Shown in pieces: positions 1 to 41,907 of a stretch of DNA of 41,907 bases. Within the stretch, counting starts at the first letter, position 1. Each line of letters opens with the position of its first letter. The notes beneath the pieces are model-generated. The model worked only from the letters and a program-made list of their open reading frames with translations. It searched no databases and had not been told where the DNA came from. The DNA comes from Fulvivirga imtechensis AK7. Lineage in GTDB: Bacteria; Bacteroidota; Bacteroidia; Cytophagales; Cyclobacteriaceae. The translations under genes and the position numbers were made by a program. The stretch lies in assembly GCF_000331535.1 (NCBI RefSeq), contig NZ_AMZN01000093.1:1-41907 (forward strand), in the 5' to 3' direction.

Positions 1-75
1 GTTAATTGTTAATTGTTAATTGTTAATTGTTAATTGTTAATTGTTATTCGTTGATTGTTAATGGTTAATGGTTGT
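1..75. repeat. 7-bp tandem repeat (GTTAATT)n
   Basis: The unit GTTAATT is repeated about six times without change from base 1 to 43 and then decays (GTTATTC, GTTGATT, GTTAATG, GTTAATG) up to about base 75. The array may continue to the left of the window. It lies beyond the terminator of the CHAT gene and contains no gene. Copy number is likely to vary between strains, which is an inference. Confidence 0.9.
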
Positions 76-78
76 TCA

Positions 79-117
79 CAAAAAAAGAAAGCTGCCCTTG
101 TTTTAGAAGAGCAGCTT
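79..117 (-). terminator. Rho-independent terminator of the CHAT gene
   Basis: Read on the minus strand, AAGCTGC and GCAGCTT (bases 111-117 and 89-95) form a 7-bp stem around a 15-base loop, followed at once by TTTCTTTTTTT. It lies about 240 bases past the CHAT stop. Without the mobile element at 196-358 and its duplicated target the distance would be about 70 bases, so the element has moved the terminator away from its gene. Confidence 0.7.
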
Positions 118-189
118 ATGCAAGCAAAGAGGTTAAACATTTTTTTGATTTAGCTTAAAGATAGCGGTCCACTGGTAATTTTCAAAAAT

Positions 190-364
190 TAATTAGTGGC
201 TTTAAGAAGACTCTAAGTGGTTTTAAGAAAACGCTACCACCAAAGGGCGGGACGAAGTCCCAAAAAGCGGAGTTCCGTAACAGTTGTTACAGTTGTCGGG
301 AAAAGCACTTTTGGGACAAGTGTAACGCAGACAGACATTGACGTTTTCTTACAGACACTAACTA
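190..364 (+). mobile_element. Short inverted-repeat element, copy 1
   Basis: The element body is 196-358 (163 bp). Its right end reads GTTTTCTTACAGACAC, the near-complement of the left ends of the other copies; its own left end is degraded (GTGGCTTTAAGAAGAC). It is flanked by TAATTA (190-195) and TAACTA (359-364), five matches of six. The left interior resembles copy 4 (AAAGGGCGGGACGAAG) while the right interior resembles copy 3 (ACAGTTGTCGGG), so it looks mosaic. It abuts the end of the CHAT gene and supplies the last base of that gene's TAG stop. No transposase is encoded, so it is a MITE-like passenger. Confidence 0.8.
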
Positions 365-3192
365 CCTACTAATACAAATCCACCCCAGTAATAAGGTTCT
401 TTATATTTGATTTTTAAGGCTAGCTGCGCTTCCTTAAAGGCCTGTTGTTTATTACCTGTCTTTAACCAGCCAGCATAAAATTTCGTCATTAGTTCCTGGG
501 TGGCTTCATCGTCAACCTTCCACAAGCTCATGATCAAGGCTTTGGCGCCTGCCGCAAGAAATGCGCGTTGCAAACCGTAAACCCCTTCCCCTGCCTTAAC
601 GTCTCCCACTGCCGTTTCACAAGCGCTTAGCACCACCAGGTCCGTGTTGTCCAAAGACATATTCATGGCTTCATAAGCGGTAAGAACACCGTTATTGCTA
701 CTTTCAAATGTATTTTGCCGTTCACCCGTTGTGGATCCGGCCCCCGCCAGCAACAGTCCGGCCCTCAGCAAAGGGTTATCGCGAGCACTCTCGGAACTAA
801 TACCAAATACTTTCCCTTGTTGCAAATGCTTGTCTTCCAAAAAATAGCCATGGGTGGCAACATGTAGCACTTTCGGATTTGCAATGGCTTTAAAGGATTG
901 TTCGCTGGCGTTGGCACCACTTAATGTCGATATTTTGTATGCCTTGCTTGTCAAAAGTCTGCCTATGTTAGTTACTTCGGCTTTGGTTCCCGGTAACGGT
1001 GGGATATCACCATTTCCATATTCCGGAAAGCCGACCAGCACAGCGGATTTGGTTTGACTGGCAGACTTATTATTCCCAATTAAATCCCTGCTATTCGCCA
1101 ATAGGGTGAGGTCATATTCTTGTATTAAATAATTACCTGATGGATTTCGCAAAGTATTCAAACTGATTTGGTTATATACCCCATCCAACGATAAGTATAG
1201 ATGCCTGGCTTCTTTTGTCAGGGGGCGGATAGGCGCCCAATACTGCGGGTATGAATATTCGTCAGTTATTTTTTGATGAATAGCGTTATTGTAGTACTTA
1301 AAATACCTTCCCTCCAGATGATCTCCATTGTCTATCACTACCTTGGATGGAAAGTCAGCCGTAGGGTTCAATGCCAATACCAGATACCTTGCACCGCTAA
1401 AGGTTTTATCATAATTTCTGAACCTAATCACCTCAATGGCTACTTCTGATTGCTTCAGCCTGGCTTTTACTTCTTTATATGTTACATTATTCAGTTGATA
1501 GCCCTCTGAAAAGATCTCAGATCTCTGTGACAACTCCTTTTCAGTTGCATTTGCCGCTTTTTCCAGAGAGTCACGATTTATTTTCTGTTCCACCAGTTCT
1601 TCCCGGGAATAGGAATATAGCTTTGCCAGCTTCTCCTTTTGGTCAAGCCACATTAAATATTTGCTGATGAGCTCCTTGTCATCGCCTCCCAGTATCTTTT
1701 TCTTTATTTTATTAGTAGAGTTAAGCAACAGTCCTTTTGTTGCTATATGATAGTCATAGACATCACCTAGCAAAGGATGGGTTTCGGAAGGCGCTTCTGC
1801 TGCGAAAGCATAAAAACGCTCAAACCTCGGACGAAGCTTGTCCCAATACCTCGTCTTTTCGGCTTCACTCATGGGTGGGAAGTACCTGTTGATAAATGAC
1901 AGAGACTGTTGTAATGACTCCTTGTAAAGACTCTCAGCCTTCTCTCTTTCACCTTTCTTCCAGTACAAAATGGCTATATCCTCGGTAGACTGCACATATT
2001 GAGGGTGCTCGGTGCCAAGGAGTTTCTTACGAATATCTAATGTTTCGCTCAACAAAGGTTCAGCAGCACCAAAATCGGCCTGAAATCGATAAAAATTACC
2101 CAGATCACTGATTGCTGCTGCATATAATGGGTGTTCTTTTCCAAACTTGCGTTCATAGATGCCTATGGCTTCCTTCAATAGGGTCTCCACCTGGTCATAC
2201 TTACCCATTTCCATGTAAAGGGCGGCCAGATTATTTAACACATGAGCATAATCGGGATGCCGTTTACCAAAGCGTCTTTCCTTTAGGGCGATCAGGTCTT
2301 TATAGGTGGTTTCGGCCAGATCATATTTGCCCATTTCCTGGTAAAGCAATGCCAGATTAGAAATGAATTTCTGATGGTTTCCTGACTTTGAGCTTTGCAG
2401 ACCGGCAGAAATATCAATAGCCTTTTTTAATACCACTTCGGCCTGATCATATCTACCCATCGCCTGGTAGATCATCGCTTCATTATTTTGAGCGATCGCA
2501 AAGGGCATGCTGTTATTGCCATGTATATCAAGTAGTATGGCTGCGGCTTGAACAATGGAGGCCTCAGCTTCGGTATACCGGCCGGTTTCCTTGTGCAATA
2601 CAGCAAGGTTGTTGAGCGAAGCGCCATATCCCGTGCTTTCTTCACCACGGCTTTCCTTTTCCTGGTTTAAAGCCTGCAGTATAAACTCTTCAGCAGCAGT
2701 GTACCTTCCTGTAGTACTATATAGCAAACCCAGGTTGGATATCACCTTGGGATAATTGATATCATCGGTGAGCTCGTGAGTTTCGTATTTTTCCTTTGAT
2801 GCCAGAAGCAGACGTTCAGCCATCTGGTAATAACCACTTGCATATAAGCCCTCACCTCTGTCCAGCAGGTCGCGGGCCTTTTCTCTCTCCTCCTTCTCAT
2901 CCTCTACCTTACCAAGGTTAGAATATATTTTTAAGAACCCTTCACCCTTTTCCCTGAGATCATACAGCCCTGAGTTATCATTCAGAGAAATTGCATAACT
3001 GAAGCTGGTAGAATCAAAGTTACTTCTGGCCTCGTCCAATCTTTCGGCCGTCAGATCCCTTAGCTTATTCAGACCATCACCTGATGCGAAATTTTTAGCT
3101 TTGTCCTTCAACATTTTTCCCAACTGGCCAAATGTATCGGAGGACGGCAAAATAAGGAGAACCAGCAGCAACAAAGTATAAAGCCGTTTCAT
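358..3192 (-). CDS. Exported TPR-CHAT caspase-like protein
   Basis: An exported protein of about 944 residues. From the ATG at 3192 it begins MKRLYTLLLLVLLILPSS, a signal peptide; an ATG at 3207 would add only MIYNV and falls where transcription should start, so 3192 is preferred. Roughly residues 95-440 are repeated TPR units, many with the pattern Y..AE.LLK.A. The last 300 residues form a CHAT domain with both catalytic motifs: HVATHG (His near 781) and LSACETAVG (Cys near 858), followed by GVYGLQRAFLAAGA. CHAT domains are clan CD caspase-like peptidases; the TPRs probably bind a partner or substrate. It stands alone, with its own promoter and terminator. No CRISPR genes accompany it, so a craspase-type role is not suggested. 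The substrate is unknown. Confidence 0.9.
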   Translation of the reverse strand: MKRLYTLLLLVLLILPSSDTFGQLGKMLKDKAKNFASGDGLNKLRDLTAERLDEARSNFDSTSFSYAISLNDNSGLYDLREKGEGFLKIYSNLGKVEDEKEEREKARDLLDRGEGLYASGYYQMAERLLLASKEKYETHELTDDINYPKVISNLGLLYSTTGRYTAAEEFILQALNQEKESRGEESTGYGASLNNLAVLHKETGRYTEAEASIVQAAAILLDIHGNNSMPFAIAQNNEAMIYQAMGRYDQAEVVLKKAIDISAGLQSSKSGNHQKFISNLALLYQEMGKYDLAETTYKDLIALKERRFGKRHPDYAHVLNNLAALYMEMGKYDQVETLLKEAIGIYERKFGKEHPLYAAAISDLGNFYRFQADFGAAEPLLSETLDIRKKLLGTEHPQYVQSTEDIAILYWKKGEREKAESLYKESLQQSLSFINRYFPPMSEAEKTRYWDKLRPRFERFYAFAAEAPSETHPLLGDVYDYHIATKGLLLNSTNKIKKKILGGDDKELISKYLMWLDQKEKLAKLYSYSREELVEQKINRDSLEKAANATEKELSQRSEIFSEGYQLNNVTYKEVKARLKQSEVAIEVIRFRNYDKTFSGARYLVLALNPTADFPSKVVIDNGDHLEGRYFKYYNNAIHQKITDEYSYPQYWAPIRPLTKEARHLYLSLDGVYNQISLNTLRNPSGNYLIQEYDLTLLANSRDLIGNNKSASQTKSAVLVGFPEYGNGDIPPLPGTKAEVTNIGRLLTSKAYKISTLSGANASEQSFKAIANPKVLHVATHGYFLEDKHLQQGKVFGISSESARDNPLLRAGLLLAGAGSTTGERQNTFESSNNGVLTAYEAMNMSLDNTDLVVLSACETAVGDVKAGEGVYGLQRAFLAAGAKALIMSLWKVDDEATQELMTKFYAGWLKTGNKQQAFKEAQLALKIKYKEPYYWGGFVLVGS

Positions 3193-3211
3193 CACATTAT
3201 AGATCATTTAC

Positions 3212-3219
3212 CAAAGGTA
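3212..3219 (-). promoter_or_regulatory. -7 promoter box of the CHAT gene
   Basis: The minus strand reads TACCTTTG, a full match to the Bacteroidota -7 consensus TAnnTTTG, 20 bases before the ATG at 3192. Transcription should start near 3205-3207, which is why the first ATG (3207) is unlikely to be used. No clear -33 TTG was seen. Confidence 0.45.
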
Positions 3220-3277
3220 ATATATAGAAAAAGATATTCATCATTATTAAAAAGCTTTTCGTAATTTGGCGCCCCTT

Positions 3278-4033
3278 ATGAGACTTCTTAAGAAAATTAT
3301 TTCTAAAATATACCTGGTATGGGTGCTGTTGGTATTCAATGTATTCATGCTCATCTTCCTTCCTATTATTGTACTTCCCATATTGCTGGGCGAAAAATAT
3401 GGCAATGTCACTTATTTTGGGCTTTATCTTTGGTCATGGGTATTCAGCCGATTGACATTCATTGGCTACAAGATCGAAGGCCGGGAGAATGTTGATAAGA
3501 GAAAGTCATATATCTATACCAGTAATCATACATCGTTTCTTGATGTGCCAGGGCTTCGCCTGGGCATTCCTACTCAATTTCGGCCATTAGCCAAAAAAGA
3601 ATTGTTAAAAATACCCGGTTTTGGCCTGATTGTGAGAGTAGCCACCATAGTAGTGGACCGCTCAAACAATGAAAGCCGAAAGAGAAGTGTAAAAAGGTTA
3701 AAGCAGGCATTGGATAGTGGTATATCCATCTTAATATTTCCGGAGGGCACTCAAAATCGAACGGACCAGCCGCTGCAACCGTTTTATGATGGCGCTTTTC
3801 GCATCGCCATTGAAACAAATACTCCCATTATTCCTATTGTGGTGATCAACGCTGGCAATCTTATGCCTCCCAGCAAACTAGACATTAAACCTGGCAGAAT
3901 CAAAGTTATCTTTGGCCAGGAAGTAGCTGTTGAAGGATATGGGTTAAGCGACCTGCCTTTCCTGAAAGAAAAGGTCTTCAATGCTATGAAAGATATCGTG
4001 GAGAGGGAATCGGGAGATAAATACCTCAAGTAA
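3278..4033 (+). CDS. plsC: 1-acyl-sn-glycerol-3-phosphate acyltransferase
   Basis: 251 residues from ATG 3278; a TTG at 3266 would add MAPL but is less likely. The family adds the second acyl chain to lysophosphatidic acid at the inner membrane, making phosphatidic acid for phospholipids. Residues 12-37 are a hydrophobic membrane segment. The acyltransferase motifs are in order: NHTSFLD (83-89, the HX4D catalytic pair), the PTQFRPLAKKEL substrate region, FPEGTQNR (154-161), and a following PIIPIVV strand. Length is normal for the family. It is a single gene diverging from the CHAT gene. The reaction is inferred from the family; the exact acyl donor is not visible. Confidence 0.92.
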   Translation: MRLLKKIISKIYLVWVLLVFNVFMLIFLPIIVLPILLGEKYGNVTYFGLYLWSWVFSRLTFIGYKIEGRENVDKRKSYIYTSNHTSFLDVPGLRLGIPTQFRPLAKKELLKIPGFGLIVRVATIVVDRSNNESRKRSVKRLKQALDSGISILIFPEGTQNRTDQPLQPFYDGAFRIAIETNTPIIPIVVINAGNLMPPSKLDIKPGRIKVIFGQEVAVEGYGLSDLPFLKEKVFNAMKDIVERESGDKYLK

Positions 4034-4036
4034 AAA

Positions 4037-4064
4037 AGTTGACAATCGGCAGAAGCAGTTGGCA
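4037..4064. repeat. Short quasi-repeat spacer (GGCAA type)
   Basis: The stretch GTTGACAATCGGCAGAAGCA followed by GTTGGCAAC resembles the spacers at 32861-32889 and, inverted, 4929-4965. All are built from short units such as GGCAAT and GGCAAAAGCA. It lies just past the plsC stop; no function is apparent. Confidence 0.5.
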
Positions 4065-4101
4065 ACTATTTGACTCATCAATCTCATACGTTCCTATTGA
4101 T

Positions 4102-4129
4102 CCGGAAAAACCGGGCTTTTGTTACCCGG
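4102..4129. terminator. Bidirectional terminator between plsC and the pirin gene
   Basis: On the minus strand CCGGG (4125-4129), a 9-base loop and CCCGG (4111-4115) are followed by TTTTT, which suits the pirin gene. On the plus strand CCGG-AAAAA-CCGG (4102-4114) is followed by GCTTTTG and could serve plsC. The two hairpins share CCGG and are mutually exclusive. Confidence 0.5.
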
Positions 4130-4153
4130 AAAAACATTTGTAATGAGAGGCTT

Positions 4154-4867
4154 TTAACTTGTCATAGGCACTTCGATAAATAAAATTTCAGAATCTTTGA
4201 TAGCTTTTATAGCAACACCGGATACTTCAAAGACACCAAGTCCGTCTCTTTTTGTAAGAGATTCTCCTGCCACCTCTACCTCTCCCTCTATTATAAAAAT
4301 GTATACTCCGTGGTTATCGTCTCTCAGTTTATAGTCGGTTTCAAAGCCTTCCATAAAAGTGGCTAATGAAAAATAGGCATCCTGATTTATCCATAGGGCC
4401 CCTCCTGATGAGTCCGGGCTCACCACCGTCTTTATCCTGTTGACCCTTTGTTTAGGATCGAAATTCTGTTGCCCGTAACGCGGGTTTATATTTCTTTCTT
4501 TGGGGTAGATCCATATCTGAAGAAAATTAACACTTTCCGTGGCGCTATGGTTATATTCAGAATGCATGATACCGGTACCTGCAGACATGATCTGCACGTC
4601 ATGAGTACGGATCACAGAAGAGTTTCCCATACTATCTTTATGCTCCAGGGCACCTTTTAACGGTATAGATACTATTTCCATGTTATCATGAGGATGGGTG
4701 CCGAAGCCGCCGCCTCCCCCCACTACGTCATCATTAAGCACTCTTAGCATACCAAAATGCATGCGTTCAGGATTGTGATAACCTGCAAAACTAAAAGTGT
4801 GGTGGGAATCCAGCCAACCGTGGTTGGCGTGTCCCCGTGTCTCTGCCCGGTGAAGCACTTTTCTCAT
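4154..4867 (-). CDS. Pirin family protein (bicupin)
   Basis: 237 residues from the ATG at 4867; an upstream extension exists but starts with non-coding repeat sequence, while MRKVLHRAETRGHANHGWLD is the usual pirin beginning. Pirins are metal-binding cupins, some with quercetin 2,3-dioxygenase activity. The metal ligands are visible: GTHPHDNME (His58, His60) and MHSE (His102, Glu104). The N-terminal HTFSFAGYHNPERMHFG signature is complete. The C-terminal half is a second, less conserved cupin (VYIFIIEGEVEVAGESL). The substrate cannot be told from sequence. The upstream 270 bases contain a repeated 17-bp core that could be an operator. Confidence 0.92.
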   Translation of the reverse strand: MRKVLHRAETRGHANHGWLDSHHTFSFAGYHNPERMHFGMLRVLNDDVVGGGGGFGTHPHDNMEIVSIPLKGALEHKDSMGNSSVIRTHDVQIMSAGTGIMHSEYNHSATESVNFLQIWIYPKERNINPRYGQQNFDPKQRVNRIKTVVSPDSSGGALWINQDAYFSLATFMEGFETDYKLRDDNHGVYIFIIEGEVEVAGESLTKRDGLGVFEVSGVAIKAIKDSEILFIEVPMTS

Positions 4868-4903
4868 GTGTATATAAATAGTATTGAGTATTAAGATAGC
4901 TCG

Positions 4904-4965
4904 AAGACCGAAGTCGGAAGTCCGAAGTTCCCTTTTGCCTATTGCCTTTGCCAACTGTCGATTTA
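4904..4965. repeat. Quasi-tandem intergenic spacer
   Basis: Two simple repeats abut. 4904-4928 is built from GAAGACC, GAAGTCG and GAAGTCC units; 4929-4965, read on the minus strand, is built from GTTGGCAAAGGCAATAGGCA and matches the spacer at 32861-32889. It lies upstream of the pirin start and has no coding potential. Confidence 0.55.
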
Positions 4966-4975
4966 GTCGTTCTAC

Positions 4976-5121
4976 GTTGGTATAACTAAGAATGACTAAA
5001 GTTTATGCTCATTTCATCTGTATATAATTTTTAATTTCAATGGCCACATGGAATTCGCTATAAACTTTATTCATCCGCGGTTGGTATAATTTAGAATGAC
5101 TAAAGTTTATGCTCATTTCAT
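4976..5121. repeat. 42-bp direct repeat pair plus an inverted core copy
   Basis: Bases 4976-5017 and 5080-5121 are 42-bp direct repeats differing at two positions. Their shared core GAATGACTAAAGTTTAT (4990-5006 and 5094-5110) occurs a third time inverted at 5060-5076 with two mismatches. The set lies between the pyruvate carboxylase stop and the pirin start, both on the minus strand, so it could be an operator array for the pirin gene or a decayed small repeat. Confidence 0.75.
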
Positions 5122-5138
5122 ATATTTTCGGACAGACA

Positions 5139-8100
5139 CTACTCCATTTCCACCACCATATCATCCTGCTGCACCATCTCCCCTGCCGGCAGGTATACTT
5201 TCTTGATCTTTCCATTAGCCGGAGCGCTGATGGTGGTTTCCATTTTCATTGCCTCAATAACAAATAACGGTGCATTTTCCCGTACTTCCTCACCTTCTTT
5301 CACTTTTACTTCGGCAATCCTGCCCTGTAACGGTGCTCCTATCTGCTTTTCACCAGCAGCTTTTGCGTGAGCAACTTTGTTTGTTTTGTAGCTTTGGTCT
5401 CTAACCTCCAGCACTCTGGCCTGCCCGTTCATCTCAAAGTAGACCTTGCAGACACCATTCTCATCAGGCATCGACTTATACAGCTTTTTAATTATGATAG
5501 CCTTACCTTTTCCTATTTCGACAAAAATCTCCTCATTATTTTTCAGTCCATATAAAAATGACAGTGTTGGCAGACGCCAAACCTCTCCGTAGTGCTGCCA
5601 ATGATCGTAAAGGTCTTTAAATACTTTAGGGTACAGCTTATAGGAAAGGAAGTCCAGCTCATCGCAATATTCATCAAATTCCTCCTGAAATTGTTCGAAT
5701 TCTTTATCAAAATCAACAGGTTCCAGGTGTGCATTTGGCCTGTCAGTAAATGGTTTTTCTCCTTTCAATATTATTTTGGTAAGCTGCTCGGGAAAACCAC
5801 CCGGGGGCTGACCCAGATCTCCTTTAAATAAGCTTACCACAGACTCCGGGAATGACAGGGTGTGGCCTTTTTGAAGAATATCGTCTGCTGTCAGGTTGTT
5901 GGAAGTCATGAACAATGCCATATCGCCCACTACTTTTGATGAAGGAGTTACTTTCACCAGGTCTCCAAACAGGTCATTGACTATGGCATAGTTTTCTTTG
6001 ACCCTGGCAAACTGATCCTCAAGCCCCAGCCCTCTGGCCTGAGGTCTCAGGTTAGAATATTGACCACCGGGAATTTCATGCTCATATACCTCAGCCGTGC
6101 CCGCTTTTAGCTCAGATTCAAAGGGGTAATAGAACTCACGAACGTCTTCCCAATAGTTACCATATTTGTTCAGCGACTTCAGATCAAACTTATGCTCCCG
6201 TTCATGCCCCTCCAGCGCCGCCAATAACGAGTTGAAATTAGGCTGCGATGTCAAGCCGGACATAGAGCTGATGGCTACATCCACTACATCAACACCTGCA
6301 TCTATGGCTTCAAGGTAGGTGGCACATTGAAGGCTCGAGGTATCATGCGTATGCAGATGAATGGGCAGATCCACAGCTTTTTTCAACTCACTGATAAGCA
6401 ACCTGGCGCTTCTTGGTTTAAGAAGGCCAGCCATATCTTTAATAGCTAAAATGTGAGCACCCTCATCTTCCAATTGTCTCGCCAGGTCCAGATAATATTG
6501 CAGGTTATATTTCGGGTTTTCCTTATAAAGATCTCCGGTGTAGCATATACAAGCCTCCGCCAGTGAATTGGTTCGTTCCCTCACCGTACGAATGCTCACT
6601 TTCATAGCCTCTACCCAGTTGAGAGAATCAAATATCCTGAAGATGTCAATACCGGTCTCAGCGGTTTTTTCAACGAATTTTTCGATCAGGTTATCAGGAT
6701 AAGCCTTATATCCCACTCCATTGGAGCCTCTGAGTAGCATTTGCAGCAGCAGGTTAGGCATAGCTTGCCTGAATAATTTTAGCCTATCCCACGGATTTTC
6801 ATGGAGAAAGCGCATGCACACATCAAAGGTAGCTCCTCCCCAAACCTCCATGGAAAAGATATTCGGGTGATTTTTGGCGTATCCCTCAGCCACCTTCAAC
6901 ATATCCAAAGTCCTGACCCTGGTAGCTAGCAATGACTGGTGAGCATCACGGAAAGTAGTGTCTGTAAAATGGATCCTGGGCTCGTTTTTCAGCCATTCTG
7001 TAAACCCTTCGCGCCCGAGTCTTTCCAGCTTATCTTTGGTGCCTTCCGGATAGTCGCCCAGTCTGTCAAAGACAGGCACCTTCGGTTCTCTGAATACTTT
7101 ATTCGGATCAACATGTTTTACATCAGGGTTGCCATTTACTGCCAGGTTGCCCAGGTAATTGAGAATCTTGGTGCCTCTGTTCAGCCTACGTGGCATATCG
7201 AATAACTCCGGGTGATCGGCAATGAAATTAACGGTGGCCTGGCCTGAGTAAAAAACGGGGTGTGAGATCACATTCTGCAAAAAGCCAACATTTGTTTTAA
7301 CACCCCTGATCCGAAACTCACTAAGCGCACGGTCCAGCCTCTCGGATGCCCCTTTAAGCGTCCTCCCCCATGACGATACCTTCACCAATAATGAATCAAA
7401 AAACGGAGATATCGTCACTCCTGCATAACAATTACCAGCATCTAATCTGATCCCGAAGCCATTGGCGCTTCGGTAGGCTATTATAGTGCCATAGTCAGGC
7501 TGGAAATTATTATGGGGGTCCTCAGTAGTAACCCTGCATTGAATGGCGTACCCATTACACTGCACACCACTTTGATCTTTGATAAATATACGGGGATCGG
7601 CAAGATCATACCCTTTGGCTATCAGTATCTGAGAGCGTACGATATCCACACCGGTAACCTCTTCTGTAATAGTATGCTCTACCTGAATACGCGGATTTAC
7701 TTCTATGAAGTATATATTCTCATCACTATCCACCAGGAACTCCACTGTTCCCACGTTGTTATAGTTAACTTCACGGGCTATGGCCAGTGCATAGCCATAT
7801 AATTTGTCCTTAGCCTCCTGACTGAGGGTGACACTGGGCGCCACTTCCACCACCTTCTGAAATCTGCGCTGTACCGAACAATCCCTTTCATATAAATGAA
7901 CAATATTGCCATAGTTATCGCCCATGATCTGCACCTCTATATGCTTGGGGTTGTCTATATACTTTTCAAGAAAAACAGTATCATCACCAAAAGCCTTGCC
8001 GGCTTCCTGACGTGCTTCGTCAAAAGCCCTTTTCAGTTGCTCATCATCGCGCACCACTCTCATCCCCCGGCCTCCGCCTCCGGCTGCTGCCTTCACCATC

Positions 8101-8585
8101 ACAGGGTACCCTATGTTGCTCGCTTCCTTCAGGGCAATGTCTGTAGACGTTAGCTTTTCCCTGCTGTCTTCAATGATCGGGAGCTGAGCCTTGATCGCTA
8201 TTTTTTTAGCCTGTACTTTATCTCCAAGTTTTTCCATTACCTCGGGCTCAGGCCCTACGAAAACAATACCCTCTTCCCGGCAACGCCTGGCCAGTTTTAC
8301 ATTCTCAGAAAGAAAGCCATAACCCGGATGAATGGCATCAACCTCGTTGCGTTTGGCTACTGCTATAAGCTCTTCAATATCAAGATAGGGTTTTAAGGGC
8401 TCGTTATCCGCTCCGATCTGATAAGCCTCATCGGCCTTGTATCTATGTAGCGAGTACCGGTCTTCGTAAGTAAAAACAGCAACAGTTCTTATTTTTAATT
8501 CTGTCGCTGCACGTAAAATTCTGATGGCTATCTCACCCCGGTTGGCCACCATTAACTTCTTTATCTCTTTTAAGTGAACAGTCAT
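5139..8585 (-). CDS. pyc: Pyruvate carboxylase
   Basis: 1148 residues, full length for the single-chain enzyme. It carboxylates pyruvate to oxaloacetate with ATP, bicarbonate and biotin, refilling the TCA cycle and feeding gluconeogenesis in the cytoplasm. Domain order is standard. Biotin carboxylase (about 8-460) has the ATP-grasp loop KAAAGGGGRGM and EVNPRIQVEHT. Carboxyltransferase (about 540-830) has FTDTTFRDAHQSLLATR, the metal-site motif HLHTHD and IKDMAGLLKP. The C-terminal biotinyl domain has EAMKMET with the biotinylated lysine at 1114. The start is the ATG at 8585, with the usual KKLMVANRGEIAIRI just after it. It stands alone; the 42-bp direct repeat begins about 20 bases past the stop. 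Confidence 0.97.
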   Translation of the reverse strand: MTVHLKEIKKLMVANRGEIAIRILRAATELKIRTVAVFTYEDRYSLHRYKADEAYQIGADNEPLKPYLDIEELIAVAKRNEVDAIHPGYGFLSENVKLARRCREEGIVFVGPEPEVMEKLGDKVQAKKIAIKAQLPIIEDSREKLTSTDIALKEASNIGYPVMVKAAAGGGGRGMRVVRDDEQLKRAFDEARQEAGKAFGDDTVFLEKYIDNPKHIEVQIMGDNYGNIVHLYERDCSVQRRFQKVVEVAPSVTLSQEAKDKLYGYALAIAREVNYNNVGTVEFLVDSDENIYFIEVNPRIQVEHTITEEVTGVDIVRSQILIAKGYDLADPRIFIKDQSGVQCNGYAIQCRVTTEDPHNNFQPDYGTIIAYRSANGFGIRLDAGNCYAGVTISPFFDSLLVKVSSWGRTLKGASERLDRALSEFRIRGVKTNVGFLQNVISHPVFYSGQATVNFIADHPELFDMPRRLNRGTKILNYLGNLAVNGNPDVKHVDPNKVFREPKVPVFDRLGDYPEGTKDKLERLGREGFTEWLKNEPRIHFTDTTFRDAHQSLLATRVRTLDMLKVAEGYAKNHPNIFSMEVWGGATFDVCMRFLHENPWDRLKLFRQAMPNLLLQMLLRGSNGVGYKAYPDNLIEKFVEKTAETGIDIFRIFDSLNWVEAMKVSIRTVRERTNSLAEACICYTGDLYKENPKYNLQYYLDLARQLEDEGAHILAIKDMAGLLKPRSARLLISELKKAVDLPIHLHTHDTSSLQCATYLEAIDAGVDVVDVAISSMSGLTSQPNFNSLLAALEGHEREHKFDLKSLNKYGNYWEDVREFYYPFESELKAGTAEVYEHEIPGGQYSNLRPQARGLGLEDQFARVKENYAIVNDLFGDLVKVTPSSKVVGDMALFMTSNNLTADDILQKGHTLSFPESVVSLFKGDLGQPPGGFPEQLTKIILKGEKPFTDRPNAHLEPVDFDKEFEQFQEEFDEYCDELDFLSYKLYPKVFKDLYDHWQHYGEVWRLPTLSFLYGLKNNEEIFVEIGKGKAIIIKKLYKSMPDENGVCKVYFEMNGQARVLEVRDQSYKTNKVAHAKAAGEKQIGAPLQGRIAEVKVKEGEEVRENAPLFVIEAMKMETTISAPANGKIKKVYLPAGEMVQQDDMVVEME

Positions 8586-8692
8586 TTATTCTCTTTGGAT
8601 TAATTTCAAACGTTTTAGATGCTGAAAAATAAAACTTTTACAGTGTCTTAACAAAGAAATTCAGTTGTGGTTAAGATTTTATTATTGGCCTC

Positions 8693-8815
8693 ATGAAATA
8701 TGTTATGCTATCACTTATAGCAGCCTTTATCATCATGCAGTTTCCCTGTTTGGATAAATCAGTTTCTGAGTTTAGCGATGCAGATGATTCCTCCCCCGTC
8801 CCCGTAAGAGGTTAG
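8693..8815 (+). CDS. Small hydrophobic peptide, hypothetical
   Basis: A 40-residue ORF: MKYVMLSLIAAFIIMQFPC followed by a short acidic tail ending SSPVPVRG. The first 16 residues are hydrophobic like a signal peptide or membrane anchor. A near-consensus -7 box TATTATTG lies at 8680-8687, five bases before the ATG. No family is recognised. It diverges from pyruvate carboxylase and sits in a gap otherwise without genes. It could equally be a chance ORF. Confidence 0.4.
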   Translation: MKYVMLSLIAAFIIMQFPCLDKSVSEFSDADDSSPVPVRG

Positions 8816-8955
8816 GAACACGGGATGCCAGCCCAGGCGACAACAATGGAAGGTATTGGTCCACATAAAATAGGCATTACAATTGGCGCCTTCTTCAACA
8901 TCTCATCAAATTTCGGGCGTATTATTTGACAGGTGTTTACGAAATGCTGTAAATT

Positions 8956-9113
8956 TACATAGTGTCTCTAAGAAAACGCCAAATGTCTGTGTTATGCTCG
9001 TCCCAAAAACTCACCCCGACAACTGTACGGGACTCCAGCTTTTTGGCACTTCACTAGCCTTGACCTTAACGTTTTCTTAAAGCCACTTAGAGTTTTCTTG
9101 CAAACACTACATA
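8956..9113 (-). mobile_element. Short inverted-repeat element, copy 2 (inverted)
   Basis: The element body is 8962-9107 (146 bp), inverted relative to the other copies. The ends GTGTCTCTAAGAAAAC and GTTTTCTTGCAAACAC are imperfect inverted repeats. It is flanked by a perfect 6-bp duplication TACATA (8956-8961 and 9108-9113). Compared with copy 3 it lacks nine bases of the central ACAGTTGT doublet and has a small deletion in GAGCATTTTTGGG. It ends 19 bases before the start of the next gene, so it has probably displaced that gene's original upstream region. No promoter was recognised in its right end. Confidence 0.85.
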
Positions 9114-9132
9114 AGAAGAAGTATCAGTATTT

Positions 9133-9723
9133 GTGAATGAGAAAGAGACATACCCGCCAAAAATTGATATTCCAAAAGAATTTCATTCGTTTTCAAAAGG
9201 AGACTTATTTGATACGTGTATAGAATGTGACAGGTTTCTGCTTGAAGAGGGCACGGAATATTTCATAGAAAAAGCTATTAAGACTTATTCCGGCTATCAG
9301 GCTACTGATGTAATCTTTGAATACGCCATTTGCCTGGATTGTGCGGAAAAAATGCGTAAAAGGATGTCGATAGAGTCTATGCGAAGTATTGAAGATTATT
9401 TCGCCCGGAACGTTGACTTTCATGAACGGATGGAGTTGATGCAGGCAAACCCTCATAACCCTGAGGCCTGGATGGATAAATGCATGGTAAACGGCCACAG
9501 CAAATACCAGCTCAATGAGTATCAGATATATGCCCACTGTAATGGCAAACATATGGAGCTTACGCATATGCCATACCTCATTAGTGGAGAAGTAATCGAT
9601 GAACTCACTCACTTACTTTCAGAAAAGACACTGGACGAGCTGGATGGATTCTTTAACAATCATTTCGGCCCACCACCGGAACTTATGGAACCATTACCCA
9701 GAAAAAGAATTGCATTGATATAA
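9133..9723 (+). CDS. Conserved hypothetical protein with CxxC pairs
   Basis: 196 residues, starting at a GTG (9133); there is an in-frame TAA at 9112 and no earlier start or early ATG. I do not recognise the family. It has CIEC (Cys29, Cys32) and CLDC (Cys67, Cys70), spaced as a four-cysteine zinc ribbon, and two later cysteines (117, 136). There is no signal peptide or membrane segment, so it is probably cytoplasmic. The C-terminus FGPPPELMEPLPRKRIALI is proline- and basic-rich. Copy 2 of the mobile element lies just upstream. It is convergent with the following gene, with a 14-base gap. Confidence 0.75.
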   Translation: MNEKETYPPKIDIPKEFHSFSKGDLFDTCIECDRFLLEEGTEYFIEKAIKTYSGYQATDVIFEYAICLDCAEKMRKRMSIESMRSIEDYFARNVDFHERMELMQANPHNPEAWMDKCMVNGHSKYQLNEYQIYAHCNGKHMELTHMPYLISGEVIDELTHLLSEKTLDELDGFFNNHFGPPPELMEPLPRKRIALI

Positions 9724-9737
9724 CTCCGCCTGACGGG

Positions 9738-11243
9738 CTAATCATCGAAAATAATATCTCCATTGCTTTCAAGTTTTCTGCGAATGTTCCTGATAACAAT
9801 ATCCAGTTCACCTGCTGACTTGATCAGGTGCTCTACTATTTCCCGCTCACCATCTGCCATGCCTGACCTCTGGAGCAGGTCTATCAGCCCCATTACGCTA
9901 GCTACGGGAGCCCGCAATTCATGGGCATTGCTGTAGGCATAGGCGGCTAATAGTTTATTCTGATCTTTGAGCATCTTTGTTCTGGATTTCACCTTATTTT
10001 CCAAGGTAGCGTTGAGCGATTCCAGATTTTGATTTAGCTTCATGAGCTTTTCAGCCTGCGCCTGGATCTCTTCCGTCTGCGCCTGTATTTTCTCATTTTT
10101 CAAAGCCAGTAATTTGTTCACCCCTTGCTGTAACTTTCTTTGTTTATAAAAAGCGCCTGCAACCGCTGCCGATAAAATAAACAACATAACAATAGCGATA
10201 ATAACGGTATTGCGCTGCTTCAGCTTGTTTTCCGAGGCCTCGTACTCCTTTTTCAGCAATTCCGTTTCAAATGAAGTTTGCAGTGTTGCTATCTGTTTTG
10301 ACTTTTCCTCATTGAAAAGGCTATCTTTCAACTGCGCGTAACGCCTGTGGTACTGATAGGCGCTTTCATGGTCGCCACTATGAGCAAAAGCCTCTGCTTT
10401 ATTTTTATAAATATTTATCCTAATATCATTTGCACTGATCTGAGTAGCCAAAGCGAGTGACCGGTCGAAGAAGCTTTGGGCAGTATCGGGCTTACCCATG
10501 GCATCATATATATTTCCAAGTAAAAGGTAGGTGTAGCAAACCCCTCTGAAGTCCTTATTGGCGGAACGAATTTCCAAAGCAGTATTCGCGCTCTTCAAGG
10601 CTTCCCTATAATTTTTCCGTATCAACTCAACCTCTCCGATCCCATGGTAAGCATATCCTTCATATTTTTGATTTTTCTCTGCTCTATTTGCTCTTAAAGC
10701 CTTCTTAAAATAGTAGAGGGCAGAGTCATAATTGTGAAGGGTGAAATGGATCTCTCCCAGGTTTGAATAGCCTAGCGTAGGATATCCATACTTTTCAAGG
10801 CCCTTTGTTGCTTTACGCAGATACCTCAACGATTTCTGATTATCACCCAGCTTTTTGTGGATCTCCCCGATATTATTAAAAAGCATGGCTATTTCGAGCT
10901 TATCTCCTAATGCTTCATAAATACTTAAGGATTCCAAATAATTTTCCAGGGCCTTTTCATAACTGCCCAATGACCACTGTACGCCACCAAGCACATTTAG
11001 CGCATGCGCTTCGCCCTTTCTATAGCTGATTTCTCTTGATGCTTTTAGAGCTATATCCAAGTCATCACGTGCCACTAAAGGATCTACATGAATATAACTG
11101 AATGCCAGTTCGTTGAGGATATCAATCCTGGCCGTATCAGTATCAGCAGTCTTTAAAACTTTAGAAAGACTGTCAATTTTAGTTCCTTGCGCACAAACCA
11201 GCGCACTGAATAAAATCAAATAAATAAATAATGGATACCTCAA
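9738..11243 (-). CDS. TPR sensor protein with DHp domain but no kinase ATPase domain
   Basis: About 501 residues if the TTG at 11243 is used, giving MRYPLFIYLILFSALVCAQ as signal peptide; a TTG at 11300 would make it 520, but no ATG is available. Residues about 25-330 are TPR repeats (tandem A..Y...AL..Y..AL units), then one membrane helix (VIIAIVMLFILSAAVAGAFY), a coiled coil, and a histidine-kinase dimerisation helix AHELRAPVASVMGLIDLL with the phospho-acceptor-like His near 441. The protein then stops 60 residues later: the HATPase domain (N, G1, G2 boxes) is absent. The architecture is periplasmic TPR sensor, membrane, cytoplasmic DHp. It may be phosphorylated by another kinase or act as a scaffold. 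No response regulator lies nearby. Confidence 0.82.
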   Translation of the reverse strand: MRYPLFIYLILFSALVCAQGTKIDSLSKVLKTADTDTARIDILNELAFSYIHVDPLVARDDLDIALKASREISYRKGEAHALNVLGGVQWSLGSYEKALENYLESLSIYEALGDKLEIAMLFNNIGEIHKKLGDNQKSLRYLRKATKGLEKYGYPTLGYSNLGEIHFTLHNYDSALYYFKKALRANRAEKNQKYEGYAYHGIGEVELIRKNYREALKSANTALEIRSANKDFRGVCYTYLLLGNIYDAMGKPDTAQSFFDRSLALATQISANDIRINIYKNKAEAFAHSGDHESAYQYHRRYAQLKDSLFNEEKSKQIATLQTSFETELLKKEYEASENKLKQRNTVIIAIVMLFILSAAVAGAFYKQRKLQQGVNKLLALKNEKIQAQTEEIQAQAEKLMKLNQNLESLNATLENKVKSRTKMLKDQNKLLAAYAYSNAHELRAPVASVMGLIDLLQRSGMADGEREIVEHLIKSAGELDIVIRNIRRKLESNGDIIFDD

Positions 11244-11495
11244 CGGCTTAACATTTATATCAGGTGTTAAAGTACAAAGTTCATTAATCACTCTTACCAA
11301 TTAAACTGCATGTATGTTTTTGAGTATTTTTTTGCCCAATTAATTAGGCTACTTCCTCAAAATATCTTCACTCCAGATTCTACAAACGATGCAGCGTTAA
11401 TCTCCAACCAGCTCAAAATCAACAATATATAATCTAAAAATAAAAAATGGCCTGAAAATTTCAGTACCTATTATATAACTAAAATATTTTCAATC

Positions 11496-11657
11496 ATGCT
11501 AAGATGGACAGTAATATTCTTAATAATTGCATTGATTGCAGCATTATTCGGATTTGGCGGTATAGCTGCCGGAGCAGCCAGCATTGCCAAGATCCTTTTC
11601 TTTATTTTCCTGGTGCTCTTTGTCATCTCGCTTGTTGCCGGTGCCGTAAGACGCTAG
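11496..11657 (+). CDS. DUF1328 small membrane protein
   Basis: A 53-residue protein, [20 protein letters not shown] then [20 protein letters not shown] and a tail ending AGAVRR. This is the whole DUF1328 (YtjA-like) family pattern: two membrane helices joined by a GGIA.GAA.IAKI loop. It is predicted to lie in the inner membrane. Family members are often linked with stress conditions, but no biochemical role is established. A 14-bp hairpin starts 17 bases past the stop. Confidence 0.9.
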
Positions 11658-11673
11658 CCAGTTAATGTAAGAA

Positions 11674-11706
11674 AACTTAACGCTGTGGGGATCACAGCGT
11701 TAAGTT
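11674..11706 (+). terminator. Hairpin after the DUF1328 gene
   Basis: AACTTAACGCTGTG and CACAGCGTTAAGTT form a perfect 14-bp stem around a 5-base loop (GGGAT). The following sequence (CTACTATGG) lacks a U-tract on either strand, so it may stabilise the 3' end of the mRNA instead of, or as well as, terminating it. Confidence 0.65.
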
Positions 11707-11847
11707 CTACTATGGATATAAATTTCCTACACTAAAGAAAAGTAACCCCATACGTCTGATATTTAGAGCATGCAATAGTTATGTCATATTCAAAAATTTT
11801 TAATTTATACTTAGTGCCTTGATAAACAAGCTGTAAGCTCTAAGTTT

Positions 11848-12010
11848 ATGGATCAGGCTGAAATGCTAGCGCAGCAGAATCGCCGGGGCTCCAGTAAAAA
11901 AGGAGTCCGCGGTAATAAGCTATGGCCACCCAAAGAACGTGGATTTTTTCCTCGCTATGGTTAGGTCGGCAGGGTTACTTCTTCGCAGTCCTTCGCAGCG
12001 GGAGCCCCGG
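11848..12010 (+). other. GC-rich island with competing stem arms and a small ORF
   Basis: In AT-rich intergenic DNA (11707-12160), bases 11883-11892 (CCGGGGCTCC) can pair closely with 11902-11912 (GGAGTCCGCGG, imperfect) or perfectly with 12001-12010 (GGAGCCCCGG). The two pairings exclude each other. An ORF of 38 codons, 11848-11964 (MDQAEMLAQQNRRGSSKKGV... ending FFPRYG), overlaps; its product would be strongly basic. The octamer CTTCGCAG is doubled at 11981-11998. It could be a structured RNA, a small gene or a decayed element. I recognise no known RNA family. Confidence 0.35.
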
Positions 12011-12162
12011 GAATAGTATCAGGGGGCAGGTGGGCAGGTGCTTTTTTGAGATCGGAAGAACCTGTTGTGATGTAATATTAGCAATTACAGTAGAAATATT
12101 GCTTGATCAAGTCCGGGACTCTTTTTCCAAATGAGGTATGTACAACAACCCAACAATAAGAA

Positions 12163-12186
12163 AGGCCCCGCTCGTTTGCGGGGCCT
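12163..12186 (-). terminator. Terminator of the cystathionine beta-synthase-like gene
   Basis: On the minus strand AGGCCCCGC and GCGGGGCCT form a 9-bp GC-rich stem with a 6-base loop, followed by TTCTTATTGTT. It lies 70 bases past the stop at 12257. This is a typical Rho-independent terminator. Confidence 0.85.
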
Positions 12187-12256
12187 CATCCCAAAACTTA
12201 CTTACATTAACATGTTATCAACCTTGCAATTAGTAAGACAAGTACTATGCCAAAGC

Positions 12257-13627
12257 TCAGTTACTCATCGCCCTTAGCAAATCATGTTGTGTAATGATGT
12301 GTACTTCGTGCGCCTGGTCGCGCACCAAAACAGCCTTATTATCTTTGTTTATCATAGAAGAAAGCACATCCAGGGTATTGTCCATGGCCACAAAAGGCAT
12401 AGGATCATCCATTACTTCGCTTACTTCTTTATTTTTTATATCGGGGTCTTCTATCAACTTTTCGAGAAGCTTTGTTGTGGAAATACTTCCAACAAAGTGA
12501 TTATTTTCCACGACAGGTACCTGATCGATCCCTTCTTTATTGAGCATTTTCACCACCTCCCCTATCTTCTCGGTCTTCTGAACAGTGTACAGTTTATCGG
12601 AACCATTTTTACTGGTAACAATATCCTTCGCAGTGGCGAAATCTCTGGATTCCAAAAATCCATGATCTTTCATCCAGTTATCATTATACACTTTCGCAAG
12701 ATACCTGGTACCATGGTCCGGGAGGATCACCACCATCATATCGTCTTCTTTCATATGCTCTTTGGCATACTCCAAAGCGCCATACACGGCAGATCCACAG
12801 GACCATCCCACAAAAAGTCCTTCTTCACGAGCCAGCCTTCGTGTCATGATAGCTGCATCTTTGTCTGTGACCTTAATAAAATTATCAATCAGATCAAAAT
12901 CCACATTCTTTGGAAGTATATCTTCACCGATACCTTCTGTCATATACGGGTAGATCTCATTTTCATCAAATTGACCTGTTTCTTTATATTTTTTGAATAC
13001 TGAACCATAGCTATCTATTCCTACGGTAATGATATTTGGGTTCTGCTCTTTTAAGAACTTCGCAGTTCCGCACATAGAGCCGCCCGTTCCCACACCGGCT
13101 GCATAGTGAGTAACCTTACCTTCGGTCTGCTCCCATATTTCAGGCCCTGTAGTTTCATAATGTGCAGCAGTATTGGAAAGGTTATCATATTGATTAGGAT
13201 AAAAGGAATTTGGGATGTCCTTGTTCAGCTTTTTGGCTACTGAATAGTATGATCTCGGATCTTCCGGAGCCACATTGGTAGGGCAAACAATAACTTCTGC
13301 ACCCATAGCTCTGAGGATATTGATCTTCTCCTGTGATTGTTTATCTGATAATGTAAAAATACACTTATAGCCTTTGGCAATTGCAACAAGGGCCAACCCC
13401 ATACCTGTATTGCCGGATGTCCCCTCTATAATGGTACCTCCTGGCTTTAATACTCCGGCCTTTTCTGCATCTTCGATCATTTTAAGGGCCATTCGGTCCT
13501 TCATAGAATTTCCGGGATTGAAATATTCTACCTTGACCAGAATGGTACCTTTTATGCCTTTTGTAACGCTGTTTAATTTCACCAGTGGGGTATTTCCAAT
13601 GGCTTCGATAAGTGAATTGTAGTACAT
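12257..13627 (-). CDS. Cystathionine beta-synthase-like PLP enzyme with CBS domains
   Basis: 456 residues. Residues 1-330 are a fold-type II PLP enzyme of the cysteine synthase/cystathionine beta-synthase group: NPGNSMKDR with the PLP lysine at 43, the SGNTG substrate loop (71-75) and the phosphate-binding GVGTGG (178-183). Residues about 335-456 hold two CBS motifs (GIDQVPVVENNHFVGSIS and NKAVLVRDQAHEVHIITQHD), which in this family bind adenosyl ligands and regulate activity. It probably condenses serine or O-acetylserine with homocysteine or sulfide in the cytoplasm. No methionine or cysteine pathway gene is adjacent, so the substrate stays open. Start ATG 13627 gives the usual YYNSLIEAIGNTPLV N-terminus. 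Confidence 0.93.
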   Translation of the reverse strand: MYYNSLIEAIGNTPLVKLNSVTKGIKGTILVKVEYFNPGNSMKDRMALKMIEDAEKAGVLKPGGTIIEGTSGNTGMGLALVAIAKGYKCIFTLSDKQSQEKINILRAMGAEVIVCPTNVAPEDPRSYYSVAKKLNKDIPNSFYPNQYDNLSNTAAHYETTGPEIWEQTEGKVTHYAAGVGTGGSMCGTAKFLKEQNPNIITVGIDSYGSVFKKYKETGQFDENEIYPYMTEGIGEDILPKNVDFDLIDNFIKVTDKDAAIMTRRLAREEGLFVGWSCGSAVYGALEYAKEHMKEDDMMVVILPDHGTRYLAKVYNDNWMKDHGFLESRDFATAKDIVTSKNGSDKLYTVQKTEKIGEVVKMLNKEGIDQVPVVENNHFVGSISTTKLLEKLIEDPDIKNKEVSEVMDDPMPFVAMDNTLDVLSSMINKDNKAVLVRDQAHEVHIITQHDLLRAMSN

Positions 13628-13648
13628 ATCGTAGGTTTAAATTTTTCG

Positions 13649-13681
13649 TAAAAGTAGGAAGATAATTGCTGTTTTTTGCAA
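13649..13681 (-). promoter_or_regulatory. Promoter of the cystathionine beta-synthase-like gene
   Basis: The minus strand has TACTTTTA (13649-13656), seven of eight to TAnnTTTG, with a TTG (13679-13681) 22 bases upstream as a -33 element. The start codon is about 20 bases downstream. It lies in the divergent gap before the gene at 13765. Confidence 0.4.
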
Positions 13682-13764
13682 GATGGCTCTTCTTATTTAA
13701 CCCCAATCCAAACAAGTTAGTGCGGTAATCGTATAAAATTTTAACGTCTACCGGTTAACTCATC

Positions 13765-15090
13765 ATGATAAAACAGTATCTCTGCTACCTGCTTGTGTTT
13801 GGTTTTATATTGGCTGTATCATTTAATGCTGAATGTCAGGAAAATAGACTGAATATAACTGTTGTAAATGCCGAAAGCGGAGAGCCGGTATCTTATGCCA
13901 CTATCTCCTTCCCATCCCAACAATACGGATTTAGCGCCAATGCAAATGGCCAGTTCAGGCTACCGCTTCATCACACCGATATGGACAAAAAAATTGCTAT
14001 AACCAGTATAGGATATGAGCGGTATGAAACCACCATAGGGCAGCTTGTAAAGGACAAGGTAAAAACCATTGAGCTGCAACCGGTGGTAACGATGCTACAG
14101 GAGATACTGGTAAAAGCCGAAAAAGAAACTCCGACAGAAATAGTTGCTCAGGCCGCTAAAAATCTCAACAATTTTCTAAGGAAAGACCCTTATTATCTCT
14201 ACGGCTTATATAGAGAAGCACTAAAGAAGAATGGCAGATATGCGGGCTACACTGAAGCCTACGGTGTATTCCATATTTCCGGTTACCAGCCTTCTTATAA
14301 TAGAAAAAATAAAGTTTTTGCCTATGACCTCGCTCAATGGAAAAATGTAAGGCGGTCTGAATATCGTCTGCCTCCGATATGTAGCACAAGGGAAAAACGC
14401 CTTTTATCCATTGACCGGCTCGCCAAAGCCAAGGCTGAGTATTTATATAACGGACCACTTACAAATAAAAACCGGGACCACTTTCGCTACACGATTGATA
14501 GCTTAACAATATATGACAATGCCGATGTTTTTGTAATCGGATTTACTCCTCTCAATTCGGAAAATCAATATTATGGGCGTTTGTATATCAAAGCTGATGA
14601 TTATGCCCTATTGAAAATGACCATCCGCCAACCCAATATTACAGGCATATTATATGATGACTGTGACCTGAAGGTTTCTGGAAATTTTAGTGTTAGTTTC
14701 ACGAAAGTGGGAGATAAATATTACCCCGACCGCATGGCGCTTACCTCTCTATATCAGGCGGGGTCAGGAAAGATTGAAGAATCTGCGGAAATAATAGGAG
14801 GGGAATTTCGTGACAATAAGGTAGTACAGCTTAACCAGGAGCAACGGATCATAGTGTACAATGAAATGTTAAATCCGAATATATTTTTTGATCCGGATTT
14901 TTGGATAGACCATGGAACGGGTATACCTCCACAAGCCCAAGAAGACCTGGGTAGGGAGACCCCTCTGCTGGATCAGTTCTTTGCCAACCATGGAAAAAGG
15001 ATCATACCTTTGCCGGAAGGTTTTACAAGCTATGAAGATATGTCTCGTGACAGAGAGGTTTTCCGATTATTTTTAGAGGGTGATTTTTAG
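13765..15090 (+). CDS. Exported CarboxypepD_reg-like protein
   Basis: 441 residues with signal peptide MIKQYLCYLLVFGFILAVSF. Residues about 27-105 form a carboxypeptidase regulatory-like beta-sandwich (ITVVNAESGEPVSYATISFP ... NGQFRLPL ... ITSIGYE), the module that also begins SusC proteins. It is followed by EILVKAEKETPTEIVAQAAKN and about 300 residues with no recognised domain. There is no TonB plug or barrel, so this is not a receptor. Proteins of this layout are common in Bacteroidota and are presumed to lie in the periplasm or outer membrane. The function is unknown. It converges on pyrB, leaving only three bases. Confidence 0.85.
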   Translation: MIKQYLCYLLVFGFILAVSFNAECQENRLNITVVNAESGEPVSYATISFPSQQYGFSANANGQFRLPLHHTDMDKKIAITSIGYERYETTIGQLVKDKVKTIELQPVVTMLQEILVKAEKETPTEIVAQAAKNLNNFLRKDPYYLYGLYREALKKNGRYAGYTEAYGVFHISGYQPSYNRKNKVFAYDLAQWKNVRRSEYRLPPICSTREKRLLSIDRLAKAKAEYLYNGPLTNKNRDHFRYTIDSLTIYDNADVFVIGFTPLNSENQYYGRLYIKADDYALLKMTIRQPNITGILYDDCDLKVSGNFSVSFTKVGDKYYPDRMALTSLYQAGSGKIEESAEIIGGEFRDNKVVQLNQEQRIIVYNEMLNPNIFFDPDFWIDHGTGIPPQAQEDLGRETPLLDQFFANHGKRIIPLPEGFTSYEDMSRDREVFRLFLEGDF

Positions 15091-15093
15091 CTA

Positions 15094-16020
15094 TCAATCT
15101 TTTCCTCCGGCCAGCAAGTAAAGCACTGCCATTCGCACAGCCACACCATTTTGCACCTGCTCAAGGATAATAGAATGCTCCGAATCTGCCACATCACTAT
15201 TCAATTCCACACCTCTGTTGATAGGTCCGGGATGCATAATGGTAATCTCCTTATCCAGTTCATCCAGCATCTTTTTATTAATGCCGTAATAAAGCGAATA
15301 CTCTCTTAAAGACGGGAAATATTTAATCTGCTGACGCTCCAACTGAATGCGCAATACATTAGCCACATCGCACCATCGAAGCGCCTTCCGTACATCCAAT
15401 TCCATTTTTACGCCCAGCGCACCAATAAACTTTGGCAGCAGTGTATTTGGGCCGCAAACCATTACCTCCGCTCCTAGTTTTTGTAGCGCAAAAATGTTTG
15501 AAATAGCTACTCTCGAATGTAAAATATCTCCAATAATCGCCACTTTTAAGCCCTCGAGAGAACCGTGTTTTTCCATAATGGAGTAAGTATCCAGAAGTGC
15601 TTGTGTTGGATGTTCGTGAGTGCCATCTCCGGCATTGACGATATTGGCGTTGATATGTTTGGCAAGAAAATGGGGAGCTCCGGGACTGCTGTGACGCATA
15701 ACCACCATGTCCACTTTCATGGCCAAAATATTATTGACGGTATCTAATAAGGTTTCACCCTTTTTAACAGAGCTGGTGGAAGAAGAGAAGTTTACTACAT
15801 CTGCAGACAGTCGTTTTTCAGCCAACTCAAATGATAGCCGTGTACGAGTGGAATTCTCAAAAAACACATTGGCAATGGTAATGTCACGCAGTGATGGTAC
15901 CTTCTTGATCGGACGGTTAATAACTTCTTTAAATGATCTGGCGGTTTCAAAAATAAGTTCAATGTCTTCCCGAGTGATGTTTTTTATGCCCAGAAGGTGT
16001 TTTTGACTTAATTGTGACAT
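15094..16020 (-). CDS. pyrB: Aspartate carbamoyltransferase catalytic subunit
   Basis: 308 residues. It joins carbamoyl phosphate and aspartate to form N-carbamoylaspartate, the committed step of pyrimidine synthesis. Motifs: FENSTRTR with STRT at 57-60 (carbamoyl phosphate binding), SSVKKGETL (80s loop), GDGTHEHPTQALLD with HPTQ at 137-140, and HPGPINRG near 262. Length is normal for the trimeric subunit. Its ATG shares one base with the pyrR stop (TAATG), so the two are translationally coupled. No pyrI regulatory subunit lies nearby. Confidence 0.97.
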   Translation of the reverse strand: MSQLSQKHLLGIKNITREDIELIFETARSFKEVINRPIKKVPSLRDITIANVFFENSTRTRLSFELAEKRLSADVVNFSSSTSSVKKGETLLDTVNNILAMKVDMVVMRHSSPGAPHFLAKHINANIVNAGDGTHEHPTQALLDTYSIMEKHGSLEGLKVAIIGDILHSRVAISNIFALQKLGAEVMVCGPNTLLPKFIGALGVKMELDVRKALRWCDVANVLRIQLERQQIKYFPSLREYSLYYGINKKMLDELDKEITIMHPGPINRGVELNSDVADSEHSIILEQVQNGVAVRMAVLYLLAGGKD

Positions 16021-16568
16021 TATTCGCTTTCCTTGTTTATCAACCAGATTTTATTATCCTTAAAGCCTTGTGCCTCAAGCTCTACCAGTACTTTTTGTGT
16101 ATCCATAGTATTGACATCCTTACCCACATAGTCGGGTTCGATAGGCAGATGCCTGGTATATTTTCTATTGACCAGTACGAGCAACTCCACTTTCTGCGGG
16201 CGCCCAAAAGCTATCATCGCATCTAGCGCCGCCCTTACCGACCGCCCGGTATATAGCACGTCATCTATCAACACCACGTTACGGTCTTCAATAATAAATG
16301 GCACCTTGGTGGTATTGGCTTTTACAGGCGTATCCCTTCTGCGAAAGTCATCCCGGTAAAAGGTAGTATCGAGGTAGCCAAGGTCTATTTTCCTATTGAT
16401 ATCACTTTCCAGCTTGCGGTGGATCATCTCGGCCAGATAAATGCCACGGGGCTGCATGCCGATGATAGCGGTATCTGAAAAGTCTCCGTGGTTTTCAATA
16501 AGTTGCTGGCAAAGCCTGTTGACTGTGATGTTGAGCAGGTGGGTGTCGAGTATTAGTTTTTTTTGCAT
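16020..16568 (-). CDS. pyrR: PyrR-type uracil phosphoribosyltransferase/regulator
   Basis: 182 residues from the ATG at 16568; a TTG two codons earlier is less likely. The PRPP-binding motif VVLIDDVLYTGRSVRAALDA is at 98-117. The N-terminal IIGMQPRGIYLAEMI and the flexible RRDTPVKANTTKVPF loop match PyrR. In Firmicutes PyrR binds pyr mRNA and causes attenuation; it also has weak uracil phosphoribosyltransferase activity. Here the promoter sits so close that the leader is only about 10 bases, with no room for an attenuator ahead of pyrR, so an RNA-binding role at this site is doubtful. It is the first gene of the pyrR-pyrB operon. Confidence 0.94.
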   Translation of the reverse strand: MQKKLILDTHLLNITVNRLCQQLIENHGDFSDTAIIGMQPRGIYLAEMIHRKLESDINRKIDLGYLDTTFYRDDFRRRDTPVKANTTKVPFIIEDRNVVLIDDVLYTGRSVRAALDAMIAFGRPQKVELLVLVNRKYTRHLPIEPDYVGKDVNTMDTQKVLVELEAQGFKDNKIWLINKESE

Positions 16569-16581
16569 GGCCAAACTGATG

Positions 16582-16613
16582 CAAATATAGACAAAAGTTT
16601 ATAGGAAAGGCAA
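16582..16613 (-). promoter_or_regulatory. Promoter of pyrR-pyrB
   Basis: The minus strand has a perfect -7 box TATATTTG (16582-16589) with a TTG (16611-16613) 21 bases upstream as -33. The start should fall near 16576, giving a leader of under 15 bases before the pyrR ATG at 16568. Confidence 0.6.
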
Positions 16614-16645
16614 TTGGTGAAGTGGGTTTAAAGAAAGTTTTATTC

Positions 16646-16711
16646 TTCATGCCACGAAGGCTCTAAGACACCAGGTTTTTCGCTTTGCGCCTTTGTGCCT
16701 TTGTGGTAAAA
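16646..16711. repeat. Imperfect inverted-repeat spacer
   Basis: CCACGAAGGCTCTAAGACAC on the left is an imperfect inverted match to the right side, which on the minus strand reads CCACAAAGGCACAAAGGCGC. The units are short quasi-repeats. It lies in the 270-base gap between pyrR and the gene at 16841, with no coding potential. Confidence 0.55.
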
Positions 16712-16840
16712 TTAACAAGAGATAGACATTTGTGTGGAATATCTGCATCACTATTAAGTAGTTCTAACCGTTAAAACACTAAAATTGAGCATTGGAACAA
16801 AATTTGGCGCTGTAAAAGCAGTACCAAATAAATAAACATC

Positions 16841-17119
16841 ATGTCAGCATCAAAGACAACCACTGATCATAATAAAATCAAGCAATGGGCGGAACAAAGA
16901 CAGGGCAAACCGGCCATTGTGAAAGGCACCGAAGATAACCAGGATGGCGCAGGCCTGCTAAGGATCAACTTCCCGGGCCATGCGGAGGATAACCTGAAGG
17001 ATATTTCCTGGGATGAGTTTTTTGACACCTTTGATAAAAGAAAACTGGCTTTTCTATACCAGGATGAGACCGATGGTGAGAAGAGCAGGTTTTTTAAATT
17101 GGTGGACAGGCAGAATTGA
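16841..17119 (+). CDS. Small conserved soluble protein, hypothetical
   Basis: 92 residues, start ATG 16841. From memory it matches a widespread family of 85-95 residues with the signature IKQWAEQRQGKPAIVKGT ... LLRINFP ... ISWDEFFDTFDKRKLAFLYQ ... FFKLV; members are sometimes mislabelled as glucan branching enzymes. It has no signal peptide or membrane segment, and its function is unknown. It stands alone and converges on the fibre operon. Confidence 0.8.
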   Translation: MSASKTTTDHNKIKQWAEQRQGKPAIVKGTEDNQDGAGLLRINFPGHAEDNLKDISWDEFFDTFDKRKLAFLYQDETDGEKSRFFKLVDRQN

Positions 17120-17124
17120 CAAAT

Positions 17125-17169
17125 TTTCGACTCTATGCAGCAACGGCACGAAGTCGCATAGAGTCGAAA
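17125..17169. terminator. 14-bp palindrome between convergent genes
   Basis: TTTCGACTCTATGC (17125-17138) and GCATAGAGTCGAAA (17156-17169) form a perfect 14-bp stem with a 17-base loop. It lies between the stop at 17119 and the stop at 17172, so it probably ends transcription in both directions. U-tracts are short. Confidence 0.7.
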
Positions 17170-17171
17170 CA

Positions 17172-18296
17172 TCACTTTTCTTTGGACAATTCGTTCACTT
17201 TTACTTTTAGTTCCGCAACTTCTTCCATCAGTTGCTTATTCAACTCATTTTGCTGAATGAGATAGAGTGTGAGTTCTTCTACTTTTTGAAGCAGTTTGAT
17301 ATTCATCTCCCCTAGTTCCAGACCATTTTCAAGCATTTCCTTTTCAGAAGGAATTTCAGGCAGGTGTTTATTTTCCATTACAAAGGCTGAGACATCTTCC
17401 AGGCTTGGGAGTGAATAATCATTTTCAAAGACAAAGTCAGCACCAGCATTTACAGTCACCTTCACCTCTCTGGAGTGGATATTTCCAGCCACAGTAAGTT
17501 TATCTGTAGCGTTGCTTGTACCTATACCCACATTTCCATTGTACGAGATGAACATTTTAGGTGTTGCATCTGCATTTGTCAGGAATTTTAATGTACCAGT
17601 AGAAAGAATAAAGCCCTCTGTGCTGCCACTGGTGATTCCCATAGAAATCTTGGCGCCATTAGTACGTTCCAGTCCTATAGAAGCATAAGGATCAGACTTC
17701 ACCAAAATACTTCCGTCTATAACTTCGAGCTTTTGTGTCGGAGTGTTTGTTCCAATTCCTATTCTGCCATTAGTGTTGATGAACATCCTTGGCGTTGCAT
17801 CACCGTTTGTTAAAAATTTAATGGAACCGCTCGATGACAGGTGTCCTTCATGGCTATCGGAAGTTACACCCATTCTAATCGTTGCTCCATTTAGCCTCTC
17901 TACCCCAATAAAGGAATAAGGATCGGATTTAACGTTAATACTACCGTCAATTACTTCAAATTTTTGTGTAGGTGCCTGTGTACCAATACCAATTCTGCCA
18001 TTTGTTGTAATGAACATTTTAGGCGTTGCATCTGCATTTGTCAGGAATTTTAATGTACCAGTAGAAAGAATAAAGCTCTCTGTGCTGCTACTTGTGATTC
18101 CCATAGAAATCTTAGCACCATTAGTACGTTCCAGCCCGATAGAAGCATAAGGATCGGACTTCACCAAAATACTTCCGTCTATTAGCTCCACATTGCGGTT
18201 ATTGGAATTACCAATATCACCACCTGGAACCAATAATGTCTGGGCGTTTACGCCAGTGGCCAATAATGTTAAAAGGATTGCATAAAGGACTTTCAT
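17172..18296 (-). CDS. Fibre-like repeat protein, paralogue 5 (last in operon)
   Basis: 374 residues with signal peptide MKVLYAILLTLLATGVNAQ. The body is three near-identical 79-residue repeats (DGSILVKSDPYASIGLERTN ... KFLTNADATPKMFI.T.GRIGIGT.APTQK), very similar at DNA level, so a recent duplication. The C-terminal 110 residues hold the domain shared by all five paralogues: HSREVKVTVNAG..FVFENDY, HLPEIPSEKEMLENGLELGE, then MNIKLLQKVEELTLYLIQQN, and a coiled coil ending LKVKVNELSKEK. The V-G-I-G-T repeats resemble trimeric phage tail fibres, but there is no S74 endosialidase chaperone motif. The ATG overlaps the previous stop (TAATG). Confidence 0.85.
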   Translation of the reverse strand: MKVLYAILLTLLATGVNAQTLLVPGGDIGNSNNRNVELIDGSILVKSDPYASIGLERTNGAKISMGITSSSTESFILSTGTLKFLTNADATPKMFITTNGRIGIGTQAPTQKFEVIDGSINVKSDPYSFIGVERLNGATIRMGVTSDSHEGHLSSSGSIKFLTNGDATPRMFINTNGRIGIGTNTPTQKLEVIDGSILVKSDPYASIGLERTNGAKISMGITSGSTEGFILSTGTLKFLTNADATPKMFISYNGNVGIGTSNATDKLTVAGNIHSREVKVTVNAGADFVFENDYSLPSLEDVSAFVMENKHLPEIPSEKEMLENGLELGEMNIKLLQKVEELTLYLIQQNELNKQLMEEVAELKVKVNELSKEK

Positions 18297-19474
18297 TATT
18301 TTTTATTTTCTAATTCTTTAACTTTTTTTTCGAGCACTTCAATTTTTTCATTTTGCTGAATGAGGTAAAGTGTTAATTCCTCCACTTTTTGGAGCAGCTT
18401 AATATTCATTTCACCGAGCTCCAACCCGTTCTCAAGCATTTCCTTTTCAGAAGGAATTTCAGGCAGGTGTTTGTTTTCCTTTACAAAAGCAGAGACTTCC
18501 TCCAGGCTTCTGAGTGAATAGTCATTTTCAAAGACAAAATCAGCTCCGGCACCTACTGTTACCTTTACTTCGCGAGAGTGGATGTTGCCTGCTACGGTGA
18601 GTTTATCGGAAGGATTGTTTGTTCCAATACCCACCTTGCCATCTAAAAGCGTCATGGTCTCTACATTCCCTCCAGACCAGGTGTTAAACTGTAGCCCTGT
18701 ACTTTGGGAATCGCTTCCCCTTCTGACTAATATTTCAGCCGCGCTACTATTTACATCCGTAACGAATCTGACTCCGGCTGAATGAGTTGAATTGTCGACA
18801 TTCGCTGAACTTTTAATAAGTATCTTTCCCGAGTTTACATGAAGTTTTTCCAATGGAGTCGATGTACCTATTCCTACACTGCCATTGAGAAGCGTCATTG
18901 TCTCCAAATTTGCTCCGGACCACGTATTGAACTGTAGCCCTGTGCTTTGGGAATCGCTTCCTCTTCTAACTAATATTTCCGCTGCGCTACTATTAACATC
19001 TGTAACGAATCTAACTCCTGCAGAATGAACTGAATTATTAGAGTTTTCTGAACTTTTGATTAGTATCTTTCCTGATTGTAAGTGAAATTTCTCCAATGGA
19101 GCTGATGTACCTACGCCTACTCGACCGTTTAGCAACGTCATTGTCTCCAAATTTACTCCAGACCAGGTGTTAAATTGTAGTCCTGTGCTTTGTGAGTCGC
19201 TTCCCCTTCTAACCAATATCTCCGCTGCACTGCTATTTACATCCGTAACAAACCTGACTCCTGCAGGATGAGCTGAATTATTGGTATTTCCCGAACTTTT
19301 AATGAGTAGTTTTCCTGAATGTACGTGAAGCTTCTCCAGCGGAGCCGATGTACCTATACCTACACCAGTAGTTGTACTGGCTCCAACACCTCCGCTTCCA
19401 CCAGGAATGTACAGAGTTTGTCCATGACCTGCCAGACATCCGACAAAAAATATTGACAATAAATAATACTTCAT
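18296..19474 (-). CDS. Fibre-like repeat protein, paralogue 4
   Basis: 392 residues, signal peptide MKYYLLSIFFVGCLAGHGQ. Three 81-residue repeats, each with VG(I/V)GTSAPLEK, ILIKSS, SAGVRFVTDVNSSAAEILVR and STGLQFNTWSG..ETMTLLNG, differ at few positions. The C-terminal domain is almost identical to that of the next gene (ENKHLPEIPSEKEMLENGLE) and ends in a coiled coil (IEVLEKKVKELENKK). It probably forms a trimeric exported fibre or coat protein; that is inferred from the repeat style. It lies eight bases after paralogue 3. Confidence 0.85.
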   Translation of the reverse strand: MKYYLLSIFFVGCLAGHGQTLYIPGGSGGVGASTTTGVGIGTSAPLEKLHVHSGKLLIKSSGNTNNSAHPAGVRFVTDVNSSAAEILVRRGSDSQSTGLQFNTWSGVNLETMTLLNGRVGVGTSAPLEKFHLQSGKILIKSSENSNNSVHSAGVRFVTDVNSSAAEILVRRGSDSQSTGLQFNTWSGANLETMTLLNGSVGIGTSTPLEKLHVNSGKILIKSSANVDNSTHSAGVRFVTDVNSSAAEILVRRGSDSQSTGLQFNTWSGGNVETMTLLDGKVGIGTNNPSDKLTVAGNIHSREVKVTVGAGADFVFENDYSLRSLEEVSAFVKENKHLPEIPSEKEMLENGLELGEMNIKLLQKVEELTLYLIQQNEKIEVLEKKVKELENKK

Positions 19475-19482
19475 GTTTTTGT

Positions 19483-20640
19483 TTATTTTGAATTTATTCG
19501 TACCAGTTTATCCATGATCATTGCATTAACCCTTTTCAGCTCTTCTATTTCTTTTTCCTGATCTTTATTAACTTCATATTGCTGAATAAGGTGTAGTGTC
19601 AGTTCCTCCACTTTCTCTAAAAGCTTTAAGTTCATTTCTTTTAGCTCAATGCCATTTTCTTCCATTTCTTTTGCAGAGGGAATATTCGGTAAGTGGCTAT
19701 TTGCCTGAATATAACTTTTCACATCCTCGAGGCTTTTAAGCTGATACGTCTCACTAAAGACATAATCAGGAGCAACTGCACCATTAAGATCCACTTTTAC
19801 TTCCTGTGTATGGATTTGGCCTTTGACGGTGAGTAACGCATCAGGGGTTGTAGTGCCGATACCTACATTACCTCCGGTGAGATAGGAATTACCATTAGAA
19901 CTGATCAGAAATTTTTTCTCCAATTGATCATCTCTTCCCACAAGGTATCCATCCCCCTGACCATTCATCGCTACACGATAACTTCCGTTTCTATCTACCG
20001 ACACATATTCTGCACCATTGATTCGATCTGTAGTTCTAAGGTTACCTGCAACATGCAAGGTAGCAGAAGGCGAAGAAGTACCAACCCCCACATTACCACC
20101 ATTAAAAAAAGAATTGCCATTAGAGTTGATAAGAAACTTCTGAACCAACTGATCATCCCTTCCCGTGATATAGCCATCCGCCTGGCCATTCATAGAGACA
20201 CGATAGCTCCCGTCTCTATCAACAGAAACATACTCTGAGCCATTGATCTGGGCTGAAGTTCTAAAATTGCCAATGACATGTAGCGTTGCTGAAGGGGTTT
20301 CTGTACCAATACCCACCTTGCCTCCATTAAAAAAAGAGGTGCCATTAGAGTTGATAAAAAACATTTTTTGTGCTGCTTCATTACGACCAGCCACAAAGCC
20401 ATCCGCAGTTGCGTTTAAAGCCACTCGATAGGAACCGTTATTTTCAACCACGATAGTATTGCTACCACGAATATCGCCATTTACATGCAGTTTAACGGTC
20501 GGGACTGAGATACCGATGCCGACATTGTCATTGCTTGTGTTATTTACTACACCACTGTCCGTTCCTCCGGGTACGTATATTTTGGTTTGGGCGTAGGTGG
20601 TTAGGGTGAGTAGGGTTAAGAGTAGTGTTAATAGTTTCAT
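19483..20640 (-). CDS. Fibre-like repeat protein, paralogue 3
   Basis: 385 residues from ATG 20640; a TTG two codons earlier is less likely. Signal peptide MKLLTLLLTLLTLTTYAQ. Three 75-residue repeats carry NGSYRVAMNGQADGY, a GRDDQL..KFLINSNGNSFF segment, GGNVGIGT.TPSATLHV and a short linker. The C-terminal domain reads YVFSETYQLKSLEDVKSYIQ, HLPNIPSAKEMEENGIELKE, MNLKLLEKVEELTLHLIQQ, followed by a coiled coil (NKDQEKEIEELKRVNAMIM). The repeats are unrelated in detail to those of paralogues 4 and 5, although the tail domain is shared. Confidence 0.85.
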   Translation of the reverse strand: MKLLTLLLTLLTLTTYAQTKIYVPGGTDSGVVNNTSNDNVGIGISVPTVKLHVNGDIRGSNTIVVENNGSYRVALNATADGFVAGRNEAAQKMFFINSNGTSFFNGGKVGIGTETPSATLHVIGNFRTSAQINGSEYVSVDRDGSYRVSMNGQADGYITGRDDQLVQKFLINSNGNSFFNGGNVGVGTSSPSATLHVAGNLRTTDRINGAEYVSVDRNGSYRVAMNGQGDGYLVGRDDQLEKKFLISSNGNSYLTGGNVGIGTTTPDALLTVKGQIHTQEVKVDLNGAVAPDYVFSETYQLKSLEDVKSYIQANSHLPNIPSAKEMEENGIELKEMNLKLLEKVEELTLHLIQQYEVNKDQEKEIEELKRVNAMIMDKLVRINSK

Positions 20641-20663
20641 TTTCAATTTACTTTGCGTTATTG

Positions 20664-21524
20664 CTATTTAATTGTAATCCGCTCATTATAGGCTACCGTA
20701 TCAACTTCCAACCTTAGAATGTAGAGACCATGTGATAAATGTGATAAATCTATCACTTCATTGATTGAGGTAACTTCAGTGAAATTTTGCTCTAGAAGTA
20801 CTTTGCCTTGAAGATTAATGATGGATAAGTGAACTGTTTTTGGTCTATCATAAAAAGACATAACATTGATAGCGCCTTTAGAAGGGTTGGGATACACCAC
20901 AACCTCCTGATGCGTTTTATTCAATCTGACAACTCTTTTATTAACAGAAGTTGCAGGTCGGTAATTGCTAACAATTTGAGGTATTGAATCTCTTACCTGT
21001 CCATAAGAGTTTATCTTTCCTGAAGATGAACTACTACATTGTCCAACCGAGCCATAAAAGGCATAATCATTATCCACAGCTTTAAACCTAAAACCTGGTT
21101 TTAGATGAATATTGTTGCTGGCGAAAAAAGCTACATTACGATCTGCTGTCAGGTCATTCTCCAACATAAAATCATCCTGAGAGTTAAAATACACAAATTC
21201 TGATCTACCTGAATGAACACCCTCGGCATCATAGGCCTTCACAGAATAAGACTCATTTCCCGAACAGGGGATAGGAATATCTGCATAGTTTTTCCAGCCT
21301 TCCACCGTCATAAAGCTATAATACTCAGTGCCCAAATATACTCGGTAGCCAGAAACAGTGGAATTAGAGGAACTGGAGTAATCCCATTCTAATCTAAAAA
21401 AATGCTCTCCCACATCCTTGATGCTAACATTTGTTGGTGTAGTTGGACCTTCTGTACTACCTCCACCTCCATCACCTCCGCCATCATCAACCTCTCCATT
21501 ATCATAAATGGTGATTTCTGTCAC
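20664..21524 (-). CDS. C-terminal part of a split T9SS protein (FnIII, 3-coathanger, sorting domain)
   Basis: 286 codons from a GTG at 21524 that overlaps the previous stop (GTGA). It has no signal peptide, yet contains a glycine linker, a fibronectin type III-like module (PTNVSIKDVGEHFFRLEWDY ... SGYRVYLG), a 3-coathanger stack module (LTADRNVAFFASNNIHLKPG ... GSVGQC) and a T9SS type A sorting domain (VVVYPNPSKGAINV ... GLYILRLE ... ERITIK). A T9SS passenger must first cross the inner membrane through Sec, so on its own this product could not be exported. One added base near 21530 joins it to the ORF 21521-22093 as a single protein of about 478 residues. It is best read as a frameshifted gene or a sequencing error. 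Confidence 0.75.
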   Translation of the reverse strand: MTEITIYDNGEVDDGGGDGGGGSTEGPTTPTNVSIKDVGEHFFRLEWDYSSSSNSTVSGYRVYLGTEYYSFMTVEGWKNYADIPIPCSGNESYSVKAYDAEGVHSGRSEFVYFNSQDDFMLENDLTADRNVAFFASNNIHLKPGFRFKAVDNDYAFYGSVGQCSSSSSGKINSYGQVRDSIPQIVSNYRPATSVNKRVVRLNKTHQEVVVYPNPSKGAINVMSFYDRPKTVHLSIINLQGKVLLEQNFTEVTSINEVIDLSHLSHGLYILRLEVDTVAYNERITIK

Positions 21525-22093
21525 GATAAAAGCCCTGATTCACCATAATATTCCTGAAAAGAATGTAGCCAAAATTGGCTGTAGTTTGCATCTGGTCTGA
21601 AGTCACTAATCTCTACCGTTTCCAGGTTACCCTCAGGGCCGTCATAAACATATGGTTGATAAAAAATTTGATCTTTTTGTGATATGGAAGGAATGGCATC
21701 CTCTTTGCACTCCGAATTTGATTTTTTAGTAAGACCATTGGTAGCGTAAATAGCAACCCCGAGTTGGCTTCCTGAATAATGTGCCATCGTAACCAGAATA
21801 TCATAAGAATGAGTGCTGCTAAAGGTAAAATCTATAAATAGCCCCTCTGATTTAGCACTTGTTTCATAACTAGCCTTAAATACTGCTCCATCATAAAATC
21901 CGTCCTGATATATATCTCCTGCTGCTGGTGATCCATGAGACACCTTCCAGGAATCATAAAAATTGTAAGGCTCATCCTCAAATGGATTACATGGAGGTGT
22001 AATACCCAGGTATTCTAACGAGTAGTTAACTACTTGCGCAGTAGATGCAGAACCAAGTAATAAAGATAATAATAGTATGAAAGTGTACTTCAT
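21521..22093 (-). CDS. N-terminal part of a split T9SS protein (jelly-roll-like)
   Basis: 190 residues, signal peptide MKYTFILLLSLLLGSASTAQ. The rest looks like a single beta-sandwich (KSEGLFIDFTFSSTHSYDIL ... QFWLHSFQEYYGESG) that breaks off with LLS at 21521. If one G is added to the GGG at about 21533-21535 the last strand becomes ESGAFIVTEITIYDNGEVDD, a natural end for such a fold, and runs into the next ORF. It is the fifth ORF of the operon. Alternatives are a true mutation, a sequencing error or a programmed -1 shift at GGGCTTTTA; the last is least likely, as no good slippery heptamer in phase is seen. Confidence 0.75.
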   Translation of the reverse strand: MKYTFILLLSLLLGSASTAQVVNYSLEYLGITPPCNPFEDEPYNFYDSWKVSHGSPAAGDIYQDGFYDGAVFKASYETSAKSEGLFIDFTFSSTHSYDILVTMAHYSGSQLGVAIYATNGLTKKSNSECKEDAIPSISQKDQIFYQPYVYDGPEGNLETVEISDFRPDANYSQFWLHSFQEYYGESGLLS

Positions 22094-22151
22094 TTTGACT
22101 TAGCCAATTCAATATGATGAAAGTGTATTAATTATTATTATTTAAAAGCTA

Positions 22152-22595
22152 TCATTGTTCCAGATAAGGGACTAACCTAATCTCAACCGGATAGTGGTAA
22201 TCAGCACTATCAACCAGGAATTCCGCTGGAATAACTGCATCTCTAAGAAGGATGAGATCATCATTGTCTTGATAGATAATTTCATATAACAATGTATCTC
22301 CTGAATCCAATATCTGCAAAAATTCCGGATCTGACGTGGATACTTGTTCTATCTCATATGAGCTAGTTACTTCTGGGGTTGTTCTGGCATTTTGAAAATC
22401 CTTTAAAGTAACAGGCTGCTTTGATGAGAGCATCTGACCTTCATTTGAGAAAAACAAGAAGAGTGTGTCTTGCACAAGAGCAGAATCAACGTAGATTTCA
22501 GAAGCTTCCCAAATTCGTTCCTCTATGTTTATTTGAGTCTGGGCAAAGGAGATTGCTGGACAAACAATAAATGCAAACAAAATAAGCTTTTTCAT
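22152..22595 (-). CDS. Exported hypothetical protein
   Basis: 147 residues with signal peptide MKKLILFAFIVCPAISFAQ. The mature part is acidic and rich in short beta-prone segments (EIYVDSALVQDTLFLFFSNE ... DLILLRDAVIPAEF ... VEIRLVPYLEQ). I recognise no family, lipobox or sorting domain. It lies in the fibre operon 35 bases after the 705-residue T9SS protein and 58 bases before the split one, so it is probably a periplasmic or surface partner of those products. Confidence 0.7.
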   Translation of the reverse strand: MKKLILFAFIVCPAISFAQTQINIEERIWEASEIYVDSALVQDTLFLFFSNEGQMLSSKQPVTLKDFQNARTTPEVTSSYEIEQVSTSDPEFLQILDSGDTLLYEIIYQDNDDLILLRDAVIPAEFLVDSADYHYPVEIRLVPYLEQ

Positions 22596-22630
22596 ATTCT
22601 TTATTAATTAAAATATTTTATATATCTCCA

Positions 22631-24748
22631 CTACTTCTTTAATAGTTTAACTACTTGCTGCTTTCCATTGCTACTGATTTGCAAGAAATAGAATCCATCC
22701 GGTATACTTCCGTTTACCTTGAACTGATACTGAGATATCCCGCCGAATGATTCTCTTACTACATCAAAATGAAGCCTCTCTCCCAGATTATTATACAATA
22801 CGAATTCAGCTTCGTCATCCGCCCCAAACATTTTTACACGAAATTCATTTTCTGAAAATGGATTAGGAAATATCTCTGTTCTTGTGTAAAAAACATCATT
22901 TTTCGAGTTAGTAGCTCTCTCATTAAGATATTCATCCAATGGTTTATAATCTTTGTCTTTTTTTGTATGAACTTCATTGATGACAGGTTGCTCGGCAATC
23001 AACTCCTCATTCATGCGAGAACCTATTGACTCTTTGTTTGCCATCTGAGTGCTAGCAGAACTCGGGTTTAACAGCTCTCCGAATTCATCCAGTTGATCAC
23101 CGCAGGCATTTGTAGGTCCGGTTATATAAAAATGTAATTCATTAGATGAACTGGCTGTAGCGGAAAAACCAGGCTTTAAACTGATATTTTCTGCTGCCGA
23201 TAAATTTCTGGATCCACTATAATTTAACGTTGACGAGAAAGTGACGGTGTTGTAGCTGTGAAGATCCTGAGTAACGCTTTCATTAGAGCTTATCTTCAAA
23301 TTGAATTTAGGCATCAAGGATGGAATATTTCCAACATATGCCGTATTCACATTCTTATAATATAAACAGTACAAGTTATAAAAGAGCATATAATCAATCC
23401 CATTAAACTTACCCATACTTTGAAAATCAATTGGATTAGGATTCCATCCTTGGTCCTCCATCCATTTGAAAAGATTATAAGGATCTCCATTCCTTTCATC
23501 CCCCCCTAAAAATTTAAACATAGCTCTCCATGGAGCTTTCCCCTCAAAATAAGCGTGGTTTTCGTCCATGTTGGTTGGTGCCAATTGAATTCCATAACAG
23601 GGAGCCTGACGAAGGTCCTCATGCCATTTGCGGTCAATAACGTGATCGGTCTCATTATACAGATATTTGAGTAAGAGTTTATATAAACCAAAATCATATC
23701 TAGCTGATCCATCCAATTCATTGACGATACCGTGGGTACTAAATTGGGACCAGCCATGTCCGGCATTTCCCACTGCAATTCCAGCGCCCATATGTCCGGC
23801 AACATAATCTTTAAGTTTATCTCTTTTTAAAAGCCATTGTTGAGCTAAAAGAGCCCACATCATGTTGGATATTCTAAAACCACTAAGAGAAGACAGGTAA
23901 GAAAGAGGCCCTCCTGGTTGTGGCGATACATAATTGGCTGCCCATGCAGTAATATAGCCATGCCCTTCCGTTCTAAATGTTCTCCAGGTTTTTTTATCGC
24001 TTCCCATTATATTACCAGCCTCGTTTCGGTCAAACCAACTCACACTATTGAGATAACTTGCAATATCGTCCGCATAATTCATGGCGTTATTAACAAAGTT
24101 ATAGCCACTATAAGCCTTATCTGGTTCTATACACTTCTTGACGAGAGCAAAACCCACCATCAAAGGCTGAACTTGGTCGGGAGTAAGGTTTCTGACAAAC
24201 ACTGGATTAGCATTAGTCGCCTGCATTTCCTTATATTTTGAATTAAAGCTATAATTGCCATTCCTGATATACTTTTGAAATACTGGGTTATCATCAAATA
24301 TTAACGGTTCCACGTCATCCCGTATAAAGTAGCCGTTTTGCAGACATTGATTTGGGGTACCTTCCACACCCTTTATGGCAGACCTGGTATCAATACGCTC
24401 ATATGCCTTCATGGCGTAATAAAGTTCCTTTTCTGTTTCTGAAGTATCCCAGCCTGCATCCTTGAGCAACCGATATTCGGTTGCTAATAATCCAATATAG
24501 TAACCCTGAAACAAAGTTCCGTCAGACCAAACAATAGAATGATCCCTAAGATTAAAGGTCTTTTCAGCAGGTATGCTGTATCCTCCGGCATCATAGCCAC
24601 ATGATGCTATTAACCCGGGCACCATAAATTCCTTTACTAACCGATTGCGGTAGTACCAATATTTCTCATATTCATTTTCCGTAATTTGCGCCTCTATTCC
24701 AAAGGCAACAAAAAGCAGGATAATGGTTATTAAACTTTTAAAATTCAT
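22631..24748 (-). CDS. T9SS-secreted protein with alpha-helical barrel and 3-coathanger module
   Basis: 705 residues, signal peptide MNFKSLITIILLFVAFGIEA. Residues about 25-480 look like a helical toroid of the kind seen in carbohydrate-active enzymes (DGTLFQGYYIGLLATEYRLL, WLLKRDKLKDYVAGHMGAGI, YDFGLYKLLLKYLYNETDHV), but I cannot assign a family or catalytic residues. Residues about 490-550 are a 3-coathanger stack (NLSAAENISLKPGFSATASS ... FYITGPTNACG). The end is a T9SS type A sorting domain (TEIFPNPFSENEFRVKMFG ... GFYFLQISSNGKQQVVKLLK), so the protein is exported and attached to or released from the cell surface. It is the third gene of the operon, between two fibre paralogues and smaller partners. 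Confidence 0.85.
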   Translation of the reverse strand: MNFKSLITIILLFVAFGIEAQITENEYEKYWYYRNRLVKEFMVPGLIASCGYDAGGYSIPAEKTFNLRDHSIVWSDGTLFQGYYIGLLATEYRLLKDAGWDTSETEKELYYAMKAYERIDTRSAIKGVEGTPNQCLQNGYFIRDDVEPLIFDDNPVFQKYIRNGNYSFNSKYKEMQATNANPVFVRNLTPDQVQPLMVGFALVKKCIEPDKAYSGYNFVNNAMNYADDIASYLNSVSWFDRNEAGNIMGSDKKTWRTFRTEGHGYITAWAANYVSPQPGGPLSYLSSLSGFRISNMMWALLAQQWLLKRDKLKDYVAGHMGAGIAVGNAGHGWSQFSTHGIVNELDGSARYDFGLYKLLLKYLYNETDHVIDRKWHEDLRQAPCYGIQLAPTNMDENHAYFEGKAPWRAMFKFLGGDERNGDPYNLFKWMEDQGWNPNPIDFQSMGKFNGIDYMLFYNLYCLYYKNVNTAYVGNIPSLMPKFNLKISSNESVTQDLHSYNTVTFSSTLNYSGSRNLSAAENISLKPGFSATASSSNELHFYITGPTNACGDQLDEFGELLNPSSASTQMANKESIGSRMNEELIAEQPVINEVHTKKDKDYKPLDEYLNERATNSKNDVFYTRTEIFPNPFSENEFRVKMFGADDEAEFVLYNNLGERLHFDVVRESFGGISQYQFKVNGSIPDGFYFLQISSNGKQQVVKLLKK

Positions 24749-24779
24749 TGTTGATTTTTTTTCTAGGCTGACTTAAATG

Positions 24780-25970
24780 TTATTCGTTTTCTTCGTTTGA
24801 GCTTACAAGCAACTCCAGTTGTTGCTTTAATAGATTATTCTGTTCTTCAAGTAATTGATTACTTGCTTGCAAAGCTTTCACCTGCTCGTTCAATGAGTTG
24901 GTTTGATGGTTCACATCTATAACATAAAGCGTCAACTCCTCCACCTTCTCGAGCAGTTTCGCATTCATCTCTCCCAGATTCACTCCATTTTCTTCTACTT
25001 CTTTAGCAGTGGGGATACCGGGAAGGTGCTTTTTCTCTTTTAAATGACTCTCAAGTTCTTCGAGAGAGGTAAGCGCATAATCTTCTTCAAAGACATAATC
25101 GGGCCAGGGGGAGGTGGCGGTCACCTGAACCTCCCTTGCTCCTATTTTACCTTCTACAGCGAGTTTGAACGTGCCGGGGTTGGAGGTGCCAATACCAACA
25201 TTGCCTCCGGTTATAACTGTTTTACTTTGTGCATTAATTTCCACTAAGCCTGAGGTTTGCAAGTAGGTGTTTCCTCGGATATAATTGTTGCCGTTTCCAT
25301 GGCTAAAATGTGTAAAACCGTCTCCTATTCCAGAACTACCATTGGTTGCTCCGGAAAAGCGTATATTACCACGTACGTCCAACTTCGTACTAGGACTACT
25401 GATACCAATACCCAGATTGCCATTAACTGATGCATTAAGCCCAACGTTGAGCATTCCTCTCAGAAAAACTGTGTTACCTTCCTCACCGACGTAAATATTT
25501 TCGGTATTTGTATGCCCATAAAAGTGTGAAGACTGCAAAACATAGCCGCTTATGCTGTTATCGTGGCGAGGACTCGGCTGCCCATACATCTTAATTTTGC
25601 CAGCAACTTCAAGTTGCTCGGTTGGTGTTTCCGTGCCAATCCCAACATTACCTCCGGTTATAACTGTCTTACCTCCCGCATTAATCGCCACTAAGCCTGA
25701 GGTTTGCAAGTAAGTATTGCCCCGAATGTAGTTGTTGCCGTTGCCATGACTAAAGTGGGTGAAGCCATCGCCAACCCCAGTGCTGCCATTAGTGGCACCT
25801 GAGAACCGAATATTACCGCGTACATCGAGTTTTGTACCGGGGCTACTGATCCCTATTCCCACATTGCCTCCGTTATAGTATATATTTCCGGGAGTCGATC
25901 CGCTCCAGTTCTGAGCGGCAGCAGACAAAGACACTGACATGAATGCCAGAAGAAGTAATTTCTTAATCAT
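24780..25970 (-). CDS. Fibre-like repeat protein, paralogue 2
   Basis: 396 residues. The start is fixed at ATG 25970 by a strong Shine-Dalgarno sequence five bases before it and by the signal peptide MIKKLLLLAFMSVSLSAAAQ. Two long repeats contain NVGIGISSPGTKLDVRGNIR, FSGATNGSTGVGDGFTHFSH and GNNYIRGNTYLQTSGLV; between them is a different unit (SGYVLQSSHFYGHTNTENIY). The shared C-terminal domain follows (ATSPWPDYVFEEDYALTSLE, EKKHLPGIPTAKEVEENGVN, AKLLEKVEELTLYVI) and then a long heptad coiled coil rich in Q, L and N. It is close to paralogue 1 in its tail. Confidence 0.85.
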   Translation of the reverse strand: MIKKLLLLAFMSVSLSAAAQNWSGSTPGNIYYNGGNVGIGISSPGTKLDVRGNIRFSGATNGSTGVGDGFTHFSHGNGNNYIRGNTYLQTSGLVAINAGGKTVITGGNVGIGTETPTEQLEVAGKIKMYGQPSPRHDNSISGYVLQSSHFYGHTNTENIYVGEEGNTVFLRGMLNVGLNASVNGNLGIGISSPSTKLDVRGNIRFSGATNGSSGIGDGFTHFSHGNGNNYIRGNTYLQTSGLVEINAQSKTVITGGNVGIGTSNPGTFKLAVEGKIGAREVQVTATSPWPDYVFEEDYALTSLEELESHLKEKKHLPGIPTAKEVEENGVNLGEMNAKLLEKVEELTLYVIDVNHQTNSLNEQVKALQASNQLLEEQNNLLKQQLELLVSSNEENE

Positions 25971-25975
25971 CACTT

Positions 25976-25982
25976 CCTCCTT
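25976..25982 (-). promoter_or_regulatory. Strong Shine-Dalgarno site of paralogue 2
   Basis: The minus strand reads AAGGAGG, five bases before the ATG at 25970. Most starts in this window lack such a site, as is usual for Bacteroidota. Part of the match may be imposed by the codons of paralogue 1's lost coiled-coil tail (KLEGGS), which overlap here. Confidence 0.6.
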
Positions 25983-26009
25983 CCAGTTTTTCAATTCTCT
26001 TTTTCAATT

Positions 26010-26981
26010 CTATATTCTCTTTTTTATTTCGATTAAATATAGCGTCAACTCCTCCACCTTCTCCAATAGCTTCGCATTCATCTCACCCAGATTCACTCCA
26101 TTTTCTTCTACTTCTTTGGCAGTGGGAATGCCGGGAAGGTGTTTGTTCTTTTTTAAATGGATCTCAAGTTCTTCGAGAGGAGTAAGCTTATAACCCTCTT
26201 TAAAGACATAATCAGGCCAAGGGGAGACGCTTGTCACTTGAACCTCTCTGGCTCCTATTTTTCCTTCTACAGCCAGTTTGAAGGAGCCGATATTTTCCGT
26301 ACCTATTCCCATACTTCCTTTGAAGTATGAATACCCATTATAGCCACTCAGCCAGTGCATCACTTCTTGCGAAGAATTCTGGATGATAAATTTCTTGTTT
26401 CCTTCCAGAGCCAAGTGAGCACTGATTCCCGTGCCGGTTTGCTTGAATACCCATGATCTTTCAGTAGAAAACCTCAAAAGCTCTGCGCCATCACCTGAAG
26501 CGCTAATATCCAATTTGGCGGTGGGTGAAGATGTACCTATCCCAATGTTACCTGTGTTATCAATCACCATCCTATCCTTGTCGCTGTCATCGCTCGTAAA
26601 CCGTCTGAATATGTGGAGTTTTGTAGTATTATTCCCTGTTTCTGTAACTCTTATTCCATAGAGATCTCCTGAGGCCGTTCCTTTAGGATCCAACTGAAAA
26701 CTGGATACCGCACTGATACTGCCCCCGACTAATAATCTTCCGTTGAATGTTCCATTGTCGGCATGAATGGAAGTATGGCTTGTAACCGAGTTCCAAAATC
26801 GAATAACTTTATTATGCCCATCATAAAAAAGCTTCGCATAGGATCCGTCATCGTACGTACTGCTGAAAGGTTGCATTGTCAAATAATTGTTGGTGTGGTT
26901 TAAAACACCACTGTACGTTGTCTGGGCATAATTCCTCAATGCCGGAAAAGTCATAATCAGGATAAGTAAAATTTGCTTCAT
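26010..26981 (-). CDS. Fibre-like repeat protein, paralogue 1 (operon leader, tail lost by frameshift)
   Basis: 323 residues, signal peptide MKQILLILIMTFPALRNYAQ. The body has one clear GIGT unit (NTGNIGIGTSSPTAKLDISA) and a weaker one (SMGIGTENIGSFKLAVEGKI), then the shared C-terminal domain (VSPWPDYVFKEGYKL, HLPGIPTAKEVEENGVNLGE, KLLEKVEELTLYLIEI). Unlike the paralogues it ends at KKRI with no coiled coil. Adding one A to the six-A run (26020-26025) would extend it as KKENIELKKRIEKLEGGSDD to a TAA at 25963-25965, overlapping paralogue 2's start. That tail matches the paralogues in kind, so the present stop is due to a one-base deletion in a homopolymer or a read error. Confidence 0.82.
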   Translation of the reverse strand: MKQILLILIMTFPALRNYAQTTYSGVLNHTNNYLTMQPFSSTYDDGSYAKLFYDGHNKVIRFWNSVTSHTSIHADNGTFNGRLLVGGSISAVSSFQLDPKGTASGDLYGIRVTETGNNTTKLHIFRRFTSDDSDKDRMVIDNTGNIGIGTSSPTAKLDISASGDGAELLRFSTERSWVFKQTGTGISAHLALEGNKKFIIQNSSQEVMHWLSGYNGYSYFKGSMGIGTENIGSFKLAVEGKIGAREVQVTSVSPWPDYVFKEGYKLTPLEELEIHLKKNKHLPGIPTAKEVEENGVNLGEMNAKLLEKVEELTLYLIEIKKRI

Positions 26982-27398
26982 ATATCATTTTTAATATTAA
27001 AATTCACCTTAAACGTCTATACCGATAGCACAAGTATAGCAGGCGCGCGTCTCAAAAAATGAGACTCCACTTTTTATTTTTCAGAAATTTATAATTATGT
27101 ACAAAAAAAGCCGGATAAGCGACTGTTTTTGAAATATGGCGGCAAAATATTGCTTTAAATAATATAATCAAACTTATTTTAAATAAAATATTAAAAATAA
27201 TAATAACAACTTATTTAAATGTTCAAACATCCTTATATTTAAGAGTCACTATCCAATTTAGTCACCTACAAGAGTAAGGGGAATAAAAATATAATTACAG
27301 GATGTATCATTAAATATAAATAGAGGAATAATAACGGTAGGAATAGCTCAAGATGGAATATAAAAGTCAGCTAAGAAATGAAAATGCTTTATAATTGA
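26982..27398 (-). promoter_or_regulatory. AT-rich upstream region of the fibre operon
   Basis: 417 bases without a gene. On the minus strand TATACTTG (27031-27038), seven of eight to the -7 consensus, lies 49 bases before the first operon ATG; a TTG at 27053-27055 is at a short spacing. GTCTCA-AAAAA-TGAGAC (27049-27065) is a small perfect hairpin overlapping that TTG and could be an operator. From 27160 to 27390 the DNA is extremely AT-rich with runs of TTTAAATAA type; I see nothing else defined there. Confidence 0.35.
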
Positions 27399-28934
27399 TC
27401 ACTCATAAATCACCTTATTCACAAAAAATACTTCTCTTGCAGGTATGGCAGTGCCGGTGCTTTTGATATTTTGAACTCCGTAGGTAAAAAAAACATTTCC
27501 ATACCACTTTTCCAGTCCCTCGATCTTTGTCTTGGCTTCTAATGCCTCACTGGTCTCAATAGTCAGCCGGACCTTACTCTCCTCTTTGCCCTCTAACACT
27601 TCGCTGCCCCTGATTATTTTGGACCTGATGGCATCATCAAATACATATAGCAATACAATTTTATCCCGCTCAATGTCTACCTGCACAAACTGCTCAAGTT
27701 CAAAAGATATGACATCATTGATCTCAAAGCTGTTGTCCCACAGCAGGTTACCTTTTTTATCAAACCCCAAGATAACCGCGTGGGTATATCTATAGCCATC
27801 AAAAATTAAGTTGGAGTGGTAAATGCCGCGATTCACCGTCCAAACCGAATTAAAAAGACCTGAATTGCTATTGACAGTTCTATATTTAGGGTAAAAGGCT
27901 TCACCCAGCAAAATATACTGATCATCACTTTTGATCAGCTCATGTACGAGTAAGCGATAGTTGAACCGGAGTTTTTTATTCTTGAACTTTTTACGCTCTA
28001 TCCTGTTCAGTACCCTGCGTTCGCGTTTGGCCTTCATATACCTGAAGAAGTTTTTCAGCTCGCCATAGTTGTAAAATTTGATCTGCTGCTCCCCATATTC
28101 ATTGATGTTGGCTACAAAAATTCCCCGGGAATATTCAGAATATCGCTTTCCATATACTCCGGCTATTAACTGTGCCTGCCCATCCAACGATTGTCCACGT
28201 CCAAATAACAGTCCCTTTGATTTTTCGGTATCCAATACAATTTTTTTGATCAGATTTCCATTGCTGTCGAAAGTGCTGATAAAAAGGGTCATCACCTTTT
28301 CCAATGTCCTTCCCTTTAAAATGACATCAAAAGTATCATCCGGGTTGATCTTTATCTCTATAAGTTCTGACCGCTCGTTGAACAGTCCCGGCAGTACCCT
28401 CGGGACATTTTTCTCCAGATCATACAGTATTACTAAAGGACGGTAGTTGTAGTATCCTCCCACAAGTACTGAGGCGTTATTCAATACCTTAAAGCTTTGA
28501 AGGGCAAAAGGAATAAAATTTCGAATGGTAGTAGTGGCAACAGCGCCACTGGAGGCGGTAAGGGTAAATAGTTCGAGATTACGCTTACTAAGGTTTTGAC
28601 TTCTGAAGAGCAGGTACAACTGATCATTTTCAAAGTACCGCCCCAGCAGTGTCAGATCGGCAGGAATAAAATATTCCTTCTTCCATAGAGCATTAAGCGC
28701 TGTATCCAGCTTAATTATTTCCCACAGTTGATCACCTGTCTTGTGGGTATTTTCTTTCTCCCTAAAGAGCAAAAGTCCTCCCTCACCCGCAGACACGACT
28801 TCAAAATCATGTCCGCCAGGTATTTCCACTTCAAAGCGTGCTGGCTGCGCTATCTGCCCGATGACCGTCAGAGTTGATATCACAAGCAAAATAAGCAGCA
28901 GGCAACAACGAAATAATTTGTTGTATTTATTCAA
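27399..28934 (-). CDS. Exported hypothetical protein, tandem paralogue B
   Basis: 511 residues if started at the TTG at 28934, which overlaps the upstream stop by eight bases and gives the signal peptide MNKYNKLFRCCLLLILLVIS; an ATG at 28979 inside the upstream gene would add 15 residues. The mature protein is homologous along its length to the gene upstream: FEVVSAGEGGLLLFRE, LWEIIKLDTALNALWKKEYF, VRVLPGLF-type strands, the basic stretch RRVLNRIERKKFKNKKLRFN and the end REVFFVNKVIYE. The repeated beta strands suggest a propeller-like fold, but I recognise no family. No lipobox or T9SS domain is seen. Confidence 0.75.
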   Translation of the reverse strand: MNKYNKLFRCCLLLILLVISTLTVIGQIAQPARFEVEIPGGHDFEVVSAGEGGLLLFREKENTHKTGDQLWEIIKLDTALNALWKKEYFIPADLTLLGRYFENDQLYLLFRSQNLSKRNLELFTLTASSGAVATTTIRNFIPFALQSFKVLNNASVLVGGYYNYRPLVILYDLEKNVPRVLPGLFNERSELIEIKINPDDTFDVILKGRTLEKVMTLFISTFDSNGNLIKKIVLDTEKSKGLLFGRGQSLDGQAQLIAGVYGKRYSEYSRGIFVANINEYGEQQIKFYNYGELKNFFRYMKAKRERRVLNRIERKKFKNKKLRFNYRLLVHELIKSDDQYILLGEAFYPKYRTVNSNSGLFNSVWTVNRGIYHSNLIFDGYRYTHAVILGFDKKGNLLWDNSFEINDVISFELEQFVQVDIERDKIVLLYVFDDAIRSKIIRGSEVLEGKEESKVRLTIETSEALEAKTKIEGLEKWYGNVFFTYGVQNIKSTGTAIPAREVFFVNKVIYE

Positions 28935-30498
28935 ATGCCACTTTATTGATAAACAAAACACTTCTCCTATTCTCAACATCCGGATTTGCCTTATTTTCCA
29001 CGCGATGGTAGCCCCATACCAGAAAATAATCGCCATACCAATAATGGGTTTTCCCTACACCATCGTAGGTATGTACTATCTTATCATTTTCATACAATAA
29101 ATGAATACCCTCTTTCCCACTTGTTAATGTTTCCGATTGATCAACAACTTTATAATTCAACGCTTCTTCAGATTTATAAAGTAGATTTACATTGTTTGCT
29201 GATTCATAGAAGTCTACAATCTGCTCAAGTGAATATGTTTCAACATCTTCTACTTTTATACTATTATCCCAAATGAGCTCACCTTTATTATCCAACTTTA
29301 CGATTACAGATTCTAAATATTTAAAATGTGTGGCATCATCAACATTGGCCAACGGGCTGCTACGCTTCACATATCTTTGATTCGCGGCATTGGAAAAATC
29401 CTGATAGCCGGTATTGAAGCCATAACCATAGTAGGGATTATAGCTCCTTGAATTAATTCCATCAGACTGAGGGTTATAAATTTCCGCTGCCAATATATAG
29501 CCATCGTCCTTTTTCCTAACCTCATGCATCAACAATCGGGAACGGTATCTAAACTCCTTGCCACGCGCCAGCTTGCGGTCAATCCTTCTTTTTATTCTGG
29601 CGGCCCTTCTTGATCCCATATAGTCAAAGAAGTGTTCAAGCTCTGTGAAATTATAAAACCGCACAATATCCTGCTGCCCCTCCGGTTTTACGATAGCAAA
29701 ATAAATCCCCTGAGCATAATTGGAAGATGAGCTGCCATATGTACCCGTAACGGCAATATTTCCATTCACAAAATCAGTGGTCTTCCCGCTGAGCAACCTG
29801 TAATTTTCCTTTAGTTCGAGAGACTTTTCAAATAGCATGGTGCCCTCCGGGGCGTATGTGCGTAGCCGTAAAATATAGCCCTGATAGGTCTTTTCAAGTG
29901 TTAGAATATTAAAAGTGGAATTATCATTGGTCCGCAGGTCGACAATATCGCTTCTATCCTTGAAAAACCCGGGGACTACTGCTGCCCGGTTCTCGCCTAT
30001 TTGATAAGTTACCACTGTTGGGCTGTACCGCACATAACCGGCCAACACCAGATGATCTTTCACTACGGTAAGGTGAGACAGCTCAAGCGCCAATTCATTT
30101 TTAATGTCATAACTCCTGACTTCCTCGCTTAACAGGTGAATAGTTACCAGGTGGAAGTCGCTGACCGCAGATTCACTTTGAGTAAAGATAAGGTACAGCT
30201 TGCTGTCGTAGAGATCAAATCCTTTAAATATGTAACGATTATCAATGGCCAGCTCTTTTTTGTATCGTTCAGCCATTGCGGTATCCAGCGTAGTGATCTC
30301 CCAAATATCTCCCTCACCTTTTCTATACTCGTCCGTATCCCTGAAAATAACCAATCCATCGCGCCCAGCGGGTAGCACGTTGAAATAATCGTCATTATTC
30401 TTTTTCTCCAGTTCATAACGCTCCAACTGCCTCAGTTGTGGGTATACAGTATGGACCAATGTTGTAACTAGGATGACCGACAGTATATATTTTTTCAT
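28927..30498 (-). CDS. Exported hypothetical protein, tandem paralogue A
   Basis: 523 residues from ATG 30498 (an ATG two codons earlier is possible), signal peptide MKKYILSVILVTTLVHTVYP. It aligns with paralogue B: YFNVLPAGRDGLVIFRDTDE, IWEITTLDTAMAERYKKELA, AAVVPGFFKDRSDIVDLRTN, RRAARIKRRIDRKLARGKEF, HLLYENDKIVHTY and the end RRSVLFINKVAFE. It has an insert rich in Tyr, Asn and Gly (SYNPYYGYGFNTGYQDFSNA) that B lacks. The function is unknown; both are presumed periplasmic or surface proteins made as a translationally coupled pair. Confidence 0.8.
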   Translation of the reverse strand: MKKYILSVILVTTLVHTVYPQLRQLERYELEKKNNDDYFNVLPAGRDGLVIFRDTDEYRKGEGDIWEITTLDTAMAERYKKELAIDNRYIFKGFDLYDSKLYLIFTQSESAVSDFHLVTIHLLSEEVRSYDIKNELALELSHLTVVKDHLVLAGYVRYSPTVVTYQIGENRAAVVPGFFKDRSDIVDLRTNDNSTFNILTLEKTYQGYILRLRTYAPEGTMLFEKSLELKENYRLLSGKTTDFVNGNIAVTGTYGSSSSNYAQGIYFAIVKPEGQQDIVRFYNFTELEHFFDYMGSRRAARIKRRIDRKLARGKEFRYRSRLLMHEVRKKDDGYILAAEIYNPQSDGINSRSYNPYYGYGFNTGYQDFSNAANQRYVKRSSPLANVDDATHFKYLESVIVKLDNKGELIWDNSIKVEDVETYSLEQIVDFYESANNVNLLYKSEEALNYKVVDQSETLTSGKEGIHLLYENDKIVHTYDGVGKTHYWYGDYFLVWGYHRVENKANPDVENRRSVLFINKVAFE

Positions 30499-30574
30499 AT
30501 GCATGCTTGTATGGAGTCGTCAGTGTTGATGTATTCAGAGGCCCCAAAGGCATTCCACTTGTCTTGCCAAATTT

Positions 30575-30610
30575 TACTCATGACTCACGACTCTGTACTC
30601 AAGACTCTTC
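30575..30610. repeat. Quasi-tandem ACTC spacer
   Basis: The stretch is made of irregular GACTC and ACTCA units (ACTCATGACTCACGACTCTG then TACTCAAGACTC), ending at the stop of the EVE-domain gene. It is one of several simple spacer families in the window. Confidence 0.5.
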
Positions 30611-31014
30611 TATTCACTCATACCTAAGATAATATCAAATTCTTCTTTTTTCACTGGTTGTACTGACAAACGAGAATTTCTCACCAATACCATTTGCTCC
30701 AGTCTTTTATCATTTTTGATATCATCAAGCGTAACGCTGCTTTTCAATTGTTGGTAAGGAGCCACATCCACTACCACCCATCTTTCATCATCAGTACTGG
30801 GGTCCTGGTAATATTCTTTTACAATTTTCGCCACACCAACAACTGCCTTTTCATTAACACTATGGTAAAAAAGTGCCAGGTCGCCTTCTTTCATAGCTTT
30901 CATATTGTTTCGCGCCTGGTAATTCCTTACTCCATCCCAATGTGTCCGCTTATCCCTAACCAGGTCATCCCACGAATAGGTTCCCGGCTCAGATTTCATT
31001 AACCAATAGTTCAT
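30610..31014 (-). CDS. EVE domain-containing protein
   Basis: 134 residues. The whole protein is an EVE domain, a PUA-like fold related to YTH and ASCH domains, thought to bind modified bases in nucleic acid. The typical features are present: MNYWLMKSEPGTYSWDDLVR, HWDGVRNYQARNNM, MKEGDLALFYHSVNEKAVVG, and the closing LVRNSRLSVQPVKKEEFDII. It is soluble and cytoplasmic. It diverges from the PolX-like gene with an 82-base gap. The link to DNA repair or RNA is family knowledge, not shown here. Confidence 0.93.
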   Translation of the reverse strand: MNYWLMKSEPGTYSWDDLVRDKRTHWDGVRNYQARNNMKAMKEGDLALFYHSVNEKAVVGVAKIVKEYYQDPSTDDERWVVVDVAPYQQLKSSVTLDDIKNDKRLEQMVLVRNSRLSVQPVKKEEFDIILGMSE

Positions 31015-31096
31015 TGAATTATTCTTTTTCGTTAATACGTTTTTATAAATTTACACAATTATCGGTACTGCAAAATATAATTAAAAATTAATAGCC

Positions 31097-32818
31097 TTGG
31101 ATAACAAAAGCATCATCAGATTGATCAGACATAGCGTAGCGCTCATGGAACTACACGGGGAAAGCGACTCTAAAATTAAAGCATACAACAATGCACTTTT
31201 TAACCTGGAAAGGGAAACCAATGCTTTGTCAGAGATGAGTTGTGTGGAATTGGAGGAGATCAATGGTGTAGGAAAAAGCATAGCTGCCGCTATTGAGGAA
31301 ATTTGCAAAACCGGAACATCGACAACCATAGAAAAACTGACAGGAGAAACCCCTGAAGGCGTCATAGAAATGCTTGACATTAAAGGCATAGGCGCCAAAA
31401 AGATCCGGCAGTTATGGAAAGAGCTGGATATTGAAAGCTGTGATGCCCTGTTACAAGCGATTGATGAAGGAAAGCTGGCCAAGCTAAAGGGGTTTGGCGA
31501 AAAGACACAGGCTAACCTGAAAGAGGCTATTTTATATAAACGGCAACATGCGGGCAAAGTGCTTTACGCAGAAGCCGAAGTGTTGATGAACTTTTTGAAG
31601 AAAAACATTACCGAACACTTTCCTGATATTTTGATCTCAGAAAGTGGCGCTTTTCGCAGAAGAGTGGAGATCATTGATGAGTTGACTTTGGTTATTGGCA
31701 GTGAAAATATCAATGCCGTAAACGCGTATATTAACACCATTGATGGTTTGACCTATCTAAAGAAACAATCCAGCCCGTTTAACTGGCGTGGAACTTTCGA
31801 GGGAGCAAACCTGCCGGTAAGAATAAGATTTACCTCCCGTTCAGAGTTCTATAAAATACTTTTCATCACCACAGGTTCTAATGTTCATATCCACCACCCT
31901 ATCAACGAAGACGACAGTCTGTACAGCCTCATAAAAAGCTCTGCTGATATACCTTCCGAGCAAGCCATTTATGACCTGGCCGAATTGCCGTTTATCGAAC
32001 CCGAGATCAGGGAAGGACAGTTTGAATTTGAAAGCGCCACCAACAATGCCCTGCCTCAACTTATCAAGATGAAAGATCTAAAAGGTATTCTTCACAATCA
32101 CAGCACCTATAGCGATGGGAAACACAGCATTGAAGAGATGGCCCGCTATTGCAAGGAACTGGGGTATGAGTATCTTGGCATTTCAGATCACAGTAAATCA
32201 TCATTTTACTATGCTAATGGCCTATACGAAAACAGGGTAAAGGACCAACAGAAAGAAATTGATGAGCTGAATATTGCTATGGCCCCTTTCAGGATCTTCA
32301 AAGGTATAGAGTGTGATATTTTACCGGATGGAACTTTAGACTATGACAATGATACCTTAGCCACTTTTGATTTTATAGTGGCATCCATACATTCTGTATT
32401 GAATATGGATATCCAAAAGGCCACTCAAAGGTTGGTCACCGCCATTGAAAATCCCTTTACCACAATTCTTGGGCACATGACCGGACGTCTCCTACTGCAG
32501 AGAGATGGCTATCCGGTAGACCATAAAGCAATTATTGATGCCTGTGCTAAAAACAATGTGGTGATTGAGGTAAATGCTCACCCCCGCAGGCTTGACATTG
32601 ATTGGCGTTGGATCTATTATGCCCTGCAAAAGGGGGTTATGTTGAGTATTAACCCTGATGCTCATGCCCGGGAGGGTTATCATGACATGCGCTATGGCAT
32701 ACTTGCAGCCCGCAAGGGAGGTCTAACAAAAGACATGAATCTAAACAGCCTGACACTGAGTGAAATAGACCAATACTTCAGAAATAAGAAGGAAAGGGCA
32801 TTGGAAGCAGTTACATAA
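31097..32818 (+). CDS. PolX-like HhH/PHP protein with degenerate polymerase site
   Basis: 573 residues from a TTG at 31097, which places IIRLIRHSVALMELHGESDS as PolX proteins begin; the first ATG would cut this helix. Layout: helix-hairpin-helix repeats (LEEINGVGKSIAAAIEEI, LDIKGIGAKKIRQLW, LKGFGEKTQANL), a nucleotidyltransferase-like region to about 310, and a PHP domain from 330. The PHP metal motifs are intact: HNHSTYSDGKH (His333, His335), YLGISDHS, GIECDIL, SIHS, GHMTGR, VNAHPRR and NPDAH. The usual polymerase metal motif G-D-x-D is replaced by DELT within EIIDELTLVI (191-200), so polymerisation is probably lost while 3'-5' exonuclease or phosphoesterase activity may remain. Confidence 0.88.
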   Translation: MDNKSIIRLIRHSVALMELHGESDSKIKAYNNALFNLERETNALSEMSCVELEEINGVGKSIAAAIEEICKTGTSTTIEKLTGETPEGVIEMLDIKGIGAKKIRQLWKELDIESCDALLQAIDEGKLAKLKGFGEKTQANLKEAILYKRQHAGKVLYAEAEVLMNFLKKNITEHFPDILISESGAFRRRVEIIDELTLVIGSENINAVNAYINTIDGLTYLKKQSSPFNWRGTFEGANLPVRIRFTSRSEFYKILFITTGSNVHIHHPINEDDSLYSLIKSSADIPSEQAIYDLAELPFIEPEIREGQFEFESATNNALPQLIKMKDLKGILHNHSTYSDGKHSIEEMARYCKELGYEYLGISDHSKSSFYYANGLYENRVKDQQKEIDELNIAMAPFRIFKGIECDILPDGTLDYDNDTLATFDFIVASIHSVLNMDIQKATQRLVTAIENPFTTILGHMTGRLLLQRDGYPVDHKAIIDACAKNNVVIEVNAHPRRLDIDWRWIYYALQKGVMLSINPDAHAREGYHDMRYGILAARKGGLTKDMNLNSLTLSEIDQYFRNKKERALEAVT

Positions 32819-32860
32819 ACAGTTACTGTAGGTAGTATTTGCCTACTAGATAAATTGAAA

Positions 32861-32889
32861 GTTGGCAATCGGCAAAAGCAATAGGCAAA
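32861..32889. repeat. Short quasi-repeat spacer (GGCAA type)
   Basis: GTTGGCAATCGGCAAAAGCA followed by ATAGGCAAA. It matches the inverted spacer at 4929-4965 and resembles 4037-4064. It lies between the PolX-like gene and the GT9 gene; no function is seen. Confidence 0.55.
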
Positions 32890-32965
32890 CTGGATTATCA
32901 ATTTATTTTACAACTTTGGAGCAATTATAAATCCTTATTTGTTGAGTGACGTAAGTTAACCATTA

Positions 32966-33979
32966 ATGAGTCTGAAAGTTTTAGTCATACGTTTTTCATC
33001 TATTGGAGATATTGTGCTCACCACACCCGTAGTGCGTAACCTTAAAACTCAATTGGATGACCCTCAGATACACTACTGCACTAAGGAACAATTTAGGTCA
33101 ATTGTAGAGCCCAACCCCTATATTGATAAAATACATTATCTAAAAGACAGTCTTGGCGACCTTATTAAAGCGTTGAAAACGGAAAAATTTGACTATGTTA
33201 TTGATCTGCATCGTAATTTAAGAACACGGATAATTAAAACCAGACTCGGAGTAAAAAGCTACTCATTTGATAAACTCAACTGGGAAAAGTGGCTGATGGT
33301 GAACCTCAAGATCAACAAACTACCCAACAGGCACATCGTAGAAAGATATATGGATACGGTAAAACCATTGGGAGTTAAGATCGACAGCCTCGGCCTCGAT
33401 TACTTCATCCCGGAAAAGGATATAGTACCTTTGGAGTGGCTACCGGAAACGCATAGAAAAGAATACATAGCCTATGCCATAGGCGCCCAACACAATACAA
33501 AAAAGCTTCCTCTGAAACGGATGATCGAACTGTGTGATAAGATCAATAAGCCCATCGTTCTACTGGGAGGCCCGGGAGATGCAGAAACAGGCGAAGCCAT
33601 TCGGCAGTTTTTCGAAAAAACAGAGAAGTCCGCTCCTATGGAAGAAGGATTGATGCGGATGAACAAAAAGACCATCATTTACAATGCCTGCGGAAAATAC
33701 AATTTAAATCAGTCTGCTTCACTGGTAAAACAAGCACGCTACGTTTTCACACATGATACAGGGCTGATGCATATTGCAGCGGCTTTTAAAAAAGAGATAT
33801 TCAGCATCTGGGGAAACACCATTCCTTTATTTGGGATGTACCCTTTTAGAACAAAATTCACAGTTTTTGAAAATAACAAGCTAGACTGCAGGCCTTGTTC
33901 TAAAATAGGTTACGAAAAGTGTCCGAAGGGGCATTTTAAATGCATGAATAATATCAATTTTGACTTTTACTTGCCATAG
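32966..33979 (+). CDS. Glycosyltransferase family 9 protein (heptosyltransferase-like)
   Basis: 337 residues, start ATG 32966. The N-terminus MSLKVLVIRFSSIGDIVLTT is the GT9 signature, and the C-terminal donor site is present (YVFTHDTGLMHIAAAFKKEI then SIWGNTIPLFGMYPF). GT9 enzymes add heptose or related sugars to the lipopolysaccharide core at the inner membrane. Four cysteines near the end (LDCRPCSKIGYEKCPKGHFK) could bind metal. It stands alone; no other LPS gene is adjacent, so the sugar and acceptor are not known. Confidence 0.92.
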   Translation: MSLKVLVIRFSSIGDIVLTTPVVRNLKTQLDDPQIHYCTKEQFRSIVEPNPYIDKIHYLKDSLGDLIKALKTEKFDYVIDLHRNLRTRIIKTRLGVKSYSFDKLNWEKWLMVNLKINKLPNRHIVERYMDTVKPLGVKIDSLGLDYFIPEKDIVPLEWLPETHRKEYIAYAIGAQHNTKKLPLKRMIELCDKINKPIVLLGGPGDAETGEAIRQFFEKTEKSAPMEEGLMRMNKKTIIYNACGKYNLNQSASLVKQARYVFTHDTGLMHIAAAFKKEIFSIWGNTIPLFGMYPFRTKFTVFENNKLDCRPCSKIGYEKCPKGHFKCMNNINFDFYLP

Positions 33980-34239
33980 TTATTTGGAAAAGCCGCGGGG
34001 AATTATTATAATTGACCTCATGAAGGCTCTAAATGCACCTCTATACAGATTCATTTCCATCTCAGCAAAACCACTGAGCCTTCTTAATCTTCAGCCCATT
34101 TTTGATTGTTAGACTTACATTTTCAGGATCAATCAGTACGTAAGGTTTTTTACGGATTTTAATTTCTAATTCTGATGATGTATGAAGTCTACTATATCTA
34201 AGGTAGTTGGTATATCCATTTTTGACATATACCTTTTTC
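33980..34239. other. Intergenic region with a weak minus-strand open frame
   Basis: No convincing gene. On the minus strand 34062-34235 is open for 57 codons without a start (YVKNGYTNYLRYSRL ... SELEIKIRKKPYVLIDPENV ... KKAQWFC) and looks protein-like, but it is AT-rich and Lys-rich and may be chance; it could be the end of a decayed gene. On the plus strand an ORF from 34182 runs through element copy 3 to 34538. Confidence 0.25.
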
Positions 34240-34407
34240 TAAATAGTGTTTGTAAGAAAACTCTAAGAGGCTTTAAGAAAACGTTAAGGTCAAGGCTTGT
34301 GAAATGCCAAGAAGCTGGAGTCCCGTACAGTTGTCACAGTTGTCGGGATGAGCATTTTTGGGACGAGCATAACGCAGACATTGGCGTTTTCTTAGAGACA
34401 CTAAATA
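34240..34407 (+). mobile_element. Short inverted-repeat element, copy 3
   Basis: The element body is 34246-34401 (156 bp). The ends GTGTTTGTAAGAAAAC and GTTTTCTTAGAGACAC are inverted repeats with two mismatches in 16. It is flanked by a perfect 6-bp duplication TAAATA (34240-34245 and 34402-34407). The centre has TCCCG...CGGGA enclosing two ACAGTTGT units. Element plus one duplicated target is 162 bp, 54 codons, so the insertion keeps the frame of the ORF 34182-34538. It lies about 230 bases before susC. Confidence 0.87.
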
Positions 34408-34560
34408 AATTAACCGTTTCTGGCAGCCCTCGGGAAGCGTTCTATTCCGTTGCTTTCGGAAAATCATTGAAGCCTATTCCTGCCCAGGCAGAAAAAATCC
34501 TGGGACTACGCAACCTGCAGCCTGTTTTCGACTGTTAGTTGACCGGTCTTCCCTATTGCT

Positions 34561-34580
34561 TATGCTCGTTTGAGAGCATA
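34561..34580 (+). promoter_or_regulatory. Small hairpin upstream of susC
   Basis: TATGCTC and GAGCATA form a perfect 7-bp inverted repeat with a 6-base loop, 50 bases before the susC ATG. The sequence between is AT-rich. It could be an operator or a leader hairpin. The rest of 34408-34630 shows nothing defined. Confidence 0.3.
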
Positions 34581-34630
34581 CCAAAAACCCATTTTTCTTA
34601 AAAATTTATTTAAAACAAAATAAGTATGTT

Positions 34631-37600
34631 ATGAAACACATGTTTACTATTATTTGTATTTGTTTGGTATCGCTGGGTGCGTATGCTCAAACAAATATCT
34701 CAGGTAAGGTCACCTCGGCAGAAGATGGAGAACCTTTACCTGGTGTAAGTGTAATTGTGAAAGGTACTACACAAGGTACAGTCACAGATGTTAACGGTCA
34801 ATACACATTGTCCGCTCCTTCAGCAGGAACACTTGTTTTCTCGTTTGTGGGCATGGCATCTCAGGAAGTTACCGTGAATGGACGATCTGTAATTGATGCA
34901 CAGCTTGAGCCAGACATCAAACAACTATCCGAGGTGGTGGTAGTTGGCTATGGAACCCAGATCAAGAGTGACTTAACGGGTAATATAGCGCAGGTAGATG
35001 GCGAAGTAATTGCAAATGTACCTGTTCCCAGTTTTGAACAGGCCATACAGGGCCGATCGGCTGGTGTTTTGGTGAGTTCACAAAACGGCAAGGTGGGACA
35101 AGGCATCAATATACGTATCAGGGGCGGTTCATCAATAACAGCAAGCAATGAACCGCTTTATGTGGTTGATGGTATTCCCATCACTGCTGATAACCAGTCG
35201 CGTACGGGTGCGGCAACTAACCCACTGGCAGACATTAATTTTAATGATATAGAGTCTATTGATATTCTGAAGGATGCATCTGCCGCTGCAATATATGGTT
35301 CCAGGGCAGCGAATGGTGTTGTTCTGATAACTACCAAAAAAGGAAAGCAGGGAAAAACTCAATTTACTGCCAACTTTCAATATGGCGTCAGCAGTCCGAC
35401 CGGAAAGAGAGAATGGCTAAATGCTAAGGAGTATGTTGAATTATATAGAGAGGCAGCATATAACAATGATCTGGCAGAGGGATATGACCCTATCAATGAT
35501 CCTGGCGATTATCCTGGCTCGTGGCTGGAGTATATGGAGGAAACCTTTGACTTTCTGGCCGGAGACACCGACTGGAGGCAGTTAGAAAATGATACGGATT
35601 GGCAAAAGGAGGCATTCCAGGATGCCCGGCTAACTGCTTTTGACCTATCCGCAGCGGGTGGAACAGAGAAAACGAGGTTCTATGCCAGTGGATCGTACAG
35701 CGATCAAGATGGTATCCTGATCGGCAATAATTTCAAAAGAATATCCGGTCGCCTCAACCTCGACCATACAGCGACAGACAAATTGACCTTTGGTTTAAAT
35801 GTTGGTATCTCAAAAACTACTAATAACCGGGTGACGGAGGACAATCAATTTTCAACTCCTTTGCAACTGGTGGCACAATCTCCTTTGACTCCGGTAAGGG
35901 ACAAGGAAGGAAACTTATATGACAATGCACTCAACCCGGCCATGTTCTATTACCCTGCCACTGTTGAACTGGAAAATTCCCATTTTGTATCGACTGTATT
36001 TAGAAATTTGGTCAACACGTATGTTAGCTATGACATTACAGATGCCCTAACGTTAAAAGGAGAATATGGCTTCGACCTGCTGACACAGTATGAAGATCGT
36101 TACCAAAATTCCAAAACACAAACAGGACTTGATGTAAATGGATACGGCACATCCCGATGGGTAAGGATTTTCAACAACACCTCACGAATCTATTTGAATT
36201 GGAATAAGGAGTTGGGCGTTAGTAATTTCGATATTATTGGTGGATTTGAATATCAAAAGTCTACCAGGGATCAGACAAATGTTGAAGGGCAGGGCTTTCC
36301 GATCGACAATCTTAAGACTGTTGCCTCGGCCGCAGAGATTGTGGCCGGATCAGGTACTTTAAACGAATTTTCTTTTCTGTCGTATTTTGCACGAGCCAAT
36401 TACAAGCTTCATGGCAGATACCTGCTTTCACTGAGTGGCAGGGTTGACGCTTCCTCCAGGTTCGGTGAAAACAATCAATATGGATTTTTCCCTGCAGCAT
36501 CGGTAGGCTGGATAATCAGTAATGAGCAATTCTTATCCGACAACAGCTTCTTATCATTCCTAAAGCTGAGATCAAGTTATGGATTGACAGGAAATGCTGA
36601 AATCGGCAATTATGACCATTTCGGACTCTATCGCCCGGTAAGCTATGACCAAACATCCGGTCTCAGGCCCTCGCAGATCCCAAATCCTGACCTGGAATGG
36701 GAAAAAACCGCTCAACTCGACATTGGTTTAGATTTCGGTTTAATGAACGATAGACTTTCCGGGGAGCTTGATTACTACATAAAAAAGACCAGCGGGCTAT
36801 TGTTGGATGTACCTGTTCCCGGCACTACAGGGTTTGAATCCCAGACCCAGAATATTGGAGAGCTGGAGAATCAGGGAATAGAACTTGTATTAAACTATAA
36901 TGCCATAGCGACAGGCAACTTCCGTTGGACTACCTCTGTGAACCTGGCAAAAAACAACAACAAAATCACCCAGCTAAGTGGTGACCAGGAGATAATAGAC
37001 TCGGGAAGTTCCAGGTGGTTGAATGTAGTCAAGGTCGGTGAGCCCATTGGAGTGTTTTATGGGGTGGAATATGCCGGAGCAGACCCGGATAATGGAGATG
37101 CACTGTTCTATGTAAATGGAGAAACTCCCGGAGAGACAACGAATAACTTTAACAGTGCCAACAAAGTAGTATTAGGGAACCCTACCCCTGATTTTATTGG
37201 TGGCTGGAGCAATAACATCAGCTTTAAAGGATTGGAACTAAACTTCCTGTTCCAGTGGGCTACAGGTAACAAGATCTTTAATGGTGGCGGAGGTTTTATG
37301 TCGGCTAATGGCAGATATGAAGACAACCAGACTAAAGATCAGCTTAGGAGATGGCAAAAGCCTGGTGACATTACCGATATACCCCAGGCAAGGTTATACG
37401 AAAACAATGGTGCACAAGCTTCCAGCAGATACTTATCAGATGGCTCATATATCCGTCTTAAAAATATAACTCTGGCCTACAATCTGCCCGTCAATCTAAT
37501 CCAAAATATAGGTTTTAATACGGCACGCATATATGTATCAGGGCAAAATGTACTCACATTTACAGACTATGACGGCTGGGACCCGGAAGTAAATACTGAT

Positions 37601-37690
37601 TACCGGGCCTCTAATATCAACCTGGGCAATGATTTTTATGCTGCTCCGCAAGCCAGGACATTTACTGTTGGAGTAAAAGTTGGATTTTAA
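34631..37690 (+). CDS. SusC/RagA-family TonB-dependent outer-membrane transporter
   Basis: 1019 residues, signal peptide MKHMFTIICICLVSLGAYAQ. Order: CarboxypepD_reg-like domain (ISGKVTSAEDGEPLPGVSVI ... TLVFSFVGM), TonB-box region (QLSEVVVVGYG), plug (about 120-230, with PLYVVDGIPI and IESIDILKDASAAAIYGSRA then NGVVLITTKKG), and a 22-strand barrel ending in FTVGVKVGF with the terminal Phe. It imports oligomers across the outer membrane using TonB energy, with the SusD partner encoded 19 bases later. No TonB, sigma or anti-sigma regulator is adjacent. The substrate is not visible in the protein; the neighbours point to a peptide. Confidence 0.97.
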   Translation: MKHMFTIICICLVSLGAYAQTNISGKVTSAEDGEPLPGVSVIVKGTTQGTVTDVNGQYTLSAPSAGTLVFSFVGMASQEVTVNGRSVIDAQLEPDIKQLSEVVVVGYGTQIKSDLTGNIAQVDGEVIANVPVPSFEQAIQGRSAGVLVSSQNGKVGQGINIRIRGGSSITASNEPLYVVDGIPITADNQSRTGAATNPLADINFNDIESIDILKDASAAAIYGSRAANGVVLITTKKGKQGKTQFTANFQYGVSSPTGKREWLNAKEYVELYREAAYNNDLAEGYDPINDPGDYPGSWLEYMEETFDFLAGDTDWRQLENDTDWQKEAFQDARLTAFDLSAAGGTEKTRFYASGSYSDQDGILIGNNFKRISGRLNLDHTATDKLTFGLNVGISKTTNNRVTEDNQFSTPLQLVAQSPLTPVRDKEGNLYDNALNPAMFYYPATVELENSHFVSTVFRNLVNTYVSYDITDALTLKGEYGFDLLTQYEDRYQNSKTQTGLDVNGYGTSRWVRIFNNTSRIYLNWNKELGVSNFDIIGGFEYQKSTRDQTNVEGQGFPIDNLKTVASAAEIVAGSGTLNEFSFLSYFARANYKLHGRYLLSLSGRVDASSRFGENNQYGFFPAASVGWIISNEQFLSDNSFLSFLKLRSSYGLTGNAEIGNYDHFGLYRPVSYDQTSGLRPSQIPNPDLEWEKTAQLDIGLDFGLMNDRLSGELDYYIKKTSGLLLDVPVPGTTGFESQTQNIGELENQGIELVLNYNAIATGNFRWTTSVNLAKNNNKITQLSGDQEIIDSGSSRWLNVVKVGEPIGVFYGVEYAGADPDNGDALFYVNGETPGETTNNFNSANKVVLGNPTPDFIGGWSNNISFKGLELNFLFQWATGNKIFNGGGGFMSANGRYEDNQTKDQLRRWQKPGDITDIPQARLYENNGAQASSRYLSDGSYIRLKNITLAYNLPVNLIQNIGFNTARIYVSGQNVLTFTDYDGWDPEVNTDYRASNINLGNDFYAAPQARTFTVGVKVGF

Positions 37691-37709
37691 ACTTTAAACT
37701 AGAAAAGTG

Positions 37710-39065
37710 ATGAAAACATTAAAAAATATATTGGCTGTGGTGGCGATTATCGGTCTCCTTATTGGCTGTAATGAAGAACTAGACCTAAGACCTCCGCAAG
37801 ATGTTGATGCGGATCTGGCATTAAGTAGTGATGCCAACGTAAAAACTACTCTACTGGGCGCATACGATGCTTTGAGTGAAGGCGATCTTTTAGGAGGAAG
37901 CCTTCAAAGAAATGCTGAATTGCTCGGACAAAAGAGTCATATACAGTTCTCTGGTACGTACAATGCACCTGCTGAAATATGGAGAAAAGACATTACTACG
38001 GTAAATCTGGATGTAACCGAAGTATGGCTGGGTGGTTATGATGTCATCAACATTGTCAACAATGTCATTTCCGCTCTAGAAGTTGTCGATGAAGATGATA
38101 GAGACCGCATTTCAGGTGAAGCCCATTTCATTCGGGGGCTGGTGCATTTTGAACTGGTGAAATTCTTTGCTCAACCCTATTCGGCTGGCAATGTAGCCTC
38201 TAACCTTGGTGTACCACTGATACTTGAGCCAACAAGAGGAATTTCGGAAGAAAATTATGTTGCCAGAGCTTCAGTTGCAGACGTTTACGACCAAGTGATC
38301 CGTGATCTTCAAATAGCCGAAGCTAACTTACCCTCTGATAATGACGTATACGCCAACAAAGCAGCCGCAGCCGCGGTGCTCAGCCGTGTTTACCTTCAAC
38401 AGTTGGCATATGAAGAAGCTCGTGATGCGGCGAACCGAGCCATCGGCCATACCAATGGACTGTTTTCTTTGGCGAGCGGCTACGCAGCACTTTACAACAA
38501 CTCTTCTAATTCAAGTGAAGATATATTTGCGATCCAGGTCAATACTCAGGATGGGGTTAACAATCTGCAACTATATTTTGCCGCAGCAGGTTTTGGCGGT
38601 CGTGGAGATATAGAAATTCAACCTGGTCAGTTAGCACTTTATGATCCCGGCGATCTTAGGTTGAACCTGTACTACGATGACCCCGCCACAGGAGAAACCA
38701 GGACAGGCAAGTATATCAATCAATTTGCCAACGTTCCGTTTATCAGGTTAAGTGAGTTATATCTTACAAGGGCAGAGGGGAATATCCGGCTCGGTGAAAC
38801 AGTGGGAGATACTCCGGAAAATGACCTTTTTCAAATACAGGAAAGAGCCGGGTTACCATTTAACGCAACGCCCACAGTAGATGATGTTTTATTAGAAAGA
38901 AGACGTGAGCTGGCCCATGAGGGGCATGCCATCCATGACTACAAAAGGTTGCAACTTCCCGTGGATGGATTACCTTTTGATGCTAACGAACTGGTATTCC
39001 CAATTCCACAACGTGAGATGAACGTAAATAAAAACCTGAAGCAAAACGCAGGATACGGAGGATAA
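37710..39065 (+). CDS. SusD/RagB-family outer-membrane lipoprotein
   Basis: 451 residues from ATG 37710; a GTG one codon earlier is also possible. The lipobox LLIGC places the lipidated cysteine at residue 20. Typical SusD features: CNEELDLRPPQDVDADLALS, GEAHFIRGLVHFELVKFFAQ, VYDQVIRDLQIAEANLP, and the C-terminal RLSELYLTRAEGNIRLGE and LVFPIPQREMNVNKNLKQN. It caps the SusC barrel on the cell surface and binds substrate. It is shorter than many sugar-binding SusD proteins (about 500 residues or more). Confidence 0.96.
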   Translation: MKTLKNILAVVAIIGLLIGCNEELDLRPPQDVDADLALSSDANVKTTLLGAYDALSEGDLLGGSLQRNAELLGQKSHIQFSGTYNAPAEIWRKDITTVNLDVTEVWLGGYDVINIVNNVISALEVVDEDDRDRISGEAHFIRGLVHFELVKFFAQPYSAGNVASNLGVPLILEPTRGISEENYVARASVADVYDQVIRDLQIAEANLPSDNDVYANKAAAAAVLSRVYLQQLAYEEARDAANRAIGHTNGLFSLASGYAALYNNSSNSSEDIFAIQVNTQDGVNNLQLYFAAAGFGGRGDIEIQPGQLALYDPGDLRLNLYYDDPATGETRTGKYINQFANVPFIRLSELYLTRAEGNIRLGETVGDTPENDLFQIQERAGLPFNATPTVDDVLLERRRELAHEGHAIHDYKRLQLPVDGLPFDANELVFPIPQREMNVNKNLKQNAGYGG

Positions 39066-39089
39066 TTTTTATTTTTTGTTTAGGTTAAG

Positions 39090-39151
39090 GGCTGTATCGG
39101 GAGGATCGTTGTCATGAATTTGCAATGATGACAAAAACTTCTGATGCAGCC
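39090..39151 (+). other. Nested inverted repeats between susD and the cyanophycinase gene
   Basis: GGCTGTATC (39090-39098) pairs with GATGCAGCC (39143-39151) with one G-U pair, and inside it TTGTCAT (39109-39115) pairs perfectly with ATGACAA (39128-39134). It starts 24 bases past susD and is probably transcribed. It has no U-tract. The alternative ATG at 39144 lies within its right arm, which supports the later start at 39171. It may stabilise the susCD message or modulate the downstream genes. Confidence 0.5.
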
Positions 39152-39170
39152 ATTCTTATATCAATACACT

Positions 39171-40034
39171 ATGACTAATAGATTTCAAATACTGTTTCTG
39201 TTGGCGCTATTGGCGTGTACACGTGGACCGGAGCCAACAAACACCCCAATGGAGCGTCCTGCGGGCAAGCTCTTTATCATCGGTGGTGGTAAACGACCTG
39301 CCGCAATGGTTAAGGAACTGGTGGAACTATCAAAAATTGATAAGGAAGGCTATGGTATCATCCTGCCTATGTCCAGCGAAGAACCTGATTCATCCGTCTA
39401 CTACGCCAAAATCCAGTTTGCAGACCTCGGAATAACGAATGTTACAGGCATGAATTTCACTAAAGATCAGCCTGCAACACCACAGCAGTTAGACTCAATA
39501 AAAGGGGCTCATCTCATTTACATTTCAGGGGGTGATCAGAACAAGTTTATGCAGGTAGTTTACCAAACTCCCATAGAGGTCGCTATTAAAGAAGCCTTTA
39601 AAAATGGAAGTGTAGTTGCAGGTACAAGTGCCGGAGCCGCTGTAATGAGCAAAAAAATGATCACCGGAAATGAACTCAAGTATCCACTTTATGAGGAAAC
39701 CTTCCGCAACATTGAATCGAACAACATAGAGATCAAGCCGGGTTTGGGACTGATAGAAACTGCCATTATCGATCAGCACTTCATCAAAAGAAGCAGGTAT
39801 AACCGGCTGATCTGCGCAGTCATTGAATATCCCGGCATGCTGGGTATTGGTATCGATGAGTCAACTGCCATTATTGTTGAGGGTGATTCTGCCCGAGTCA
39901 CAGGTGAATCCCAGGTGATCCTGTTTAGAAACCCCGACCATTCGCAGGCAGATCACAACGGGTTGCTTGGCGCCAACGACTTACGGCTGGATGTGTTGCT
40001 ACCTGGCGCAAAATTTTCTCTTTCCAATAAATGA
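39171..40034 (+). CDS. Cyanophycinase-like S51 peptidase, lipoprotein
   Basis: 287 residues from ATG 39171; the ATG at 39144 would spoil the signal. MTNRFQILFLLALLAC is a lipoprotein signal with Cys16, so the enzyme is anchored in an envelope membrane. Family S51 features: GKLFIIGGGKRPAAM, YISGGDQNKF, nucleophile elbow AGTSAGAAVMS (Ser153), DQHFIKRSRYNRL (His203) and LGIGIDESTA (Glu230), in the pattern of cyanophycinase and longer than typical peptidase E. Cyanophycinase cuts poly-Asp with Arg side chains into beta-Asp-Arg dipeptides. The SusCD pair upstream and the transporter downstream fit a peptide-uptake locus. Peptidase E-like Asp-peptide cleavage is the main alternative. Confidence 0.85.
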   Translation: MTNRFQILFLLALLACTRGPEPTNTPMERPAGKLFIIGGGKRPAAMVKELVELSKIDKEGYGIILPMSSEEPDSSVYYAKIQFADLGITNVTGMNFTKDQPATPQQLDSIKGAHLIYISGGDQNKFMQVVYQTPIEVAIKEAFKNGSVVAGTSAGAAVMSKKMITGNELKYPLYEETFRNIESNNIEIKPGLGLIETAIIDQHFIKRSRYNRLICAVIEYPGMLGIGIDESTAIIVEGDSARVTGESQVILFRNPDHSQADHNGLLGANDLRLDVLLPGAKFSLSNK

Positions 40035-40102
40035 TTAAGTAAGCAAGCAAGTCTCTTCGATTCTTGTTTTTAAGAAAGGAAAGGCTCGAAATTAACACAC
40101 AC

Positions 40103-41494
40103 ATGAAATTTAAATTACCGGATACGCTCATTCTGCTACTCATTATTTTAGCGGCTTTTACATTGTTGACCTGGATCATCCCGGCAGGTGAATTCGATAG
40201 ACAAATAGTTGATGAACGAGAACTAGTCACCCCCGGCAGCTATCATGAAACAGAAAGCAACCCCGCAGGCTTTTTTGATTTTATCCTGGCCCCTATTAAG
40301 GGGTTTATCTCCTCAGCACAAATTATAGTGTTCATCTTTTTTGTAGCCGGTTCTTTCGGCATCATCAACAAAACAGGAGCCATTGAAGCCGGGTTGCAAT
40401 CGGTGGTACGGCTGAGCAGACAACGGCCTAAAAGCAAAAAGTTTGTCATCCCTGTCTTAATGATGCTGTTTTCTTTGGCCGGAGCAACCTTCGGCATGAG
40501 CGAAGAAGTGCTTGTATTTATTCTTATCACTCTTCCTTTAAGCTTCGCGTTGGGTTACGATTCAATAGTGGGTGTAAGTATCCCCTTCATCGGGGCCGGA
40601 GCTGGTTTTGCGGGTGCATTTCTGAATCCATTTACCATCGGCATTGCACAGGGTATTGCGGAGCTCCCCCCCTTTAGCGGCTGGGAATACCGGCTGGTAG
40701 TTTGGGCGCTATTTACCATCACAGCCATTGTATTTGTTTTGATATATGCCAACAGGATCGAAAAAACACCCTCTGCAAGTCCAATGCATGAGATTGATAA
40801 AAAGTCCAGGTACAAGGATCATGAAGGTGTAGAGGCCACCTTTAACCTGAAGCATAAAGCGGTGGTCTCCATCTTCTTGTCGGGACTCGTTTTGCTTATC
40901 GTGGGTGTAAATCAGTGGGATTGGTATATCAATGAGATCTCAGGGCTGTTTCTGATCCTGGGGGCCATATCAGCTTTGGTCTACCGGATGCCGGTGAGCG
41001 ATGCAGTAGAAGCTTTTGTGCAGGGCGCAGCAGAAATGATCAAAGTTACTTTTGTTATTGCCATTGCCAAGGGGATATTGATAGTAGCTTCTGAAGGAAT
41101 GATCATCGACACCATACTTCAGGCTTTATCCACTGCCGTTAAGGACTACCCAAAAGCGGTCTCAGTGGAGTTGATGTTCTATATGCAAAGCTTCCTTAAT
41201 TTCTTCCTGCCATCCGGAAGCGGACAGGCGGCTCTCACTATGCCAATCATGGCTCCCCTGAGTGATATATTAGGCATTTCGCGACAAACAGCGGTACTGG
41301 CATTCCAACTTGGTGACGGACTTTCTAATATCATCATTCCTACCAGCGGTGTAACCATGGGAGTACTAACTATAGCCAACATCCCTTATCAGAAATGGTT
41401 TAAATGGGTATTGCCATTAATGATCATTTTCTTCCTGCTGGCGATGCTGGTTTTGCTTCCTCCGGTGTTGTTTTTTGACTGGTCGGGAATGTAA
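40103..41494 (+). CDS. YfcC-family membrane transporter
   Basis: 463 residues from ATG 40103; an upstream TTG at 40064 is unlikely. It is an inner-membrane protein with about 12 helices. Family features: PDTLILLLIILAAFTLLTWI, IPAGEFDR, NPAGFFDFILAPIKGF, GATFGMSEEVLVFI, IPFIGAGAGFAGAFLNPFTI, FFLPSGSGQAALTMPIMAPL and LGDGLSNIIIPTSGVTMGVL. YfcC-type carriers are related to C4-dicarboxylate and basic amino-acid carriers; the substrate is inferred only. It lies 68 bases after the cyanophycinase gene on the same strand and probably imports its products (dipeptide, Asp or Arg). Confidence 0.9.
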   Translation: MKFKLPDTLILLLIILAAFTLLTWIIPAGEFDRQIVDERELVTPGSYHETESNPAGFFDFILAPIKGFISSAQIIVFIFFVAGSFGIINKTGAIEAGLQSVVRLSRQRPKSKKFVIPVLMMLFSLAGATFGMSEEVLVFILITLPLSFALGYDSIVGVSIPFIGAGAGFAGAFLNPFTIGIAQGIAELPPFSGWEYRLVVWALFTITAIVFVLIYANRIEKTPSASPMHEIDKKSRYKDHEGVEATFNLKHKAVVSIFLSGLVLLIVGVNQWDWYINEISGLFLILGAISALVYRMPVSDAVEAFVQGAAEMIKVTFVIAIAKGILIVASEGMIIDTILQALSTAVKDYPKAVSVELMFYMQSFLNFFLPSGSGQAALTMPIMAPLSDILGISRQTAVLAFQLGDGLSNIIIPTSGVTMGVLTIANIPYQKWFKWVLPLMIIFFLLAMLVLLPPVLFFDWSGM

Positions 41495-41650
41495 ATTGAC
41501 TTTTTGCTGAGCTAACGAAAACTATTGAACCTGACAGAAGGACTGCCAATAAAGAAGTTGCACCATAGCTGTATCAAAGACACGTGACCATTAGTGGTTT
41601 CGTAGTTCCTGTAGTAGACAACAACCTCGGGCCTTGTGAACTGGATACTT

Positions 41651-41806
41651 TAATTAGTGTTTGTAAGAAAACTCTAAGTGGCTTTAAAAAAACGTTCCCG
41701 CCAAAGGGCGGGACGAAGTTCCAAAAAGCGGAGCGTACTGAGGTACGAGAGCATTTTTGGGACAAGCGTAACGTAGACATTGGCGTTTTCTTAGAGCCAC
41801 CAATTA
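41651..41806 (+). mobile_element. Short inverted-repeat element, copy 4
   Basis: The element body is 41657-41800 (144 bp). The left end GTGTTTGTAAGAAAAC is canonical; the right end GTTTTCTTAGAGCCAC has one extra change. It is flanked by TAATTA (41651-41656) and CAATTA (41801-41806), five of six. Its centre differs from copies 2 and 3 (AAAGGGCGGGACGAAG, CGTACTGAGGTACG stem) and resembles the left part of copy 1. The gap 41495-41650 before it shows nothing defined. The group II intron end begins 38 bases beyond it. Confidence 0.83.
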
Positions 41807-41844
41807 ATTAACTTACTTTGTGGCTATGTGTCACGGAAGTAACT

Positions 41845-41907
41845 GTCGAGTAGGAACGAGGAGTTTCACCTCGCCCCTCTCACAGAATCGTACGTGATGG
41901 TCTCCCA
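41845..41907 (-). mobile_element. 3' end of a group II intron (domains V and VI), partial
   Basis: Read on the minus strand, the window edge begins inside domain V: TGGGAGACCA is a GNRA (GAGA) loop with its closing pairs, then TCACGTACGATTC, the usual 3' strand of domain V. Domain VI follows: GGGGCGAGG and CCTCGTTCC pair over nine positions around TGAAACT, then TACTCGAC with the bulged branch-point A and the intron's 3' end at 41845. The rest of the intron, including any reverse-transcriptase ORF, lies beyond the window. Confidence 0.75.

Follow-up and report, generated by a model that had tools for sequence, protein, structure and literature searches.

The window analysed here, the whole 41,907-nucleotide stretch of contig NZ_AMZN01000093.1 of Fulvivirga imtechensis AK7, holds four short units that we read, with a probability of about 0.83, as copies of a MITE that would be moved in trans by an ISNCY-family transposase of the ISDol1 group. 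The likely helper, an ISDol1-group DDE transposase supplied in trans, would bind the GTGNNTNTAAGAAAAC ends and cut out or copy the MITE; the GTG ends would be joined to a TANNTA target cut with a 6-bp stagger, and repair of the two gaps would leave the TANNTA duplication. In this genome the helper gene may have been lost, may lie in contigs that read N, or may be unassembled. The MITE family is a new one of a well-known kind. No earlier account of it was found in the open literature among the matches listed (for TANNTA, Fulvivirga MITEs, related orders and Bacteroidetes MITEs), nor, again among the matches listed, any link between ISNCY and a MITE; PMC3898611 mentions ISNCY and, in its available text, makes no such link.

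On this reading, the unclassified ISNCY elements of the ISDol1 group follow a simple target rule, TA-N(2-4)-TA, and are linked with a MITE family of Bacteroidota and Balneolota. Both the rule and the family can be used in annotation, the rule predicts landing sites, and a doubled end present in most copies offers a direct test of how the little-studied ISDol1-group transposase reads its ends.

Four copies in the window

The MITE is defined by a 16-bp end motif, GTGNNTNTAAGAAAAC, and by a 6-bp TANNTA target duplication. Copy 1 (163 bp, positions 196-358, plus strand) has its doubled end at the left, with the inner motif at 217-232, and lies between TAATTA (190-195) and TAACTA (359-364), which differ by one mismatch. 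Copy 2 (146 bp, 8962-9107, minus strand) is inverted, with the doubled end at the right and the inner motif at 9071-9086, and is bounded by TACATA on both sides (8956-8961 and 9108-9113). Copy 3 (156 bp, 34246-34401, plus strand), which served as the query copy and folds as a hairpin, has its inner motif at 34267-34283 between two TAAATA repeats (34240-34245 and 34402-34407). Copy 4 (144 bp, 41657-41800, plus strand), with an inner motif at 41678-41694, is flanked by TAATTA (41651-41656) at the left and CAATTA (41801-41806), with one mismatch, at the right. All four rest on the sequence and on end-motif matches, copies 2 and 3 also on blastn, and copy 3 on its fold as well. On re-reading of the sequence, the positions given for the four units by an earlier, sequence-only reading were exact, as were all eight flanking 6-mers (identical in two pairs and one letter apart in the other two), and the imperfect inverted repeats that it described are the 16-bp motif, found at both sides of the units.

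With up to 3 mismatches allowed, GTGTTTGTAAGAAAAC is found 11 times in the window, where shuffled sequence gives 0.58 on average and at most 4; for CGTTTTCTTAGAGACAC the count is 10, against 0.15 on average and at most 2. A few of these end-motif matches fall outside the four units. Each of the four copies has a doubled end, in which the 16-bp motif is repeated 21 bp inward, at one end of the unit. The inner motif probably serves as a second binding site for the transposase. As the earlier reading held, the window showed no transposase in the searches, which comprised ISNCY, DDE_Tnp_1 and rve, all without a match on the window contig, and Pfam for 8 of the 39 listed open reading frames.

Copy number and types in the Fulvivirga genome

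The suggestion that many copies exist is borne out. A survey of 838,903 bases of the 6.7-Mb genome, chosen partly around known copies, yielded 86 distinct copies, called by their ends without use of the duplication as a criterion. Genome-wide, the doubled left end matches 126 times (control, 0), and the copy number is therefore taken as at least about 126. The right-end pattern, with up to 3 mismatches, matches 392 times (reversed control, 0), a figure that is not a copy number because inner motifs are also counted. Blastn against the same genome gave at least 41 matches, the best 40 of 358 candidates being scored. Of 58 relatives examined, one has a match to the full MITE at E <= 1e-5, and this is the genome of the window itself.

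Copies range from 74 to 467 bp, with 72 of the 86 at 118-166 bp, and the units are far too short for a transposase gene. The main type comprises 75 copies, with a mean identity to their consensus of 0.847; the other 11, which do not belong to it, were set aside. The doubled end is present in 60 of the 75; perfect duplications accompany 40 of these 60 against 2 of the 15 that lack it, a gap that may be due in part to misplaced outer ends. Common ends and TANNTA duplications, around interiors that are unlike by eye, are seen in an element of 342 bp and in others near 150 bp; the ends are therefore the moving part. The 413-bp copy contains an insert, and the 467-bp copy has another repeat, with ends CCATAGCCGTTAAC, nested inside it. 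In 20 stretches and the window, end pairs with an exact duplication beyond the usual length were found only at 189, 342, 413 and 467 bp, and in the window and 40 stretches no element of 500-7000 bp with such ends was found.

Target duplication and flanking sequence

The proposal of a non-autonomous element inserted with a 6-bp stagger at TA-rich TANNTA sites agrees with the duplications seen across the 86 copies. Flanking 6-mers are identical in 47 copies, whereas in 1000 shufflings of partners the number averaged 8.4 and never exceeded 16, and TANNTA stands on both sides of 54. The 6-mers have at most one mismatch in 64 copies; the two or more mismatches of the other 22 are due either to decay or to ends that were misplaced. 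Exactly six offsets show a left-right identity of 0.76-0.87, and at 20 others it is 0.16-0.37. Perfect duplications are found in 29 of 37 copies nearer the consensus against 13 of 38 in the rest, which fits decay of the duplications with age.

Alignment of flanks beyond 6 bp had been named beforehand as the sign of segmental duplication that would speak against transposition. Comparison of 100-bp flanks (84 left, 85 right) gave 4 matching pairs, namely two right-right (88% over 77 bp; 76% over 58 bp) and two in inverted orientation that extend over just 28 bp; the flanks are thus mostly unrelated, and no pair of copies matches on both sides. In the two right-right pairs the left flanks do not match. 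Empty sites were sought with 90 joined flanks, 82 of them from distinct copies. Four matches spanned the junction, three being the query's own locus and one a diverged paralogous site that lacks the element and carries a single 6-mer at 72% identity. Of the empty sites sought, this one paralogous site speaks in favor of transposition, and no true orthologous one was found with the 90 queries.

Occurrence in Bacteroidota and Balneolota

The duplication and end pattern together were found in 15 of 295 genomes of the family (reversed pattern, 2 matches) and in 9 of 390 of the order (reversed pattern, 10 matches), where several of the genomes show a single one-mismatch match that may be due to chance. 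A scan of a named genome collection with TANNTAGTGTCNNTAAGAAAACM returned 64 stretches, nearly all from Bacteroidota or Balneolota and one from Clostridia; the genome of the window is absent from the result, and such a scan may leave it out. Among 67 TANNTAGTGTCNNTAAGAAAACM matches, 41 have a partner end within 300 bp, and 18 of these have an identical 6-mer (3.3 on average and at most 9 after shuffling), with three loci entering the count once from each end.

Twelve main-type copies align over their full length with the doubled end, the outer motif being decayed in Rhodohalobacter; the alignment consists of the four window copies and eight hand-picked ones (Balneolales, Rhodohalobacter, Saccharicrinis and two family genomes). 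One and the same MITE, with its doubled end and a hairpin that bears compensatory changes, occurs in both Bacteroidota and Balneolota.

The hairpin

As RNA, copy 3 is predicted to fold into one long hairpin from the inner motif to the opposite end, at -54.1 kcal/mol against a shuffled mean of -36.2 (z = -4.88). In the consensus hairpin of the 12 aligned copies, a structure derived from the tested alignment itself and made of related rows that inflate such counts, 90.6% of cells pair (shuffled mean 84.0%; slid structures at most 46.5%), 14 of 34 pairs are changed on both sides (shuffled mean 7.0; slid at most 7), and 27 cells are compensating (shuffled mean 9.4; slid at most 9). None of 500 shuffles reaches any of the three values. 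Palindromes can retain their symmetry through template switching. For that reason, and because the structure comes from the same alignment and its rows are related, the hairpin statistics are not proof of an RNA. At gathering scores, the window matches no Rfam family.

Autonomous elements and the candidate helper

A transposase gene with matching ends, which the sequence-only reading had proposed to look for, was found in other genomes and not in that of the window. A Bacteroidota MAG (L261, JAUXUD010000012.1) carries a 1850-bp element with ends GTGTCTCTAAGAAAAC and GTTTTCTTAATGGCAC, flanked by TAAATA and TAATTA, so that TANNTA stands on both sides with one mismatch between them. Its 513-codon frame, with the first Met at residue 11, encodes a protein (P0001) that scores 395 bits against NF033593 transpos_ISNCY_1 (cut-off 325) and 28.6 bits against DDE_Tnp_1 (cut-off 23). 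L261 alone combines such ends with a transposase between them that exceeds the NF033593 cut-off; other lineages are seen as pieces.

Searched against 16 genomes at E <= 0.001, the L261 protein matched in 7, that of the window not among them: G165, G017, G497 (five pieces) and, weakly, G009 and three genomes of genus g68. In G165 the right end is found at 39 places, and contigs break at the 30 of these loci that were listed; two contig starts show TANNTA, a transposase N-terminus and a left end, GTGTCTCTTTTAAATC, that is more diverged, differing from the motif at 4 positions. At the starts of 13 G165 contigs the other end of the IS was not found; 7 of the 13 show another repeat, ending GGGTAACCCTA. 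G017 has a C-terminal transposase piece with TAATTA and GTGTCACTAAGAAAA, 0 mismatches to the motif, and in G497 ends with 2 mismatches and TANNTA adjoin both N- and C-terminal pieces. A Balneolaceae sequence (L223) has GTGTCTTTAAGAAAAC with TATTTA and a homologous C-terminal fragment of 264 aa, at 213 bits below the NF033593 cut-off of 325. Such ends with TANNTA thus adjoin related transposase pieces in four lineages besides L261, the elements of L223, G165, G017 and G497 being known from pieces alone, and weakly in a fifth: in g68 (G282, G273 and G222) one end with TAAATA accompanies an N-terminal match at E of about 3e-4, and the second end was not found in the one copy examined. Viral contigs gave two distant fragments.

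In the genome of the window, where 40 small contigs read only N, neither the L261 protein nor the NF033593 profile gave any match to an ISNCY transposase. Across 15 genomes of the genus, the profile matched in 7, with none over the cut-off and none in the window genome. For the sole match in the window genome to PF01609 (DDE_Tnp_1; L111) and the sole one to PF00665 (rve; L112), the surrounding 3.7 kb and 3.3 kb, respectively, lack such ends when up to 2 mismatches are allowed. The mover had been described beforehand as a transposase or an integrase. A transposase cutting with a 6-bp stagger fits the ISNCY-type parents found elsewhere; the integrase is without support, the lone rve match lacking the ends at up to 2 mismatches within its 3.3 kb.

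By eye, without alignment, the MITE interior has no sequence in common with the parents beyond the ends, and an origin as a deletion derivative of one of these parents is therefore unsupported. The MITE could instead be a long-lived structured element, tending in both phyla to have two transposase sites at one end and with a hairpin preserved through compensatory changes, whose fold is itself needed, either as RNA or as the folded DNA substrate of an ISDol1-group transposase able to tell the two ends of the MITE apart, an idea that we consider unlikely.

Known ISNCY relatives follow a similar target rule. ISfinder gives duplications of 6-7 bp for the ISDol1 group. From seven plasmid regions, six copies (L284-L288 and L290), four of which (L285-L288) exceed the NF033593 cut-off, were scanned for ends, and four of the six fitted a TA-N(2-4)-TA duplication. 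The ISRm17-type L285 and L290 have GTGCCC ends and TAGTCTA duplications (partly by eye); L288 has TAGCCTA and L287 TAGTACTA, the ends being GTT or GAT if, among tied placements, they are set by eye at GT or GA. A further ISRm17-type copy, L286, has an imperfect duplication, and a Methylotuvimicrobium relative, L284, no clear ends. G005, which belongs to the genus of the window genome, holds two copies of a more distant relative with GGCCTCC-type ends and, by eye, TAATTA and TATATTA. The available text of PMC10194956 assigns ISRm17 to the ISDol1 group within ISNCY.

Alternative explanations

It is quite improbable that the MITE is moved by another family that makes 6-bp TANNTA duplications, such as IS481 or another rve integrase, or IS1595. 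A decayed gene in contig C279 of G017, which we take from its sequence to be IS1595-like, does adjoin one such end, but a left end was not found even with 5 mismatches allowed, and the gene was rejected as a parent. Most members of the IS481 family make 6-bp duplications (PMC10045372, available text), yet the rve and DDE_Tnp_1 matches described above lack such ends, and it is with ISNCY sequence that the ends and TANNTA recur, in five lineages.

The hairpin invites two other readings. The units might belong to an ancient segmental duplication or to a REP/BIME-type hairpin family that did not arise by transposition, as a scattered hairpin with an interior conserved across phyla, and the one common flank of two copy pairs, could suggest; with the repeat limited to six flanking bases, no copy pair alike in both flanks, and interiors that are unrelated by eye between the same ends and duplications, we give this almost no credence. 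Transposition might alternatively be merely the origin of a structured element now under host selection for an RNA or regulatory role. The compensating changes, above both shuffled and slid controls, and an architecture common to two phyla speak for such selection; against it, the identity of the 75 main-type copies to their consensus fits decay, palindrome symmetry can persist by template switching, and no Rfam family matches in the window, all of which make it very unlikely.

Comparison with known systems

The MITE, which on the preferred reading an ISDol1-group helper would move, resembles the ISNCY/ISDol1 elements (ISRm17 of Sinorhizobium; NF033593) in its TA-N(2-4)-TA duplication and GT-type ends. 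The autonomous relatives examined encode a DDE transposase of 444-513 aa, whereas the window element has no transposase gene; and ISRm17 has the end GTGCCCGTCCATAAAC and a 7-bp duplication (TA-N3-TA), in contrast to the different 16-bp end and 6 bp of the window MITE. REP/BIME elements are not known to have a target duplication, and in this the window element differs from them. Like the Correia elements or NEMIS, it is short (100-155 bp in their case), lacks a transposase and has inverted repeats, but theirs is a TA duplication with 26-bp repeats, whereas here six bases are repeated next to 16-bp ends (PMC3898611, available text). MITEAba12 is likewise non-autonomous and IS-derived and differs in its hosts, the Moraxellaceae (PMC6382973, available text). 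BrickBuilt of Porphyromonas gingivalis is also a MITE of the Bacteroidota, with 19 copies in one strain; as described in the available text of PMC4596501, its 12-bp IS5-like ends and its duplications, varied in length and sequence, set it apart from the window MITE.

The 3' end of the CHAT/TPR gene (window 358-3207, minus strand) coincides exactly with the junction of copy 1 of the MITE, the short non-autonomous transposon, and the TAG stop codon of the gene, at window 358-360, is made up of TA from the target and the first G of the element. The contig starts with GTTAATT in tandem repeats (window 1-47); its other end (window 41812-41907) resembles the 5' part of a group II intron, and Rfam at gathering scores gave no match for this segment.

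A second MITE type has ends common to the main MITE but carries CGTCATTGCGAACGAAG-like sequence, a motif repeated in many bacteria, in its interior; it was found in three stretches, at L103 8001-8153, L037 13836-13992 and L096 from 12333 onward. Within another stretch, the MITE copy at L041 5003-5469 encloses a second repeat with the inverted ends CCATAGCCGTTAAC. A different multi-copy repeat, ending GGGTAACCCTA, is present at 7 of 13 contig starts examined in genome G165 (L191, L192, L194, L195, L196, L198 and L200).

Genome G005, which belongs to the genus of the window's own genome, contains 12 matches of a distant ISNCY relative, and two of the copies there (L292 and L298) have GGCCTCC-type ends, both flanked by target duplications of the form TA-N(2-3)-TA.
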